From: an uncultured Prevotella sp.
GTDB taxonomy: Bacteria > Bacteroidota > Bacteroidia > Bacteroidales > Bacteroidaceae
Assembly: GCA_944320355.1 (NCBI GenBank)
Contig: CALUHC010000035.1
Span: 1 to 64,000, forward strand
Direction of reading: 5' to 3'
DNA: 64,000 nucleotides
Each line of letters begins with the position of its first letter. Position 1 is the first letter of the stretch. The notes under the pieces are model-generated. The model worked only from the letters and a program-made list of their open reading frames with translations. It searched no databases and was not told the DNA's origin. This document shows, in pieces, positions 1 to 64,000 of the stretch. The position numbers and the translations under genes were made by a program.

Positions 1-664
1 TTGATTTCATTACTTTAATGTGCAACCCAAGAGCTTTAATTTCTTCACAAACTATTGATTGATAATATGGCTCGCTGGTAGGTGAAATAACAACGCAATC
101 TATCAGTTTTTCTAAATCTACATCTAAAGAAATACCTTTCATGTTATCACTTATTTCATAATCTGTATATAGCAATCTAACCTCTCTTTCCTGCTCAAAA
201 AATTTTCTTTTAGTAAAAAGGATACGATAAACATTTACATTGTCACCGACGTTGTGCGAGCTGTCAAACTTATAATCAATATATTTTACAGGTGAAATAT
301 ATACGCTGTGATTTCTGTCATGTTCCATACAATCTTTCAAGTGGCCGACAGTGCTCTTAATTGCAATGCCATCTTTCCCATAGCTACTCCACATTAAATT
401 TAGTTCAAAATCTGATTTTATCCAACAACTTGCAAAATGTCTTTTAGCCTCTTTTTCCCAATATACGCTACTTTCTTCTGTATAATGAAATAAGCCCTTG
501 TCTAAAAAGGGAAGTTTGCCCTCAAACATATCATCAAAACAATCAAGCCTACAAAAATACAGAGAATGCATCTTGAGTAAATACAAAAATTTTGACAATG
601 ACATATATTTCCACAGGATAATGTTGTTATCCAAAGTTGGAAAGTCTCTATGTTCTATAATCAT
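1..664 (-). CDS. DUF2971-type protein, 3' end beyond window
   Basis: Reading from the ATG at 664 toward the window edge gives about 221 codons with no stop, so the C terminus is missing. The order of motifs matches DUF2971: an N-terminal WKYMSLSKFLYLL stretch, LYFCRLDCFDDMFEG, a CW pair, LMWSSYGKDGIAIKS and EQEREVRLLYTDYE. The family has no settled biochemical role; members are frequent in mobile islands and some lie beside defence genes. The start lies 3 bp after the stop of the upstream lipoprotein gene, so the two are probably co-transcribed. Codon use is AT-rich like its two neighbours and unlike the rest of the window, which fits acquisition by transfer. Family assignment is from motif recognition only. 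Confidence 0.72.
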   Translation of the reverse strand, partial: MIIEHRDFPTLDNNIILWKYMSLSKFLYLLKMHSLYFCRLDCFDDMFEGKLPFLDKGLFHYTEESSVYWEKEAKRHFASCWIKSDFELNLMWSSYGKDGIAIKSTVGHLKDCMEHDRNHSVYISPVKYIDYKFDSSHNVGDNVNVYRILFTKRKFFEQEREVRLLYTDYEISDNMKGISLDVDLEKLIDCVVISPTSEPYYQSIVCEEIKALGLHIKVMKS

Positions 665-667
665 AAT

Positions 668-1972
668 CTAATAATTGTCAATGTTGATGTTATTGTCAAT
701 GTCAATACTGGGCACATCTGTTCTTACAAATTCAGCCCTAACATTGAGTTCTAATTCACGCTTATTTCCGTGGTTGTCCTCAATAATAATAGGAATATAG
801 TTATCTCCATCTGTAAAATGCAACATATATGTAAATGTATATGGACTGGATTTGCCGGTTAAATCTACTACTTTATTCTCTACTCTATGCGTCCAACTAT
901 CATAACATAGTTTTTTTGTCCTTTTTACTGTTACAGATTTTACATCACCTGCAAATGAAACAACAAATGAAACATTACATTCAATTCCATTACCGGCCCA
1001 ATTTGAGACAGATACATTGCAAAATCCATTTATTTGCGGCTTATTGGTAGGGAAAAGAACTGTTATATTGTTGGGAAACGTGATAGATGAATTTTCATCC
1101 GACAATGAAGATATTGAAGATACAGGGGCTAAATTGTCTATAGCTACAAGGCCCAATGGTTGTACCTTATAACTCCAATCGTTGTTTATGCCAATTAAAC
1201 ATATACATTTATATCCATTACTGCCAGCTTGTCGGTAGCACTCCATTCCTCCGTTAAGACTTTTAACACATAAATCAAAATTATTGGATACAACATCTTC
1301 TACAAATGCCTCGATTTCTTTTGCAGTAGAGCAAGCATACAGGACATAATAATCAGCCACTATAGAAGAACTTACTTTGTACTTCAAACCAGAGAAGCCA
1401 TGAATAACTGGAATTATTGAGTTTGTTATATATTTTGTCGTTTTAGTATGAGATAATTGGTTGACAATCCCCTGCAATAAATGAATGTTGTCATCAGTCA
1501 AATGCTCTCTTTTCCGAAACAACCATTTTTTTATATCAACAGTTTGTGACGGATTAGAAAAAATCGATGTTAATGGCGCACATTGCCCTGAAATTGAGAA
1601 TATACCATCTTCATCATAGTATGGAGAAATATGATATTTGTATGTTGTATCGATTTCATTATCAACTACGACTTTTATCTCCAATGTATTGCTATTTTTT
1701 AAGGCAATTAATGCCATTTCATTTTTGTCTTTACATTTCCTTGCCACATCAAGCAAAGACATAGAAATAGATTCCTTTTCAGTATCTTTGAACGACATAA
1801 CATTCTCATTTTGGACGAATATAGAAATGTTTTTGTTCAACGTATTAACAATAGACAAAGTATCTATTGCAAATCTAACAACAGACTTAGTTCCAACTGA
1901 TTTTGTACGATTATTACCGCAAGATATACAGGACAACAATATAAGCAAAAGAAAAAGGATATTACTGCGCAT
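668..1972 (-). CDS. Predicted lipoprotein of unknown function
   Basis: This 434-residue protein starts with a hydrophobic stretch followed by a lipobox ending LSCISC-GNN, so it is probably lipidated and held at the envelope facing the periplasm. I recognise no catalytic motif in the rest. The C-terminal third (VNKVVDLTGKSSPYTFTYML and following) reads like a beta-rich, Ig-like domain. Its start overlaps the end of the upstream secreted-protein gene by 11 bp, and the DUF2971 gene begins 3 bp after its stop, so the three form a tight unit. AT-rich codon use marks it as part of the island next to tRNA-Leu. Function cannot be assigned. Confidence 0.75.
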   Translation of the reverse strand: MRSNILFLLLILLSCISCGNNRTKSVGTKSVVRFAIDTLSIVNTLNKNISIFVQNENVMSFKDTEKESISMSLLDVARKCKDKNEMALIALKNSNTLEIKVVVDNEIDTTYKYHISPYYDEDGIFSISGQCAPLTSIFSNPSQTVDIKKWLFRKREHLTDDNIHLLQGIVNQLSHTKTTKYITNSIIPVIHGFSGLKYKVSSSIVADYYVLYACSTAKEIEAFVEDVVSNNFDLCVKSLNGGMECYRQAGSNGYKCICLIGINNDWSYKVQPLGLVAIDNLAPVSSISSLSDENSSITFPNNITVLFPTNKPQINGFCNVSVSNWAGNGIECNVSFVVSFAGDVKSVTVKRTKKLCYDSWTHRVENKVVDLTGKSSPYTFTYMLHFTDGDNYIPIIIEDNHGNKRELELNVRAEFVRTDVPSIDIDNNINIDNY

Positions 1973-2519
1973 ATTTACCAGATTTAGACTTTTTTGGAGA
2001 GGTTTTCGAATCCTTATTTAGAGGTCTCTTAGGTGATTTTTTTGTGTATAGAGTTGTTTGTGTCTTAAAAGGAATCTGTATAGATGTCAATTCCTTATAA
2101 ATACGCTCTCTCATACCTTCTGATTTGCAAGCAAAGGTAAACCAATCAACTAAAATTGTTTCTGGCTCATTACCCGTTTTACGAACAACGATACTTCCTG
2201 GCCCTGCAAACCAAGCACTGTAATTAAAATCAGTTCCTTTTTTTATTTCCACCTTATTCAAGTCTATTTCAACAGAATAATTGGACGTGTATGACTGATT
2301 TCCAGTAGTATATTGAAAAAACAGAATACCATTTTTAATATACATATTCCGTACTTCATATGGAGTTCTAGCCATTAATTGTTTACCATTGTAGTATTCG
2401 GGTAATTCTATAGATGACTTAAACTCGTTTATAAAATTTTGCAAGTCTTGTTGTGCGTTGACATTCAAATTAATGCACAACAAGGCCATAATCATTAATG
2501 TAAGGTATTGTTTATTCAT
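1962..2519 (-). CDS. Secreted protein with lysine-rich tail, unknown function
   Basis: The 185-residue product has a clear signal peptide (hydrophobic residues 7-20, cleavage after VNAQ). The middle part (about 40-150) is a compact domain I do not recognise. The last 30 residues are rich in Lys, Pro and Ser (KSPKRPLNKDSKTSPKKSK), a strongly basic tail that could bind nucleic acid, polysaccharide or membrane. It is the first gene of the three-gene AT-rich unit; a reverse-strand -7 box (CAAAGGTA on the plus strand, near 2560) lies about 40 bp upstream and is a plausible promoter. Confidence 0.7.
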   Translation of the reverse strand: MNKQYLTLMIMALLCINLNVNAQQDLQNFINEFKSSIELPEYYNGKQLMARTPYEVRNMYIKNGILFFQYTTGNQSYTSNYSVEIDLNKVEIKKGTDFNYSAWFAGPGSIVVRKTGNEPETILVDWFTFACKSEGMRERIYKELTSIQIPFKTQTTLYTKKSPKRPLNKDSKTSPKKSKSGKYAQ

Positions 2520-3210
2520 GAGGTTTTCTAAAGCATTATAAAAATACTTAATCTACTTGCAAAGGTAGAAAAAGACAGCGATAATCCACTCTTTTCTAGT
2601 TGATTTTAACTTTTTCCACTACTTAGACACTATTTGGAAAAAGAACTGGATATACGCTTAATCGACACAATCTTCGTTTCCATCACTAATGAACCTGCAT
2701 TGAGTTGATACTCGTATGTTTGGGCCGTTTCTGGCCGTGTAAATGGTCGCCACCTGCGAATGTATGGCGGTCAGTTTGATAGCTGATGTCTTCTTTATCT
2801 CTGTACAATCGGTAATCTTTTCAGGTGTTTGTTACAGATACTCAAACAGGTTATGTCAAATACCCTTTGGTTCGGTTTGCATCCGTTTCTGCCCGGCAAC
2901 AAGTTCATAGCGATTGGTTAAGAGGTATCACAACCTGTTAGTCTGTCTTTTGCATGGCTTTGACCAATACATCCAACAGTTGCCGCATTACCTTATTTAC
3001 ACAATGTCAGTATGCTTAAATCGCTGTACCGCAACATTGTGAAACTGTGGGCTGGGAAATGGCGCAGCCGACAAACTTGCGCTTAAGTAAAGACAATCTA
3101 CAATGCCTCTTGTTTGGACTGGTCCGTGTGACATTGCATTTAAAGCATATCAAATTCCATTTAATGGCTTACAAAATAAAGCCATACGGGAACAAAATGG
3201 GAACAATGGA
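2520..3210 (-). other. Gene-free AT-rich stretch, probable decayed mobile DNA
   Basis: No intact gene is visible. On the minus strand one reading frame stays mostly open from about 2920 to 2660, broken by two in-frame stops, with peptide-like stretches such as TNRYELVAGQKRMQTEPKG and TPEKITDCTEIKKTSAIK. It looks like the remnant of a real gene, but I do not recognise it. The position, between cargo genes and the 3' end of a tRNA gene, is where an integrase would be expected, so a decayed integration module is an inference. Confidence 0.35.
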
Positions 3211-3259
3211 TGTAAAATAAAATCGGCTAAGCATTGATATTCAATTACTTAGCCGATTT
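3211..3259 (-). terminator. Intrinsic terminator of tRNA-Leu
   Basis: A 12-bp perfect inverted repeat (AAATCGGCTAAG at 3220-3231, CTTAGCCGATTT at 3248-3259) lies just past the tRNA 3' end. It is followed in the minus direction by a T-rich tract (ATTTTATTTT), the usual rho-independent layout. Confidence 0.8.
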
Positions 3260-3264
3260 ACTCG

Positions 3265-3346
3265 TACCCAGACCCGGGATCGAACCGGGATGGATTGCTC
3301 CACTGGTGTTTGAGACCAGCGCGTCTACCGATTCCGCCATCTGGGC
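3265..3346 (-). tRNA. tRNA-Leu (anticodon CAA)
   Basis: The minus strand folds as a class II tRNA. The 7-bp acceptor stem GCCCAGA/TCTGGGT has one G-T pair. The anticodon arm CTGGT-CTCAAAC-ACCAG puts CAA at positions 34-36 (codon TTG). There is a variable arm and a T arm with GGTTCGATCCC. CCA is not encoded. The AT-rich island begins immediately after its 3' end, which makes the gene a likely integration site. Confidence 0.95.
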
Positions 3347-3360
3347 TTTGTTTGCGGGTG

Positions 3361-3368
3361 CAAAGATA
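3361..3368 (-). promoter_or_regulatory. -7 box for tRNA-Leu
   Basis: TATCTTTG on the minus strand matches the Bacteroidota -7 consensus TAnnTTTG and lies 14 bp before the tRNA 5' end. Confidence 0.75.
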
Positions 3369-3371
3369 CAT

Positions 3372-3888
3372 ATAAAATCCGGATTAGCAAATTTTTTATT
3401 CAAAAATCTTAATTTCTTTGCGTGTTTCGCACATAATCTGTAACTTAGTCGCCTAAAGCTGATGAATGCAACAAATGGCATATAAGCTCCGCCTTTGGTC
3501 ATTGCCGGCATGGGGATTGCGGGATGTGTGTCGTTGGCTCTCGGCCGGTGTGTCTGCGAATGATTTTGAACGCGCCACGGACTGGGTAGCCATAAAATGG
3601 CGGAAGGCAATATGGCTTCCTGCAGAGGCGTGCCAGTACAGTGCGCGCGGTGTTGGCCAAGCCTTTGGGGAGTATTGGAATATGCTGCTGCGGGGCTGGC
3701 GGCATGGAGACGCCATTGGCGTGTCCGCCTATGTGATGCAGCCGACGCAGTGCCATTATGTTCCTGGCACTGGCGCAGGGTGTGTCGTGCCGCCTTTCCG
3801 TGCTGATTTTCCATGCCTTTGGATGGTGGTGGAGTGGTTTATGCATGAGATGGATGGGATAAGATATTAAAACAACCATAGCGTTAAT
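3372..3888. other. GC-rich intergenic region without a supported gene
   Basis: Several overlapping open frames exist on both strands, but none has a recognisable domain, signal peptide or ribosome binding context, and they contradict each other. I treat the stretch as noncoding leader and decayed sequence before manC. Confidence 0.5.
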
Positions 3889-4977
3889 ATGAGAAAGAAT
3901 GAAGATAATTATTGCGTGATTCTTGCGGGCGGAAAGGGCCGCAGGCTGTGGCCGTGCAGCAGAGACATGAAGCCGAAGCAGTTTGTTGACTTCTTCGGCG
4001 CTGGCCGGACGCAGCTGCAATCCACGTTCGACCGCTTCGCCAAGATAATCCCGCTGGAAAACATCATCGTGTGTACTACGCGCGATTATGAGAGTTATGT
4101 ACACGAGCAACTGCCTGATGTCCCCGACGACAACATCGTTGTCGAGCCGGTGAACAGGAACACGGCGCCCTGCGTGGCATGGGCGAACATGAAGATTACG
4201 GCACGGTGTTCCCAGGCAAACATAGTGGTCACCCCCTCAGACCAGTTCGTGCTCAACGAGGATGCCTTTGCCAACAACATCAGGCAAGGTCTGGAGTTTG
4301 TGTCGAAACACGGCATATTGCTGACGATGGGCGTCAAGCCCACGCGTCCTGAGCCGGGATACGGCTACATACAGGTGGGCAACAAATCCGACATGGAGGG
4401 CGTGTTCGAGGTGCAGTCGTTCACGGAGAAGCCTGAGCGCGAGTTTGCCAAGATGTTCATGGAGAGCGGCGAGTTCTATTGGAACACCGGTCTGTTCCTG
4501 TCCACAGCCCACCGCTTTGCACTGTGTTTTGACAATCTGTTCCGCGATGTGCAGGGCTGGACCGGCGGGGCTGCCGCCGAACCTGCCGACGGCACCGTGG
4601 ACTTCATCCGTGACAACTACTCATCCTACCCAAACGTGTCGCTCGACAGCGGCGTGCTCGAACGCAGCGACGGGGTGTTCGTGATGGTGTGCGACTTCGG
4701 CTGGGCCGACCTCGGAACGTGGCATTCCATCTATGAGTGTATGCACAAGAACACAAGCGACAACGTGGTGATTGATTCGCGCGTGATTCTTGAGGACTGC
4801 CGCGACAACGTGATAAAGCTACCCAAGGGCAAGCTCGCCGTCATCAACGGGCTTGACGGCTACATCGTGGCCGAGGACGGTGACGTGCTGTTCATCTGCA
4901 AGAAAGGCGACTCGTCGTCGTTGGTACGCAAATACGTGAACAAGGTGCAGATGGAGTACGGCGAGGATTACGTGTGA
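3889..4977 (+). CDS. manC: Mannose-1-phosphate guanylyltransferase
   Basis: The enzyme makes GDP-mannose from mannose 1-phosphate and GTP, the precursor of GDP-fucose and of mannose-containing surface glycans. The 362-residue protein opens with the nucleotidyltransferase signature GGKGRRLWPCSRDMKPKQF (residues 14-32). It continues with VTPSDQFV, FTEKPE, EFYWNTGLF and WADLGTW, all typical of this family. It is the short form without the C-terminal phosphomannose isomerase domain found in longer ManC/AlgA proteins. The start codon follows a weak purine-rich leader and there is no closer upstream Met. It stands alone, with an intergenic hairpin repeat behind it. Confidence 0.92.
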   Translation: MRKNEDNYCVILAGGKGRRLWPCSRDMKPKQFVDFFGAGRTQLQSTFDRFAKIIPLENIIVCTTRDYESYVHEQLPDVPDDNIVVEPVNRNTAPCVAWANMKITARCSQANIVVTPSDQFVLNEDAFANNIRQGLEFVSKHGILLTMGVKPTRPEPGYGYIQVGNKSDMEGVFEVQSFTEKPEREFAKMFMESGEFYWNTGLFLSTAHRFALCFDNLFRDVQGWTGGAAAEPADGTVDFIRDNYSSYPNVSLDSGVLERSDGVFVMVCDFGWADLGTWHSIYECMHKNTSDNVVIDSRVILEDCRDNVIKLPKGKLAVINGLDGYIVAEDGDVLFICKKGDSSSLVRKYVNKVQMEYGEDYV

Positions 4978-5160
4978 CGATGCCCTGCGGCACAGGCCGC
5001 GAAGGATTGGGCAAAGACAAATCCCACATGAAGCCAGCGAATGGCCTGGCTGACTGCCATCGGGAGCAGACGGACAACACTTGGCAATCTGCGACAAAGC
5101 GCCTTTAGCTGCGTTCAGCAACCAGTGTCCGCCGGCTCCCGATGTTTTTTATGGAAGTTC

Positions 5161-5235
5161 TTAGAAGCTGTTTTTGAATTTATCAAATATGTCTTTTATC
5201 CCTGCCGAGTTGATAAATTCAAAACAGCTTCTTAA
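5161..5235. repeat. Short hairpin repeat, TTAGAAGCTGTTTT family (copy 1)
   Basis: Terminal inverted repeats TTAGAAGCTGTTTTTGAATT and its near complement at 5214-5235 enclose a short core. Copies 2 and 3 (14677-14855, 15439-15618) share both ends and the ATATGTCTTTTATCCCTGCC segment but are about 100 bp longer, so copy 1 looks like an internal-deletion derivative. Confidence 0.8.
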
Positions 5236-5239
5236 TTTT

Positions 5240-6142
5240 TTATGCCTTCACGCGGCGATACTCATTCGGTGTCAATCCGGTGTTTTTCTTGAAAATCCGG
5301 TTGAAGTGCTGCGAGTATTGGAACCCCAGCTCGTCGGCTATCTGGCTCACTGTCTTGTCGGTGCCGAGCAGTTGCTCCTTTGCCCTGTCCATTATCTTGG
5401 CCTGTATGTATTCCTGGGCGGTGCGTCCCGTTTCCTTTTTTATCAGGTCGCCGAAATAGTTGGCCGACAAATACACGTGCTCGGCGAAGTATTTCACCGT
5501 GGGCAGTCCCATCTGGCGCGGCTTGCCGCTGTTGAAGTAGTCGTCGAGCAGGGCCTCAAACTTGCTCAGCACATCGCTGTTGGCCACGCGGCGGGTGATG
5601 AACTGGCGGTTGTAGAACCTCATACAGTAGTCGAGCATCAGCTGTATGTTTTGCGCGATGAGCCGCTTGCTCAGCTGGTCGATGGGTCTCACCAGTTCTT
5701 TCTTTATGTTCTTCAGGCAGTCGAGCATGGTCTCCTTCTCCGTTTCCGAGAGGTGGAGCGCCTCCGACGAGTTGTACGAGAAGAAAGTGTATTGGTGCAT
5801 CTCTCTGCCCAGCGACGTGCCTTTTATCAGGTCCGGGTGGAAGAGCAGGCCGCGGGCCATGGGCTTCACGCCCTCCAGCATCTCCGTCTCCGCCACCTGC
5901 CCGGGGGCGAAGCACACTATCGTGCCGTCCTGGTAGTCGTACTTCTGCCGGCCGTAGCGTATGTCGCCGCACTTCAGGTCTTTCAGAAAGATGGCATAAA
6001 CGCCATAGTTTATCGTGAAGTGCGTGGGGAAGCGCGTCGCCTCCTTCAGGTCTATGACGTTCACAAGGGGGTGGAGCGTCTCCAATCCGAACAGCCTGTT
6101 GTATTCATCCACGCTGTCGAGCTTTATCAAGTCGTCTGCCAT
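5240..6142 (-). CDS. AraC-family transcriptional regulator
   Basis: This 300-residue protein has an N-terminal cupin-like sensing half (about 1-185) and a C-terminal double helix-turn-helix domain (about 200-298). The second helix region reads VSQIADELGFQYSQHFNRIF, followed by KNTGLTPNEYRR, both diagnostic for AraC/XylS. It is closely similar to the two regulators at 26969-27838 and 27891-28796. It is divergent from a cluster of Tat-exported and cytoplasmic oxidoreductases starting at 6360, the most likely target. The intergenic space holds a -7 box for each direction. The inducer is not visible from sequence. Confidence 0.92.
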   Translation of the reverse strand: MADDLIKLDSVDEYNRLFGLETLHPLVNVIDLKEATRFPTHFTINYGVYAIFLKDLKCGDIRYGRQKYDYQDGTIVCFAPGQVAETEMLEGVKPMARGLLFHPDLIKGTSLGREMHQYTFFSYNSSEALHLSETEKETMLDCLKNIKKELVRPIDQLSKRLIAQNIQLMLDYCMRFYNRQFITRRVANSDVLSKFEALLDDYFNSGKPRQMGLPTVKYFAEHVYLSANYFGDLIKKETGRTAQEYIQAKIMDRAKEQLLGTDKTVSQIADELGFQYSQHFNRIFKKNTGLTPNEYRRVKA

Positions 6143-6204
6143 TTAGTTTTGGGTTTAGTCGTAACACATCTTGTCCACGCTGCTACAGTCGCAGCTTATC
6201 ACGC

Positions 6205-6212
6205 ACAAAGAT
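6205..6212 (-). promoter_or_regulatory. -7 box for the AraC gene at 5240-6142
   Basis: TATCTTTG on the minus strand, about 60 bp before the start codon. The adjoining AAGCTGCGAC resembles the sequence found downstream of the twin promoter boxes elsewhere in the window. Confidence 0.6.
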
Positions 6213-6311
6213 AACCCTTTTCTGCCTATCTGCCAACGACTTGCGGCCACAATCCGTAATAAGGTTACAAAGAGCAAGGATTAAGTTATCAGTAGTTGGC
6301 CGCGCAACCGA

Positions 6312-6319
6312 TATCTTTG
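6312..6319 (+). promoter_or_regulatory. -7 box for the redox cluster
   Basis: TATCTTTG lies 40 bp before the start at 6360, with a TTG at 6296-6298 in a plausible -33 position. Confidence 0.65.
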
Positions 6320-6359
6320 CAAATGCTTAACAGCCCTGGAAACAACACAATAGTCATAT

Positions 6360-7355
6360 ATGGACAGACGCAATTTCATAAAGACCACTGCCGCCGCAGG
6401 CGGCGCACTGATAGCCTCGGCCGCCGTGCCGGCCCGAGCCATAGACATGATGGCACGGCAGGACAGCCCGCAGGACAACGCGAAAAAGGCCGACCCGCTG
6501 CTCAGCGGCGTATGCGACATACACCTGCACGCCCGCCCCGACTCGCGCGAGCGGTCGGTCGACGAGCTTGGCTTCATGCGCGACGCCATGCAGGCGGGCT
6601 ACCGCGCAGTGATGTTCAAGTCCAACGACTTCAGCTGCCACGACCGCGCCTACCTCATAAGGCAGGCCATTCCCGGTGCCGAGTGCTTCGGCAGCCTGTG
6701 CATGAACCGCCCACACGGCGACCGCGTGAACGCCTACGCCGCGCGAAAGGCCGTTGAGACCAGCGGCGGGCTGTGCCGCTGCATCTGGATGCCCACGCTC
6801 GATGCCGCCTACCAGTGCCGCAGCGAGCGCAGGGCCGAACAGGGAATACCCGTCATAGACAGCGCCACGGGGCGCGTGCTGCCCGAGGTTGTCAGCGTGA
6901 TGGAGGTGTGCGCCGAGGCCGGCATCATCTTCGCCACCGGCCACTCGGCGCCCGATGAGAGCCTCGCCCTCGTGAGGAAGGCCCGCGAGGTGGGCGTGGA
7001 GCGCGTGGTGGTGACCCACGCCAACTCCAGCATCTGGACCATGACACACGACCGGATAAGGCAGTGCATCGACGCAGGGGCGTACATCGAGTACTGCTTC
7101 CTGCCCTGCCTGTGGGGCGAGGGCAGCGGCATGCCGCAGTACAAGCGGCAGACGGCCGACGAGTTTCGCGCCTTCGCGGCCATAGACCCCTCGCGCAGCT
7201 TCATCTCCACCGACCTCGGCCAGGCCACCATGCCCCACCCCGTGGAGGGCATGAGGCAGTGCATCAGGATGCTGCTCGGCGGCGGCATGGCGCAGGCGGA
7301 CATCGACCTGCTCGTCCGCCGCAACCCTGCGTGGCTCATAGGGCTCACCGAATGA
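6360..7355 (+). CDS. Tat-exported metal-dependent hydrolase (DUF6282-like)
   Basis: The N terminus MDRRNFIKTTAAAGG is a twin-arginine signal followed by an Ala-rich hydrophobic segment, so the folded protein is probably exported. The mature part begins with DIHLHARPDSRERS, a DxHxH metal site of the amidohydrolase/PHP type. It also has ATGHSAPDES, VTHANS and a C-terminal STDLGQ that could supply further ligands. The 331-residue layout resembles DUF6282 proteins, whose substrates are unknown. It is the first gene of the cluster opposite an AraC regulator. Family assignment is moderate; metal-dependent hydrolase chemistry is inferred from the motifs. Confidence 0.7.
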   Translation: MDRRNFIKTTAAAGGALIASAAVPARAIDMMARQDSPQDNAKKADPLLSGVCDIHLHARPDSRERSVDELGFMRDAMQAGYRAVMFKSNDFSCHDRAYLIRQAIPGAECFGSLCMNRPHGDRVNAYAARKAVETSGGLCRCIWMPTLDAAYQCRSERRAEQGIPVIDSATGRVLPEVVSVMEVCAEAGIIFATGHSAPDESLALVRKAREVGVERVVVTHANSSIWTMTHDRIRQCIDAGAYIEYCFLPCLWGEGSGMPQYKRQTADEFRAFAAIDPSRSFISTDLGQATMPHPVEGMRQCIRMLLGGGMAQADIDLLVRRNPAWLIGLTE

Positions 7356-7427
7356 CATTAAAAACAGATGCTCTACGATATGAAAGAAATCAGTTGGCAA
7401 AAGCTATTTTTCGCTGCGCTCAACAAC

Positions 7428-7520
7428 ACGTGTCCTCTAACTCCCCAGCGGAACGCAGTAGAGCGATAACTTCTTCTAACTCCTTTAACTCCTAAATAGA
7501 ACTCCTTTAACTCCTAAAAA
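7428..7520. repeat. AACTCC-type intergenic repeat with a 22-bp tandem
   Basis: The stretch carries TGTCCTCTAACTCCCC, GCGGAACGCAGTAGAGCGAT and then AACTCCTTTAACTCCTAAA twice, at 7478 and 7500, exactly 22 bp apart. Related sequence recurs at 8900-9062, 25412-25745, 37010-37155 and 54672-54742, usually just upstream of a start codon or beyond a stop. Confidence 0.75.
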
Positions 7521-7527
7521 TATAACT

Positions 7528-8820
7528 ATGGACAGACGAGACTTCATCAGACGCACAATAGCTGCCGCCGCCGTGGGTGCCGTGACCGGGCCTGCCGCTA
7601 TGGCGCGCAAGGCCGAGAAGCAGGCAGAAAAGGCCGAAAAGGCCAACAATATTCTCAACTACAACCCGCAGATGCGCTACCGACCCATGGGGCGCACGGG
7701 CGTAATGGTGTCGGCCTTGGGCTTCGGAATGCTGCGGTTGCCCACCGACGGCAGCGGACGGGTGGACTTCGACCAGACCACGCCCATGGTGCGCCGCGCC
7801 ATAGAGGGCGGTGTGAACTACATAGACACGGGCCGCGTTTACCTCGGAGGGCAGAGCGAGCAGGCCGTGGGCAAGGCTCTGGCGGGCGGATGGCGCGACC
7901 GCGTCTATGTGACATCGAAGGCTCCGTGGTGGGAAATGCAGAGCGAGGCCGACTTCGACCGCCTCTTCGACGAGTCGCGCCGCGCCATAGGAACCGACGT
8001 CATAGACTTCTACCACATCCACATGATAATGCACCGCGGGTGGAAGGAGAAGGTGCTGCCCTACAAGCTGATAGAGAAGATGGAGCGGCTCAAGGCGCAG
8101 GGCAAGATAAGGTTTATGGGGTTCTCGTTCCACGACAGCCTGAAGTTGTTCAAGGAGGTGGTGGAATACACCCCCGCATGGGACTTCTGCCTCATCCAGC
8201 ACAACTATCTCGACTACGAATACGAGGCCGGCGTGCTCGGCCCCAAGTACGCCGCGGCCAACGGCATGGGCCTGGCCGTGATGAAGCCCGTGCGCACCGG
8301 CCTGCTGGCCAACCTGCCCGACGTGATGAGACGCGCCCTCGCATCTACCGGCGTGAACAAGCCCGACGCCGAGTGGGCTCTCGACTACCTCTGGGACACG
8401 CCCGAGGTGAGCGTGGCCGTGAGCGGCATGGGCAGCATGGCCGACGTGGAGGCCAACCTGAAGTACGCCGCCAAGGCTGCCCCCAATATGCTGTCGCCCG
8501 CCGAGCGCGAGGCTCTGGGCGCGGCCATCAAGGCATACCGCAGCGTGGAGGGCCACATAGACTGCACCGGTTGCTACCAGTGCATACCCTGTCCGCACAA
8601 CGTTGCCATAGGCTACATATTCGCTTACGTGTACAACAACTACCTCGTTCACCGCAACTTAGACCGCGCCATGGCCGACTACACCGTGTCCATGTCGCCC
8701 GTGCAGCGCGGCGACCCGGCCTCGTCGTGCGTGGGCTGCGGCGCGTGCCTGCCCAAGTGCCCGCAACACCTCGACATTCCCTCGCTGCTCGCGCGGGTGA
8801 AAGAGACTATGGGGAAGTAA
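7528..8820 (+). CDS. Tat-exported aldo/keto reductase with C-terminal 4Fe-4S domain
   Basis: The 430-residue protein begins MDRRDFIRRTIAAAAVG, a twin-arginine signal. Residues about 50-330 form the aldo/keto reductase barrel, with YIDTGRVY, VTSKAPWW and FYHIHMI at the expected tetrad positions. The tail carries two cysteine clusters, CTGCYQCIPCP and CVGCGACLPKCP, a ferredoxin-like binding site for two 4Fe-4S centres. This build is common in Bacteroidota and suggests electron transfer by Fe-S centres. It follows the hydrolase gene after a repeat-filled gap and probably shares its regulator. Confidence 0.9.
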   Translation: MDRRDFIRRTIAAAAVGAVTGPAAMARKAEKQAEKAEKANNILNYNPQMRYRPMGRTGVMVSALGFGMLRLPTDGSGRVDFDQTTPMVRRAIEGGVNYIDTGRVYLGGQSEQAVGKALAGGWRDRVYVTSKAPWWEMQSEADFDRLFDESRRAIGTDVIDFYHIHMIMHRGWKEKVLPYKLIEKMERLKAQGKIRFMGFSFHDSLKLFKEVVEYTPAWDFCLIQHNYLDYEYEAGVLGPKYAAANGMGLAVMKPVRTGLLANLPDVMRRALASTGVNKPDAEWALDYLWDTPEVSVAVSGMGSMADVEANLKYAAKAAPNMLSPAEREALGAAIKAYRSVEGHIDCTGCYQCIPCPHNVAIGYIFAYVYNNYLVHRNLDRAMADYTVSMSPVQRGDPASSCVGCGACLPKCPQHLDIPSLLARVKETMGK

Positions 8821-9104
8821 GAACCAGCCCCTCCTACCTTCCCCGGTGTGGGAGGCTATAGAGTGGAGACAAAGCAACTGGGGCTGTGTCAAAAAGGAGT
8901 TAACGGAAGTTTGGAGCCTTGTCCGAAGTCAACGGAAGTTAACGGACAAATGCTTTGTTGCGGATTGCTAAGCTATTTTCGCTGCGCTCTGGCAGCACGT
9001 GTCCGCTAACTTCCGATGACCAATAGGTCGTCTAACTCCGGATAACTCCCGTTGACTCCCTTTAATACACCTTCTTGGAGAGGGGCTTACATTATATTAT
9101 ACTT
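8821..9104. repeat. Repeat-filled intergenic region
   Basis: No gene is seen. The stretch contains AACGGAAGTT twice, a TTTTCGCTGCGCTCTGGC block and AACTCC repeats, matching the families at 7428 and 25412. Whether it is transcribed as a leader is unknown. Confidence 0.6.
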
Positions 9105-9596
9105 ATGATGAAACAACTGATCACAGCCTGCGCACTGCTCGCAGCAACGCTTACGGCCACGGCCTGCAGCCCGGCCGACAAAGAGAATGCACAGCAACAA
9201 ACCAACAAAACTCAAAACAACAACGACATGGAGACAAGAACAATCACTCTGACAACCGAGGGCGGCGCAACCTTCACCGCCACCCTGGCCGACAACTCGT
9301 CGGCACGCGCACTGGCAGAGATGCTGGCCGGGGGCGACATCGCCATCGACATGGAAGACTACGGCGACATGGAGAAAGTGGGGCCGATAGGCCGCAGCCT
9401 GCCGCGCAACGACACTCCGACCACCACAGGGCCGGGCGACCTGATACTATATCAGGGAAAGTATTTCGTGATATACTACGGCACGAACTCGTGGACGTTC
9501 ACACCGCTGGGCCGCATAGAGGGAGCATCGGGCAGCGAACTGCTCAAAGCCTTGGGCCGCGGCGACGTGAAGGTGACGCTGTCGCTCAAGAAGTAA
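9105..9596 (+). CDS. Cyclophilin-like-fold lipoprotein
   Basis: Two adjacent Met codons at 9105 and 9108 precede a signal peptide ending in a lipobox (LTATAC), so I prefer this start to an in-frame Met at 9075, which would break the signal. After a Gln/Asn-rich linker, residues about 45-160 match the small cyclophilin-like domain seen in many bacterial proteins: FTATLADNSSARAL, a DMEDYGDMEKVG segment, and GDLILYQGKYFVIYYGTNSW. Such domains are not proven prolyl isomerases and may bind small ligands. It lies within the redox cluster, between the ferredoxin-type reductase and a broken amidohydrolase. Confidence 0.8.
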   Translation: MMKQLITACALLAATLTATACSPADKENAQQQTNKTQNNNDMETRTITLTTEGGATFTATLADNSSARALAEMLAGGDIAIDMEDYGDMEKVGPIGRSLPRNDTPTTTGPGDLILYQGKYFVIYYGTNSWTFTPLGRIEGASGSELLKALGRGDVKVTLSLKK

Positions 9597-9690
9597 GGCG
9601 GCGGACAGCCGCCATCGGCAACCCGCAGCGAGGGCATGAAGTCGCGGCCTCAGCCCTCACGCAAAACCACCCGCCCCGTTTCGCTTTCCG

Positions 9691-9769
9691 AAACGTGCCG
9701 TTTTGCATTGCGAAACGGCACGTTTTACCGCCTGAAACGACCCGTTTCAGAGGCCAAAACGGCACGTTT
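9691..9769. repeat. 22-bp palindrome array, copy 1
   Basis: Palindromic cores AAACGNNNCGTTT start at 9691, 9713, 9735 and 9757, each exactly 22 bp from the last. The right flank is CTGATTATCAATGAGTTAC, shared with the copies at 29735, 31668, 43817 and 54411. Confidence 0.9.
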
Positions 9770-9958
9770 CACAACCCCACTGATTATCAATGAGTTACTG
9801 AGGCGGCGCGAACACCGCGGCAACGGGCGCGGAATGGTAAAAAACATTGACAAGAACGGGCTTTCCGTACAGCCCCAACCAACCTGTAAACCGAATGCCG
9901 ACACCCTTGCGACAACGGCAAACCGACAAACCGCAAAAACGTTTACTATCGCCTTAAT

Positions 9959-9980
9959 ATATGTACAGCCGTGTACATAT
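9959..9980. promoter_or_regulatory. Operator-like palindrome
   Basis: ATATGTACA-gccg-TGTACATAT is a perfect 9-bp inverted repeat with a 4-bp centre, ending 8 bp before a -7 box. It has the size and place of a dimeric regulator site. Confidence 0.6.
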
Positions 9981-9988
9981 CATTGTTA

Positions 9989-10062
9989 TAACTTTGCAAA
10001 AGCCAAGCGACAATCGGGAAATGGCAAACAAGTTTGCTTTCCGCTCGTTGGCATTGGCTTTG
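9989..10062 (+). promoter_or_regulatory. Twin -7 box region (66 bp apart)
   Basis: TAACTTTG at 9989 and a weaker TGGCTTTG at 10055 are separated by exactly 66 bp. A dyad, GGCAAACAAGTTTGCTT, lies between them. The same plan occurs at 26834, 29588, 44108 and 61456. Confidence 0.65.
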
Positions 10063-10083
10063 CAAAAGAAAAGGTTCAAGACA

Positions 10084-10755
10084 ATGAAAAAGCGTTTACA
10101 CATAAGCATAGTGCGCACGGCGGGCATCGCGCTCGCCGCCGTGACCGCGCTCACGTCACCCGCATCAGCCCGGGCGCAGACCGTCGACGCACACTCACAC
10201 ATCATCACCACCGACCTGATCGGGCTGCTCGCCCGCCACGGCGCGGAGTTGGAGGAGACGTTCCCCCTGCCCGCCTGGAGCGCGGAGGCGCACGTGGCCT
10301 TCATGGACTCGGCCGGAATAAACTGAGCTGCGCTCACCATGCCCGCCCCGCAACCCTACTACGGCGACACGGCGGAGAGCGCGGCGTGCATCCGCAAGGT
10401 GAACGAGGCGGCGGCGCGGGCCAAGGCCGACCACCCGGGGCGGTTCATATTCTGCGCCGCCCTGCCCCTGCCCGATGTAGGGGCGGCCGTGCGCGAGGCC
10501 ATATACGCGCTCGACACACTCGGCGCCGACGGCGTGAAGCTGGCCACCAACAGCCGCGGCCAGTACTTGGGCGACCCTGCCCTCGACACGCTCATGGCCG
10601 TGCTAAACAGCAGGAAGGCCGTGGCGATAATCCATCCGCACCGACCCACGCCCTGCAACGAGGCCACCACCGCCGCCACCCAGGCAGGAAGCTGCATCAG
10701 CCACAGCCATCCCACTGCTCCCGGCCATCCCATAACTCCCATCAAAACCGAATGA
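10084..10755 (+). pseudogene. Broken amidohydrolase (ACMSD-like)
   Basis: The gene starts at 10084 with a signal peptide, MKKRLHISIVRTAGIAL, then DAHSHIITTDLIGLLARHG. An in-frame TGA at 10324-10326 interrupts it. The same frame goes on past the stop as LTMPAPQPYYGD, IYALDTLGADGVKLATNSRG and AIIHPHRP, exactly the continuation expected in amidohydrolases related to aminocarboxymuconate-semialdehyde decarboxylase. After HPHRP the family sequence ends abruptly and a low-complexity tail runs to a stop at 10755, so the metal-binding C-terminal third is missing too. Two independent lesions make it a pseudogene. An upstream -7 box and palindrome remain. Confidence 0.85.
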
Positions 10756-10778
10756 CCAACCAAAATAAACATACCGAT

Positions 10779-12357
<1,579 letters not shown>

Positions 12358-12371
12358 GACGGGAGGACGAT

Positions 12372-13028
12372 ATGCAGCGACGCGACTTCTTGAAAAAGGC
12401 ACTCGTGGCCGCCGGAACGGTGGCCGTGGGCGGCGGACTGGTGGGTGCCATAACCCGCGACGACGATAACGACAAAACAAAAAGCGACAAAGCAATGGAC
12501 ATACTTGTACTGACGGGCAGCCCGCGCCGCAACGGCAACTCTGCCCACCTGGCCGAACAGTTCATCAAAGGCGCACAGGAGAGCGGCCACAACGTGTTCC
12601 GCTTCGACTGCGCCATGCACGACGTGCAGCCCTGCCGGGCCTGCAACGCCTGCGGAATGGACGGCCCCTGCGTGCTGAAGGACGACTTCGGCATAATAAG
12701 GCAGCGCATCATCGACGCCGACATGGTGGTGTTCGCCACGCCGATGTACTACTTCGGCATCTCGGCACAGATGAAACGGGTGATAGACCGCTTCTATGCC
12801 ATCAACGGACGGATAAAGGGTCACGCCAAGAAAGCGGCCTTCATGATGACCTACGCCGACACTTCCACGAAGGAGGCGGAGCCGATGCTCATGCACTACC
12901 GCACGCTGATGGACTACCTCGGGTGGCAGAGCGTGGGCGAGGTCGTGGCTCCCGGCGTGTGGACGGAAGGCTCGGTGAAAGACACCAAGTACGCCGAGCA
13001 GGCGTATGAGCTGGGGAAGAGGGTGTGA
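12372..13028 (+). CDS. Tat-exported NAD(P)H-dependent FMN reductase (flavodoxin fold)
   Basis: The N terminus MQRRDFLKKALVAAGTVAVGG is a twin-arginine signal. Residues about 45-215 form a flavodoxin-like domain: LTGSPRRNGNS binds FMN phosphate, CRACNACGMDGPC is a cysteine cluster seen in iron-sulfur flavoprotein relatives, and ATPMYYFGISAQMKRVIDR is typical. The gene starts 14 bp after the aldo/keto reductase. Export of a flavoprotein next to Tat-exported Fe-S reductases suggests an envelope redox chain. A run of 66-bp tandem repeats starts just beyond the stop. Confidence 0.88.
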   Translation: MQRRDFLKKALVAAGTVAVGGGLVGAITRDDDNDKTKSDKAMDILVLTGSPRRNGNSAHLAEQFIKGAQESGHNVFRFDCAMHDVQPCRACNACGMDGPCVLKDDFGIIRQRIIDADMVVFATPMYYFGISAQMKRVIDRFYAINGRIKGHAKKAAFMMTYADTSTKEAEPMLMHYRTLMDYLGWQSVGEVVAPGVWTEGSVKDTKYAEQAYELGKRV

Positions 13029-13044
13029 AAACTTGTTATATCAA

Positions 13045-13240
13045 GAAACAGGAGTTATATGGAGTCAGAAGAAGTTACAGGGAGTTAGAGGACGTTACCC
13101 ATGTTACTATGGAACAGGAGTTAGAAGAAGTCAGAAGAAGTTACAGGGAGTTAGAGGACATTACCCATGTTACTATGGAACAGGAGTTAGAAGAAGTCAG
13201 AAGAAGTTACAGGGAGTTAGAGGACATTACCTATGTAAAT
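13045..13240 (+). repeat. 66-bp tandem repeats
   Basis: Three units begin GAAACAGG or GGAACAGG at 13045, 13111 and 13177, spaced exactly 66 bp, and contain GGAGTTAGAGGACRTTACC. They begin within 20 bp of a stop codon. An inverted set follows at 13271. Confidence 0.9.
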
Positions 13241-13270
13241 GCCCACGCTAATTACCCGGCAAAACATTTG

Positions 13271-13450
13271 TCCTCTAACTCCTCCTAACTCCATATAACT
13301 CCTTCTAACTCCTACTACGCAGTAGCATAGGTAACGTCCTCTAACTCCTCCTAACTCCATATAACTCCCTCTAACTCCTACTACGCAGTAGCATAGGTAA
13401 CGTACTCTAACTCCTCCTAACTCCATATAACTCCCTCTAACTCCTTAAAA
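13271..13450 (-). repeat. 66-bp tandem repeats, inverted set
   Basis: Units with TCCTCTAACTCCTCCTAACT at 13271, 13337 and 13403 are again spaced 66 bp and run opposite to the set at 13045, so transcripts across both sets could fold into a long hairpin. The set ends about 15 bp before the start at 13466, so it lies in the leader of that gene. Confidence 0.88.
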
Positions 13451-13465
13451 ACACTTCAACCAAAC

Positions 13466-14623
13466 ATGAAACAAGCAATACTCTCACTTGCGCTCACAGT
13501 GGCGGCGATGTTGCCCGCCGCGGCGCAGACCACAGACAACGCGACAACGGAAGAAGAAACTGACCGCGCCGAGCTGTGCCGGCAGAACTACCGCACGCTG
13601 TTCGGCGGCGAGGCGCTCACCGGCAAGGGCACCGACCCCGAGATGATGGCCATACTGCAGAAGTTCATCTTCGGCGAGGTGTTCGCCACAGGCGACCTCA
13701 CCATGAAGCAGCGCGAGCTGATCACCTGCGTGGTGCTGGCCTCCATGCAGACCCTGCCGCAGCTGACGGCACACGCCGGGGCGGCCCTCAACGTGGGCGT
13801 GAAGCCCGAAGAGCTGCGCGAGGCGATGTACCTCACGGCGCCGTTCATAGGCTTTCCCAAGATGCTCAACGCCGTAGGCACGGTGAACGAAGTGCTAAGG
13901 CAGCGCGGCATCAGCCTGCCACTGGAGAGTCGGACCACCGTGACCGAGGCCACGCGCCACGAGCGCGGCGCGGCCATACAGGACTCGCTGTACAGCGGGG
14001 GCATAGACGCGGCGATGGCGGGAGTGCCGGACGGCATGGGCGGCGACGTGGCGCGGATGCTCACAGACTACTTCTTCGGCGAGATATACACCCGTGACGC
14101 ACTCGACCTGAAGACGCGCGAGCTGCTCGGATACTGCATACTGACGGCCATCGGGGCCGACAGCCAGCTGCAGTCGCACTACCACGGCAGCCTGAAGGCG
14201 GGCAACAGGCCCGAGACCATGGCCGCCGCTGTGGTGCAATGCCTGCCCTACGTGGGTTTCCCCGCAGCCATAAAGGCTCTCAGGATAATGAAGCAGGAGG
14301 CGGCAAAGCCCGCGCCTGCGGCCGAAAACCTGGTGCGGCTGTCGAGGATTGAGGTCGATCCGGCCTGCCTCGCCGACTACAACGCCATGCTGAAGGAGGA
14401 GATCGACGCATCGCTGGCCAAGGAACCGGGCGTGCTCGCGCTCTATGCCATGGCCCAGAAGGACGCTCCACACCTGATAACCATCCTCGAGATATACGCC
14501 GACCGCACCGCCTACGAGAGCCACATCAAGTCGCCCCACTTCCTGAAATACAAGCGGGGAACGCTCGAAATGGTGAAAAACCTCGAACTCATCGACACAA
14601 ACCCGATAGCGGGAAGGAGGTGA
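13466..14623 (+). CDS. Exported two-domain carboxymuconolactone decarboxylase with C-terminal monooxygenase-like domain
   Basis: The 385-residue protein has a signal peptide (MKQAILSLALTVAAMLPAAAQ). Residues about 45-140 and 170-270 are two carboxymuconolactone decarboxylase units, each with the helical LKTRELLGYCILTAIGADSQL-like pattern. The AhpD-type CxxC pair is absent, so peroxidase function is unlikely. Residues about 290-380 (VRLSRIEVDPACLADYNAML and ALYAMAQKDAPHLITILEIY) resemble an antibiotic-biosynthesis monooxygenase, dimeric alpha/beta barrel. The order CMD-CMD-ABM suggests a handler of aromatic or quinone compounds, in line with the reductases upstream. The exact substrate is unknown. 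Confidence 0.83.
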   Translation: MKQAILSLALTVAAMLPAAAQTTDNATTEEETDRAELCRQNYRTLFGGEALTGKGTDPEMMAILQKFIFGEVFATGDLTMKQRELITCVVLASMQTLPQLTAHAGAALNVGVKPEELREAMYLTAPFIGFPKMLNAVGTVNEVLRQRGISLPLESRTTVTEATRHERGAAIQDSLYSGGIDAAMAGVPDGMGGDVARMLTDYFFGEIYTRDALDLKTRELLGYCILTAIGADSQLQSHYHGSLKAGNRPETMAAAVVQCLPYVGFPAAIKALRIMKQEAAKPAPAAENLVRLSRIEVDPACLADYNAMLKEEIDASLAKEPGVLALYAMAQKDAPHLITILEIYADRTAYESHIKSPHFLKYKRGTLEMVKNLELIDTNPIAGRR

Positions 14624-14676
14624 ACCCTATCAAGGAGTTAAGGAAAAGTCTCCTTGACTCCTAAAATATGATTTAC

Positions 14677-14855
14677 TTAGAAGCTGTTTTGATTTTATCA
14701 ACTGCCGGATTGGGTTGGATTTTTGAGGATATTTGTCCGTTTGCTGAGGAGCATAGCGGGCTATGTGACGAAGCAAACGGGCAAATATGACCCAAAATGC
14801 ACTCAAGACGGCAGGGATAAAAGACATATTTGATAAAATCAAAACAGCTTCTTAA
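14677..14855. repeat. Hairpin element, TTAGAAGCTGTTTT family (copy 2)
   Basis: Terminal inverted repeats TTAGAAGCTGTTTTGATTTT and complement enclose nested arms (ATATTTGTCCGTTTGCT / AGCAAACGGGCAAATAT) around a CATAGCGGGCTATG centre. The whole 179 bp can fold as one hairpin. No protein is encoded, so any movement would need a transposase elsewhere. Confidence 0.88.
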
Positions 14856-14941
14856 TACAGCCATCTGCCCATACTTGCAGATATGCAACTATAAACCGCG
14901 GCCGTTTCCTTGATTTTCAGTATTTGCCATATCGCGCCACA

Positions 14942-15020
14942 AAACGCCCCGTTCTGCACTGCGATATGACCCGTTTCGGCTTGCAAAACGGCACATTTCG
15001 CAAGGCGAAACGACCCGTTT
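14942..15020. repeat. 22-bp palindrome array, copy 2
   Basis: Cores begin at 14942, 14964, 14986 and 15008 (22-bp steps), two of them degenerate. The array ends 52 bp before the palindrome TTAACAT-aaaa-ATGTTAA at 15073-15090, and TTGCAGATATGCAA lies on the other side near 14875. This is the plan shared by the arrays at 20177, 46783 and 61245. Confidence 0.88.
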
Positions 15021-15339
15021 TGCAACTCATTGAATATCAATCGATTGGCTGGAATCGCCTTTATGGCGGTCTTTAACATAAAAATGTTAACGGCAACGCG
15101 TGCCTGTGGACAGGCGCAAAGCGTATGGGCTGTTTGCGGATATACATAACACAATCCACAAACTCATAAAGAAACATTGCCCTGACTCCTAAAAATCAAA
15201 TAGCCAACAAAAGCTATTGCCTCTATTCTCCGCGCTCAAGGAAACCCCTCTCTCACTCACAACGAGTCCCATCACCACCAAACGCCTGGCAAGCGCCGAC
15301 ACCAATTGCCGGCTTTCCAAACGCTTTCATCCTCTTGTC

Positions 15340-15438
15340 GGCATCTTGCCTGCCGCTTCCTTCCCGGCATAGCCCGCTACGCCTTCGACAAAGACGGCGG
15401 CCAATCTGCACGGCAACAGGATGGAATCGTTTCGGACT
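15340..15438 (-). repeat. Part of a second hairpin family, interrupted
   Basis: On the minus strand this matches the left half of the element at 31448-31631 (GGCGTAGCGGGCTAYG centre, GTGCAGAYTGGCCG, GCGGCAGGCAA). The match stops at 15438, where copy 3 of the TTAGAAGC family begins. Sequence like the element's end (ACCGATTTGGGCTAAA) resumes after 15618. Confidence 0.7.
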
Positions 15439-15618
15439 TTAGAAGCTGTTTTGATTTTACCAACTGCCGAATTGAGCTGGATTTTCGAGGCATATTTGTC
15501 CGTCTGCTGAGGAACATAGCGGGCTATGTGACGAGGCAAATGGACAAATATGACCGAAAAGACACTCAAGGCGACAGGGACAAAAGACATATTTGGCAAA
15601 ATCAAAACAGCTTCTTAA
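15439..15618. repeat. Hairpin element, TTAGAAGCTGTTTT family (copy 3), nested
   Basis: This copy is 180 bp, nearly collinear with copy 2 including the CATAGCGGGCTATG centre, and lies inside a copy of another hairpin family. That gives the order of insertion. Confidence 0.85.
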
Positions 15619-15764
15619 CAACCGATTTGGGCTAAAGCGCCAGCCATGGCAAGCCGCCCATGCCGCCTTTTCTTTTCATGCATGATTTTGTATGCGTCAA
15701 CACGGCTTGTACAAAATTATAAGCATTTGTACGATTTCAAACGTTCCAATTGTAGCCTTTGCAT

Positions 15765-15772
15765 TATCTTTG
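15765..15772 (+). promoter_or_regulatory. -7 box upstream of the GH2 gene
   Basis: TATCTTTG is preceded by a near-direct repeat TTGTAC at 15707 and 15727. It is about 270 bp before the start at 16039. The leader between them holds no gene I can support; TAGTTACAAGCA occurs twice just before the start, 22 bp apart (16003 and 16025). Confidence 0.5.
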
Positions 15773-16038
15773 CGGAAAAATGGATTGGGACGGAATATAA
15801 AATATAGTTTTATCCTCATTTGGGACAAACCCAAAATTTTGAGATATGCCACGAACCGTCTCATCATGTCTGGCTGCATCTACAGACACAGCCACACCAT
15901 CCATGGGAGAAACCTGCGGCCACGACCCTGTGCCGGGCTGCCAATGGCGAGAAGGACGCCCTACAGGAAAGTGACAGGAGGTTTGCCCTATGGTCATAAT
16001 CATAGTTACAAGCATTAATAAAATTAGTTACAAGCACA

Positions 16039-18882
16039 ATGAGAAATTTGTTATTGGCCTTAATGTCCGTGTCGTGTGTAGTGTCGGCAGCGCAGGAGAG
16101 TGTATGCATCAACGGCGACTGGCAGTTCCGCTATGCATCAAACCAGCGGCAGGCCGACTCCATCGCATCATCTGGTTTTTATGAGCCTGGGCGTATTGCA
16201 CAGGGGTTCACCACAGTCAAGGTGCCTTCGTGCTGGGCCGTCCAGGGATTCGAGGAGCCCGTTTACCGCGAATTCAAGGACGCTCCCCCAAGCGAAGGTT
16301 TCTACATCAAGCGTTTCCGCGTACCGCGCTCGTTCGCAGGCAAGCGCGTTTTGCTGCGCTTCGGCGGGGTGTGGGCATCTGCGGAGGTGTGGCTCAACGG
16401 TCGGTGGATAGGCCGCCACGACAGCGGTTTCACATCGTTTGCCTACGATGTCACCGGCAAAGTCAGTGCCGACAAAGACAATATGCTGGCAGTGCGCGTC
16501 AGGCAAGTGTACCCCGGGTATGTCTGCGACACATACGACGACTGGTCGCTGGGCGGCATCTACCGCGACGTCACACTCGAAGCACAGCCCGCCAAGCGCT
16601 GGATTGACGCCGTGAGGGTGGTGACCGACTTCGACAAAGACTACCGCGATGCCGACCTTATGATGAAAGTCATGGTAATGGACAACAACAAGAACACCCT
16701 GCCGGGCAACTACCGAAGCCCCGGCAGGCCCTATATGCTGCGCTTCACCTTGCTCGATGCCGGAGGCAATACGGTACAGACGGTCGAGCGCCAGGTAGCG
16801 GCCCATACTTCCACCGGGCGTGAGACCGCCGTCACCATGCGGGTGGCATCGCCCAAGCAATGGAATGCCGAACATCCTTACCTGTACACCCTGCGCGTGG
16901 AACTGGTGGAACCAGACGGAGTGAGCCAGACAAAGGTGCAGCGCGTAGGCTTCCGAGAAGTGTCGACAGACGGCGGTGTGCTATGCATCAACGGCCGTCC
17001 GGTAAAGCTGCGCGGTGTCAACCACCATGACGAATACCCCGACGTGGGGCGCGCCACAACGCGCGAGCACTGGCTGCAAGACCTGCGCCTGATGAAAGCG
17101 GCCAACATCAACTATGTTCGCGCGGCCCACTACCAGCACGCCAAGGGGTTCATTGAGCTGTGCGACTCGCTGGGTATGTATGTCGGAGGCGAGGTCTCAC
17201 TCGGCGGGGCGGGTGGTATGGCCCTCGACCCTGGCTTCACCGCCGCGTCGATGCTGCGCACGGTAGAGACTGTTGAGCGCGATGCCAACAACCCTTCCAT
17301 AATATATTGGTCGGTGGGCAATGAGGATGCCCTGACCCCAATGTATCTCAGGGCAGCCAAAGTGGTCAAGGCACTTGACTGCACGCGCCCCATATTGCTG
17401 CCATGGAATGCCGATGCCGACCTCCCTGAGGAGATTGACATACGTGCCCCACACTACTGGACGGCCGCCGAATACGACTCTCTTGCCGCCACGAGCACCC
17501 GCCCCGTCATCACCACAGAGTACACCCATGCCTACGGCACCGACCGTTTCGGCGGGCTGGCCGACAGGTGGCGCGCGCTCACAAGCCATCCGGCGGGCGC
17601 CGGTGGGGCTGTATGGATGTGGGCCGACCAGGGCATCAAGACCCCCACGAGACGCGACGAGACAAAGTATGGCCGCATTGTCAAGGATGACCCTTACCTG
17701 CGGATAAACACCAATGGATGGGACGGCATTGTTGATTCCTACCGAAACATCACTCGCGACTATCTTGAACTGAAGGCTGTCTATGCTCCCGTGCGCCTTG
17801 CCGATGACTGCATAAGGCTGACAGCCGGGGCCGACACGGCACTCGTCGCTGTGCGCAATGACTATGACTTCACGCCGCTAAGCTCTGTGAGCATAGCCTG
17901 GACGCTGTGCAAAGACGGCCGGAGGCTTGACTCCGCCACAGTGAGCATTGACGCGGCTCCGCACTCCAAAGGCCTCGTGAGGGTGCCTCTCGGACGGCTG
18001 GGCAGCGTGAGACGCGGCGAGACGGCCTATGTGGTGGTGGCCTTTGCCGACTCGCTTGGCCACGAAATAGGGCGCAACAGCGTGGAACTCTTGCCCGCCA
18101 CTTACAACGACGCTGCCGCATCTGCAGCTGTGTCGGCCCCGGCCGTGACCGACAACGGCAGCGAAGTGAGCATCAAGGCCGGCAGCATGGAATATTCGTT
18201 CAGCCGCACTACGGGTATGCCTGTCTCCATATCAAAGAATGGAAAGAAAATGATGGAAGCCATGCGTCCCGTTGTCTGGCATAAGTTTAACGATGGAGAC
18301 ATGACAATAAAAGGGCGTAAGTTTGCCAAAGGAGTGAGCCCTGACAAGCTGACGCCGAGCGTGACCTCATTTACTGTGGACAAGGACGGCGACTGTGTTG
18401 TATTGAAATCGTCCGCAAACTATGTGGCCAACGACAGCAACCGGCTGGCGGCCGACATGGAGTATCGCATATACGGCAGTGGCAGAATGGCCGTCCAATA
18501 CTCCGTGGCGACCTGCTTCCAGACAAACATGCTGCCACTTGTAGGGCTGCAGGCCGCAATGTCTCCCGACGTTTCGCTCGACGGATGGTTCGGGCTTGGC
18601 CCTGCCGACACACATCCCAACAAGCAAGCGGCCGCTGTCCTCGGCTTGTGGAGCGGCCACAACGCTCACGGCACAAAGCAGATGAGGTGGGCCGAGGTGA
18701 CCGGCGGCGGCCAGCGCGTCAGGGTGACGGCACCGGGCCATCTCGTGCGCGACGCCTCGTCGCCCGATGTGCTGCGCTTTGCCACGCAGGTGCTCTGCCG
18801 TCCGGAGAAGGGCAGGCTGAAGGAACCCGGCACACGCCTGCCCGCCAAAGGGAGGTATTCCGGCACGCTAAGCATTGAATGA
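16039..18882 (+). CDS. Glycoside hydrolase family 2 (beta-galactosidase-like)
   Basis: The 947-residue exported enzyme has a signal peptide (residues 1-18). It then shows the GH2 order: jelly-roll sugar-binding domain (about 20-190, VPSCWAVQGFEEPVYREF and FGGVWASAEVWLNG), an Ig-like domain, and the TIM barrel beginning near VNHHDEYPDVGR. The acid/base Glu is E429 in WSVGNED and the nucleophile is E494 in TTEYTHAYG. The C-terminal third has further beta domains. GH2 members release beta-galactosides, glucuronides or mannosides; the exact sugar cannot be read here. It stands alone without SusC/D partners in view. Confidence 0.92.
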   Translation: MRNLLLALMSVSCVVSAAQESVCINGDWQFRYASNQRQADSIASSGFYEPGRIAQGFTTVKVPSCWAVQGFEEPVYREFKDAPPSEGFYIKRFRVPRSFAGKRVLLRFGGVWASAEVWLNGRWIGRHDSGFTSFAYDVTGKVSADKDNMLAVRVRQVYPGYVCDTYDDWSLGGIYRDVTLEAQPAKRWIDAVRVVTDFDKDYRDADLMMKVMVMDNNKNTLPGNYRSPGRPYMLRFTLLDAGGNTVQTVERQVAAHTSTGRETAVTMRVASPKQWNAEHPYLYTLRVELVEPDGVSQTKVQRVGFREVSTDGGVLCINGRPVKLRGVNHHDEYPDVGRATTREHWLQDLRLMKAANINYVRAAHYQHAKGFIELCDSLGMYVGGEVSLGGAGGMALDPGFTAASMLRTVETVERDANNPSIIYWSVGNEDALTPMYLRAAKVVKALDCTRPILLPWNADADLPEEIDIRAPHYWTAAEYDSLAATSTRPVITTEYTHAYGTDRFGGLADRWRALTSHPAGAGGAVWMWADQGIKTPTRRDETKYGRIVKDDPYLRINTNGWDGIVDSYRNITRDYLELKAVYAPVRLADDCIRLTAGADTALVAVRNDYDFTPLSSVSIAWTLCKDGRRLDSATVSIDAAPHSKGLVRVPLGRLGSVRRGETAYVVVAFADSLGHEIGRNSVELLPATYNDAAASAAVSAPAVTDNGSEVSIKAGSMEYSFSRTTGMPVSISKNGKKMMEAMRPVVWHKFNDGDMTIKGRKFAKGVSPDKLTPSVTSFTVDKDGDCVVLKSSANYVANDSNRLAADMEYRIYGSGRMAVQYSVATCFQTNMLPLVGLQAAMSPDVSLDGWFGLGPADTHPNKQAAAVLGLWSGHNAHGTKQMRWAEVTGGGQRVRVTAPGHLVRDASSPDVLRFATQVLCRPEKGRLKEPGTRLPAKGRYSGTLSIE

Positions 18883-18983
18883 GGCAGGGAAACGCGACGC
18901 AACGATACGACTATGCGCGCTTTTGCGAGCGGAATCCACATAAGAAAATAAAAGACAAAGGCCTCGCATAAAGCCTTTTTTCT

Positions 18984-18991
18984 TACCTTTG
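18984..18991 (+). promoter_or_regulatory. -7 box almost touching the start codon
   Basis: TACCTTTG ends 4 bases before the ATG at 18996. Transcription starting the usual few bases downstream would give a leaderless message, or the true start is Met4 at 19005. Confidence 0.65.
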
Positions 18992-18995
18992 CACC

Positions 18996-20021
18996 ATGAC
19001 TTCAATGGGCAACAGGATAGAGACAAGCGGCCTCGCGATAGGCTACAAGAGCCGCAAGGAGGCCAAGACCGTGGCCGAAGGCATCGGCGCCACCATCAAA
19101 GGGGGCGAGCTGACGTGCCTGATAGGGGCCAACGGCGCGGGCAAATCGACGCTGCTGCGCACCCTCGCGGGATTCCTGCCGGCGATGGGCGGCACGATAC
19201 GCATCGGCGGCAAGGACATAGGCGACTACAGCCCCAAGGAACTGGCGCGCACGGTGAGCATTGTGCTGACCGAGAAGCCCGACGTGGCGAGCATGACCGT
19301 GGGCGAGATGGTGTGCCTCGGGCGGTCGCCCTACACGGGATTCTGGGGCAACTACTCCGGCGACGACCGCCGTGTGGCCGCCGAGGCAATGGCCACCGTG
19401 GGCATACGCAGGCTGGAAGGGAGAAAGGTCTCGACCCTGAGCGACGGCGAAAGGCAGAAGGCCATGATAGCCAAGGCACTGGCGCAGCAGGCTCCGGTGA
19501 TGCTGCTCGACGAGCCGACGGCCTTTCTCGACTACCAGAGCAAGGTGGAGACGATGCGGCTATTGCGCCGCATAGCCCGCCAGACGGGCAAGGTGGTGTT
19601 CATGTCAACGCACGACCTGGACCTCGCCTTGCAGACAGCCGACACACTGTGGCTCATGGGCCGCGGCGGCAGGCTGGCCATAGGCTCGCCCGAAGACCTT
19701 GCCATAGACGGGCGGCTCGAAGCCTTCTTCGCCCACGACGGCATGGACTTCGACACCGCCACGGGGCTTTTCAGCGTGAGCACGCCTGCGGGCATCGCCG
19801 TCGGGGTGGACGGGCCGGAGGGCTTGCGCCGCTCAATGCTCTGCAAGGCCCTGCGCCGCAACGGCATCGCTCCAGCCGACCCGGGCGACGGAGTGGCGCG
19901 GGTGGAGGTGAGCGACGAGGGCTTTGCCGTCACGGCAGGCGGACGGACGGCTGTCGCCACTACCGTGGCCGGCGCCGTGAGCGCCCTTCTTGACGCCATG
20001 AGCGCCGGCGACCGGCCATAG
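18996..20021 (+). CDS. ABC transporter ATP-binding protein (FecE/BtuD-like)
   Basis: The 341-residue ATPase has Walker A GANGAGKST, a Q-loop region, the signature LSDGERQKAMIA, Walker B VMLLDEPTA and the switch His in STHDLDLA. It is closest in style to ATPases of iron-siderophore and vitamin B12 importers. The permease and binding protein are not adjacent. The last 110 residues (after about 230) extend past the usual length and include GIAPADPGDGVARVEVSDEG, possibly a small regulatory domain. The gene begins almost on top of its -7 box. Confidence 0.9.
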   Translation: MTSMGNRIETSGLAIGYKSRKEAKTVAEGIGATIKGGELTCLIGANGAGKSTLLRTLAGFLPAMGGTIRIGGKDIGDYSPKELARTVSIVLTEKPDVASMTVGEMVCLGRSPYTGFWGNYSGDDRRVAAEAMATVGIRRLEGRKVSTLSDGERQKAMIAKALAQQAPVMLLDEPTAFLDYQSKVETMRLLRRIARQTGKVVFMSTHDLDLALQTADTLWLMGRGGRLAIGSPEDLAIDGRLEAFFAHDGMDFDTATGLFSVSTPAGIAVGVDGPEGLRRSMLCKALRRNGIAPADPGDGVARVEVSDEGFAVTAGGRTAVATTVAGAVSALLDAMSAGDRP

Positions 20022-20176
20022 CCTCAATGCCGCATCAGACCGCCGCAACTTGCTTCCCGGGTTTATATTACCCCAAACCGCCGTGGGTGGCCACGGCGGT
20101 TTGGGGTAATTGCATATACGCAACTAAAAAAGGCACGGCAGGCATTGGATTCGCGTATGCGCCGTTCCGCATTCCG

Positions 20177-20255
20177 AAACGGCACGTTTCGCGCCGCAAA
20201 ACGTGCCGTTTCATCACCCGGAACGCGCCGTTTTGGAACCCAAAACGGCGCGTTC
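20177..20255. repeat. 22-bp palindrome array, copy 3
   Basis: Cores start at 20177, 20199, 20221 and 20243, with a weaker unit at 20155. The palindrome TTAACAT-aaaa-ATGTTAA at 20308-20325 again lies 52 bp beyond the last core, and TTGCATATACGCAA lies on the other side near 20110. Confidence 0.9.
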
Positions 20256-20430
20256 CGCAATGCACTGAAAGCCAAATAGTTAGACAAGGAGGCCGGCGCC
20301 AGCGCCTTTAACATAAAAATGTTAACCGCCACACACGGCATCCGGCCGCGACACGGCGCACCAAGAGGCGGCCGGCATCAGGCACCTCCTTCTGGCAGCA
20401 CCATCGCCCCGCTGCGCGCCGGCGTGCGCC

Positions 20431-22125
20431 CTACGACTCCTTCTGCCTTGTTCCCATCCGCGCCTCGACCACATTGACCACATAGTCGCCGAGCTTTTCG
20501 CACTCGCTGACAATGTCCATGTACATCGTTCCGATGGCGTAGGTGTACTCGTGGCTGTTCACGTCGTTGATGTTCTGGCTCTTCAGCTGGTTGCGGTAGT
20601 TGTTTATCTCGTTCTCGATGTTGAACGAGCGGTTTATGTCGAAGTTCTCCTTGCGCCCGGAGAGCAGCGTGTTCATCTGCGTCAGGCTGTCGTCAGTAAG
20701 CTCGAACATCTGGTGCAGGTGCTCATACTGCTTCTCGGTGAAGTCTTCCTTGCCGGTCACCTTGCGGTTGAGCGTGCGCGCTATGTTGTAGCAACTGTCG
20801 CCGATGCTCTCCAGCTCGGATATTTCGCGGAGCATGGCACGTATCTTTGCCTTTGTGTCGTCGCTCAGGTGGGCGTCGCTAACACTGTCAAGGTACTTGG
20901 CGATCTCTATCTCCATGCGGTCGCTGATGCCCTCGTACTTCTCTATCCTGCTGAACAGCTTGGCGAAAGCCGTGTCGCCGCTGGTTCCAAGAAGCTCGCG
21001 CACAAATCCGAACATACGCTGTATGCGCTCGGCGAAGGCCTGGATTTCCTTCTGCGCCTCAAGCACCGAGAGCTCCGGAGTCTTCATTATGGCGTTGCCC
21101 CCTATGTAGCACAGGCGGAACTCCTCCTCGTCTTCGCTCTTGCGCGGCCTTATCATCTTGCACACCACGCGCTCTATCTGCGGTATGAACCAGATGAGTA
21201 TGGCAGTGTTGCACACGTTGAACGATGTGTGGAAGGCCGCCAGCACGAGCGACAGGCGCACGGGGTCGGTGTCGCCAACCTGCGGGTCGTAGCCCACGAA
21301 TCCGCACACCATGTTGACAAAGGGGTAAAAGCAGCAGAGCACCCACAGCACCCCAAACACATTGAACACAAGGTGCGCCATGGCGGCGCGCCGCGCCTGG
21401 GTGTTGGCCCCGAGGGCGGCGAGGTTGGCCGTCGCGGTGGTTCCGATGTTCTCTCCCATCACAAGGGCAATGCCGAGGTATATGGGCAGCACGCCGCTCG
21501 AGCAGAGCATCATCGTTATGGCCATGAGGGCGGCCGACGACTGCAGCACGCACGTGAGCAGGGTGCCCACGAGCAGGAATATGAGTATGGTGACATAGCT
21601 GCCGGTGTCGAACGAGCTGAAGAAGCGCAGCAGCGCCTCGTTGTGGCCAAGGTCCATCTCCGCGCCCGTCTGGCTGAGCAGCGCGAGCGAGAAGAACATG
21701 AAGGCTATGCCGAAGAGGAAGTCGCCCACGTAGCGGTGACGGCGCGTGTAGATGAGCAATATGCCGACGATGAACGCCGGGAACACCACGTCGGTGAAGT
21801 TGAACGAGAAGCCGAGGCTCATTATCCAGGCCGTGAGCGTGGTGCCGATGTTGGCGCCCATAATCACAGATATGGCCTGGGCGAGCGTGAGCAGCCCGGC
21901 GTTGACAAACGAGACCGTCATCACCGTGGTGGCCGATGACGACTGGACGGAACACGTGACGAACATACCTGTGAGCATACCCGTGAAGCGGTTCTTGGTC
22001 ATCGTGCCCAGAATGTGGCGCAACTGCGAGCCGGCCATCTTCTGCAGGGCCTCGCTCATTACCTTCATACCGTAGATTAGCAAGGCCAACGACCCGATAA
22101 TCTTAAAAAAAATCCAAATCGACAT
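20431..22125 (-). CDS. Na/phosphate cotransporter family protein with PhoU-like tail
   Basis: The start at 22125 (MSIWIFFKIIGSLALLIYG) puts the protein at the first transmembrane helix and discards a long charged extension. Residues about 1-310 hold two Na/Pi cotransporter repeats, each with a QSSSA motif (CSVQSSSATTVM and LQSSAALMAI) and GANIGTT/GENIGTT. Residues about 330-560 are a cytoplasmic helical PhoU-like domain. The family (NptA/YjbB type) moves phosphate with sodium, in some species outward. Divergent from the nucleoside kinase gene 87 bp away. Confidence 0.92.
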   Translation of the reverse strand: MSIWIFFKIIGSLALLIYGMKVMSEALQKMAGSQLRHILGTMTKNRFTGMLTGMFVTCSVQSSSATTVMTVSFVNAGLLTLAQAISVIMGANIGTTLTAWIMSLGFSFNFTDVVFPAFIVGILLIYTRRHRYVGDFLFGIAFMFFSLALLSQTGAEMDLGHNEALLRFFSSFDTGSYVTILIFLLVGTLLTCVLQSSAALMAITMMLCSSGVLPIYLGIALVMGENIGTTATANLAALGANTQARRAAMAHLVFNVFGVLWVLCCFYPFVNMVCGFVGYDPQVGDTDPVRLSLVLAAFHTSFNVCNTAILIWFIPQIERVVCKMIRPRKSEDEEEFRLCYIGGNAIMKTPELSVLEAQKEIQAFAERIQRMFGFVRELLGTSGDTAFAKLFSRIEKYEGISDRMEIEIAKYLDSVSDAHLSDDTKAKIRAMLREISELESIGDSCYNIARTLNRKVTGKEDFTEKQYEHLHQMFELTDDSLTQMNTLLSGRKENFDINRSFNIENEINNYRNQLKSQNINDVNSHEYTYAIGTMYMDIVSECEKLGDYVVNVVEARMGTRQKES

Positions 22126-22212
22126 ATTTAATTTTAATTTAGTTCGGCAACCTTGCCGCGTGTCGCAAAAAGGCCGTAACTTTACGAACGAAACCCCTAA
22201 AACGTAACGGCA

Positions 22213-23874
22213 ATGGAACAGATGATACAAATACGTTGCAAAAATAATAAAAAAATAAAAAACATACGAATCGGAAGCACGCTTTCTGAGGTTTTCGATG
22301 AGCTCGGGCTCCAGATGGACTACGGCCCCGTGAGCGCGAAAGTGAACAACCGGGTGGAGGGGATGCACTACCGCGTGTACAACTGCAAGGACGTGGAGTT
22401 CCTCGACCTGCGGTCGCCATCGGGCTGGAGAGCCTACACCAGAAGCCTCTTCTTCGTGCTCTGCAAGGCCGTGCACGACCTCTTTCCCGGCGCTACGGTA
22501 GACATAGACATACCCGTGTCGAACGGCTACTACTGCGACCTGCACCTCGGCCGCTACGTCACTTACGACGACGTGGAGCAGCTGCGCAACTATATGCGCC
22601 GCCTCATCGACGACGCCATACCCATACACCGCCACGAGAGCACCACCGAGGAGGCCATCAAGATATTCGCCGCGCTCGGCGACGAGTCGAAGGTCAGGCT
22701 GCTGAAAAGCGTGGGAACGCTGTACACCACCTACTACGAGATAGACGGGTACTACGACTATTACTACGGCACGGTGCTCACCAACACCGCCGGGCTGAGC
22801 CTCTTCGGCCTTGAGAAATACTACGACGGGCTGCTGCTGCGCATACCGTCGATGAGCGACCCGTCGCGCCTGGGCGAGTTCCTCAAGCAGGACAAGCTAT
22901 TCGAGATATTCAAGGAGCACCACGAGTGGCAGCGGATACTCGGGCTGCGCACCGTGGGCGACCTCAACATAGCCGTCGACGAGGGCATGGCCACGCAGCT
23001 GATAACGCTCTCTGAGGCGCTGCAGGAGAAGAAGATAGTGAACATAGCGGAGGACATTGCCGACCGCCGCGGGGTGAGGATGGTGCTCATAGCCGGCCCG
23101 TCGTCGAGCGGAAAGACCACCACCTGCAAGCGCCTCTCGATACAGTTGCTGGCCAACGGCATAAAGCCGGTGCCCATATCGCTCGACGACTACTTCGTGG
23201 ACCGCGAGCTGACGCCCAAGGACGACAAGGGCGACTACGACTTCGAGCACCTGCACGCGCTCAACCTCGACCTGCTCAACGAGCAGATGAACGCCCTCTT
23301 CAGGGGCGAAGAGGTGGAGCTGCCCAAGTATAACTTCCAGACGGGGCGCAGCGAGCGCAGCGGGCGCAGGCTGAAGCTGGAGGGCAACGAGGTGCTGGTC
23401 ATCGAGGGCATACACGCGCTCAACCCCGAGCTGACATCCAAGATACCCGCCCCGGCCATATACCGCGTCTACGCTTCCGCGCTGACCACCATACTGCTCG
23501 ACACCCACAACTACATCCCGACAACCGACAACCGGCTGTTGCGCCGCATCATACGCGACTACAAGTACCGCGGGGTGTCGGCCCGCGACACCATACGCCG
23601 CTGGCCGTCGGTGCGCGCCGGGGAGAACAAGTGGATATTCCCGTTCCAGGAGAACGCCGACGCCATGTTCAACACCGCCATGCTCTTCGAGCTGGCCGTG
23701 CTCAAGACGCAGGCCGAGCCGCTGCTTGAGATGGTGCCCGAGAACGCCGACGAGTACAGCGAGGCCTACCGCCTGCTGAAGTTCCTGAAGTATATCCGCG
23801 CGATACCCAACCGCCAGGTGCCGTCCACGTCGCTACTGCGCGAGTTTCTCGGCGGCAGTTCGTTCAAGTACTGA
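22213..23874 (+). CDS. Nucleoside (uridine-type) kinase with N-terminal TGS-like domain
   Basis: The 553-residue protein starts with a TGS-like module (IQIRCKNNKKIKNIRIGSTL). Next comes a region resembling the second additional domain of threonyl-tRNA synthetase (around HRHESTTEEA), then a P-loop kinase domain with GPSSSGKTTTCKRLS near residue 295, ISLDDYFVDRE and VIEGIHALNPEL. The latter are typical for uridine/phosphoribulokinase-like kinases. This build is common in Bacteroidota and Firmicutes; the substrate is presumed to be a nucleoside. The start was chosen at the first Met after a purine-rich leader. Confidence 0.9.
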   Translation: MEQMIQIRCKNNKKIKNIRIGSTLSEVFDELGLQMDYGPVSAKVNNRVEGMHYRVYNCKDVEFLDLRSPSGWRAYTRSLFFVLCKAVHDLFPGATVDIDIPVSNGYYCDLHLGRYVTYDDVEQLRNYMRRLIDDAIPIHRHESTTEEAIKIFAALGDESKVRLLKSVGTLYTTYYEIDGYYDYYYGTVLTNTAGLSLFGLEKYYDGLLLRIPSMSDPSRLGEFLKQDKLFEIFKEHHEWQRILGLRTVGDLNIAVDEGMATQLITLSEALQEKKIVNIAEDIADRRGVRMVLIAGPSSSGKTTTCKRLSIQLLANGIKPVPISLDDYFVDRELTPKDDKGDYDFEHLHALNLDLLNEQMNALFRGEEVELPKYNFQTGRSERSGRRLKLEGNEVLVIEGIHALNPELTSKIPAPAIYRVYASALTTILLDTHNYIPTTDNRLLRRIIRDYKYRGVSARDTIRRWPSVRAGENKWIFPFQENADAMFNTAMLFELAVLKTQAEPLLEMVPENADEYSEAYRLLKFLKYIRAIPNRQVPSTSLLREFLGGSSFKY

Positions 23875-24091
23875 GTGGGCCGCGATGTGTTAACGGATGC
23901 TAACGCACAGCCTCTCCCGCGCCTCCTGCCGCACCGGTATTATCGCCCGAGAATGCCGCCTGAGCAAATTTTCCGCCGGCAGGCGGCAAATACGGCCAAA
24001 ATGGGCGTGCAATCCCAACCGCCTGTGCGTCAGTCTCTTCATGCCGTTTGTGGTCCGGGTGTGCAACAATTCGCGCCGCGCCACGACGCGA

Positions 24092-24170
24092 AACGGCCTG
24101 TTTTGAAATGCAAAACGCCCCATATCGCACTGCGATACGGGGCGTTTTGTGCTGTGACACTTGCCGTTTG
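24092..24170. repeat. 22-bp palindrome array, copy 4 (degenerate)
   Basis: Units near 24092, 24114, about 24136 and about 24158 keep the 22-bp phase, but only the first keeps most of the palindrome. Two neighbours form a longer inverted repeat around CATATCGCACTGCGATA. No gene is seen in 23875-24383. A hairpin in the minus direction, around ATCGCGGCCTCGGC/CGGAGGCCGCGATTTT near 24245-24282, is a likely terminator. Confidence 0.7.
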
Positions 24171-24383
24171 GCAAGGCGCAAAGAGCGTTTCACACGGCTT
24201 TTCGCACCGCATTGTGTCATAAATCCATGCGTGCAGGACAAAAATCGCGGCCTCGGCGGAAAGCCGGAGGCCGCGATTTTCTCTATTTCACGATTTCCGT
24301 TTGTCAAGTTTTCGGAACGCCCGGCGCGGCGCCGGCACCTCCGCCTTTAGCCGTTGTTAACGTTTCGGCCCCTCAGCCCCGCC

Positions 24384-25328
24384 TCATTTGTCGAGGCTCA
24401 CAATCTCGTATTTCTTCGTGCCGAGGCCTATCTGTTCGGCATAGTCCACGATGTAGGTGCCGTGCTGGCGGTTGATACGCTCTATGAGAGGCTTGTTGTC
24501 GTCGCCGGGAGTGGCCTTGTGGTTGAACACAATGTCGAGGCAGGCCTTGTCGAGAGCCACGGGGTCGGTCGAGGCGAGTATGCCCACGTCCTTCATCTTG
24601 GGGTCGGCGGGGTTGGCGTCGCAGTCACAGTCCACGCTCATGTTGTTCATCACGTTGATGTATAGCACGCGGCCCTTCATGTAGTCGTGCACGCCCTGCG
24701 CCGCTGCGGCCATCGACTCAAGGAAGAAGTCCTGCGCCGGCAGGTTCTGCCACAGCTCCTTGGGGCTCTGCACCTTGCCCGCCGTGTGTATGTAAGCCTT
24801 GCCGTCGGCCGACGCAACGCCTATGCTGGCGTTCTTGAGCACGCCGCCGAATCCGCCCATGGCGTGGCCCTTGAAGTGCGCCAGGTTTATCATGAAGTCG
24901 TAGTTGGCCAGGTGCGAGCCCACGATGTCATACTTCAGGTGCTTCGTGTCCTTGACGGGAATCTCCATGTTGCCCTCCTCGTCCATGATGTCCACGCGGG
25001 CTATCGTGTCGAACCCGTGCTCGCGTATGGCCTTCCAGTGCTCGGCCGAGGTGCTGCGGCGGCCACCGTAGGCCGTGTTGCACTCCACTATGGTGCCGTC
25101 TACCTCCTTCACGAGGTCGCGGATCAGCGTCGGCTTGAGGTAGTTGTGGCCCCCCGGCTCGCCCGTGCTTATCTTAACTGCCACGCGGCCCGTGGCCTCC
25201 ACGCCCAGTGCCTTGTAGATTTTGACCAGTGCCTCTGGGGTAATCTCCTTGGTGAAGTACACCTTCGACTGTGCCATTGCGGCTGCCGCGGCCATCATCG
25301 CCGCGGCGATCACTATAAGTTTCTTCAT
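24384..25328 (-). CDS. Exported DUF362 protein
   Basis: The start at 25328 gives a signal peptide (MKKLIVIAAAMMAAAAAMAQ). An upstream Met at 25376 lies before the promoter and is rejected. The body matches DUF362: VAVKISTGEPGGHNYLKP, VECNTAYGGRR, INLAHFKGHAMGGFGGVLKN and ASTDPVALDKACLD. Many DUF362 proteins carry a ferredoxin domain; this 314-residue form lacks one and keeps only CDCDANP as a cysteine cluster. Its reaction is unknown. It is preceded by a good -7 box on the minus strand. Confidence 0.85.
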   Translation of the reverse strand: MKKLIVIAAAMMAAAAAMAQSKVYFTKEITPEALVKIYKALGVEATGRVAVKISTGEPGGHNYLKPTLIRDLVKEVDGTIVECNTAYGGRRSTSAEHWKAIREHGFDTIARVDIMDEEGNMEIPVKDTKHLKYDIVGSHLANYDFMINLAHFKGHAMGGFGGVLKNASIGVASADGKAYIHTAGKVQSPKELWQNLPAQDFFLESMAAAAQGVHDYMKGRVLYINVMNNMSVDCDCDANPADPKMKDVGILASTDPVALDKACLDIVFNHKATPGDDNKPLIERINRQHGTYIVDYAEQIGLGTKKYEIVSLDK

Positions 25329-25349
25329 GTCTGTTGTTTTTTGTCGCCG

Positions 25350-25357
25350 CAAAGTTA
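25350..25357 (-). promoter_or_regulatory. -7 box for the DUF362 gene
   Basis: TAACTTTG on the minus strand, 22 bp before the start codon, decides the start at 25328. Confidence 0.7.
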
Positions 25358-25411
25358 AGCCAAAATGCTGATACACAGCATACCAATATTACGGATTTTG
25401 AATATGGGGTC

Positions 25412-25745
25412 TATGGTAGTTATCGCTTCGCTCGGGAAGTTAGCTCCCTCACGGTCGCGGAAGTTAACGGACAAATGCTTTGCATCCGGGGGCGTGCCTG
25501 CCCATGCAATCGGTGTTTAAGCATTTGTCAATGAGCCGGAATGAAGTTCTCGGCCTGCCCGAAAGCCTTTTCACAATGTCTGGAGACACGCTCTTTGCCG
25601 TCAACAACAGACTTTCTCTTTTCCCGAAAAAGTTGCTTTCAGTTGTATTCCGGCCGCATTTTTCGCTGCGCTTTGGCAACACTTGTCCGTTAACTTCCGC
25701 GACCGTGAGGGAGCTAACTTCCCGAGCGAAGCGATAACTCCCGCA
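25412..25745. repeat. Long inverted-repeat element (AACTCC family)
   Basis: A segment containing CGCTTCGCTCGGGAAGTTAG at about 25425 and TAACGGACAA at about 25465 is repeated as a near-perfect complement at about 25685-25745. The arms are over 45 bp and flank about 200 bp with no gene. The centre includes TTTTTCGCTGCGCTTTGGC, also seen near 7410 and 8975. The right arm runs to within 15 bp of the CDF gene stop. Confidence 0.85.
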
Positions 25746-25758
25746 AACTCCCGTCCTG

Positions 25759-26682
25759 TCATCCCCCATACTGCATATCATGGTCGGCGCAGTGGCAGGC
25801 GGCGGTCTCCATTTCGAGGGTGCTGTGGCTGATGCCTTCGGCCTCCAGGGCGGCCTTGATGTCGGCCTTGGCCTGCTCCATGGCTTCGAGGTTGTCTATT
25901 ACCACGTGGGCGGTGAGGGCGTTGGTGGTGGTGCTCATGGCCCAGATGTGCACATGGTGGACGTTGTCCACGTGGGCACAGGCCTCCATGCGGGCTATCA
26001 CGCGGTCGGTGTCTATGCCCTCGGGCGTGCCGTCGACCGAGAGGCGCAGGCTCTCGGCGAGCAGCCGCCACGTGGAGACGAGGATGACGGCGGCGATGAC
26101 CAGCGACACGATGGGGTCGATGGTGACGAAGCCGGTGTAGGTTATTATCAGGCCGGAGACTACCACCCCGACGCTGACCAGCGTGTCGGCGGCCATGTGC
26201 AGGAACGCCCCGCGCACGTTGATGTCGCCCTTCTGCCCCTTCATGAGCAGCAGGGCGGTGGCCCCATTGATGACTATGCCAACGAAAGCCGTCCACGACA
26301 CGGCCGCGCCGTTTACCTCGGCAGGCTCCCGGAACTTGTGTATGCTCTCAAGGATTATCACTCCCACGGCCACGAGGAGTATCACCGCGTTGAGCAGCGA
26401 TATGAGCACGGTGCTCTTCTTCAGGCCGTAGGTGAACCGCTTCGACGAGTGGACGGAGGCCAGCTTGAACGCCACGAGCACAAGCAACAGCGAGAACACG
26501 TCGCCGAGATTGTGGCCAGCGTCCGACAAAAGCGACAGGGAGTTCTGCCAGAGGCCCACGCCCGCCTCCACGACAACAAACGCCGCGTTGAGCACTATGG
26601 ACAGGATGAAGATGCCGTTGAGCGACTTCACGTCATGCACATGAGCATGATGATGGTGGTGATGATTGTGAATTGCTTCCAT
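25759..26682 (-). CDS. Cation diffusion facilitator metal exporter (CzcD/ZitB-like)
   Basis: This 307-residue inner-membrane protein starts with a His-rich cytoplasmic segment (HNHHHHHHAHVHD) that can bind Zn or a related metal. Six hydrophobic helices follow, with the family metal site HNLGD in SLLSDAGHNLGDV and HMAADTLVSVG in the later HxxxD helix. The last 95 residues form the cytoplasmic ferredoxin-like domain with a VHHVHIWAM motif. It exports divalent metal against proton entry. Twin -7 boxes lie upstream at 26834 and 26900, 66 bp apart. Confidence 0.93.
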   Translation of the reverse strand: MEAIHNHHHHHHAHVHDVKSLNGIFILSIVLNAAFVVVEAGVGLWQNSLSLLSDAGHNLGDVFSLLLVLVAFKLASVHSSKRFTYGLKKSTVLISLLNAVILLVAVGVIILESIHKFREPAEVNGAAVSWTAFVGIVINGATALLLMKGQKGDINVRGAFLHMAADTLVSVGVVVSGLIITYTGFVTIDPIVSLVIAAVILVSTWRLLAESLRLSVDGTPEGIDTDRVIARMEACAHVDNVHHVHIWAMSTTTNALTAHVVIDNLEAMEQAKADIKAALEAEGISHSTLEMETAACHCADHDMQYGG

Positions 26683-26833
26683 ACCTTATATTATATATCA
26701 TTTATTTTGACAAGCCTCCCCTGTCCCTCCTTTAGAAAAGGAGGGGATAAGTGGCACTCCTTTCAGGCAGGCTTGGCAGAATGCATATATACATTCACTT
26801 GCTTTCCACTGCCCGAGCGCAGCTTATCTTCTG

Positions 26834-26907
26834 CAAAGATAACGCAAGCGAGAGGAAAGAAAACTTGTTTCCGATTTCCCGAGCGCAGCTTATCTTCTGC
26901 AAAGGTA
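26834..26907 (-). promoter_or_regulatory. Twin -7 boxes of the CDF gene (66 bp apart)
   Basis: On the minus strand TACCTTTG (26907-26900) and TATCTTTG (26841-26834) are exactly 66 bp apart. The second lies inside a dyad, TTATCTTctgcAAAGATAA, which could be an operator. The same CGAGCGCAGCTTATCTTCTG sequence surrounds both boxes. Confidence 0.75.
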
Positions 26908-26968
26908 TGGAATGTTTTCTGCAATGCGGTTGCAAAATTGCGCGCGGAAGCGTTTTCCATGGCCGGCG

Positions 26969-27838
26969 TCACCGCCGCCGGTACTCCGTGGGTGTGCACC
27001 CGGCAAAGCGCGTGAAGAGGCGGCGGAAGCCCGTCTCGCAGCTGAAACCGAGCGTGGCGGATATCTCCCCCACGGGCCGCTCGGTGCCTATGAGCATCTG
27101 CTTGGCCACGGCCATGCGGCGCATGGCCACGTAGTCGGCGGTGGCGAAGCCCGTCTCGATGCGCAGCATATCGGAGGTGTAGGCCTCGGAGTGGCCCGCC
27201 CACCGGCTTACCAGCTCCTCGCGGGGCAGCCCACCGGCCGCGGCGCGGCCCGAGCGCAGGTATTCGTCAATGCGGCGCGTCACGTCGTCTATGATGTCGC
27301 GGCTCATGTCGTGGCGCAGGGTGAACTGCCGCGTGTAGAAGCGCAGGCAGTAGTTGAGCAGCAACTCTATCTTGTTGCACAGCAGTGAGCAGCTGAAGCG
27401 GTCCACACCCCAGTGCAGTTCCTCGTCTATGTAGTCGAAGCACTGCTCCACCTGCCGCAACTCGCGGCGCGAGAGGCGCAGCACCTCGTCGTCGCGGTAG
27501 CCGAAGAAGGTGTATTGGGGCATCTTGCCGCCGAGGCACTCCATGCAGAGCAGGTCGGGATGGAACAGCAGCAGGCGGCCGTCGGCGGTGCCTTCCACCA
27601 TGATGCGCTCGCCGGGAGGGGCGAAAGCGGCCACGGCGTCGGTGTAGTCGCAGCGGCACGGGCTGCCGTCAGTGCCTCCGGGCAGCCGCTTGCCCACGAG
27701 CACGGCGTAGCAGTCGAGCAGCTCGGGCTGCACGGGACAGGGCTTGCGCAGGTCTATCACGCTGGCCAGTGGGTGGAGTGTCTCCTCGCCGAACAGCTTG
27801 TTGCAGCGGCAGACGGTCGATTTGTCGGATTCTCTCAT
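26969..27838 (-). CDS. AraC-family transcriptional regulator (second)
   Basis: A 289-residue paralogue of the regulators at 5240 and 27891. The N-terminal half shows the same LFGEETLHPLASVIDL opening and a HPDLLCMECLGGKMPQYTFF segment. The C-terminal half carries the helix-turn-helix pair, ending VGEISATLGFSCETGFRRLF and AGCTPTEYRRR. It is more divergent than the other two, and its expected PNYFGD-type helix reads EAYTSDMLR. Its start lies 52 bp after the stop of the third AraC gene on the same strand. No obvious target gene is next to the pair. Confidence 0.88.
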   Translation of the reverse strand: MRESDKSTVCRCNKLFGEETLHPLASVIDLRKPCPVQPELLDCYAVLVGKRLPGGTDGSPCRCDYTDAVAAFAPPGERIMVEGTADGRLLLFHPDLLCMECLGGKMPQYTFFGYRDDEVLRLSRRELRQVEQCFDYIDEELHWGVDRFSCSLLCNKIELLLNYCLRFYTRQFTLRHDMSRDIIDDVTRRIDEYLRSGRAAAGGLPREELVSRWAGHSEAYTSDMLRIETGFATADYVAMRRMAVAKQMLIGTERPVGEISATLGFSCETGFRRLFTRFAGCTPTEYRRR

Positions 27839-27890
27839 TGCCGTGTGGTAATGATGAAGGTGGTTGTTTGGTTGCTTTGGGCGGCGCGGC

Positions 27891-28796
27891 TCATGCCTCG
27901 GCCTTGCGATACTCGGTGGGTGTCATGCCCACGCCGCGCTTGAAGTAGCGGTTGAAGTGCTGCGAGTACTGGAAGCCAAGGCTGTAGGCTATCTCCGCCA
28001 CCGACTTGTCCGTGCCGAGCAGTTCGTCCTTGGCCAGGTCTATTATCTTGCCTTGTATGAACTCCTGGGGCGAGCGTCCGGTCTCCTTCTTCACGAGGTC
28101 GCCGAAGTAGTTGGGCGAGAGGAAGCACCGCTCGGCGAAGTATTTCACCGAGGGCAGGCCCTCACGCTCGGCCCTGTTGCCGCTGAAGTAGGCGTTCAGC
28201 TCCTGCTCGAAGCGCGTGAGCACGTCGTGGTTGGCCTCGTGGCGGGTGATGAACTGGCGGTCGTAGAACCTCATGCAGTAGTCGAGCAGCAGCTCTATGT
28301 TGCGGCAGATGAGTTGCTTGCTGTGGGTGTCTATGGGTCGCTCCAGCTCCATCTCTATGTTCTTGAGGCAGTCGCGGAATATCCCTTTCTCCTCGTCCGA
28401 CAGGTGCAGCGCCTCGCGCGACGAGTAGTCGAAGAACGAGTATCGGCCGATGTTGCGCCCGAGCGACGTGCCGCGTATAAGGTCGGGGTGGAAGAGCAGG
28501 CCCAGCGCGTTGGGTTTGTAGTCGGGACGGCGCTTCACCCGCACCACCTGCCCTGGCGCGAAGCTCGTCACCGTGCCCTCCTGGTAGTCGTAAGTCTGCC
28601 GCCCGTAGGTTATGTCTCCGCAATAAGTCTGCTTCAGGAAGAGGGCATAGACGCGGTAGTCGAACACCGTCTCGTCCGGATATTCGTCTCCGCGGGTCGT
28701 CGACAAGTCCACTACGGCCACGAGCGGGTGGCGCGTCTCGAAGCCCATCAGCTCGTTGTACTTCGTTATTGAGTCAAGTATAAACAGCTGTTCCAT
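27891..28796 (-). CDS. AraC-family transcriptional regulator (third)
   Basis: I place the start at 28796 (MEQLFILDSITKYNELMGFE) because a -7 box lies 27 bp upstream; the longer frame from 28886 would start before it. The resulting 301 residues align throughout with the 300-residue regulator at 5240, including CGDITYGRQTYDYQEGTVTS and the C-terminal VAEIAYSLGFQYSQHFNRYF. Such near-identical layout suggests gene duplication with a shared or related ligand. The neighbour downstream is another paralogue. Confidence 0.92.
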   Translation of the reverse strand: MEQLFILDSITKYNELMGFETRHPLVAVVDLSTTRGDEYPDETVFDYRVYALFLKQTYCGDITYGRQTYDYQEGTVTSFAPGQVVRVKRRPDYKPNALGLLFHPDLIRGTSLGRNIGRYSFFDYSSREALHLSDEEKGIFRDCLKNIEMELERPIDTHSKQLICRNIELLLDYCMRFYDRQFITRHEANHDVLTRFEQELNAYFSGNRAEREGLPSVKYFAERCFLSPNYFGDLVKKETGRSPQEFIQGKIIDLAKDELLGTDKSVAEIAYSLGFQYSQHFNRYFKRGVGMTPTEYRKAEA

Positions 28797-28822
28797 GTTC
28801 TGCTGCGTTGTTGTTACGACTG

Positions 28823-28830
28823 CAAAGTTA
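28823..28830 (-). promoter_or_regulatory. -7 box of the third AraC gene
   Basis: TAACTTTG on the minus strand, about 27 bp before the ATG at 28796. Confidence 0.7.
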
Positions 28831-28916
28831 CGCAATAAATCGCAACCCCGGCCTAAACAAATTACGGAATTGTGTGCCTTTTTCACCTGCGGGGGCGGAA
28901 AGGTGGCGGGAGATTG

Positions 28917-29135
28917 TTCAGGAGACAGGAGTTCAGGAGTTGCAGGAGTTCAGACATTACTTCAGTAGTCAGGAGTCCAGGAGTTGCTGGAGTTCAGACA
29001 ATACTTCAGTAGTCAGGAGTTCAGGAGTTGCTGGAGTTCAGACATTACTTCAGTAGTCAGTAGTTCAGGAGTTGCTGGAGTTCAGACAATACTTCAGTAG
29101 TCAGTAGTCCAGGAGTTGCAGGAGTTCAGACATTA
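28917..29135 (+). repeat. 44-bp tandem repeats (TTCAGTAGTC units)
   Basis: TTCAGTAGTC begins at 28961, 29005, 29049 and 29093, each 44 bp apart. The units contain GGAGTTCAGACAWTAC and GGAGTTGCTGGAGTTC. They lie between two divergently expressed regions and encode nothing recognisable. Confidence 0.9.
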
Positions 29136-29139
29136 CCTT

Positions 29140-29580
29140 CTGCAGTGGCCGCCACGCTCCTTCCGCACGGCTTTTTACATTTTTACATTTTTACCTTTTT
29201 ACTTTTATGGGCGGCGAGGGAGCAGTTACCTTTTGCTCTCCGAGGCCATTCTGAGCCATCTTGCTTTGCCCTCCTTCAAGTTGTCATGACGATTCTTTTC
29301 TAAGCTCGCCACAGTACAAACCACTCCCGCTCCGCCCATAAAAGTAAAAAGGTAAAATGGTAGAAAGGTAAAAAAGGCTGCGCGAAAGCCGACGGGCACA
29401 GTACAAACCACTCCCTCGCCCTTTGGGAGAGGGGTGGGGAGAGGGGCTTACAACCCCCAAAGCACATTTTGATACACCCCATACAATCTGCGCAATCCCA
29501 TTTATCGCAATCCCTATTCAGTGCATATCCACGCCATCTGTGGTGAAAAAACTCTGCGAGGAGGCGCGCATTATGACTTT
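29140..29580. other. Intergenic region without a gene
   Basis: The stretch holds low-complexity runs (TTTTTACATTTTTACCTTTT) and a duplicated CACAGTACAAACCACTCCC at about 29309 and 29396. I see no coding sequence. Confidence 0.5.
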
Positions 29581-29587
29581 TTATCGC

Positions 29588-29661
29588 TATCTTTGCATAA
29601 GCGTAAGCACGCTCCGGAAACACGGAGCAAGCTCCGTTCCAGCTCGCTTGCATTATCTTTG
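29588..29661 (+). promoter_or_regulatory. Twin -7 boxes (66 bp apart) upstream of the sulfatase
   Basis: TATCTTTG at 29588 and again at 29654, exactly 66 bp apart. Between them a dyad, ACGGAGCAAGCTCCGT, occupies the middle. A 22-bp palindrome array then lies in what would be the message leader. Confidence 0.75.
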
Positions 29662-29734
29662 CAAGTGCCCGCGAGGCCGCCCGCAACAGGCCGCGATGCG
29701 TATCAAAAAACAAAGGATGCCGTTTGGCCTTGCG

Positions 29735-29813
29735 GAACGTGCCGTTTCGCGCTCTGAAACGGCCCGTTTCGGCGTGCAAAACGGCACGTTTTGGAAGACG
29801 AAACGGCACGTTT
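29735..29813. repeat. 22-bp palindrome array, copy 5
   Basis: Cores at 29735, 29757, 29779 and 29801, with a half site 22 bp before the first. Left flank GCGTATCAAAAAACAAAGG and right flank TTGATTATCAACGGGTTAC match copies 8 and 10. Confidence 0.92.
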
Positions 29814-29978
29814 CGCAACACCATTGATTATCAACGGGTTACAGAGACAGAACGAACCGCACGGCGAGTAGCAAAAAACAAAGGCGCGGGCTGCGGCTCA
29901 CGGCACGGCGATGTGGGCGGAGAAGCACGGCCACACGCCGGACACCAATGACCAAGACTACCATAAAACAAGACATAA

Positions 29979-31409
29979 ATGAAGAAAAGATGGACACGAA
30001 TAGGCGGCGCCCTGGCCGCCATAGGAGCCGTTGCCACGGCTGAGGCGCAGGCCTCGGGAGGCGCGCAGAAGCCTACCCCCGACCGCCCCAACATCATTTT
30101 CATACTCGCCGACGACCTCGGCTACGGCGACCTGGCCTGCTATGGCAGCCAGGCAGTGGAGACACCGAACATAGACAGGCTGGCCCAGACGGGCACGGCC
30201 TTCACCCAGTGCTACGCCGGCAGCGGCATTTCGTCGCCCTCGCGCTGCGCACTGATGACGGGCAAGAACACCGGCCGCTCCACCATACGCGACAACCAGT
30301 GCACCGCCGGCGGCATCCGCGGCATGAAAATATCGCCGCAGGGCGACACCACATACATACGCCGCGCCAACCTGCTGCCCACAGACACCACCATAGCCAC
30401 CGTGCTCGGCGCGGCGGGCTACCGCACCTGCCTCGTGAACAAGTGGCACCTGGACGGCTACGACCCCAAGGCCGCGCCCAACCACCGCGGCTTCGACGAG
30501 TTCTACGGCTGGACAATAAGCACCGTGGAGTCCAATTCGCCCTACTATTACCCATACTACCGCTTCCACGGCGACAGCCTCATCAACATCGACGAGAACG
30601 CACACGACGCGCACGTGCGCCACAACACCGACATAAGCACCGACGACGCGCTGGCCTTCATAGACCGCAACAAGGAGCGGCCCTTCTTCCTCTACCTGGC
30701 ATACGACGCGCCACACGAGCCTTATATAATAGACGACACGTCGTGGTATGACGACCGCGACGACTGGACGATGAACACCAAGCGATACGCCGCGCTCATA
30801 ACGCACATGGACAAGGCCATAGGCCGCCTGCTGGCCCACATAGACAGCCTGGGGCTGAGGGAGCGGACGCTCGTCATCTTCGCCTCCGACAACGGCGCGG
30901 CCGTGCAGGCCCCGCTCAAGGAACTCAACTGCACGGCGGGCTTCAACGGCCGCAAGGGAATGCTCTACGAGGGCGGCATCCGCGTGCCCTTCATCGTGAA
31001 CCAGCCCGGCCGCGTGCCCGTGCAGCGGCTAGACAACATCATCTACTTCCCCGACGTGATGCCCACGCTGGCCGCCCTGGCCGGTGCCGAAGGCTCGCTG
31101 CCACAAGGCATAGACGGCATCAACGTGCTGCCGCTCTTCTACGGCAAGCCCGTTGACACCGACAACCGCCTGCTGTACTGGGAGTTCCCCGGCAAGCAGC
31201 GCGCCGCCCGGCGCGGCGACTGGAAGTGCGTCACCGTGAAACGCGGCAAGCCACTGGAGCTTTACAACCTGAAGGACGACCCCGGCGAGCGCCATAACCT
31301 GGCATCACAATACCCGGAAATGGTGGAGCGGTTCGACCGCGAGATGCAGGAGATGCACCACCCGTCGCCATACTGGCCGCTGGAAGGCGAGACCGCGCAG
31401 GGCAAGTGA
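29979..31409 (+). CDS. Exported Ser-type sulfatase
   Basis: This 476-residue enzyme has a signal peptide (about 1-24) and the sulfatase fold: metal ligands in FILADDLGYGD (D45, D46), the maturation signature SSPSRCALMTG with S85 as the residue turned into formylglycine, and SDNGAAVQAP for the C-terminal metal site. A Ser at this place means activation by the anaerobic radical-SAM maturase, not seen in this window. The substrate is probably a sulfated host or algal glycan. It has a 570-bp upstream region with twin promoters and a palindrome array. Confidence 0.93.
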   Translation: MKKRWTRIGGALAAIGAVATAEAQASGGAQKPTPDRPNIIFILADDLGYGDLACYGSQAVETPNIDRLAQTGTAFTQCYAGSGISSPSRCALMTGKNTGRSTIRDNQCTAGGIRGMKISPQGDTTYIRRANLLPTDTTIATVLGAAGYRTCLVNKWHLDGYDPKAAPNHRGFDEFYGWTISTVESNSPYYYPYYRFHGDSLINIDENAHDAHVRHNTDISTDDALAFIDRNKERPFFLYLAYDAPHEPYIIDDTSWYDDRDDWTMNTKRYAALITHMDKAIGRLLAHIDSLGLRERTLVIFASDNGAAVQAPLKELNCTAGFNGRKGMLYEGGIRVPFIVNQPGRVPVQRLDNIIYFPDVMPTLAALAGAEGSLPQGIDGINVLPLFYGKPVDTDNRLLYWEFPGKQRAARRGDWKCVTVKRGKPLELYNLKDDPGERHNLASQYPEMVERFDREMQEMHHPSPYWPLEGETAQGK

Positions 31410-31447
31410 GGGCGTAAGCACGGTGCGGCATGGAAAGGTCAAAACCC

Positions 31448-31631
31448 AATCGGTCATTAGAAGCCAACGTGATTTCGTTCTGTCGGCGTGCAGACTGGCC
31501 GTCGCCTTTGTCAAAGGCGTAGCGGGCTACGTCGAGACAAAGCGGCAGGCAATCTGCCGCCGACAGGGCGAAAGCACATGGAAAGCCGGGGAAAGAAGCG
31601 AAACATATCCCCGGCGGTCTAATGACCGATT
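31448..31631. mobile_element. MITE-like element with 14-bp terminal inverted repeats
   Basis: AATCGGTCATTAGA at 31448-31461 and its exact complement TCTAATGACCGATT at 31618-31631 bound 184 bp with inner arms around GTAGCGGGCTAC. It encodes no protein. A related half copy lies at 15340-15438, and the centre resembles that of the TTAGAAGC family. Confidence 0.78.
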
Positions 31632-31667
31632 TGGCTTAAAATAGCGAACGCGCAGAGCCGTTTTGCA

Positions 31668-31746
31668 AGACGTGCCGTTTCGCGCCGTGAAACGGCACGT
31701 TTCGCACGATGAAACGGCGCGTTTCGCAAGCCAAAACGGCACGTTT
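31668..31746. repeat. 22-bp palindrome array, copy 6
   Basis: Cores at 31668, 31690, 31712 and 31734, followed by CTGACTATCAATGGATTGAG and, near the next gene, AAAAAACATTAACG. Confidence 0.9.
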
Positions 31747-31855
31747 TGCACGGCGGAACAATGCGCACGGCCAACCCACTGACTATCAATGGATTGAGAG
31801 AACAGCACCCGCCATGTCGCACCGGGTGCCGAATGATAAAAAACATTAACGCGAA

Positions 31856-34800
31856 ATGGACTCTGCAACTACATACATCAGCGAGACGGCAGGCGAGTTT
31901 TTTGCCGAGCTGGAGGGCGCGGCGACCTTGTCCGGAGGCGACATCCGGCGGGCATACGCCGCGCTGCGCGGGGTGTTCCGCCGCGCCGTGGACCAGAGCC
32001 TGCTGCACAGCGACATCGCCTTCGCGGGACTCTTCGCCAAGGTTGACCACCTGCTGCGCGAGCACTCGGTGGGCGAGCCGCTGGCACATTATATAAACGA
32101 TACGCGCGCGAGGCTGCGGCGGGCCGACGACACGTCGGCCGACGAGCTGCGCCGCCACTTCGCCTACGACCTGAAGAACGTGGCGCGGTTCATCAGCATA
32201 ATCTGTGGTGGCGATCCGCTGCCCGCGTCGCTCGTGGCGTTGCTGCCGCGCGGCGACCTCGACACGGAGCGCGACGACCTGCTGGCCGACTGCCTGCGCG
32301 TGGTGGTAAGGGCGGCGAGCGGCACCACCGCCACAGTCACCGCCCCGCACGGCGACGCGCTGCGCGTGGAGCTGACAGACGAGTGGGCCGACCTCGCGCC
32401 GCTGCTCGCCCCCGGCACGCAGCTCAACCTTGTGCGCCCCCGCGCCGAGGGCGACACGGTGAGGGCCGAGCTCATAATCCTTGAGCCCGACTATCTCGTT
32501 GACATCTCGGCCATAGCGGCCTGCTTCGAGACCTACGGCGAGTCGCCATACACCTACCTGCTGAACAAGCTGAAGCCCGCCCCGCTCACCGTGCACACCC
32601 TGCTCGGCAACTTCGCGGGCCAGCTGCTCGACGAGGCCGTGCACGGACGCGAGCGCACTTACGCCGAGAGCGCGGCCATCTTCTTCCGCCGCAACGCCCT
32701 CGCCCTGGCCGCCTGCCCCGGCGTTGATGCCGCATTCCACCGCGAGGCGCGGGCACAGCGCGACAACATACGCCGCGCCGTGCGCACCGTGCTGCCCGCC
32801 GAGGTGGGCATATTCAGTCCCGAAGAGGCCGTGCTCGAACCCTCGTTCTTCAGCGAGATGCTCGGTCTGCAGGGGCGCATGGACCTGTTGCAGATGGACA
32901 CCTGCCGCCCGGGCAGTTGCGTGCTGATAGAACAGAAGTCGGGCAAGGGCGCGTTTCCGCCGCCGCCCGACCCCGACACGCCCCGCCATCAGGAGAAACA
33001 CTACGTCCAACTGCTGCTCTACATGGCCCTGCTGCGCTATAACCACTGCCGGCGGGGAGCCGATGTGCGCGCCTTCCTGCTCTACTCGCGCTACCGCAAC
33101 AGCCTTGTGCGCCTCGGCCCCGCGCCCGAACTGCTGCGCCGCGCGCTCATGCTGCGCAACCGAATAGTGTGGTGCGAGCTGTGGTATGCCCGCGGCGGCA
33201 TCAGCATGTTGGCCCGCCTCACGCCCGAACACCTCAACACCGCCCTAGCCTCGGGCCGACTCTGGGAGCAGTACTCGCGCCCGCAGATAGAGGCTCTGCT
33301 GCGACCTGTGCATCAAGCCACGCCCACGGAGCGTGCGTATTACTTCCGCTTCATGGCCTTCTTGGAGCGCGAGCACCTGTTGGCCAAGCTCGGCAACAAG
33401 ACGAAAGAGAACTCGGGCTTTGCCGCCAAGTGGCACGACACGCTCGAAGAGAAGCTGCTGGCGGGCAACATATACTGCGACCTAAAGATAGAAAGCCTGC
33501 TGCCCGCCGAGGGAGAGGAGGCCGGCGTGGGGCGCGTGCGGCTCGCTTTCGGCAGCAGCCGCGACGCCGAGGGTGCCAACTTCCGCACGGGCGACATCGT
33601 GATATTGTACTCTTACCGATGCGGCACGGAACCCGACGCGCGGCTTACGGTGGTGATGCGCGCCACGATAGCCGCCATAACCACCGACCGGCTGGAGCTG
33701 TGGCTGCGCAATCCGCAGGCCGACAGCCGCGTGTTCAGCCGTCCGCCGGGACACGCATGGGCCGTGGAGCACGACCTCTTCGAGTCGTCTTTCACCTCGC
33801 TCTACCGCGCCATGCACTCCTTCCTCTCGGCTCCCGCACGGCGGCGCGAGCTTATCCTCGGCCTGCGACAGCCCGAGGCCGACGCTTCCATAGGCCTCAG
33901 CGGCGACTACGGACAGTTCTCCGAGCTTGTGCTCCACGCCAAGCAGGCGCGCGACTTCTTCCTCGTCATCGGCCCGCCCGGCACGGGCAAGACCTCGTTC
34001 GCCATGCTCAACATCGTGAAGGAAGAGCTGTTCGACGCCGACTCGGCCGTGCTCGTCATGGCATACACCAACCGCGCCGTCGACGAGGCGTGCTCAAAGC
34101 TGGCCGAGAGCGGCATCGACTTCGTGCGCCTCGGCTCGGCCATGGCCTGCGCAGAGCCTTATCGCGACTGCCTCTTGGAGCGGCGCGTGGCCCGCTGCGC
34201 CAACATAGACGAGGTGAGGCGGCTCATAGCGTCCACCCGTGTGTTCTGCGCCACCACCTCGTCGCTCAACTCCAACGCCTCGCTCCTGGCCATGAAGCGG
34301 TTCACGCTGGCCGTCATCGACGAGGCGTCGCAGATACTTGAGCCCCACGTGGTGGGCCTGCTCAGTGCCACTACGGATGGCATGGAGTCCATATCGCGCT
34401 TCGTTCTCATCGGCGACCACAAGCAGTTGCCCGCCGTTGTGCAGCAGACCGCCGACGAGTCGCGCGTCGGCGACCCGCAACTGCGCGCCATCGGCCTCAC
34501 CGACTGCCGCGACTCGCTCTTCGAGAGGCTGCTGCGCACCCACCGCGCCAACCCCTCGGTGGTATATATGCTCACCCGCCAGGGGCGTATGCACCGCGAC
34601 ATAGCCTCCTTTCCGGCCCATGCCTTCTATGCCGACCGCCTCCGCGTGGTGCCGCTGGCGCACCAGGAGCTGCCCCTGCCGCCGTGTCCCGCCGCCGACA
34701 GTGCCGCCGGGCGCATGGTGGACGGCTGCCGCGTGGCCTTCGTCAACGTGCCGCCCGCCGACGATGATGCCTCGGACAAGGTGAACACGGCCGAGGCACG

Positions 34801-35278
34801 GCTCATCGCCGAGGTGGTGAGCGCGGTGCGACGGGGGCATCCCGATGACTTCGACCCCGCCTCCACGGTGGGCGTCATAGTGCCTTACCGCAACCAGATA
34901 GCCGCCGTGCGCGACGCGCTGGAGCGCGCCGGGGTGGCCGAGGCGCACCGCATAGGCATCGATACCGTGGAGCGTTATCAGGGCAGTCAGCGCGATGTGA
35001 TAGTCTATGGCTTCACCGTCAGCCGCCCGTACCAGCTCAACTTCCTCACGTCGAACGTGTTCTTTGAGGACGGAATGCCCATAGACCGCAAGCTGAACGT
35101 GGCCATGACCCGCGCCCGCGAGCACCTCGTGATGGTTGGCAACGCCCCCCTGCTGCGTCGAAACGCCGTCTTCGCACGGCTGATAGACTATGTGAAGGAG
35201 CACGGCGGGTACTTCGACATGACGGAAGAGGGCAACGGGCAGAGTGCAGAACGCAGAGTGATGAGTGCTGAGGTATGA
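31856..35278 (+). CDS. Dna2-like nuclease-helicase
   Basis: The 1140-residue protein combines a Cas4/Dna2-type nuclease and a superfamily 1 helicase. The nuclease (about 300-400) has GLQGRMDLLQ with D343, IEQKSGKG with E359 and K361, and a following HxxQLLLYMALL. Cys residues that could hold an Fe-S cluster are not arranged clearly. The helicase (about 690-1120) has Walker A GPPGTGKTS (706-714), VIDEASQ, GDHKQLPAV, ERYQGSQRDVIVYG and NVAMTRARE. It probably acts on replication or repair intermediates. Its last 12 residues (QSAERRVMSAEV) are encoded by a copy of the 44-bp repeat family. Confidence 0.9.
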   Translation: MDSATTYISETAGEFFAELEGAATLSGGDIRRAYAALRGVFRRAVDQSLLHSDIAFAGLFAKVDHLLREHSVGEPLAHYINDTRARLRRADDTSADELRRHFAYDLKNVARFISIICGGDPLPASLVALLPRGDLDTERDDLLADCLRVVVRAASGTTATVTAPHGDALRVELTDEWADLAPLLAPGTQLNLVRPRAEGDTVRAELIILEPDYLVDISAIAACFETYGESPYTYLLNKLKPAPLTVHTLLGNFAGQLLDEAVHGRERTYAESAAIFFRRNALALAACPGVDAAFHREARAQRDNIRRAVRTVLPAEVGIFSPEEAVLEPSFFSEMLGLQGRMDLLQMDTCRPGSCVLIEQKSGKGAFPPPPDPDTPRHQEKHYVQLLLYMALLRYNHCRRGADVRAFLLYSRYRNSLVRLGPAPELLRRALMLRNRIVWCELWYARGGISMLARLTPEHLNTALASGRLWEQYSRPQIEALLRPVHQATPTERAYYFRFMAFLEREHLLAKLGNKTKENSGFAAKWHDTLEEKLLAGNIYCDLKIESLLPAEGEEAGVGRVRLAFGSSRDAEGANFRTGDIVILYSYRCGTEPDARLTVVMRATIAAITTDRLELWLRNPQADSRVFSRPPGHAWAVEHDLFESSFTSLYRAMHSFLSAPARRRELILGLRQPEADASIGLSGDYGQFSELVLHAKQARDFFLVIGPPGTGKTSFAMLNIVKEELFDADSAVLVMAYTNRAVDEACSKLAESGIDFVRLGSAMACAEPYRDCLLERRVARCANIDEVRRLIASTRVFCATTSSLNSNASLLAMKRFTLAVIDEASQILEPHVVGLLSATTDGMESISRFVLIGDHKQLPAVVQQTADESRVGDPQLRAIGLTDCRDSLFERLLRTHRANPSVVYMLTRQGRMHRDIASFPAHAFYADRLRVVPLAHQELPLPPCPAADSAAGRMVDGCRVAFVNVPPADDDASDKVNTAEARLIAEVVSAVRRGHPDDFDPASTVGVIVPYRNQIAAVRDALERAGVAEAHRIGIDTVERYQGSQRDVIVYGFTVSRPYQLNFLTSNVFFEDGMPIDRKLNVAMTRAREHLVMVGNAPLLRRNAVFARLIDYVKEHGGYFDMTEEGNGQSAERRVMSAEV

Positions 35279-35330
35279 TTAGCTTTAGTGCAGAGAGCAG
35301 AGTGCTGAATGCAGAGGTATGATTACTTAG
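35245..35330 (+). repeat. 44-bp repeats overlapping the helicase 3' end
   Basis: GGTATGATTA at 35272 and 35316, 44 bp apart, with CAGAGTGATGAGTGCTGA-type sequence before each. The first unit provides the final codons and stop of the helicase gene. Confidence 0.85.
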
Positions 35331-35441
35331 GGTGCAGGAAACTTAATGACAGTTCACAAAGCTATTGTCCTTTAACTTCCGAGCGGAGTGCAACGAAGCT
35401 CAAACTTCTTTTAACTCCATTTTAACTTCTAAACAAACAAT

Positions 35442-36458
35442 ATGCAAAAGCAAAAGTTCCAGCAGATGTTGCTGCTGTTGTTTACAGTCTGCGTGTCGTC
35501 GGCCTGCGCGTCAGACAATGGTTCCCAGGCCGACGTTGTGCCTGCCGCGCCGGTCTATTCGGATGCCGATATGTGGTATGAGGGCGGGCGCGACAGTGCC
35601 GACTGCGCCGTAGATGTGTTTTATGTCACGCCCACCTGCGTGTGGGACTGGCCCGGTGCTGACGGCGCGGCGTGCCACTACATGAACGTAAGGGACTCCG
35701 CGCAGCGGGCGGCAACGGACGCTTCGGCCCTGCTGGCGTGCCGTTTGTTCGGCAACGACTGCCGTTTCCTCGCGCCGTATTACCGCCAGATAACCATGAA
35801 CTCGTGGTTCGAGCCGGCCAGTGAGATAGAACGCAGGTACGGCGTGGCGCATACCGACGTGGTGAGGGCGTTCCGCTACTATATGGAACGGCGCAACGGG
35901 GGCCGCCCTTTCATACTTGCGGGCCACAGCCAGGGCGCGAAGGCCGTGGTGGAACTGCTCAAGCGCACGCTGACGGAGGCCGAGCGTGAGCGCATGGTGG
36001 CCGCCTACGTGTTCGGCTTCAGCATCAGCGAGGCCGAGTTGGCCGCATATCCGGCGCTGCGTCCCGCCACCGGAGCCGACGACACGGGCGTGGTCATCTG
36101 CTACAACAGCGTGTCTGACACGGCGGCGGTGTCGCCCCTGTTCGCCGGAAACGCCGTCTGCATAAACCCGCTCAACTGGCGCACCGACACCACCTATGCC
36201 CCGGCGGCGGAGAATGTCGGCTCGGTGTTCTTCTCGGCCGACGGCCGCGCCGACACGTTGCGCCACACCGTGGGGGCGCGGATGGACCTCCGGACACGCA
36301 CACTGGTCATCGACGGGCTGCGCGACGACGACTACTACATACCGTCCATCGCCGAGTTGTTTCCCCGGGGCAACTATCACGTGCAGGAGATAAACCTCTA
36401 TTTCCTCAACGTGCAGGCCAACCTGCGCCACCGCATCGAGGCTTTCACGAGGCGGTAG
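35442..36458 (+). CDS. DUF3089 alpha/beta-hydrolase lipoprotein
   Basis: The 338-residue protein has a lipoprotein signal (hydrophobic stretch, VSSAC). It then matches the DUF3089 pattern: VDVFYVTPTCVWDW, APYYRQITM, VVRAFRYYMERRNGGRPFIL and the nucleophile elbow GHSQG with S163. The family is lipase- or esterase-like with unknown substrates. DDDYYIPSIAELFPRGNYHV near the end holds plausible Asp and His residues of the triad. It stands alone, with an AACTCC-type repeat in its leader. Confidence 0.85.
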   Translation: MQKQKFQQMLLLLFTVCVSSACASDNGSQADVVPAAPVYSDADMWYEGGRDSADCAVDVFYVTPTCVWDWPGADGAACHYMNVRDSAQRAATDASALLACRLFGNDCRFLAPYYRQITMNSWFEPASEIERRYGVAHTDVVRAFRYYMERRNGGRPFILAGHSQGAKAVVELLKRTLTEAERERMVAAYVFGFSISEAELAAYPALRPATGADDTGVVICYNSVSDTAAVSPLFAGNAVCINPLNWRTDTTYAPAAENVGSVFFSADGRADTLRHTVGARMDLRTRTLVIDGLRDDDYYIPSIAELFPRGNYHVQEINLYFLNVQANLRHRIEAFTRR

Positions 36459-36488
36459 CGTGCTTGCAAAGAAAGTACCAATATGACT

Positions 36489-36902
36489 TTACCGGTTGGG
36501 AGCGTTGCCTGCGGCGGCCGCTTCCAACCGTTTCTGTATGTCGGCCATCTTGGCCCGGCGGCTCAGGCTGTACGTCTTGTCGTGCCGGTCTATGAAGTCG
36601 AAGAGGGCGAACGCCCGCTGCAGCAGCTCGTCGCCGCCCTGTCCGGCCGTCAGCCCGGCCTCGGCGTAGTACAGTTCGGCCAGCATCTCCATGCGCTCGG
36701 CGCGCTCCTCCTGCGGGAATCGGGCGAACGATTCCATAACGTCGCGCATGGTGCAGGTGTGATAGAGCGAGTACGGACCCACGTATCGGTCGTACATCAT
36801 CCTTATCTCTTCTCTCTGCTTGCCGACATTCTGCCTCATCACCAGCTCAAGAGCCTCGGCGAACTCGCGTATCAGGCGCAAAATATAGTCACGTTTCAAC
36901 AT
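36489..36902 (-). CDS. Conserved small helical protein (DUF6483-like)
   Basis: A 137-residue soluble, mostly helical protein beginning MLKRDYILRLIREFAEALEL. This opening resembles DUF6483 proteins, and the tail has TPR-like helices (ERAERMEMLAELYYAEAG, LLQRAFALFDFID). No catalytic motif is visible. It faces the DUF3089 gene tail to tail with a 30-bp gap. A -7 box lies about 45 bp before the start on the minus strand. Function is unknown. Confidence 0.7.
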   Translation of the reverse strand: MLKRDYILRLIREFAEALELVMRQNVGKQREEIRMMYDRYVGPYSLYHTCTMRDVMESFARFPQEERAERMEMLAELYYAEAGLTAGQGGDELLQRAFALFDFIDRHDKTYSLSRRAKMADIQKRLEAAAAGNAPNR

Positions 36903-36945
36903 GATTGCCTATTGTTTTTGCCTGTGGCACAGGCCACTCAGCCCA

Positions 36946-36953
36946 CAAAGGTA
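36946..36953 (-). promoter_or_regulatory. -7 box for the small helical protein
   Basis: TACCTTTG on the minus strand, 44 bp before the start at 36902. Confidence 0.6.
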
Positions 36954-37009
36954 AGAAAAAAGTCTGGGAAAAGGAGAGGGGAATGGGGAGTTTTTATATT
37001 GGGAGTTAA

Positions 37010-37155
37010 AGAAGTTAGAAGGAGTTATCGCTCCACTGCGTTCCGCTCGGGGAGTTAGCAGACAAATGTTTTGACTTCAGACGCGAAACTATTGTCCTCT
37101 AACTCCTTAGCGAAGTGAAACGTAGCGATAACTCCTTCTAACTCCCTTTAACTCC
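37010..37155. repeat. Inverted-repeat element (AACTCC family)
   Basis: The left arm (GAAGTTAGAAGGAGTTATCG ... GGGGAGTTAGCAGACAA) and right arm (TTGTCCTCTAACTCCTTAGC ... AACTCCTTCTAACTCC) are imperfect complements of about 60 bp around a short loop. The right arm ends at the stop codon of the gene at 37156. Confidence 0.82.
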
Positions 37156-37839
37156 TTAAAACAACTTCTCCGCCCTATACCTCAGCCACACCGTGCCGCA
37201 GTCGAGCCGTCTCACGTCCGTGAGCCGCATCTTGGTGGGCATCCTGTCCATGTCGGCAATGCCGTCGAACACGGCGGTCTGCCCACGGCGGCCGTCTATT
37301 CCCTGCCCTATCATGAGGCTCACCTCGTCGATGAGCCCGGCGGCAAGGAATCCGCCGTTGATGTTTCCGCCGCCCAACAGGGCCAGCCGCTCAACCCCAA
37401 ACCGCTCGCGCAGCGTCTCCATGGCCTGCGCCAGGTCTATGCCGTGGCGCCCTGTGGCTATGTAGGATATGCCCTGGCTGCGCAGTGTGTCGAGGTACTC
37501 TTGCGGTGCCTGCTCGCTGGTGATGCAGAGCAGCGGCGTGCCGTCGAGCTCGTCCGACGGCCATTGCAGCCGTCCGAGGGTGTCGACGGCGATGCTGTAT
37601 CCCCCGGCCTGCCGGGCTATGTGGTACGACGGCCTGCCCGCGGGCGTGCTGTCCCTGGCCACGTAGCGCTCCTTCAGCGCGCTGTAATGCTCCATTGTCA
37701 CGCGCCCTTCGAGCGTGGAGGGGCAGCGGAGCTCGCCCAACGCGGTGTAATACTCGTCTCCGCTGATCTTGTCTACCATCGAGCAGCCAATGCGTCCGTC
37801 GATGGATGCCATCATGTGGCAGATGATGTAAGGTCTCAT
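37156..37839 (-). CDS. RibD C-terminal/DHFR-like reductase
   Basis: The start at 37839 (MRPYIICHMMASIDGRIGC) fits the family N terminus; a longer frame from 37869 adds ten unrelated residues. The 227-residue protein has the dihydrofolate-reductase-like fold of the RibD C-terminal domain: ASIDGRI, ITSEQAPQEYLDTLRSQGI, LLGGGNINGGFLAAGLIDEV and SLMIGQGIDGR. Family members reduce ribosylamino-pyrimidines or related compounds with NADPH. Without the deaminase domain or other rib genes nearby, riboflavin synthesis is not certain. A -7 box lies upstream at 37967. Confidence 0.85.
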   Translation of the reverse strand: MRPYIICHMMASIDGRIGCSMVDKISGDEYYTALGELRCPSTLEGRVTMEHYSALKERYVARDSTPAGRPSYHIARQAGGYSIAVDTLGRLQWPSDELDGTPLLCITSEQAPQEYLDTLRSQGISYIATGRHGIDLAQAMETLRERFGVERLALLGGGNINGGFLAAGLIDEVSLMIGQGIDGRRGQTAVFDGIADMDRMPTKMRLTDVRRLDCGTVWLRYRAEKLF

Positions 37840-37966
37840 GTTCTTTCTTTTTATTTCGTTGCAAGTCATGTCTTCGGCTTGTCAGGCCGGCCTCGCGCAA
37901 GGCCAAGGCGGCTCGGGCCGGTGGCGGCGGCGTTCTTACACTGCCGCACATAACGCCATGCGGGTG

Positions 37967-37974
37967 CAAAGTTA
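37967..37974 (-). promoter_or_regulatory. -7 box for the RibD-like gene
   Basis: TAACTTTG on the minus strand, about 130 bp before the start at 37839. Confidence 0.55.
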
Positions 37975-38322
37975 CGTCACATACGCCATAACGTCTGCAT
38001 ACGGATTACATTTTTAATTATACTTTTTACGCCATTTCCGCGCAGCCGTGGCAGCGGCAGCGGCGGCCTTCAGCACCGCGGCCTCCGACCCTTAATGACA
38101 GTTAATTGTGTTAATTTGCTGATGGCAAATCCCTCTGAGAATCGCGTTTTACGAAATGAGAAGTCCAATGGCCGCAAATAACGCGAAAATGGGCGTGCAA
38201 TTTTAAGCCACTGTAAATCAGGGAAATGACATGGATTGCAGGATGACTGTGCGATAATCCGCACCGAGATATTTGGCAGAAAACAGCCCAAATCCGTGTT
38301 TTTTGTCCAGAAACAGCTTGCA

Positions 38323-38401
38323 AGACAGGCCGTTTCACCGCCCCAAACGGCATATATTGCGATGCGAAACGACCCGTTTCAGCCCCCAAGACGGCGCGTT
38401 T
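38323..38401. repeat. 22-bp palindrome array, copy 7
   Basis: Units at 38323, 38345, 38367 and 38389 keep the 22-bp phase; the second and the AGACG starts of the first and fourth are degenerate. The array ends 135 bp before the serine dehydratase promoter. No gene is seen in 37975-38535. Confidence 0.85.
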
Positions 38402-38535
38402 TGCACGGCGCAACCGCCCCGACGGCCGCTCCGCGCCCCTCCACCGGCCTTGTTTTTTCTATTTCGCCGCAAAACGAAATGTTAAATACAGATGCCGCAA
38501 ATAAGCCAACCCGAGGCGCATTCAGGCTTTTTTCA

Positions 38536-38543
38536 TAACTTTG
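38536..38543 (+). promoter_or_regulatory. -7 box of the serine dehydratase gene
   Basis: TAACTTTG, 54 bp before the start codon. It excludes an in-frame Met at 38541 as start. Confidence 0.75.
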
Positions 38544-38597
38544 CAAGCATATAGGCAACCGCCCGCAGCGGTGCCTGCAAACAGAAATGAGCACAAG

Positions 38598-39806
38598 ATG
38601 AAATCACTAAGAGAGATATACAGAATAGGCAAAGGGCCGTCGAGCAGCCACACCATGGGGCCCCAGAAGGCGGCGCAGGCGTTCGCCGCGAGGAACGGCG
38701 GCGCGCAGTCGTTCATCGTAACGCTCTACGGCAGCCTCGCCGCCACGGGCAAGGGCCACATGACCGACGCGGCCATACGCTCAGAGCTGGAGCCGCTGGC
38801 CCCGGTGGACATAGTGTGGATGCCCACGGTGTTCCTGCCCTTCCACCCCAACGCGATGAAGTTTGAGGCCAAGGACGGCGCGGGGCACACTGTCGACGAG
38901 TGGACAGTCTACAGCATAGGGGGCGGCGCGCTGTCGGAGGGCGGCACGAAAGGCAAACTGCCTGAGACGCCCGAGGTGTACGACATGAACACCATGACGG
39001 AGATAATGAAGTGGTGCGAGGACACCGGGCGCAGCTACTGGGAGTACGTCAATATATGCGAGGACGCCTCCATCTGGGACTACCTACAGCAGGTATGGGA
39101 GACAATGAAGGCCGCCGTGGAGCGCGGCATCAACCGCGAGGGGCGGTTGCCGGGGCCGCTCAACCTGATGCGCAAGGCCCCCATCTACTATGTCAAGGCG
39201 TCGGGCTACAAGCAGTCGCTCCAGACGCGCGGCCTCGTGTACTCATACGCCCTGGCCGTGAGCGAGGAGAACGCCTCGGGCGGCACCATAGTCACCGCCC
39301 CCACGTGCGGAGCCTGCGGCGTGCTGCCCGCCGTGCTCTACCATACGGCCAAGGGGCACGGCTTCTCCGACACGCGCATACTGCACGCCATAGCCACCGC
39401 CGGGCTGATAGGCAACATCGTGAAGCACAACGCCTCGATATCAGGAGCCGACGTAGGGTGCCAGGGAGAGGTTGGAGTGGCCTGCGCCATGGCCTCCGCG
39501 GCAGCCTGCCAGCTCTTCGGCGGCAGCCCGTCGCAGATAGAATACGCCGCCGAGATGGGGCTTGAGCACCACCTCGGCATGACCTGCGACCCCGTGTGCG
39601 GCCTCGTCCAGATACCCTGCATAGAGCGCAACGCCTTCGCGGCCACGCGCGCTCTCGACGCCAACCTCTACGCCTCGTTCTCCGACGGCACGCACCGCGT
39701 GTCGTTCGACAAGGTGGTCAACGTCATGAAACAGACCGGCCATGACATCCCCTCGCTATACAAGGAGACCAGCGCGGGCGGCCTTGCCAAGGACTTCGAC
39801 GCATAG
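38598..39806 (+). CDS. sdaA: L-serine ammonia-lyase (iron-sulfur type)
   Basis: The 402-residue single-chain enzyme turns L-serine into pyruvate and ammonia with a 4Fe-4S cluster. The N-terminal beta domain begins SLREIYRIGKGPSSSHTMGP. The C-terminal alpha domain has TAPTCGACGVLPAVLY, GNIVKHNASISGADVGCQGE and CDPVCGLVQIPC, the cysteines that hold the cluster. I start at 38598 because the -7 box at 38536 lies upstream of it. The gene stands alone after a palindrome array. Confidence 0.95.
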   Translation: MKSLREIYRIGKGPSSSHTMGPQKAAQAFAARNGGAQSFIVTLYGSLAATGKGHMTDAAIRSELEPLAPVDIVWMPTVFLPFHPNAMKFEAKDGAGHTVDEWTVYSIGGGALSEGGTKGKLPETPEVYDMNTMTEIMKWCEDTGRSYWEYVNICEDASIWDYLQQVWETMKAAVERGINREGRLPGPLNLMRKAPIYYVKASGYKQSLQTRGLVYSYALAVSEENASGGTIVTAPTCGACGVLPAVLYHTAKGHGFSDTRILHAIATAGLIGNIVKHNASISGADVGCQGEVGVACAMASAAACQLFGGSPSQIEYAAEMGLEHHLGMTCDPVCGLVQIPCIERNAFAATRALDANLYASFSDGTHRVSFDKVVNVMKQTGHDIPSLYKETSAGGLAKDFDA

Positions 39807-39868
39807 CGGCGAGAGCTTCAGCCCCCGCCGCCATGCCATCCAGGCCCCAAGGCGCCCCCGCCGCCCTG

Positions 39869-41575
39869 TCACAAGTCTATCTGCATCTGCCACTTGGCCG
39901 ACTCTTCGTCGCACGGGGCCAGCAGTTCATAGCGCCCGTCGGTCCACACCACGTTGTAAACGCTGCGGCTGCGCAACTCGCGCTCCACATGGCGGAAGCC
40001 GTCCGTCATGCTCCGGCGGTCGAAAAGCATGTACGGCAGATGCCCGCCGCCACCGGCGCGGCGGTAGGCCACGTCTATGTAACGACTGTTCATAAGGTCG
40101 GAAGTGAACACATCAGAGAACACACCGTACGGCCTGCAGTTGAGCGCGGACAGCATTGGGAGCGAGAAATTGCACACCAAGTAGCTGTCTGGAGGCAGCC
40201 TCAACCAAGTGTTTTCCCTGATATAGTTGTACAACCACACGTTATCCCTTGTCGTATATATATCTGTCAATGCCGGTTCCACCAGCCAACTGACATGGCA
40301 ATCCACCTTCGTGCCATCCTCCATCATGGGCCGGTTCAAGTTGGCAAAGAGGAGACCAACGGCTATTGAGAACACTCCGCAGGTGCTGCCCAAGAGCCAC
40401 GGATGGCCCCAACGCACGTCGGTGGGCAACATCTGGGACATAATCGCGATGGCCACCGCCACCGGCAGGCAGCCGATATACTGCCCCACGAACTCTATTC
40501 CGCCGTTGCTGCCTATCGGGAACACCAGCGGAACGAGCAGAGCGAGGGCCAGCATGCACTCATCCCTGCCCCACTCCTTGCCACGGAACGCCACAATGGC
40601 CATGGCCGTCAGGCTGATGCCGCCGGCAATGTTGCCGGGCGGCTCGCGCAAATACACGAACACCAACACCGCAACCATGAGCGCGACGAAGACCACAAAG
40701 CGGTAAACGCCTATCAAACGGTCCACGGTCAAGATCATCATGGCTATGAGCAGGACTATCGGCGCGAAGCCCGCCAGATAGCCTTTCCACACGGTGTATG
40801 CGCCTATGGCCACGTTCTTGAAGCTGTGCGGGTCGGAGGCGTTGCCTCCAATGTCGGCCAAGTCGGCAACTGTTTGCGCCAAAACAGGCGCGCTGCCGTC
40901 GGCCACCGCCCACAGGACCACGGCCGCACACCCCGCAACCACGCCTCCAAAGGCCGCCAGCAGCAACCGCCCCGCACCGACACCGGACCCGCTCGGACGG
41001 GCAAGGGCCGCCGCAAGCAGCGGCAGGACAATGAAGGTGACGTTGGCTAAGCGGAAGAAGACGGCCACGCCCACCAGCACTCCCGACAGGAAGATGAGCC
41101 ACAACCCGCGCCGGCAGAACATTCCTGCGTGGCAGGCCATTATGGCAAGGGAGAGCAACGCGACAGAGTAGTCGTTGTAGCCAATGTCGGTATATGCGCC
41201 AAAACAGGCCAAAGTGGCCATGCCAAGCCCCAAAACCACGGAGAAACGGTCGAGGAAACGGCTCAGGTAAAGGTATATGGCGGTCTGCAAGGAGAGGTTG
41301 AGCACGAGGCTCATCACGCGCAACGCATAGAACGAATAGTCGTCGAAGAGGCCCAGCAGCAGTCCCGTTACCTTGTAGGTGAGAAACCACTGCCCCAGGT
41401 AATAGCACGACCAAGGGTCCTCGTTGAACCATCTGTAGCCCGAAAGATACATACCCGGGTCGAGCCAAGACAGCCCGATGTTCATGAAAACGCCCAGATA
41501 AAAGAAGGCAAGCACTATGTACACCAGGAAAAACCAGTGTTTTTTGAGACAGGACAAAAAGGTTTCTAACTTCAT
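39869..41575 (-). CDS. Polytopic membrane protein, possible GT-C glycosyltransferase
   Basis: The 568-residue protein has about ten or eleven hydrophobic helices from residue 14 to about 420 and a soluble C-terminal part of about 140 residues. The first loop has LSWLDPGMYLSGYRWFNEDPW, an acidic loop after the first helix, as in GT-C glycosyltransferases. I do not recognise a specific family. The likely role is addition of a lipid-linked sugar to an envelope glycan. It precedes no clear partner; the ThiF-like gene upstream ends 13 bp before its start on the same strand, so the three minus-strand genes from murF may be co-transcribed. Confidence 0.72.
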   Translation of the reverse strand: MKLETFLSCLKKHWFFLVYIVLAFFYLGVFMNIGLSWLDPGMYLSGYRWFNEDPWSCYYLGQWFLTYKVTGLLLGLFDDYSFYALRVMSLVLNLSLQTAIYLYLSRFLDRFSVVLGLGMATLACFGAYTDIGYNDYSVALLSLAIMACHAGMFCRRGLWLIFLSGVLVGVAVFFRLANVTFIVLPLLAAALARPSGSGVGAGRLLLAAFGGVVAGCAAVVLWAVADGSAPVLAQTVADLADIGGNASDPHSFKNVAIGAYTVWKGYLAGFAPIVLLIAMMILTVDRLIGVYRFVVFVALMVAVLVFVYLREPPGNIAGGISLTAMAIVAFRGKEWGRDECMLALALLVPLVFPIGSNGGIEFVGQYIGCLPVAVAIAIMSQMLPTDVRWGHPWLLGSTCGVFSIAVGLLFANLNRPMMEDGTKVDCHVSWLVEPALTDIYTTRDNVWLYNYIRENTWLRLPPDSYLVCNFSLPMLSALNCRPYGVFSDVFTSDLMNSRYIDVAYRRAGGGGHLPYMLFDRRSMTDGFRHVERELRSRSVYNVVWTDGRYELLAPCDEESAKWQMQIDL

Positions 41576-41587
41576 GAAACAGATAAT

Positions 41588-42376
41588 TTAAATGACATTG
41601 TGACTTTGGCCGCCTGCCTGCCGGGGGCGAGCTGCCGCCGCGCCGCAGGCATGGCAGGCCCTGTTGCGTGCCACACCGATGGAGCGGAACGCCATGGTGA
41701 GCGCGTCGAACATGAGCAACCGGTCGGTGAGGAGGCCGCCCGCGCCCGTGAAAAACTTCAGAACCTCTGTGGCCTGCACCGTGCCGAGCATGCCGACCAC
41801 GGAGCCAAGCACCCCAGCTTCCTCGTTGCAGGGCACCGTTCCGGCCGGCGGCTCGTCGCCGTAGACGCAGCGCAGGCAGGCCGTGCCTGGCAGGTGGGTC
41901 ATTGTCTGGCCGCCAAAGCGCAGCACGCCGCCGTATGAGAACGGCTTGCCAGCGGCCACGCAGGCGTCGCTGATGAGGAACTTTGCCGCGAAATTGTCGG
42001 TGGCATCGACCACGAAGTCGTAGTCGGCGATGATGCCGGCGGCGTTGTCGGCAGTGAGGAATACCGGCATGGCGTCGACGCGCACGCCGGGGTTGATGGC
42101 CAGCATCTTGTCCATAGCGCTGTCAACCTTGGGCCGCCCCACGTCGGCCACGGTGTGAATGACCTGCCGCTGCAGGTTGCTCAGGCTCACGCTGTCGGCG
42201 TCCACGATGCCAATGCGCCCCACGCCTGCCGCCGCCAGGTACAGGGCCACGGGCGAGCCGAGCCCCCCCGCGCCCACTATGAGCGCCCGGGCGGCCAGCA
42301 ACCGCTCCTGCCCCTCGGCCCCGATGCCCGGCAACACTATGTGGCGGGCGTACCTTTCCTGTTGTTCTTCGGTCAT
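41588..42376 (-). CDS. HesA/MoeB/ThiF-family adenylyltransferase
   Basis: The 262-residue E1-like enzyme has the ATP loop GAGGLGSP (35-42), SLSNLQRQVIH, VDATDNFAAKFLI, two Cys pairs for Zn (CLRC, CHAC) and the catalytic-type Cys in GTVPCNEEAGVLG. It activates the C-terminal Gly of a small sulfur carrier such as MoaD or ThiS by adenylation. No carrier gene is next to it, so molybdopterin, thiamine or another path cannot be chosen. It starts 12 bp after the stop of murF on the same strand. Confidence 0.9.
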   Translation of the reverse strand: MTEEQQERYARHIVLPGIGAEGQERLLAARALIVGAGGLGSPVALYLAAAGVGRIGIVDADSVSLSNLQRQVIHTVADVGRPKVDSAMDKMLAINPGVRVDAMPVFLTADNAAGIIADYDFVVDATDNFAAKFLISDACVAAGKPFSYGGVLRFGGQTMTHLPGTACLRCVYGDEPPAGTVPCNEEAGVLGSVVGMLGTVQATEVLKFFTGAGGLLTDRLLMFDALTMAFRSIGVARNRACHACGAAAARPRQAGGQSHNVI

Positions 42377-42388
42377 GGCGGCGGTGTC

Positions 42389-43684
42389 TCAGAGCAGCGG
42401 CGGCAGCTCGTAGAGCCGCTGGCTGTGGCTGCCTTTTATCAGTATGTAGCGGCCTTCGGGCCTGTTTCTCTCTATCTCGGCCTTCACCTCGTCGACGGTG
42501 GCAAACTTGCGGTAGGCGCAGTCGGTGCTCCCGAACTCGTCGCCCACGAGCCACACGCAGTCGAAGCCGCACTCGCCGAGCAGGCTCACTATGCGCCTGT
42601 GCTCTTCGGCCGAGGCATCGCCCAGCTCGCCCATGGAGCCGAGGATGGCCATCTTGGGGCCTACGGTCATGTCGCGGAAGTTGCGCAGTGCGGCGGCCAT
42701 GCTCGTAGGGTTGGCGTTGTAGGCGTCCACCACGAGGCGGTTGCGGGCTGTCACTTCGAGCTGCGAGCGGTTGTTGGCCGGCACGTAGCCGCCGAGCGCG
42801 CGGCTCACAGCCTCCTCGCTCACGCCGAAGTGCAGGCCCACGCAGGCCGCCGCCAGCATATTCATCAGGTTGTACGTGCCTATGAGGTGCGTCTGCACAC
42901 GGTGCCAGCTGCCCCCTGCGGCCCTCCACTCGAAGCTGAGCAGCGGGTCGCAGGCCGCCACGCGCCCCTCTACGGCAGCCGCAGGAGTGCCCTCCGGACC
43001 ATATTTCACGAGGTTCAGCCCGGCGGCTATGCCCATGAGAGTGTCATCCGCGCCGTTGACGAAGGCGCAGTCCGCGCCGCTCTGCCTCAGGTAGTCGTAC
43101 AGCTCGCCCTTGGTGCGCACCACTCCCTCAAACGAGCCGAAGCCCTGCAGGTGGGCCATGCCCACGTTGGTGATGAGCCCGCAGGTAGGCTCGGCCGTCT
43201 CCACCAGCCGCCTGATGTCGCCGGGATGGCTCGCGCCCATCTCCACCACGGCTATCTCGTGGCCGGGGCGCAGGCCGAAGAGGGTCTTCGGCACGCCTAT
43301 GTCGTTGTTATAGTTGCCCTGCGTGCAGTGCACGCGGTACTTCTCGGCCAGCACCGCCGCCACGAGTTCCTTGGTGGTGGTCTTGCCGTTGGTGCCGGTG
43401 ATGCCTATCACGGGTATGGAGAAGTGGCGGCGGTGCTCGCGCGCCAGTGCCTGGAATGCCTCCAGCGTGTTGTCTACGAGTATGCAGCGCGGGCCGGTGG
43501 CCACGGCGGGGTCGTCCACCACGGCGTATGCGCAGCCTTTTTCCAAGGCGGCGGCGGCAAAGCGGTTGCCGTCGAACGTGTCGCCCCTGAGGGCGAAAAA
43601 CATGGAGCCGGCCGGACAGTCGCGGCTGTCGGTCGTTATCACGGGGTGCTCCGTGTAGATTCTGTAAAGTTCTTTTATGTCCAT
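42389..43684 (-). CDS. murF: UDP-N-acetylmuramoyl-tripeptide--D-Ala-D-Ala ligase
   Basis: MurF adds D-Ala-D-Ala to the UDP-MurNAc tripeptide, the last cytoplasmic step of the peptidoglycan monomer. The 431-residue protein has the N-terminal recognition domain (TTDSRDCPAGSMFFALRGD). The ATP loop is GITGTNGKTTTKE (94-106), with NYNNDIGVP and EMGASHPGDI from the central domain, and the C-terminal domain has VDAYNANPTSM. It is the first gene of a minus-strand group with the ThiF-like gene. Its leader of about 350 bases contains a palindrome array. Confidence 0.96.
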   Translation of the reverse strand: MDIKELYRIYTEHPVITTDSRDCPAGSMFFALRGDTFDGNRFAAAALEKGCAYAVVDDPAVATGPRCILVDNTLEAFQALAREHRRHFSIPVIGITGTNGKTTTKELVAAVLAEKYRVHCTQGNYNNDIGVPKTLFGLRPGHEIAVVEMGASHPGDIRRLVETAEPTCGLITNVGMAHLQGFGSFEGVVRTKGELYDYLRQSGADCAFVNGADDTLMGIAAGLNLVKYGPEGTPAAAVEGRVAACDPLLSFEWRAAGGSWHRVQTHLIGTYNLMNMLAAACVGLHFGVSEEAVSRALGGYVPANNRSQLEVTARNRLVVDAYNANPTSMAAALRNFRDMTVGPKMAILGSMGELGDASAEEHRRIVSLLGECGFDCVWLVGDEFGSTDCAYRKFATVDEVKAEIERNRPEGRYILIKGSHSQRLYELPPLL

Positions 43685-43816
43685 TGTCTTGCTTTGTTTC
43701 TTTGTTATGCCTGCTGCTCTGCGCTTACGCTGGAGCCGGGCAGGAACTTAGATTTTTGCCACACGCCGTGCAGCCCGCGCCGCCTCTGTAACCCATTGAT
43801 AATCAGCGGGGTTACG

Positions 43817-43917
43817 AAACGTGCCGTTTTAGCCTCTAAAACGTGCCGTTTTGGGCGATGAAACGACCCGTTTTGCATTGCGAAACGGCACGTTCTGCAC
43901 GGCGAAACGGCAGCCTT
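43817..43917. repeat. 22-bp palindrome array, copy 8 (five units)
   Basis: Cores at 43817, 43839, 43861, 43883 and 43905. The array lies between the murF start and its likely promoter at 44035, so it should be transcribed. Flanks CATTGATAATCAGCGGGGTT and TTCGTTTTTTGATACGC match copies 5 and 10 in inverse order. Confidence 0.92.
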
Positions 43918-44034
43918 CGTTTTTTGATACGCCTGCGGACGCTGTGGGGCAGGCTGCCTGCCCCATTGCTCCGGCGCATTTCCCATACACCGCCGCCCGC
44001 TCTCCGGTGATTCTCTGTCGCAGCTTATCTTATG

Positions 44035-44042
44035 CAAAAGTA
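44035..44042 (-). promoter_or_regulatory. -7 box, likely for murF
   Basis: TACTTTTG on the minus strand. It is followed by GCATAAGATAAGCTGCGACA, the sequence also found around the twin boxes, but no second box lies 66 bp away. Confidence 0.5.
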
Positions 44043-44107
44043 TATCAAAAAATCCGTTCCACGCCATTTTTGCCGCTAAATATTGTCGCGTTTTGACGAT
44101 GTTTGCT

Positions 44108-44181
44108 TATCTTTGCAGAAGATAGGCTGCGCTCGGCAAACAGTGAACAAGTTCACATTGCCCTCGCTGGCACTATCTTTG
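44108..44181 (+). promoter_or_regulatory. Twin -7 boxes (66 bp apart) upstream of the TlpA-like gene
   Basis: TATCTTTG at 44108 and 44174, exactly 66 bp apart, both followed by the same GCAGAAGATAGGCTGCGCTC. Each box sits in a dyad, TATCTTtgcAGAAGATA. Between them is GTGAACAAGTTCAC. Confidence 0.8.
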
Positions 44182-44275
44182 CAGAAGATAGGCTGCGCTC
44201 GGCAAACTTGGGACAAGCTCCGTTTCCGCCCGTTTGCATGGCCTAAGCATAAACAAGCACAAAGACAACACCGTG

Positions 44276-44863
44276 ATGAAAAAGATTCTATTGATGGCCA
44301 TGGCGCTGCTCTGCCTCAACTCGTGCGTGATAGGCGCGGAGGAGACACAGGACACCGGGCAGTATGACAGCCAGCTGCTGCAAAGGGGAGAGACAGCCCC
44401 CGACTTCACGATAACCAACGCCGACCATCCCGAAGGCATCAGCCTGAGCGCGTTCAGGGGGCAGTACGTGGTGCTGGAGTTCTGGGCATCGTGGTGCCCC
44501 GACTGCCGCAGGGAGACACCGACGATGGTGGCCCTCTACGAGACATACGCCCCGAGAGGCGTGCAGTTCGTCGGAGTGTCGTTCGACACCGACAGCGCCA
44601 CGTGGCAAAACTACGTCAGGCAGAACGGCATGGACTGGATTCAGTACAGCGAACTGAAGAAGTGGAAGAACGGAACGACGCTCGACGGCCCATACAAAGT
44701 GAACTGGATTCCCACCGTCTACCTAATAGACCCCGAGGGAAAGATTGCCGCCGGCTCCATAAGCACGGCCAACATAAGGGCCGCGCTGGAAGCCCTGCAG
44801 CTGCCCGAGACCTCGGACAGCACAGCCACAGCGGCGCAAAAAGAAAGCGAGGCGGAGCTATGA
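44276..44863 (+). CDS. TlpA-like thioredoxin lipoprotein
   Basis: The start at 44276 gives a lipoprotein signal with Cys17 (LCLNSC); an upstream Met at 44234 would spoil it. The thioredoxin fold follows, with active site WCPDC (C74, C77), GVQFVGVSFDTDSATW and the cis-Pro region VNWIPTVYLIDPEGKI. It is probably a periplasm-facing reductant for disulfides or haem-protein thiols. Its stop overlaps the folP start (ATGA at 44860-44863), so translation is coupled. The transcript begins at one or both twin boxes. Confidence 0.9.
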   Translation: MKKILLMAMALLCLNSCVIGAEETQDTGQYDSQLLQRGETAPDFTITNADHPEGISLSAFRGQYVVLEFWASWCPDCRRETPTMVALYETYAPRGVQFVGVSFDTDSATWQNYVRQNGMDWIQYSELKKWKNGTTLDGPYKVNWIPTVYLIDPEGKIAAGSISTANIRAALEALQLPETSDSTATAAQKESEAEL

Positions 44864-45729
44864 GCGTGATGAACGGCCACATGATAAACGCCGGGGGACG
44901 GCTGGTGAGCCTCCGTCAGCCGCAAGTGATGGGCATACTCAACCTGACACCCGACTCGTTCTACGCCGGAAGCCGCAAGCAGACGGAGCAAGAGATAGCC
45001 CAGCGGGCCAACCAGATAGTGGCCGAGGGCGGCTCGATGATAGACGTCGGAGCATTCTCCACCCGCCCGGGGGCAGCCCCCGTCAGCGAGGAAGAGGAGA
45101 TGGAGCGGCTGCGCCGGGGGCTGGCCATAGTGCGCCGCGAGCAGCCCGACGCGGTGCTGAGCGTCGACACGTTCCGCCCCGACGTGGCCCGCATGGCCGT
45201 AGAGGAGTATGGCGTGGCGATAATAAACGACGTGTCGGGCGGCAACCCCGAGGGAGAGTTCGGCGGAACAGAGCAGAAAGAGAGCGCATACCGCGCGTGG
45301 GGCGAGGACGACGTGCCGCCCATCTTCGCCATGGCGGCGCGTCTCGGCGTGCCATACATACTGATGTCGTCGCGCCCCAACCTGATGAGCATACTGCAGG
45401 AGTGCGCCGCCAAGGCGCAGCTGCTGCACTCGCTCGGCGTGAAGGACATCATCATAGACCCCGGCTTCGGCTTCGGCAAGACGCTCGAAGAGAACTATGC
45501 CATAATGGCGGGGCTGGAACAGCTCGGCGCCCTCGACCTGCCGCTGCTCGTGGGCGTGTCGCGCAAGTCGATGGTGACGCGCCTGCTGGACTGCGCCACC
45601 GACGAGGCACTGAACGGAACGACCGCGCTCCACACCATGGCCCTGATGAAGGGAGCCGCCATACTGCGCGTGCACGACGTGCGCCAGGCCGCGGAGTGCG
45701 TCAGGATAGTGGGGCAGACGTGCAAGTGA
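44860..45729 (+). CDS. folP: Dihydropteroate synthase
   Basis: FolP joins p-aminobenzoate to dihydropterin pyrophosphate in folate synthesis and is the sulfonamide target. The 289-residue protein has MGILNLTPDSFYAGSR, GASMIDVGAFSTRPGA-type sequence (here GGSMIDVGAFSTRPGA), SVDTFRPDVA, IINDVSGG and IIDPGFGFGKT. The sequence GVSRKSMVTRLL near the end is also typical. It overlaps the thioredoxin gene by 4 bp, and cdaA follows 115 bp later. The folP-cdaA order is common in Bacteroidota. Confidence 0.96.
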   Translation: MSVMNGHMINAGGRLVSLRQPQVMGILNLTPDSFYAGSRKQTEQEIAQRANQIVAEGGSMIDVGAFSTRPGAAPVSEEEEMERLRRGLAIVRREQPDAVLSVDTFRPDVARMAVEEYGVAIINDVSGGNPEGEFGGTEQKESAYRAWGEDDVPPIFAMAARLGVPYILMSSRPNLMSILQECAAKAQLLHSLGVKDIIIDPGFGFGKTLEENYAIMAGLEQLGALDLPLLVGVSRKSMVTRLLDCATDEALNGTTALHTMALMKGAAILRVHDVRQAAECVRIVGQTCK

Positions 45730-45844
45730 TAGCCGCATAAGGGATGCCTGCCAGGCCCGGTGAGCCCCGCATGACAGCCAAAAGGCCGCAGGCCCGGTGG
45801 GCCAATGGTGTCACCCTAAAACCAAAACAACAAAACGACAGACC

Positions 45845-46636
45845 ATGTTTTTCAACTTCGGAATAAAGGATGCCATCGACATTCTGCTCGTGGCCCTGAT
45901 GCTCTACTACCTCTACCGGCTGATGAAGGAGTCGAGGTCGCTCAACGTCTTCATCGGAATCATGGTGTTCGTGGTGGTGTGGATCTTCGTGTCACAGATA
46001 CTTGAGATGCGCCTGCTCGGCTCCATCATGGACAAACTGGTGAGCGTCGGAGTGATAGGCCTCATCATCCTGTTCCAGGAAGACATACGCAAGTTCCTCT
46101 ACAACCTCGGCGCCCACCAGCGCATAAGGCTGCTCGTGGACTTCTTCGCCTCCGACCGCACGCGCCCCAAGGAGGCCGACAAGGAGGCCATAGTGCCGAT
46201 AGTGCTGGCCTGCATGAGCATGAGCAAGCACAAGGTGGGCGCGCTCATAGTGATAGAGCGCACCGCGCCGCTCGACGACGTGGTGGCCACGGGCGACGTG
46301 ATAGACGCGAACATCAACCAAAGGCTCATAGAGAACATCTTCTTCAAGAACTCGCCGCTGCACGACGGGGCCATGGTCATATCGAAGAAGCGCATAAAGG
46401 CAGCGGGCTGCATACTGCCCGTGTCGCACAATCTCGACATACCCAAGGAGCTGGGACTGCGCCACCGCGCCGCGCTCGGCATATCGCAGGAGTGCGACTG
46501 CATAGCCATAATAGTGTCTGAAGAGACCGGCGGCATATCGATAGCCATGAACGGCTCGTTCCAGCTGCGCCTCTCGGCCGAGAAACTGGAGAGCATACTG
46601 ACCGCCGAGATGGGCAGGACGGCAGGCAGGAGATGA
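45845..46636 (+). CDS. cdaA: Diadenylate cyclase
   Basis: CdaA makes cyclic di-AMP from two ATP at the membrane. The 263-residue protein has three N-terminal transmembrane helices (about 8-75). The DisA_N catalytic domain carries the DGA motif at D174-A176 (SPLHDGAMVIS) and the RHR motif at R206-R208 (GLRHRAALG). The start at 45845 puts the first helix at the N terminus. There is no CdaR or GlmM partner beside it, unlike in Firmicutes; instead folP lies upstream. Confidence 0.94.
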   Translation: MFFNFGIKDAIDILLVALMLYYLYRLMKESRSLNVFIGIMVFVVVWIFVSQILEMRLLGSIMDKLVSVGVIGLIILFQEDIRKFLYNLGAHQRIRLLVDFFASDRTRPKEADKEAIVPIVLACMSMSKHKVGALIVIERTAPLDDVVATGDVIDANINQRLIENIFFKNSPLHDGAMVISKKRIKAAGCILPVSHNLDIPKELGLRHRAALGISQECDCIAIIVSEETGGISIAMNGSFQLRLSAEKLESILTAEMGRTAGRR

Positions 46637-46782
46637 CCGCCGCTCCCCCTGGAAGAGGGCCGGGAGAAGGCCATAGTGCCGGAAAGCGCGTCTCGACACA
46701 ACATCATTGCCGTTAACTTTTTCATGTTAAAGGCGACGGTATGCGCCGCGCCGGCTAACCATCTGACAGCCAACACATTGCA

Positions 46783-46883
46783 AAACGACCCGTTTCGGCT
46801 TGCGAAACGGGTCGTTTTGGCTTGCGAAACGCGCCGTTTCACACGATGAAACGCGCCGTTTTGCGCGGCGAAACGGCACATAG
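46783..46883. repeat. 22-bp palindrome array, copy 9 (five units)
   Basis: Cores at 46783, 46805, 46827, 46849 and 46871. A TTAAC/ATGTTAA palindrome at 46713-46730 lies 52 bp before the first unit. TTGCATATTTGCAAGC follows about 32 bp after the last, so the whole 220-bp plan is conserved in inverse order with copies 2 and 3. Confidence 0.93.
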
Positions 46884-47067
46884 GCGAAAACAAGTCCCGC
46901 CGCGCCTTTTCTAATTGCATATTTGCAAGCATGGGCAAAACGCCGCAAGCAGAAACCGTTTGGGGCTGGCAGCCCTCCCATGTGGTGAACCTCCGTGGCG
47001 CACCAGTCCGCCTGCCTGTGAGCATCTTGCGCTCTTTCACCAACAAGAACGCAAGCTGCCTGGCGGC

Positions 47068-48063
47068 TCAAGGCTGCTCGCTGAAGAGCACCTGCACCAC
47101 CGTGCGCCCCACGGCACCGAGCGTATTGCGGTCTATGTTGTCCATATTGTCGGCCACGGTGTGCCATGTCGGGCCGAAACTGCTCTCGGCGCAGTCGGGA
47201 TGATAGGGTATTATGTCTATAGTAGGAATGCCCGCCTTCTCGTTCACCGGCACATGATCGTCTGTGACCATGCCCCCGGCGGCCGCCGGGAAGTAGCTGC
47301 CGTGGCCCACAGCCGACGCGGCCGCCCACACCTTTTCCACCACTTCGGGCGCGTATTGCATCGACACGCCCTCCTGATAGAAGCGCGCTCCGCGGCCGCC
47401 CACCATGTCGAGCAGGATGCCGAAGCGTGCCGTGTAGCCCTCGCGGTGGGGGTTCTCGGCCCAGTGGGTGGCCCCGAGCGCCCACGAGTTGCCGTCGTCG
47501 GGGTGGTCGCTCCACTGAGGCACGCCCCAGTCTTCGGCATCGAAGCATACGAAGTCAACGCCGAGGGCGAGGCTGTCCTGCGCCCCTATGATGCGTGCCA
47601 GCTCCAACAGCACGGCCACTCCGCTCGCGCCGTCGTTGGCTGCCATGACCGGCTTGCGCCAGTTTGCCGAGTCAGGGTCGTTGTCGGCCCACGGGCGGCT
47701 GTCCCAGTGGGCGCAGAGCAGTATGCGCTCCGCGGCTTCCGGCCTGTAGCTGGCAATGATGTTGGTGGCACGCAGCGGCGTGCCGTCATATCCGCGCAGC
47801 GTGACCCGCTGCGTCTGCACGTCCATGCCGAACCGGCGGAACGTGCGCTCTATCCAGCGGCCACAGCTGTCGTGGGCCGCGCTGTTCATGGTCCTCGGCC
47901 CGAAAGCGCACTGCGCCGCGCAATAGGCGTATGCGCTGTCGGCACTGAAAGCCGGGCCAACCAGTCGCGCTGCGCCGTCGGTGGCGTGCTGTTGCTGTTT
48001 CTTCGAGTTGCCACAAGCCGCGCAAAGGAGCAGCAGCATGGCAAAAAGCGTTGTCTTGGTCAT
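47068..48063 (-). CDS. M28-type glutaminyl-peptide cyclotransferase lipoprotein
   Basis: The 331-residue protein is a lipoprotein (LLLCAAC, Cys17) with the M28 zinc-peptidase fold. The hallmark AHWDSRPWADNDPDSANW, ANDGASGVAVLLELARI, CFDAEDWG and the late TWHTVADN match the type II glutaminyl cyclases described in Porphyromonas, Tannerella and Prevotella. Those convert N-terminal Gln of exported proteins to pyroglutamate. I infer the same role here because Bacteroidales use signal peptidases that often leave Gln at the new N terminus. An aminopeptidase role cannot be fully excluded from sequence. Confidence 0.85.
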   Translation of the reverse strand: MTKTTLFAMLLLLCAACGNSKKQQQHATDGAARLVGPAFSADSAYAYCAAQCAFGPRTMNSAAHDSCGRWIERTFRRFGMDVQTQRVTLRGYDGTPLRATNIIASYRPEAAERILLCAHWDSRPWADNDPDSANWRKPVMAANDGASGVAVLLELARIIGAQDSLALGVDFVCFDAEDWGVPQWSDHPDDGNSWALGATHWAENPHREGYTARFGILLDMVGGRGARFYQEGVSMQYAPEVVEKVWAAASAVGHGSYFPAAAGGMVTDDHVPVNEKAGIPTIDIIPYHPDCAESSFGPTWHTVADNMDNIDRNTLGAVGRTVVQVLFSEQP

Positions 48064-48168
48064 ATAGGTCTGAGTTTTGGTTTGTTGGTGCTTGCGCGCC
48101 CGGGCAGAGCTTTTACCTGGACGCCCGGGCGCTTATGGGCAGCCCAAGCAGCCCGCAAGGCTTGTCCA

Positions 48169-49929
48169 TCATTCACTCCGCGCGGCCTGCACCTCGGCCA
48201 TCACGCGGAGGAAGTTGCCTCCCCATATCTTCCGTATGTCGTCCTCGCCATACCGGCGGGCAAGCAACCGCCGCGTGAAGGCGAGCGCCTCCGACGAGTC
48301 GGCCATGCCCGGCACGCCGCCATCGCCGTCGAAGTCGGTGCCAATGCCAACGTGGTCGATGCCCATCACGCTGACAGCGTGGTCGAGATGCGCCAGCGCG
48401 TCGAGCACGGTTGCCTTGCCGTCGCTGCGCAGGAAGCCATGATAGAACGTCACCTGCGCCACTCCGCCTCTGGCGGCGAGGGCGCGCATCTGGTCGTCGG
48501 TGAGGTTGCGCGGATGGTCACAGAGCGCCCGCGAGCTGCTGTGGCTGCACACCACGGGCAGCCGGCTTATGTCGATGGCATCATAAAAGCTCTTCTCCGA
48601 GGCGTGGCTCAGGTCGACCATCACGCCCCGGCGGTTCATTTCCGCTATCACCTCCGCGCCGAGACGGCTCACCCCTCCGTGCGTGCCGCATCCCCGCGCG
48701 CTGTCGCACAGGTCGTTGTCGCCGTTGTGGCACAGCGTGATGTACACCGCGCCGCGCCCTGCGAAGTGCGCCACGTTGGCAGCGTCGCCCTCAAGCGCCA
48801 GCCCGTTCTCGATGCCGAGCATTATCGACTTGCGCCCCTGCCGCTTGTTGCGCAGCAGGTCGGCCGGCGTGCGGGCCATCGAGACATAGCGCCTCTCCAT
48901 CTCGGCCAGCGCCTCTATCTTGTCGAATATCAGGTCGGCGTATGCCTTCGGCCCGCTCACGGGGAAGCCGACGAGGCTGCGGAAGTCCTCTCCCGCCTTG
49001 GGTTGCGGCAGATATGCCACCATGATTGCGGCATCCTGACGGCCTTCAGCCATCTTGTGCAAGTCGACGAGCAGGCGCGGGTCGCGGTGCTCGAAGTGCG
49101 CCCCGGAGGCGAAAAACATAGGAGTGTCGCAATGAGAGTCGAGCGTCAGCACGCGGCTGTGCAGCGCTTTGGCCTCGCGGTATGAGCGTGCCTCGCCCAC
49201 GAGCCAGCCAAACAGCGGCGCGCCTTCGGCCATGCACTCGGGGTGCCACTGCACTCCCATGATGGATTTCATCTCGCTGCTCTCCACCGCCTCCACCGTT
49301 CCGTCGGCGGCGGTGGCCACAACGCGCAGCCTCGGGCCGCCCTCGGCCACGGCCTGGTGGTGAAACGAGTTCACGGCCAGGCGGCCGCGGCCGTACAGCG
49401 AGCGCAGCATGCTGCCCTCAAGGAGCGCGACAGTGTGCGTGGGCTCGCAGCGGTCGGCCTCCTGCGAGTGCTTCACGGTGGCCGTGGCGGCGATGTCTTG
49501 CGCCACCTTTCCGCCCAAGGCCACCGCCAGGGCCTGCACTCCGCGGCAGATGCCAAGCACGGGCAGGCCGCGGTTATAGGCCAACCGGATGGCCAGCAGC
49601 TCGGGCAAGTCGCGCTCGCGGTTCACCGAATGCAGGGCGGGCAGCGGCTCCTCGCCGCAGAACAGCGGGTTTATGTCGGCCCCGCCGCTGAGCAGCAGGC
49701 CGTCAATGCGTTCGAGCGTGTTGATTATCGCGTCAGTATCGGCAAGCGGCGGAATGATTACCGGAGTGCCCCCGGCGGCCGCCACCGACTTATAGTAAGC
49801 CTCGGCGAGGCGGCACTCGCCCTCGCCGTAATTTCCGGTGATGCCTATCACGGGGCTGACACGGGCCTCGGGATAAGAAGAATAAACGGCCGCGAGGCGG
49901 CCGTCGATGTCAAATCGGCTTGTGGTCAT
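48169..49929 (-). CDS. Fusion of C26 gamma-glutamyl hydrolase and M19 dipeptidase
   Basis: The 586-residue protein joins two peptidases. Residues about 24-250 are a class I glutamine-amidotransferase-like C26 domain with nucleophile C128 (GICRGVQ) and H229/E231 (QWHPE), as in PuuD. Residues about 257-586 are an M19 membrane-dipeptidase domain with metal ligands H266/D268 (DSHCDTP), VDLSHAS, VCSHSSSRAL and GIGTDFDGDGG. No signal peptide is seen, so it is cytoplasmic. Together the halves could hydrolyse gamma-glutamyl bonds and then dipeptides. It lies 6 bp after the Lrp gene in one operon. Confidence 0.92.
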   Translation of the reverse strand: MTTSRFDIDGRLAAVYSSYPEARVSPVIGITGNYGEGECRLAEAYYKSVAAAGGTPVIIPPLADTDAIINTLERIDGLLLSGGADINPLFCGEEPLPALHSVNRERDLPELLAIRLAYNRGLPVLGICRGVQALAVALGGKVAQDIAATATVKHSQEADRCEPTHTVALLEGSMLRSLYGRGRLAVNSFHHQAVAEGGPRLRVVATAADGTVEAVESSEMKSIMGVQWHPECMAEGAPLFGWLVGEARSYREAKALHSRVLTLDSHCDTPMFFASGAHFEHRDPRLLVDLHKMAEGRQDAAIMVAYLPQPKAGEDFRSLVGFPVSGPKAYADLIFDKIEALAEMERRYVSMARTPADLLRNKRQGRKSIMLGIENGLALEGDAANVAHFAGRGAVYITLCHNGDNDLCDSARGCGTHGGVSRLGAEVIAEMNRRGVMVDLSHASEKSFYDAIDISRLPVVCSHSSSRALCDHPRNLTDDQMRALAARGGVAQVTFYHGFLRSDGKATVLDALAHLDHAVSVMGIDHVGIGTDFDGDGGVPGMADSSEALAFTRRLLARRYGEDDIRKIWGGNFLRVMAEVQAARSE

Positions 49930-49935
49930 GGCTTG

Positions 49936-50406
49936 TCAGGCTTCCTCATCCACCACAACCGGTATCTCGCGCTTTATGCTTTGTTCGAGCGAAATGAGCG
50001 TCTCTGTGGCCACAACGCCCGGTATGCGCTGCAGCTGCCCGTTAAGCAAGTCCATGAGCTGCTCGTTGTCGCGGGCATAAAGCTTGACAAGCATGGTGTA
50101 AGGGCCGGTGGTGAAGTGGCACTCCACTATCTCCGGCACCTGCCTCAGCCGCTCCACCACGTCCTTGTACATACTGCCCCGTTCGAGCGTTATGCCCACA
50201 TAAGTGCACGTTGAGTAGCCAAGGCTCTTGGGATTGACGTTGAATCCGCTTCCGGTTATCACGTTGTCGTCAATCAAGTGCTGCACGCGCTGGTGGATGG
50301 CAGCGCGCGACACGCCGCACTCCGCCGCCACGTCTTTGAACGGTATGCGCGCGTTCTGTGACAAAATGCCCAGTATTTTCTTGTCAAGATTATCTATCTT
50401 TTCCAT
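49936..50406 (-). CDS. Lrp/AsnC-family transcriptional regulator
   Basis: A 156-residue regulator with an N-terminal helix-turn-helix (LDKKILGILSQNARIPFKDV, CGVSRAAIHQRVQHL) and a C-terminal RAM ligand-binding domain (GYSTCTYVGITLERG, VVATETLISLEQS). Lrp-type proteins sense amino acids. The gene lies 6 bp before the C26-M19 fusion on the same strand, so control of peptide or amino-acid use, including its own operon, is likely. A TACTTTTG box lies 70 bp upstream at 50475-50482. Confidence 0.93.
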   Translation of the reverse strand: MEKIDNLDKKILGILSQNARIPFKDVAAECGVSRAAIHQRVQHLIDDNVITGSGFNVNPKSLGYSTCTYVGITLERGSMYKDVVERLRQVPEIVECHFTTGPYTMLVKLYARDNEQLMDLLNGQLQRIPGVVATETLISLEQSIKREIPVVVDEEA

Positions 50407-50474
50407 CCTGTCAGTCTATTCTCGTATTTATCTAACTGTTTGTCGTTTATGACTTTATCATATTTTTCTGTGTG

Positions 50475-50482
50475 CAAAAGTA
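50475..50482 (-). promoter_or_regulatory. -7 box for the Lrp operon
   Basis: TACTTTTG on the minus strand, about 70 bp before the start at 50406. Confidence 0.55.
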
Positions 50483-50630
50483 CTTATTTTAATCGATAAG
50501 CTGACCTTTTGGAAAGTAAAAAAAACAAAAATGGCGCAATATGTCGCCTCCGGCAAGGGTTGGCGCCCACTCATGCACGGTGCGAAGCGCCTCCCGCCGC
50601 CCGGCCGGGAGCGGCGGGCAGGAACGCGTC

Positions 50631-50672
50631 TGGCAGTAATCAGGCCGCCAACGCGCGGCCTGATTACTGCCA
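50631..50672 (-). terminator. Perfect 18-bp hairpin past the FKBP genes
   Basis: TGGCAGTAATCAGGCCGC at 50631-50648 and its exact complement at 50655-50672 form a stem with a 6-base loop, about 45 bp beyond the stop at 50715. A T-run on the minus strand follows only about 110 bp later, so it may be a processing or end-stabilising hairpin rather than a classical terminator. Confidence 0.55.
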
Positions 50673-50714
50673 GACATATCAGGTTCTCGTTCCGGCCAAC
50701 GCGCGGAGCGAGCC

Positions 50715-51659
50715 TCACTTCTTCGTTGCCGGAGCCGGTTTTGCTGCCGGAGCGGTCTTAGGCTTGTCGATGCCGACCAGCTCTACGGTGAACACCAGCG
50801 TGCTGAACGGGTCTATCTTGCCTGCCTTGCGCTCGCCGTAGGCCAGCTCCTGGGGTATGAACAGCTGCCACTTGCTGCCCACGGGCATCATGGTGAGAGC
50901 CTCGGTCCAGCCCTTTATCACCTGGTCGGCACGGAACGTGGCGGGCTTTGAGCCGCGCTTTGAGGTGCTGTCGAACACCGTTCCGTCTATCAGCTTGCCC
51001 TCATACAGCACCTGCACCCGGTCTGTCTTCTTCGGAACCTCGCCCGTTCCCTTCACCAACACCTTGTATTGCAGGCCGCTGGGCAGCACAACCACGCTGT
51101 CCTTCTTGGCGTTCTCGGCAAGGAACTGCTCTCCGGCCTTGCGGTTTGCGCCATACTGTTTCTCCAGTTTGGCGGCCCTGTTGGCCTCGCCTTTTGCCTT
51201 GAATATTCCCTCTGCCTCGGCATACTTCATCACAGTGGTGTCACCCCTGAGCGCGTCGGCGAATCCACGGAACACGAGCCGGTCGATGATGGAGTCGGGA
51301 GTGTCGGTGAACTCGCCTTTCATGCTCTTGAGCATCTGGCCCTTCACCTGCGAGGCGATGGTCATTCCTGCGGCGTATGCCGTCACCTTCGGGTCGCCGC
51401 CGGCCTTTATCACCTCGTCGAAACCGCGCAGGAAGTCGGCCATATAGGCTGTGTCAACGCCCTGGCTCTGCTCAAGATATGGTATGAGGCCGTTGGTCAT
51501 CACCATTCCCACGGTATAGCTCAGCGTGTCGGACGACGTGGCCAGCGCCACTGCCGGCACCGGCTCTTTTGTATCTTTCTTCTTTTTCTTGGCGGCGTAT
51601 GCCACATTGAACGCCGCGCCAACCATTACGGCCAGCGCCAATAAGACTGTCTTTTTCAT
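50715..51659 (-). CDS. Exported FKBP-type peptidyl-prolyl isomerase
   Basis: The start at 51659 gives a signal peptide (MKKTVLLALAVMVGAAFNVAYA); a longer frame adds 18 charged residues. Residues about 45-190 form the helical FKBP N-terminal dimer domain. Residues about 195-300 are the FKBP domain with VLPSGLQYKVLVKGTGEVP, YEGKLIDGTVFDST and ELAYGERKAGKIDPFSTLVF. It ends in a Pro/Ala/Lys tail. It is the last of three FKBP genes in a row on this strand. It assists folding of exported proteins. Confidence 0.93.
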   Translation of the reverse strand: MKKTVLLALAVMVGAAFNVAYAAKKKKKDTKEPVPAVALATSSDTLSYTVGMVMTNGLIPYLEQSQGVDTAYMADFLRGFDEVIKAGGDPKVTAYAAGMTIASQVKGQMLKSMKGEFTDTPDSIIDRLVFRGFADALRGDTTVMKYAEAEGIFKAKGEANRAAKLEKQYGANRKAGEQFLAENAKKDSVVVLPSGLQYKVLVKGTGEVPKKTDRVQVLYEGKLIDGTVFDSTSKRGSKPATFRADQVIKGWTEALTMMPVGSKWQLFIPQELAYGERKAGKIDPFSTLVFTVELVGIDKPKTAPAAKPAPATKK

Positions 51660-51728
51660 TTTTCTTGGAATGAAACAAAAGCCAGAGGCGGATGCACCAT
51701 CCGCCTCTGGCAACGATATTTGTTGAGA

Positions 51729-52601
51729 TTACTTATCCACCGATATCAGCTCTATCTTGAAAATGAGCGCCGAGAAGGGTTTGATGTCGCCCGATTCGCG
51801 TGCTCCGTAAGCCAGCTCCTGCGGTATGTAGACCTCCCATGTCGACCCTACGGGCATGTGCACGAGGGCGTCGGTCCATCCCTTTATGGTCTGGTTGGCG
51901 CGCAGTTTCAATGGTGTCTTGCGCTTGTAAGAGCTGTCGAACACCTTGCCTTCGAGCGTGCGGCCCTCATAGTGCACCTCCACCATCGACGTGTCGGCGG
52001 GCATCTCGCCATTGCCTTCCTTTATCACCTTGTACTGAACGCCGCTCTCAAGGGTCTTCACCCCGGGCTTCTTGGCGTTGTCGGCAAGGAATTTCTCGCC
52101 CTTCTTCTTGTTCGGGCCGTATATCTTCTCCATGCTGCGGGCCTTGATTTCGTTCAGCTTCACCTGGCCAACGTTGTTGGCCTGCTCCATGGTCATGAGC
52201 CCTTTCTCGCCCGTGTAGCCGCTGACGAAGCCTGCCATGAAGTTCTTCAGCGACACGGTCTGCGTGGAGTCGTCGCCGAAGGCCTCGTGGTTGAGGCCCT
52301 TTATCATCTGCGTTGATATCTGCTGGCCTATCTGTATGCCCGCATAGTAGGCGGCCTTCTTCTTGTCGTCGCCGGCGTTGGCACCTACGTTGAGACCCTT
52401 GATGAACTCATCGGCATAGGTTGAGTCGATGCCCATGCGATACATCAGGTATTCCTTCAGGCCCTGCGACTGCGCCATGCCTATGGCATAGCTCATAGAG
52501 TCGACGTCGGTCTTGAGGTTGGCCTTGGGAGTTGAATTGCCGCACGAAGACAAAACGGCGGCTGCGATAGCCACTGAGGCTACAACTGTTAACTTTTTCA
52601 T
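51729..52601 (-). CDS. FKBP-type peptidyl-prolyl isomerase lipoprotein
   Basis: The 290-residue protein starts with a lipoprotein signal (AAAVLSSCGNS), then the helical FKBP N-terminal domain (SMSYAIGMAQSQGLKEYL). The catalytic domain is at about 185-285 (LESGVQYKVIKEGNGEMP, YEGRTLEGKVFDSSYK, ELAYGARESGDIKPFSALIF). The anchor would hold it at the envelope. It is the middle gene of three FKBP genes separated by 38 and 69 bp. Confidence 0.94.
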   Translation of the reverse strand: MKKLTVVASVAIAAAVLSSCGNSTPKANLKTDVDSMSYAIGMAQSQGLKEYLMYRMGIDSTYADEFIKGLNVGANAGDDKKKAAYYAGIQIGQQISTQMIKGLNHEAFGDDSTQTVSLKNFMAGFVSGYTGEKGLMTMEQANNVGQVKLNEIKARSMEKIYGPNKKKGEKFLADNAKKPGVKTLESGVQYKVIKEGNGEMPADTSMVEVHYEGRTLEGKVFDSSYKRKTPLKLRANQTIKGWTDALVHMPVGSTWEVYIPQELAYGARESGDIKPFSALIFKIELISVDK

Positions 52602-52639
52602 TTCTGTATAATGTTTCGTTTACTTCCTTCTGCGAGCGC

Positions 52640-53245
52640 TTACATGACTTGTATAAGCTCCACGTCGAACACCAGCGCGGAGTAAGGCGGTATGGAGCGG
52701 CCGGCCCCTGCCTCGCCGTAACCGAGCCTGTAGGGGATGAAGAAGCGGTACTTGGCTCCCTCCTGCATGAGCTGCAGCCCCTCTGTCCAGCCCGCGATGA
52801 CCTGCTGGAGGCCGAACACCGCAGGCTCGCCGCGGCGCAGGCTGCTGTCGAAGAGCGTGCCGTCGGTGAGGAATCCCTCATAGTGGCACTTCACGCTGTC
52901 AGTGGCCTTGGGCTTGCGCCCGGTGCCTTCCTTCAGCACTTTGTACTGAAGTCCGCTGGGCAGGGTGACCACGCCGTCCTTCTTTGCGTTCTCGGCCAGG
53001 TATTTTTCCCCGGCGGCCTTGGCGGCCTTGCCGCTCTCGGCGCGCTCGGCGTTGAGCGCTTCCTCCTGCTTGGCGAAGTACTCCTGCACGATGGCCTGCG
53101 CCTCGTGGTTGGTCATCTTCAGGTCGTTACCCTTTATCACGTCGTTGATAGCCGCGGCAAAGTCGGCGGTGTCTATCCCTTCAGCGCCCATTTGCGCCAG
53201 CTGGCGGCCTATGCCCAATCCCAAGGCGTAGCTCAGTTTGTCCAT
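52640..53245 (-). CDS. Cytoplasmic FKBP-type peptidyl-prolyl isomerase (FklB-like)
   Basis: A 201-residue FKBP without signal peptide. The N-terminal helical part begins MDKLSYALGLGIGRQLAQMG. The catalytic domain runs from about 95 to 200 (LPSGLQYKVLKEGTGRKP, YEGFLTDGTLFDSS, YRLGYGEAGAGRSIPPYSAL). It probably acts on cytoplasmic proteins. It is the first of the three genes and has a good -7 box upstream, so the set can be read as an operon that puts one isomerase in each compartment. Confidence 0.93.
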   Translation of the reverse strand: MDKLSYALGLGIGRQLAQMGAEGIDTADFAAAINDVIKGNDLKMTNHEAQAIVQEYFAKQEEALNAERAESGKAAKAAGEKYLAENAKKDGVVTLPSGLQYKVLKEGTGRKPKATDSVKCHYEGFLTDGTLFDSSLRRGEPAVFGLQQVIAGWTEGLQLMQEGAKYRFFIPYRLGYGEAGAGRSIPPYSALVFDVELIQVM

Positions 53246-53291
53246 CTTTACGTTTATACCTTAATATGTTACAATGATTTCTGAAAGCGTG

Positions 53292-53299
53292 CAAAGATA
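53292..53299 (-). promoter_or_regulatory. -7 box of the three FKBP genes
   Basis: TATCTTTG on the minus strand, about 46 bp before the start at 53245. Confidence 0.7.
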
Positions 53300-53436
53300 C
53301 TATTTTTATCCGATTCGATAGCCATATTTCGCGAAAAATCACTATTTTTGTGCATTGTTAAGGAGCGGAAGCGTGACCGGGGCGGCCCCGGAGCACACGC
53401 CGACGCGCTCCGCCATAACTAAAAACGACAATAGAC

Positions 53437-54147
53437 ATGAAAAAGATTGCAGTGCTCACGGGAGCCGGAATGTCGGCCGAGAGCGGGCTGAAGACCTTCC
53501 GCGACGCCGGAGGGCTGTGGGAGGAGTACCCGGTGCAGCAGGTGGCGTCGCACGAGGGGTGGCTGGCCGACCCGGCGTTGGTGACCCGATTCTACAACGA
53601 ACGGCGCAGGCAGCTGGTCGGCGCGCGCCCCAACGAGGGCCACAGGCTCGTGGCCGCGCTCGAGAACGACTACAGCGTGACGGTGATAACGCAGAACGTG
53701 GACAACCTGCACGAGCAGGCCGGATCGACAAACGTGATACACCTGCACGGCGAACTGATGAAGGTATGCTCAAGCCGCGACCCCTACGACCCTAAGTACA
53801 TAAGGGAGCTGACCGCCGACGACTGCGAGGTGGAGCCGGGCACGCTGGCCGGCGACGGCTCGCTGCTGCGCCCCTTCATCGTGTTCTTCGGCGAGGCGGT
53901 GCCCATGATAGAGCCGGCGGCCGACGTGGTGGCCGAAGCCGACATCATGGTCATCATCGGGACGTCGCTCAACGTATATCCCGCCGCCGGGCTGGTGGCA
54001 TACGCCAAGCCCTCCGCCCCGATATACCTGATAGACCCCAACGCCGTGAACACAGGCCGGTACCGCAACATCAGGCGGATAATGAAAGGCGCGTCGGAAG
54101 GCATGAGGGAGCTTACGGAGATGCTCAGAACTCAGAGTGATGAGTGA
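53437..54147 (+). CDS. Sir2-family NAD-dependent protein deacylase without zinc cysteines
   Basis: The 236-residue sirtuin has the NAD motif GAGMSAESG (9-17), TFRDAGGLW, TQNVDNLHEQAG and the catalytic H104 in HLHGEL, then RPFIVFFGEAVP and GTSLNVYPAAGL. Class III sirtuins normally have two CxxC pairs for zinc after the His. Here only C111 and C130 exist, so that site cannot form as usual. The protein removes acyl groups from lysine by NAD cleavage. The gene ends inside a 44-bp repeat (last residues RTQSDE). Confidence 0.92.
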   Translation: MKKIAVLTGAGMSAESGLKTFRDAGGLWEEYPVQQVASHEGWLADPALVTRFYNERRRQLVGARPNEGHRLVAALENDYSVTVITQNVDNLHEQAGSTNVIHLHGELMKVCSSRDPYDPKYIRELTADDCEVEPGTLAGDGSLLRPFIVFFGEAVPMIEPAADVVAEADIMVIIGTSLNVYPAAGLVAYAKPSAPIYLIDPNAVNTGRYRNIRRIMKGASEGMRELTEMLRTQSDE

Positions 54148-54205
54148 AGAGGTATGATTGCCTTGAGAACAGAACTCAGAGTGATGAGTGAAGAGGTATG
54201 ATTGC
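54118..54205 (+). repeat. 44-bp repeats at the sirtuin 3' end
   Basis: GGTATGATTG at 54151 and 54195, 44 bp apart, each after an AACTCAGAGTGATGAGTGAA sequence. The first unit overlaps the last codons of the sirtuin gene. Confidence 0.85.
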
Positions 54206-54410
54206 CTTGAGAACGGGATGCATCATGCCCCTTCGCCCTCCACGGAAAGGAGGCCGGGCTGTGCCGGGCTGGCCTGCAAGATGCCTAAGTGGCATACGAC
54301 GCCTATGCCGACTAAGCACACCGCCAGGGTCGCCTATCTGCACCATCCGCGCCGCCCGCAAAGCCCTCCAAAAACGTATCGAAAAACAAAGGGTGCCGCT
54401 TGGCCTTGCA

Positions 54411-54489
54411 AAACGTGCCGTTTTGCATCGCGAAACGGGTCGTTTTGGAGCGCAAAACGGCACGTTTTAGAGGCCAAAACAGCACGTTT
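54411..54489. repeat. 22-bp palindrome array, copy 10
   Basis: Cores at 54411, 54433, 54455 and 54477, with a half site at 54389. Flanks CGTATCGAAAAACAAAGGG and ACTGAGTATCAATGAGTTAC match copies 5 and 8. Confidence 0.93.
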
Positions 54490-54671
54490 TGCAACCCCAC
54501 TGAGTATCAATGAGTTACAGAGGCGGTGCGGGCGGCACGGCGCGTAGCAAAAAACTAAGGTCGTACCGGGTACGGGACGCAGCCTTGCTGCCTGCTCCAC
54601 ACATCCTCTTTTAATACTTATGAATATCCGTAAACACCTTATAGCCTTTTTAAGGCAAGTTATTTCGGATA

Positions 54672-54742
54672 AAGCATATGTCTTAACTCCTTAGCGGAAC
54701 GCAGTGGAGCGATAACTCCTCTAACTCCTTAACTCCTTTGAT
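54672..54742. repeat. AACTCC-type repeat in the fucosidase leader
   Basis: TGTCTTAACTCCTTAGCGGA, ACGCAGTGGAGCGATAACTC and AACTCCTTAACTCC match the arms of the elements at 7428 and 37010. It lies about 60 bp before the start at 54805. Confidence 0.7.
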
Positions 54743-54804
54743 TAGGAGCTTTGCGGATAATATTTTAATTTTTAATCTTTAACTTTTAACATAAAAACGT
54801 CATT

Positions 54805-57207
54805 ATGAAGAAAAGGCTAATCTACACCATGCTGGCCGCAACGGCCATGCTGACAGGCGCGGAGAGCCGCGCGGAAGACAACATCCTGACTTACGACAAG
54901 CCAGCCACGCGCTTTGAGGAGGCCCTGCCGCTGGGCAACGGCAGCATGGGCGTGATGGTATATGGCGGCGTGGGCGAGGAGACGCTCAACCTCAACGAGG
55001 AGACGCTGTGGGGCGGAGGCCCCGTCAACCCCGACCCCACGCCCGACGCGCCCAAGTACCTGCCCGAGGTGCGCCGCCTGCTGTTCGAAGGCAAATGGGC
55101 CAAGGCGGCGGCCGTGCTGCGCAACATACAGGGGCCAAACGTGCAGTCGTTCGTGCCGATGGGCAACCTGTACATAAGGCAAGACGTGGGCGGCAAGGCC
55201 ACAGACTACAACCGGCGGCTCGACATCGGCCGCGCCGTGGCCACCACGAGCTTCACCATAGACAGCGTGGAATACACCCGCGAGGTGTTCGTGTCGGCAC
55301 CGGCGCGGGTGGCCGTGATGAGGCTGCGCGCCTCAAAACCCGGCGCGCTGACCTTCAGCGTGAGCGGCGACACGCCCTTCGAGGGCTGCTGCGTGCGCAG
55401 CGTGGCGGCCGGCGAGTTTGTCGTCTCGGGGCGCGTGCCATACTCGGTGGACACGGAGCGCCGCTATCCAATGGTATATACAGGTCCTAACGGCGAGCGC
55501 GGCATGGCCTACCAGTACCGCGTCAGGGTGATAGCGGACAGCGGCACGGTGAGCACAACGCCGTTCATCAACGTGAGCAAGGCCACCGACGTGACCCTTA
55601 TAATATCGGCGGCGACGAGCTTCAACGGCTACGACCGCCGGCCCGACACCGAGGGGCTCGACGCAGACTCCATAGCCTCGGCGCGCATGAAGGCCGCCGC
55701 CAAGGTGGCTTACGACTCGCTGCTGGCCGAGCACGTGGCCGACCACCGCGGCTACTTCGACCGCCTAAGCCTCGACATAGCCCCGGCAGACACCTCGACC
55801 ATGCCCACCGACAGGCGGCTGAAGGCCTACGCCGGGGGCAACGACGACCGCGCGCTGGAGGAACTCTACTTCAACTTCGGCCGATACCTGCTCATATCGT
55901 GCTCGCGCCCGGGCGGCATAGCGGCCAACCTGCAGGGCATCTGGAACAAGAACACGCGCCCGTCGTGGGGCAGCCAGTTCACCACCAACATCAACCTGCA
56001 GATGAACTACTGGCCCGCCGAGCCGCTCAACCTCACAGAGCTGACCGAACCGCTGACGCGACAGATACAGAACATGGCCGCCAACGGCCGGGCCACGGCG
56101 CGGAACTTCTACGGCATGGGCGGATGGGCCGCCCACCACAACTCTGACATCTGGGCGCAGACGTCGCCCGTGGGCCACCGCCGGGGCGACCCCAAGTGGG
56201 CCAACTGGGCACTGGGCTCGCCGTGGCTGTCGCAGCATCTGTACGAGCACTACCGCTTCACGCAGGACATCGGCTACCTGCGCGACGTGGCCTATCCGCT
56301 GATGAAGGGCGCGGCGGAGTTCTGCCGCGACTGGCTCGTGGAGAAAGACGGCCACCTGGTCACCGCGCCCTCCACCTCGCCCGAGAACGTCTTCATAGAC
56401 GAGAACGGCAACAGGGGCACTGTCACCATAGCCTCGGCCATGGACATGGAGATCATCTGGGACCTGCTCACCAACCTGATAGAGGCATCCGAGACCCTTG
56501 GCACCGACAAACAGCTGCGCCGAGAGTGGGCCGCCGTGCGCGACAGCCTCATGCCTCTGCGCATAAAAAGCGACGGCGCGCTCATGGAATGGTGGAAAGA
56601 CTGGAAAGACCAGGACCCGCAGCACCGCCACGTGTCGCACCTCTTCGGACTGCACCCGGGCCGGCAGATCTCGCCGATAACCACCCCCGAGCTGGCCGAG
56701 GCCTGCCGCAAGACGCTCGAGATACGCGGCGACGGCGGCACGGGATGGAGCAAGGCGTGGAAGATAAACTTCTGGGCGCGGCTGCTCGACGGCGATCATG
56801 CCTACAAGATGGTGCGCGAGCTGCTGGCCAAATCGACCCTGCCCAACCTCTTCGACACGCACCCGCCGTTCCAGATAGACGGCAACTTCGGCGCGATAGC
56901 GGGCATGGGCGAGATGCTTCTGCAGAGCCAGAACGGCGAACTGCACCTGCTCCCGGCGCTGCCATCGCGCTGGGCCGACGGCGAGGTGCGCGGCATGAAG
57001 GCCCGCGGCGGCTTCGGCGTTGACATGAAGTGGCGCGGCGGCCGGCTCGTCTCAGCCACCATCACCTCGCAGGCAGGCCGCCCCTGCACCCTGCGCACCG
57101 CCCGCAAGGTGGCCGTAAAGGGCGCAAAGGCCAAGTCGGTGCGCCAAGGCAATTACTGGATAACCACGTTCAAGACGAAGAAAGGGGAGAAATACTTCGC
57201 TCATTGA
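54805..57207 (+). CDS. Exported GH95 alpha-L-fucosidase
   Basis: The 800-residue enzyme has a signal peptide (about 1-23). It then shows the GH95 layout: an N-terminal beta domain with EEALPLGNGSMGVMVYGG and LNLNEETLWGGGP, a helical linker, the (alpha/alpha)6 barrel with NLQGIWNKNTRPSWGSQF and TAPSTSPENVF, and a C-terminal beta domain. The motif NFGAIAGMGEMLLQS is also typical. It cleaves alpha-1,2-fucose or, in some members, galactose from host or plant glycans. Its leader contains palindrome and AACTCC repeats; 44-bp repeats start at its stop. Confidence 0.95.
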   Translation: MKKRLIYTMLAATAMLTGAESRAEDNILTYDKPATRFEEALPLGNGSMGVMVYGGVGEETLNLNEETLWGGGPVNPDPTPDAPKYLPEVRRLLFEGKWAKAAAVLRNIQGPNVQSFVPMGNLYIRQDVGGKATDYNRRLDIGRAVATTSFTIDSVEYTREVFVSAPARVAVMRLRASKPGALTFSVSGDTPFEGCCVRSVAAGEFVVSGRVPYSVDTERRYPMVYTGPNGERGMAYQYRVRVIADSGTVSTTPFINVSKATDVTLIISAATSFNGYDRRPDTEGLDADSIASARMKAAAKVAYDSLLAEHVADHRGYFDRLSLDIAPADTSTMPTDRRLKAYAGGNDDRALEELYFNFGRYLLISCSRPGGIAANLQGIWNKNTRPSWGSQFTTNINLQMNYWPAEPLNLTELTEPLTRQIQNMAANGRATARNFYGMGGWAAHHNSDIWAQTSPVGHRRGDPKWANWALGSPWLSQHLYEHYRFTQDIGYLRDVAYPLMKGAAEFCRDWLVEKDGHLVTAPSTSPENVFIDENGNRGTVTIASAMDMEIIWDLLTNLIEASETLGTDKQLRREWAAVRDSLMPLRIKSDGALMEWWKDWKDQDPQHRHVSHLFGLHPGRQISPITTPELAEACRKTLEIRGDGGTGWSKAWKINFWARLLDGDHAYKMVRELLAKSTLPNLFDTHPPFQIDGNFGAIAGMGEMLLQSQNGELHLLPALPSRWADGEVRGMKARGGFGVDMKWRGGRLVSATITSQAGRPCTLRTARKVAVKGAKAKSVRQGNYWITTFKTKKGEKYFAH

Positions 57208-57345
57208 GCGAAGTTATGAGTGAAGAGTGATGAGTGCAGAGGTATGATTACCTTCAGTGCAGAACGCAGAGTGCTGAGTGCAGAGGTATGATTACCTTCA
57301 GTGCAGAACGCAGAGTGATGAGTGCAGAGGTATGATTAGCTTTAG
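57205..57345 (+). repeat. 44-bp tandem repeats past the fucosidase
   Basis: GGTATGATTA at 57241, 57285 and 57329, 44 bp apart, with CAGAGTGCTGAGTGCAGA-type sequence between. They begin at the stop codon and are inverted relative to the set at 57442. Confidence 0.92.
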
Positions 57346-57364
57346 GGTAGCGACTCTTTATCTT

Positions 57365-57430
57365 AAAAAAAGAAGAAGGCGGCAAGGGTGTTTTATGGCA
57401 AAAGCCATTCGCATCCTTGCCGCCTTTTAT
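57365..57430. terminator. Bidirectional hairpin between convergent genes
   Basis: AAGGCGGCAAGG at 57376-57387 pairs with CCTTGCCGCCTT at 57415-57426. An A-run lies before and T residues after the stem, so it can end transcripts from both the fucosidase and kor sides. Confidence 0.75.
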
Positions 57431-57441
57431 GAGGCTTGCAT

Positions 57442-57575
57442 GGTAATCATACCTCTGCGCTCAGCACTCTGCGTTCTGCACTGAAGGTAATCATACCTCT
57501 GCACTCAGCACTCTGCGTTCTGCACTGAAGGTAATCATAACTCTGCGCTCAGCACTCTGACCTCTGTGCTGCTGT
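57442..57575 (-). repeat. 44-bp tandem repeats, inverted set
   Basis: GGTAATCATA at 57442, 57486 and 57530, spaced 44 bp, is the complement of the set at 57241. It ends close to the korB stop, so each convergent gene has its own set of units directly behind it. Confidence 0.92.
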
Positions 57576-58576
57576 CACTTCACCTCCCAGATGTCGTTAG
57601 TCTCCAGGAGTTCGCTGAAGTTGTGGTACTTCTTCTTTGCGCTTACCTCGGCAATCTGCTCGCTCACGGCCTCATCGTAGGTGGGAGCCTCCACGTCGCG
57701 GATTACGCCGAGAGCCACCGGGAAGCCGTGCTCGTTGTCCATCATGGCCAGCTTCAGCTGCAGGGTGTTGTCCTGGCTGTGGGCATCGTGTACGAGGATG
57801 TCATCGATGGTGATGCCGTTCTCGCCTATCTTCACCACCTTCAGGCCGAAGCCCTCCTGCATGAGGCCGTACTCATTGTTCTCGCCGAACACGAGCGGCT
57901 CGCCGTGGCGCACGTAGATGGCGTTCTTGGCGCGGCCCTCCTTTTTATATATGGGGTCGTAGCAGCCGTTGTTGAAGATGACGCAGTTCTGCAGAATCTC
58001 GCAAACCGACGCGCCCTTGTGCCTGTAGGCAGCCTTGAGCACGTCGATGGTGCCCTGCGCGTCGGTGGCCACGGCACGTGCGAAGAAGTGGCCGCGCGCG
58101 CCGAAGCACAGCTCGGCTGGCAGGAATGGGTCTTCAACCGTGCCGTAAGGGCTCGACTTGCTCACGAAGCCGCGCGGCGAAGTGGGCGAGTACTGGCCCT
58201 TGGTCAGACCGTAGATGCGGTTGTTGAGCAGTATGACGTTGATGTCAATGTTGCGCCGCATGGCGTGTATGAAGTGGTTGCCGCCAATGGCCAGGCCGTC
58301 GCCGTCGCCGCTTATCTGCCACACGGCGAGCTTAGGGTTGGCCACCTTCAGCCCCGTGGCTATGGCAGCCGCACGCCCGTGGATGGTCTGCATGGCGTAA
58401 GTGTTGACGTAATAAGGCAGTCGGCTCGAACAGCCGATGCCGGATATGACAGCCGTCTCGTAGGGCGGAACGCCCAGTTCGGCCATCGCCTTGTGCAGCG
58501 AGGCAAGGAAGAAATGGTCGCCGCAGCCGGGACACCACCTCGGTTGCCCCTTCTTATAGTCGGTAGGTGTAAACAT
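57575..58576 (-). CDS. korB: 2-oxoacid (2-oxoglutarate):ferredoxin oxidoreductase, beta subunit
   Basis: The 333-residue subunit binds thiamine diphosphate and an Fe-S cluster. It has WCPGCGDHFF (C15, C18), SGIGCSSRLPYYV, WQISGDGDGLAIGGNH for the cofactor Mg site, and LNNRIYGLTKGQYSPTS. With KorA (59025-60875) it converts 2-oxoglutarate, or a related 2-oxoacid, and CoA to the acyl-CoA and reduced ferredoxin, a usual step of the anaerobic Bacteroidota citrate path. A frameshifted four-helix-bundle gene lies between the two subunits. The preferred oxoacid is inferred from the family. Confidence 0.93.
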   Translation of the reverse strand: MFTPTDYKKGQPRWCPGCGDHFFLASLHKAMAELGVPPYETAVISGIGCSSRLPYYVNTYAMQTIHGRAAAIATGLKVANPKLAVWQISGDGDGLAIGGNHFIHAMRRNIDINVILLNNRIYGLTKGQYSPTSPRGFVSKSSPYGTVEDPFLPAELCFGARGHFFARAVATDAQGTIDVLKAAYRHKGASVCEILQNCVIFNNGCYDPIYKKEGRAKNAIYVRHGEPLVFGENNEYGLMQEGFGLKVVKIGENGITIDDILVHDAHSQDNTLQLKLAMMDNEHGFPVALGVIRDVEAPTYDEAVSEQIAEVSAKKKYHNFSELLETNDIWEVK

Positions 58577-58615
58577 ACAAGTTAAGAATTAGGAATTAAT
58601 AATTAAGAAAAATAC

Positions 58616-59004
58616 TTACGTGAGAGAGCTTTTAGAGTCATACTTAAGAGTGTTTGCCTTTGTTGTCTTTACTATGGAGGCCAAGATAGCCGTTATTTCG
58701 TCGGCTTCCTTGTGTATGGATGAATAGACATTGTCGTCTATGTACTCGCTGTCATGTAACAGGTTTATCCAATATAAGGTTTCGTTGGCCTCTTTCAATG
58801 CGATGGACATCTTGCTGACGAAGTCTGCCCGGCTCTGTGCGAACTTGGCTTCGCAGACGAGTGCGCCGATAGCCGTGCCGCTTCTGAGCAGCTGCTTGGA
58901 CATCCCCACTCGTTCTTCTCAGCGCAAAGATACTTGTATGCGTTGATTATCCGAAGGGAGAAGGCGTAACTCCGTTTGCCGATCGTAACATCGCTTGAAG
59001 GCAT
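58616..59004 (-). pseudogene. Four-helix-bundle (IVS-type) gene with a frameshift, inside the kor operon
   Basis: Two frames together give a full four-helix-bundle protein of the 23S rRNA intervening-sequence family. From 59004: TIGKRSYAFSLRIINAYKYL and CAEKNEW. From 58909: MSKQLLRSGTAIGALVCEAK to the end at 58616. The join lies at a GGGG run near 58905-58908, where one base is missing relative to an intact frame. It may be a real pseudogene, a slippery site, or a sequencing error. AT-rich AATTAAGAATT-type sequences flank it on both sides (58578-58615 and 59009-59040), like insertion scars. Family members of known structure are small pentamers of unclear function. Confidence 0.8.
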
Positions 59005-59024
59005 TCTTTCTTAACTCTTAATTC

Positions 59025-60875
59025 TTAACTCTTAATTATCTTCCCGAATGCCTTCACCAGCTCTGCCACTACGAACGGTTGGCCCTTCACCTGGTTGTAT
59101 TGGTAGGGTACGATTCCGTCCACGTTCATGCGCAGGTAGGCGGCAAACTGACCGAGGTTCTGCTCGGCCACCACCACCTTCTTATAGCTGCGGAGCACGG
59201 AGTAGGTGTTCTTGGGCAGCGGGTTGATGTACTTGAAGTGGGCCAGGGCCACCTTGTTGCCCTGCGAGCGCAGCTCCTCCATGGCCGAATAGAGGTGGCC
59301 GAAGGTGCTGCCGAAGCCCACGATGAGCAGCTCGGCGTCGTCTGCGTCGCCGAGGACCTCAACGTCCGGCACTGGAATCTTGAACACCTTCATGGCCCTG
59401 AGGCGGCACATCTTGTCGTGGTTCTCGGGGTCTGTGGATATGGCGCCTGTGTCGCCGTCCTTCTCCAGGCCGCCGAGTATGTGCTCGAAGCCCTCCTGTC
59501 CGGGTATGGCCCAGTAGCGCGCGCCGCTCTCCGGGTCGCGGTGGTAGGGCGAGTAGTGGCCCTTCTGCTCGGCGGGTGCGTAGTGCGGGTGGATGTCGGG
59601 CAGCTTGTTGATGTCGGGCAGCTTCCATGCGCCGGAGCCGTTGGCCACGAAAGCATCGGTGAGCAGCACCACGGGGGTGAGGTGCTCAAGGGCTATCTTG
59701 GCGGCTTCGTAAGCCGCGTCGAAGCAGTCGGTGGGGCTTGTGGCGGCTATCACGGGCATGGGGCTCTCGCCGTTGCGGCCGAAGAGGGCCTGCAGCAGGT
59801 CGGTCTGCTCGCTCTTTGTGGGCAGGCCCGTTGACGGACCGCCGCGCTGCACGTCGATGACAACGAGCGGCAGCTCGTCGATGACGGCCAGGTTCATGGC
59901 CTCAGACTTGAGGCAGATGCCCGGGCCGGAGGTGGAGGTGGCGGCCAGCGCGCCTGCGAACGACGCCCCGATGGCGCTGGCGCAGCCCGAGATTTCGTCC
60001 TCGCACTGCACTGTTATCACTCCGCACGACTTGTGCTTGGCCAGCTCGTGCAGTATGTCGGTGGCCGGGGTGATGGGGTACGAGCCGAGGTAGAGCTGCA
60101 GCCCGGCCTTCTCTGCGGCGGCTATGAGGCCGTAGGCGGTGGCCTTGTTGCCGGTTATGTCCATATAGCGGCCCGGCTGCTTGTTGGCTGTCTCTATGCG
60201 ATAGGTGGCCGGAACGCTCAGGTGTGTGTTGTGCGCGTAGTCATAGCCGGCGTTCACCACCTTGATGTTGCTCTCTGCTATGGCGGGCTTCTTGTCGAAC
60301 TTCTCGCGCAGGAAGGCCTCCACGAAGCTGATGTCGCGGTTGAAGAGCCAGCACACTATGCCCAGCGCGAACATATTGCGGCACTTCAGCACGCTCTTGT
60401 TGTCCATCCCGCTGTCGGCCAGGCAGTCCTTGACCATCTGGGTCATGGGGCAGGCAACGACGCGGTCGGGGTCTATTCCCATCTCGCCGAGATAGTCGGC
60501 AGTCTTGAACTCCGCCCTCTCCAGGTCCTTGGGGCCGAAGCTGTCGGTGTCTATTATGATTGTGGCCGCAGGCTTGGCGTAGCGGTACTGTGTCTTCAGC
60601 GCGGCTGCGTTCATGGCCACAAGCACGTCGCACTTGTCGCCCGGCGTGTAGACGCGCCCCGCGCCGATGTGTACCTGATAGCCCGACACGCCCGTGAGCG
60701 AGCCTTGCGGGGCGCGGATGTCAGCCGGATAGTCGGGGAATGTGGATATGCCGTTGCCTGCGGTGGCCGACACCGTAGAGAAGATGTTGCCGGCCAGCTG
60801 CATACCGTCGCCCGAGTCGCCCGAGAACCTGACCACCACTTGGTCGAGTTCCTTCACTTCCAATTTTTCTGCCAT
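59025..60875 (-). CDS. korA: 2-oxoacid (2-oxoglutarate):ferredoxin oxidoreductase, alpha subunit with fused gamma domain
   Basis: The 616-residue subunit starts with the gamma domain (about 8-190: VVRFSGDSGDGMQLAGNIFS, FPDYPADIRAPQG). The pyrimidine-binding alpha domain follows (about 225-480: YLGSYPITPATDILHELAKH, VQCEDEISGCASAIGASFAG), then a C-terminal domain (ELLIVGFGSTFGHLYSAMEE). This fused form is usual in Bacteroidota. It partners with KorB, whose gene lies downstream beyond a four-helix-bundle remnant. A weak -7 box (TTACTTTG on the minus strand, 60984-60991) lies about 110 bp upstream. Confidence 0.93.
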   Translation of the reverse strand: MAEKLEVKELDQVVVRFSGDSGDGMQLAGNIFSTVSATAGNGISTFPDYPADIRAPQGSLTGVSGYQVHIGAGRVYTPGDKCDVLVAMNAAALKTQYRYAKPAATIIIDTDSFGPKDLERAEFKTADYLGEMGIDPDRVVACPMTQMVKDCLADSGMDNKSVLKCRNMFALGIVCWLFNRDISFVEAFLREKFDKKPAIAESNIKVVNAGYDYAHNTHLSVPATYRIETANKQPGRYMDITGNKATAYGLIAAAEKAGLQLYLGSYPITPATDILHELAKHKSCGVITVQCEDEISGCASAIGASFAGALAATSTSGPGICLKSEAMNLAVIDELPLVVIDVQRGGPSTGLPTKSEQTDLLQALFGRNGESPMPVIAATSPTDCFDAAYEAAKIALEHLTPVVLLTDAFVANGSGAWKLPDINKLPDIHPHYAPAEQKGHYSPYHRDPESGARYWAIPGQEGFEHILGGLEKDGDTGAISTDPENHDKMCRLRAMKVFKIPVPDVEVLGDADDAELLIVGFGSTFGHLYSAMEELRSQGNKVALAHFKYINPLPKNTYSVLRSYKKVVVAEQNLGQFAAYLRMNVDGIVPYQYNQVKGQPFVVAELVKAFGKIIKS

Positions 60876-61244
60876 AAATCTTTTTCTGTGTTATTATATA
60901 AATATGATGTATCGCCACGCGCCCCACCCCACCCGGTCTTTGCGCCGGCGAAGCGGTGGCGGCACGCAAGGATTAACAGGATGCAAAGTAAGCAAACTTT
61001 GCCGAAATCGCAAAATGTTTTGCGATAAAAAACTTGATTTGGCATGATTTCACGCCCATGCTACGACAGAAAGTCAGAAAACAGGCTTTAAAAGTGTGAT
61101 TTTGTCACCATTACACCCGTCTGGATGAAATCCGACTCGCCACAGCCGGAAACGCAGGCACGGGCGGCCTGCCGTTAACTTAAAAACGTTAACGGCCGCA
61201 AGAGGGGACAAAGCGGGCAACAACCTGACAGACAGCGCATTGCA

Positions 61245-61345
61245 AAACAGGGCGCCTCAGCTTACAAAACGTGCCGTTTCGCCTTGCGAAACAGCACGTT
61301 TCGGACGGTGAAACGGGCCATATCGCAAGCTGAAACGGCACATAC
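61245..61345. repeat. 22-bp palindrome array, copy 11 (five units)
   Basis: Units at 61245, 61267, 61289, 61311 and 61333, the first and fourth degenerate. GCCGTTAAC/GTTAACGGC at 61171-61196 lies about 50 bp before the first unit, and TTGCGTATTTGCAAGC follows the last by about 32 bp, as in copy 9. Confidence 0.9.
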
Positions 61346-61455
61346 GCAAAAGCGACGGCCCGCCGCCCCGATTTTAGTTGCGTATTTGCAAGCACGCTGA
61401 TATGCCGCCAACCACTATTTTACATACGGCATACCGGTTATCAGGATTTTTTCAT

Positions 61456-61529
61456 TAACTTTGCAGAAGCTAAGCTGCGCTCGGGAAACAGCAAGCGAGC
61501 TTCCTTTCCGCCCGCTTGCATTACCTTTG
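61456..61529 (+). promoter_or_regulatory. Twin -7 boxes (66 bp apart) upstream of the esterase-GH106 gene
   Basis: TAACTTTG at 61456 and TACCTTTG at 61522, exactly 66 bp apart, each followed by GCARAAGC. The middle has AGCAAGCGAGCTTCCTTTCC, similar to the other twin regions. Confidence 0.75.
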
Positions 61530-61634
61530 CAAAAGCCAAGCCGCGGCAGGCGACCCGACGCTGACGGCACGGCCGACCGCAACAAACACAACCACCAATA
61601 ACGACAACCAGAAATGAGAAAAAGACAACCAGAA

Positions 61635-64000
61635 ATGAGAAAAAGACTTGCCTGCCTGCTGCTCGGGCTTACGGCATCGCTGCTGGCAGAGACGGCGGCC
61701 ATTGCCGCCGGGCATTATCGTGAGACGGAACTGTGGATAGACAACGGCGGCAGCCGCATATACGGCGTGATGGCCGAGCCGGAGCAAACTGCCGGCCGCG
61801 CGCCCGTGGCCATAATAGCCCACGGATTCAACGGCACCCACGCCTCGGGGCGGGCCTACTTCGACACGCTCTGCGCCATGGGCTACCGCTGCTATGCGTT
61901 CGACTTCCCCTGCGGCTCCACGCACAGCCGCAGCGACAGCAACACCATGAATATGTCGGTGAAGGACGAGGCGGCCTGCCTCCGCGCCATTGTGCGCCAC
62001 TTCAAGGCGCGGCCCGACGTTGACACCACCGCCATCGCGCTCATAGGCGAGAGCCAGGGCGGGCTGGCGGCGGCCATCGCGGCGGCCGAGAGCCCGGCGG
62101 ACGTGGCGCGGCTGGTGCTCGTCTACCCCGCGCTGTGCATCCCCGACGACTGGAACAGACGCTACGCGCAGCCAGCCGACATACCCGACACCACCCGCGT
62201 GTGGGGCGTTCCGGTGGGCCGCCGCTTCTTCAGCGAGCTGCGGCAGATTGACGTTTACGCCACCATTGGCCGCTATGCCGGTCCCGTGCTCATGGTGCAC
62301 GGCGACAAGGACAACGTTGTTCCGCTCGACTACTCGCGCCGCGCGGCCAAGACATACGCCGACGCGCAGCTGCACGTGGTCTATGGCGCGGGCCACGGCT
62401 TTGGCGGAGCGGCACAGGCAGAGGCCCTGGGGCGCGTGGCCGACTTCATGCGGCCGATAGAGCAGGCCTTCGCCTGCCCGCCGCAGGATGCCCGCCCGCT
62501 GATGATATGGCAGTGGATGGACGGCGTAGTGTCGGCCGAGGGCATCACCGCCGACCTTGAGGCCTACCGCCGCGCGGGCATAGGCGGCGTGCAGCAGTTC
62601 CTCGTGGGCGGCCCCATGCAGGTGGAGGCGCGCGACACCACTAACGCCATAGGCACCGACAACTGGCGCAGACTGATGCGCCACGCCATCAGCGAGTGCC
62701 GCAGGCTGGGGCTGAGCTTCGGCACTCACAACTGCCCGGGGTGGTCGTCGAGCGGATTTCCGGCCGTGGAGCCGCAGTACTCCATGCAGAAGCTCGTGTG
62801 GACCGACACCGTGGTGACCACCGGCCGCCGCCCCCTCACCCTTGCCCTGCGCCGCCCCGACGTTGACCCGCGCTACGATTTCTACCGCGACATAGCGGTG
62901 CTGGCCGTGCCGGCCGACAGCATATGCAGCCCCGAAGAGGTGACCGACCTCACCGCCGCCTTCGACTCCGCCTCGGCCTCCGTCACGCTGCGGCTGCCGC
63001 GGGGCCGCTGGCGCGTGATGCGCTTCGGCCACACCACCAACGGAAAGACCAACGCCGCCACCGCGCCCTGCGGCGGCATGGGCCTGGAGTGCGACAAGAT
63101 GAGCCGCGAGGCCGTGCGCCGCTACTGGGAGACCTACCCCCGGATGCTGCTCGACATTGCTGGCGACGACGCGGGCAAGACCTTCTGCCGCATAGAGATA
63201 GACAGCTATGAGGCCGGCGGGCAGGACTGGACGCCGCTCATGCCCGCCGAGTTCCGCTCGCGCTGCGGCTACGACCTGCTGCCGTGGCTGCCAGCCCTGA
63301 CGGGCATGACTGTGGGCGGCAAGGAGCGCACGGAGCAGTTCCGCCGCGACTTTGCGCGGGTGGGCACTGCACTCTTCACCGAGAACTACTACGGCTGCAT
63401 GGCCGAGCTGGCCCACCGCGACGGCGGCCTGCGACTGCTCTACCAGCCCTACGGCACGGGCGGCTCGAAGCCATTCAACCCCATCAGCACCGAGGCCATA
63501 GCCCGGCAGCTGCCCGACGACTACCTGTGCACCGAGTTCTGGCTCAACCCCGAGCGGTGGGGCTGGCCCCAACTGCCGCGCCACACCGCCGCCGCCCACC
63601 GCAACGGGCTGCGCCGGGTGTTCGCCGAGGGATTCACGTCGTGGGCTCTCGCCGCGTGGAGAGAGACGCCCGAAGACCTCAAGCGCATGGCCGACCGCGC
63701 CTTCTGCCTCGGGGTCAACTCGCTGATGCTGCACGCCGGGGCGCAGAATCCGTGGCCACAGGCCGTGCCGGGCATGACGTTCGGCAAGTGGGGAGCGTGG
63801 TGGACACCCGGCCAGACGTGGTGGCGCAGCGGCGCGGCGGCACTGCTCTTCGGCTACTTCGGCCGCTGCCAGGCCCTGCTGCAGCGCGGGCAATACGTTG
63901 ACGACTACTCGGGCAAGAGGCAAAAATCGCTCACCACCACAGCCAGTGGCCTGCAGTGGACGCACCGCCGCGACGGCCAGACTGACATATACTTCATAGC
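61635..64000 (+). CDS. Fusion of alpha/beta-hydrolase esterase and GH106 alpha-L-rhamnosidase, 3' end beyond window
   Basis: The frame stays open from 61635 to the window end, at least 788 residues. A signal peptide (MRKRLACLLLGLTASLLAET) starts at 61635; an in-frame Met at 61614 belongs to a duplicated ACCAGAAATGAGAAAAAGAC and is less likely. Residues about 30-280 are an esterase-like alpha/beta hydrolase with S140 in GESQGG, a late HGDKDNVVPL and GAGHGFGG. From about residue 290 GH106 begins: WQWMDGVVSAEGITADLEAY, RRAGIGGVQQF, HNCPGWSSSG. GH106 enzymes remove alpha-rhamnose from pectin-type glycans; the esterase may strip acyl groups first. The gene has twin promoters upstream. Confidence 0.88.
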   Translation, partial: MRKRLACLLLGLTASLLAETAAIAAGHYRETELWIDNGGSRIYGVMAEPEQTAGRAPVAIIAHGFNGTHASGRAYFDTLCAMGYRCYAFDFPCGSTHSRSDSNTMNMSVKDEAACLRAIVRHFKARPDVDTTAIALIGESQGGLAAAIAAAESPADVARLVLVYPALCIPDDWNRRYAQPADIPDTTRVWGVPVGRRFFSELRQIDVYATIGRYAGPVLMVHGDKDNVVPLDYSRRAAKTYADAQLHVVYGAGHGFGGAAQAEALGRVADFMRPIEQAFACPPQDARPLMIWQWMDGVVSAEGITADLEAYRRAGIGGVQQFLVGGPMQVEARDTTNAIGTDNWRRLMRHAISECRRLGLSFGTHNCPGWSSSGFPAVEPQYSMQKLVWTDTVVTTGRRPLTLALRRPDVDPRYDFYRDIAVLAVPADSICSPEEVTDLTAAFDSASASVTLRLPRGRWRVMRFGHTTNGKTNAATAPCGGMGLECDKMSREAVRRYWETYPRMLLDIAGDDAGKTFCRIEIDSYEAGGQDWTPLMPAEFRSRCGYDLLPWLPALTGMTVGGKERTEQFRRDFARVGTALFTENYYGCMAELAHRDGGLRLLYQPYGTGGSKPFNPISTEAIARQLPDDYLCTEFWLNPERWGWPQLPRHTAAAHRNGLRRVFAEGFTSWALAAWRETPEDLKRMADRAFCLGVNSLMLHAGAQNPWPQAVPGMTFGKWGAWWTPGQTWWRSGAAALLFGYFGRCQALLQRGQYVDDYSGKRQKSLTTTASGLQWTHRRDGQTDIYFI

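Follow-up and report, generated by a model that had tools for sequence, protein, structure and literature searches.

The intergenic arrays described here share a conserved DNA architecture of imperfect dyads, usually four, set on a strict 22-bp lattice. Each dyad is composed of two roughly independent half-sites, and in many copies an IHF-like motif lies nearby at a constant distance. The interpretation that we favour, with about as much confidence as doubt, is that of a non-coding element dispersed through the intergenic DNA of Prevotella, similar to BIME and PINSR, which carries a phased and putatively protein-binding array.

Within the window (i.e. the whole 64,000-nucleotide stretch analysed), arrays of AAACGNNNCGTTT were recovered at all 11 places listed by a first-pass annotation (Table 1). 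When an in-phase unit was required to match at least seven of the ten fixed bases, all 11 arrays were shown to contain four units at a strict 22-bp step, which had previously been stated for ten of them; copy 4 starts at 24091, one base from the position first given, and from there follows the exact 22-bp phase. The 'four or five units' reported earlier proved to be four, with degenerate half units at some ends. Allowing at most one mismatch, AAACGNNNCGTTT was found 38 times in the window, compared with a mean of 1.8 (largest value 6) in 100 shuffles.

Table 1. Arrays, elements and IHF-like sites in the window, with positions counted from its first base
Feature	Positions	Strand	Details
Four-unit array of AAACGNNNCGTTT, 22-bp step	9691-9769		right flank resembles class II
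IHF-like site TATCAATGAGTTA (presumed consensus)	9785-9797	+	
Class I element	14873-15092	-	array 14942-15020; end palindrome TTAACATAAAAATGTTAA 15073-15090; IHF-like site 15035-15047
Class I element	20108-20327	-	array 20177-20255; TTAACATAAAAATGTTAA 20308-20325; TTGCATATACGCAA 20110-20123
Decayed array, four in-phase units	24091-24169		
Class II element (ends approximate)	29690-29885	-	array 29735-29813; IHF-like site TATCAACGGGTTA 29829-29841
Array, 4 units	31668-31746		IHF-like site 31784-31796, further out than usual
Array of class III element	38323-38401	+	CGAARTGTTAAATT-type flank motif to right
Class II element (ends approximate)	43745-43935	+	array 43817-43895; IHF-like site, minus strand, 43789-43801
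Class I element	46711-46930	+	array 46783-46861; TTAAC..GTTAA 46713-46730; TTGCATATTTGCAA 46915-46928
Class II element (ends approximate)	54365-54560	-	array 54411-54489; IHF-like site TATCAATGAGTTA 54505-54517
Class I element	61173-61392	+	array 61245-61323; TTAAC..GTTAA 61175-61192; TTGCGTATTTGCAA 61378-61391

The lattice was also apparent in 668 kb of the same genome. Units matching 9 or 10 of the 10 fixed bases were counted as strong, and of 207 distances below 150 bp between neighbouring strong units, 183 were 22 bp and 200 a multiple of 22 bp; the off-lattice distances were 27 bp (one), 43 bp (two), 76 bp (three) and 99 bp (one). A search of the whole genome of this rumen-type Prevotella (2.48 Mb, 80% complete) returned 607 exact palindromes and 287 exact two-unit matches, compared with 30 and none, respectively, for the reversed-pattern control. 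Based on a 27% sample and these whole-genome pattern counts, the genome is estimated to contain 290-370 arrays; the genome-wide count that the first-pass annotation had proposed thus enlarges the observation to an estimated several hundred copies. Three other control palindromes yielded no arrays, while TTTGCNNNGCAAA yielded 56 and hence provides no clean null; a probable reason, in our view, is that the spacer also forms a dyad (TTTYGC-N3-GCRAAA).

The lattice was found to extend past the AAACG units into other palindromes that had previously been overlooked (TTAACAT-N4-ATGTTAA, TTGCATATATGCAA and TTGATNATCAA), the array representing the core of a mosaic element whose flanking palindromes lie on the same 22-bp lattice. 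Arrays usually comprise four units, and elements of class I, the best defined of the classes, measure approximately 200 bp. The 21 class I copies share a mean identity of 64% (26-28% in their flanks) and exhibit a single 1-bp length difference, small indels being nearly absent. Pairs of end motifs, identified without using the array, were 200 or 201 bp apart in 20 of 23 cases, and two of the remaining three were shorter by 22 and 44 bp. Length changes by whole units could by themselves reflect slippage, which counts against the favoured explanation. The two ends of class I are formed by different palindromes, with no inverted repeat common to both.

The motif WATCARNNNNTTR, which we take to be an IHF-like consensus, was present near 44 of 100 sampled arrays, compared with 18 of 3027 random intergenic places. 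In 39 instances the site starts 14-15 bp from the array edge. An exact match accompanies fewer than half of the arrays, which weighs against the favoured reading. Three proteins of the HU/IHF family scored over the cut-off in the same genome.

None of 100 sampled arrays overlapped a gene predicted by a gene caller by more than 40 bp, in agreement with the intergenic bias that the first-pass annotation had proposed to check. Their gene contexts were tandem (28 and 19), divergent (27), convergent (21) or at contig or stretch edges (five), with both array orientations observed in all gene contexts; a promoter or terminator element was rejected on these mixed contexts. Arrays are spaced approximately 6 kb apart and more evenly than expected (CV 0.44, 67 gaps): 14 random intergenic nulls gave mean CVs of 0.67-0.87, and no run of 2000 was equally even in any of them. 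Over-even spacing was observed in two of the three species tested, being present in P. lacticifex (CV 0.49 versus 0.89, P=0.0005) and absent from genome G017 (CV 0.83, P=0.46).

Element positions turn over between relatives, a point against the favoured reading. In nine syntenic comparisons, covering eight gene pairs with an array in the present genome, one clear array, one decayed array and seven sites lacking an array were observed; the relatives' sites are too diverged in alignment to reveal a target-site duplication. A fixed regulatory site of particular genes was rejected, as no array was found within 800-900 nt on the corresponding side of orthologues of cdaA, POR and serine dehydratase (21 loci, best scores 17-23 of 40).

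The AAACG version is absent from most genomes of the genus, and other Prevotella species retain the 22-bp step with different palindromes. The earlier statement that phase is better conserved than sequence holds within the genome and also between species, which differ in the palindrome itself. Confinement to a few copies in one strain, or loss of the step in related genomes, had been named as making a shared function unlikely; some related species keep the step although their letters differ, which speaks for a DNA-binding structure and against junk. The element family of G017 is more homogeneous. P. nigrescens gave a match to the G017 element and carries 22-bp-lattice arrays on a replicon. No match to phages was obtained for the G017 element, and the window element at 54375-54600 matched no plasmid.

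Intergenic tandem repeats of unrelated sequence share the preference for 22, 44, 66 and 88 bp. With intergenic regions delimited by the gene caller, 18 of 25 repeats lacking AAACG in the sampled genome were multiples of 22 bp. In the genus pool, AAACG arrays included, the count was 119 of 141 intergenic tandem repeats. The stop-to-stop ORF mask applied to this pool places many arrays 'in ORFs' (76 of 112 such repeats being multiples of 22) and is less clean than the gene caller. Two controls were too small to be informative, namely an outgroup of the same order (0 of 2 repeats at 22-bp multiples in 148 kb) and 88 kb of non-Prevotella loci picked by pattern (2 of 3 intergenic repeats). A broader reading, which we regard as unlikely, is that 22 bp represents a genus-wide quantum of Prevotella intergenic DNA: unrelated repeats would fit multiples of 22, and not of 11 or 33, because a chromatin-like protein lattice would package this DNA in a two-turn register (11 bp per turn), with the arrays acting as nucleation sites whose recognition sequence drifts by species.

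RNA hairpin arrays had been offered as one meaning of the palindromes, and an RNA element (hairpin array, terminator or attenuator) acting in transcripts could indeed fold from them. Across 32 pairs, drawn from five units and one end palindrome, however, no double-sided change was observed, compared with 3.9 in shuffles, so the covariation between palindrome halves that had been looked for is lacking in single palindromes. This leaves RNA hairpins unsupported and fits independent DNA half-sites, the half-sites (AAACG or a variant) varying independently. Slots 0 and 1 are reverse-complementary to each other beyond chance (z=5.0; class I 5.1, class IV 2.0, class III and others 2.3, class II 0.7) and are paired by RNAalifold in class I, while the remaining slot pairs gave no stratified complementarity signal. 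Independent sites do not predict this complementarity, which counts against the protein-binding explanation. Apart from slots 0 and 1, a structured RNA family was rejected on the missing compensatory changes and the absence of an Rfam match in the window; given also both orientations in all gene contexts, we consider action as RNA very improbable. The complementarity of slots 0 and 1 could result from quasi-palindrome correction if the pattern were a mutational artefact. On that view, tandem repeats in the intergenic DNA of Prevotella would grow and shrink by quanta of 22 bp as hairpins are replicated or repaired, and the palindromes would be functionless. Whole-unit losses and the preference of unrelated repeats for 22-bp multiples agree with such a process, but it does not predict the usual four units, the positioned IHF-like motif or the even spacing. 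Non-repeated flank motifs also lie on the lattice, and uniform species-wide motifs beside diverged spacers suggest selection, making an artefact improbable in our estimation.

The strongest competitor, possible although less probable than the favoured reading, is a non-autonomous, MITE-like mobile element in which a transposase binds the 22-bp units, and target immunity, or selection against clusters, keeps the spacing even. The estimated several hundred copies in all intergenic contexts, the array-free syntenic sites of relatives, the species-specific motifs, the over-even spacing and the homogeneity of the G017 family are all compatible with mobility. Conversely, class I ends share no inverted repeat, and a Y1 transposase of the RAYT type, the one family searched for, is absent from the present genome (80% complete), G017, G157, G061 and G065, being present in G016 and P. 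lacticifex. Moreover, no two of the 21 class I copies are more than 88% identical, giving no sign of recent spread in this class, and their age, together with the scarcity of indels, favours use in place. A RAYT-driven REP was likewise rejected, five of the seven carriers searched lacking the Y1 transposase.

Under the favoured protein-binding reading, a dimeric protein may bind cooperatively to one dyad after the next on the same side of DNA that is slightly underwound, so that 22 bp would correspond to two turns of 11 bp. Binding by a dimer, as previously suggested, fits the independently varying half-sites, although no such protein was found. The accompanying suggestion that the palindromes share nearly the same helix face holds only near 11 bp per turn, since at 10.5 bp each 22-bp step would by arithmetic rotate by ~34 degrees; the AA/TT period outside the elements shows a broad peak at 11.1 bp. 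An IHF/HU-type protein may bend the array end, and the resulting nucleoprotein bodies, a few kilobases apart, could serve as nodes that organise the chromosome or buffer supercoiling. The recognition sequence would drift with the protein of each species while the spacing could not. If so, Prevotella, which is dominant in the rumen and in human mouths and guts, would possess a dense set of phased architectural sites that keep their spacing as their letters turn over. Such sites would offer a sequence-defined handle on chromosome organisation in Bacteroidota and a function for PINSR, and would allow the long-standing proposal that BIME-like repeats organise the chromosome to be tested by altering a single number, the 22-bp step.

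Among known systems, the BrickBuilt MITE of Porphyromonas gingivalis (PMC4596501) is likewise from Bacteroidales, always intergenic and built of a leader and tail flanking a short tandem array. It consists, however, of 1 to 22.8 direct repeats of 23 nt without spacers, with 19 copies in one strain and IS5-type terminal inverted repeats, whereas the present element has 22-bp dyads with variable 9-bp spacers, usually four units and an estimated 290-370 copies; membership was rejected on the period and the spaced dyads. BIME/REP elements (PMC2817692) comprise more than 100 extragenic copies of palindromic units in alternating orientation within mosaics, and the present high-copy extragenic palindromes are similarly grouped in mosaics, but with a rigid 22-bp lattice, another sequence and no consistent Y1/RAYT transposase. 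An IHF interaction between units is described for BIME-1, and a role in chromosome organisation has been suggested for BIME/REP elements (PMC2817692); here, a candidate IHF-like sequence lies beside the array at a fixed offset. The part of PMC3733652 considered here does not mention Prevotella. The earlier statement that no named element has this plan needs correction in view of PINSR (PMC4755523), a probably non-coding, intergenic 188-bp repeat without terminal inverted repeats. Two strains of P. intermedia carry 177 and 184 copies, and among the species tested by its authors it was confined to a single clade. PINSR was reported downstream of tnaA in P. intermedia (PMC4755523), whereas no full element follows tnaA in G017, and section 3.4 of that paper mentions neither a 22-bp lattice nor palindromes. 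The present element nevertheless shares with PINSR its genus, intergenic location, similar length, high copy number (estimated at more than 100) and lack of inverted ends. As P. nigrescens, a published PINSR carrier, has such arrays, PINSR is probably a relative of the lattice element, on a comparison of these properties rather than of a PINSR consensus sequence.

All eleven intergenic AAACGNNNCGTTT arrays described in the first-pass annotation were recovered in the window, and the exact 22-bp phase claimed for ten of these was found to hold in all eleven, each with four units, the start of copy 4 shifting from 24092 to 24091. In the whole source assembly (2.48 Mb, 80% complete, the window being part of its contig C35), 607 exact palindromes were counted vs 30 for a reversed control, as well as 287 exact two-unit matches vs 0. 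A 668-kb sample (the window and further stretches; 27% of the assembly) contained 100 arrays, i.e. one per 6.7 kb, scaling to an estimated ~290-370 arrays for the assembly. Among successive strong units less than 150 bp apart in this sample, 183 of 207 steps measured 22 bp and 200 were a multiple of 22; the lattice, i.e. this common 22-bp register, and its conservation are demonstrated for this genome.

None of the 100 arrays, which occur in mixed gene contexts, overlapped a gene predicted by our own ORF caller by more than 40 bp (coding fraction 76%). Gaps between neighbouring arrays (67 gaps on three contigs) exhibited a CV of 0.44, with 1.5% under 2 kb, as compared with mean CVs of 0.67-0.87 and 13-23% of gaps under 2 kb for random intergenic placement. 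Equally even spacing was observed in 0 of 2000 simulations for each of 14 nulls, eight of which shorten the available gap by 230 bp for every element, demonstrating intergenic, evenly spaced placement in the source genome. Spacing was also over-even in P. lacticifex (CV 0.49 vs 0.89, P=0.0005; 24 elements in 420 kb, two of which overlap long ORFs); no such evenness was observed for 17 elements in 200 kb of another genome, G017 (CV 0.83, P=0.46).

Based on their flanks, the 100 arrays were sorted into classes I (27), II (27), III (14) and IV (18), with 14 others. Class I elements follow the order TTAACATTTTTATGTTAA - TGATATTCAACGAGTTGC - four units - AAACGGCACATAC - AGTTGCATATTTGCAAGT, the end palindromes being located about three lattice steps before and six steps after the first unit, so that the lattice extends beyond the array into its flanks. 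When located independently of the array, 20 of 23 such end-palindrome pairs were separated by 200 or 201 bp and the other three by 195, 178 (-22) and 156 (-44) bp. This represents a stronger statement than the MAFFT alignment of 21 class I copies, since the latter were chosen by having both end motifs at the expected offsets; in that alignment, a single internal 1-bp gap column suffices, and mean identity is 64% (range 52-88%), with 26-28% in flanking sequence.

Conservation of the step is not confined to the source genome. When 84,980 species genomes were scanned for the pattern, at least 80 loci were identified; among the 80 matches listed, 69 fall within Prevotella or elsewhere in the Prevotellaceae (counting Marseilla massiliensis), with P. 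lacticifex and uncultured Prevotella at the top. For 14 genomes from the matches listed, the numbers of exact two-unit matches were 110 for BRZ_QA bin92, 89 for P. lacticifex, 7-25 for five genomes and 1-3 for seven. Within the genus, 15 of 398 genomes (the source genome included) contained a match, the AAACG version being absent from most. A consensus-free test, accepting any 5+3+5 palindrome in four units at varied steps, favoured the 22-bp step in P. lacticifex (21 arrays vs 0-3 at other steps) and G017 (13 vs 0-1), and did so more weakly in G016 (14 vs 0-7, at a lower threshold). Units are AAA-N7-TTT, from a small set, in G017, AAACGATACGTTT in G157 and ATTTGATGCAAAT-like in G016, where one array adjoins the same TTGATANTCAA motif. 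The step is therefore kept in relatives while the palindrome changes, bearing out the earlier view that phase is better conserved than sequence.

In G017 (L256-L265, L204), the four slots are filled from a small number of unit types, used in either orientation; the slot adjoining the flank motif is nearly fixed, and whole units are missing in three copies. A TCCCAGNNNGGGA array in G007 (L225:229), also on a 22-bp step, is dissimilar to other units and may be coding. Two spirochaete MAGs (Treponema, L132:118; Spirochaetes, L160:1833) carry AAACGNNNCGTTT arrays at 22 bp that are closer to ordinary tandem repeats, as their spacers are nearly constant. One IMG/VR viral contig (L170:7042-7076) holds a single exact two-unit match.

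The preference for 22 bp reaches beyond the palindromes. Among tandem repeats unrelated to AAACG in the sampled source genome, 18 of 25 intergenic and 0 of 6 genic ones had a period of 22, 44, 66 or 88. In pooled Prevotella sequence, partly chosen for holding arrays and with an outgroup too small for comparison, multiples of 22 accounted for 119 of 141 intergenic tandem arrays, a count that takes in the AAACG ones, and for 34 of the 39 whose period is at least 40; period 33 was represented by only two arrays. The window itself contains seven more tandem arrays whose midpoints are intergenic and whose sequences show no relation to the palindromes; in each, the period is exactly 44 or exactly 66 bp (two or three times 22).

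Further tandem arrays in the window
Feature	Period (bp)	Position
Tandem array	66	13047-13236
Tandem array	66	13270-13445
Tandem array	44 or 66	28917-29136
Tandem array	44 or 66	35242-35337
Tandem array	44 or 66	54126-54214
Tandem array	44	57224-57342
Tandem array	44	57442-57559

Judging from consensus units, the neighbouring 44-bp arrays at 57224-57342 and 57442-57559 are apparently in opposite orientation, resembling a very large inverted repeat, and the 66-bp arrays at 13047-13236 and 13270-13445 appear similarly paired. A perfect 21-bp tandem duplication (61603-61647, 2.1 copies) has a period that is not a multiple of 22. Outside the elements, AA/TT steps showed a periodicity with a broad maximum at 11.1 bp; at this pitch 22 bp would correspond to two turns, and successive palindromes would lie on nearly the same helix face, as previously supposed. 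With 10.5 bp per turn, by contrast, successive palindromes would be rotated by about 34 degrees relative to each other and the supposition fails.

We propose that a dimeric protein and an IHF/HU protein would use the lattice to organise the chromosome. Of the 100 arrays, 44 have the IHF-like motif WATCARNNNNTTR no more than 60 bp away, vs 18 of 3027 random intergenic places, with 39 sites beginning 14-15 bp off the array edge and pointing away. Three HU/IHF-family proteins scoring above the Pfam cut-off are encoded in the source genome. Two neighbouring matches to this family lie in tandem on its contig C41 (93070-93638), and are candidates for a protein acting at the flank motif.

RNA hairpin arrays, the other function suggested at first, are not supported at the level of single units, which lack compensatory changes: 0 double-sided changes were observed in 32 class I pairs, drawn from five units and one end palindrome (shuffled mean 3.9), and no within-unit correlation of palindrome halves was detected in 90 arrays. 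Half-sites thus vary independently, which is the expectation for protein half-sites and not for stems, and is compatible with the dimeric protein suggested to bind the arrays. However, slot 0 and slot 1 units are reverse-complementary beyond chance (stratified z=5.0, p<1/2000; 95 arrays), with z between -1.1 and 1.5 for the five other slot pairs, and in class I RNAalifold predicts pairing between the two slots. This signal, strongest in class I (z=5.1), weaker in IV (2.0) and in III with others (2.3) and absent from II (0.7), does not fit the independent half-site picture; it may reflect a dimer of dimers or a cruciform, or else sequence correction driven by hairpins.

The main rival to chromosome organisation is mobility through a transposase reading the same sites. 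Among 91 syntenic adjacent gene-pair comparisons, nine (eight gene pairs) have an array in the source genome, the relatives displaying one clear array (37/40), one decayed (27/40) and seven none; two more comparisons gave a score of at least 30 in the relative alone. For arrays beside cdaA, POR and serine dehydratase, none was found in 21 orthologous loci. The family has therefore been gained and lost, and could have spread by transposition. A Y1 family search identified this transposase in G016 and P. lacticifex, and found none in the source genome, G017, G157, G061 or G065. Downstream neighbours of cdaA (L266-L272) appear to differ from those of the source genome in seven genomes despite 75-92% protein identity, suggestive of heavy rearrangement.

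Among known repeats, PINSR, which is intergenic and 188 bp long, is described (PMC4755523) as having 177 copies in one P. intermedia strain and 184 in another, without inverted ends or known function. The G017 element matches a replicon of P. nigrescens, a published PINSR carrier, at eight places (best match 75.5% identical, covering 74% of the query). In 200 kb of this replicon, the consensus-free test detected eight 22-bp arrays vs 0-5 at other steps (lower threshold) and three vs 0-1 at the next threshold. One of the eight, within an NADH dehydrogenase gene, looks like chance, the other seven being located outside listed genes. Because this carrier holds 22-bp arrays, PINSR is probably a lattice element or close cousin, a kinship drawn from P. 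nigrescens rather than from the PINSR consensus. BIME, a REP-type mosaic element (PMC2817692), represents the nearest functional parallel, and BrickBuilt, a Porphyromonas gingivalis MITE (PMC4596501), the nearest structural parallel within the order. We rate the lattice element as a BIME/PINSR-like repeat with an unusually rigid, testable geometry.
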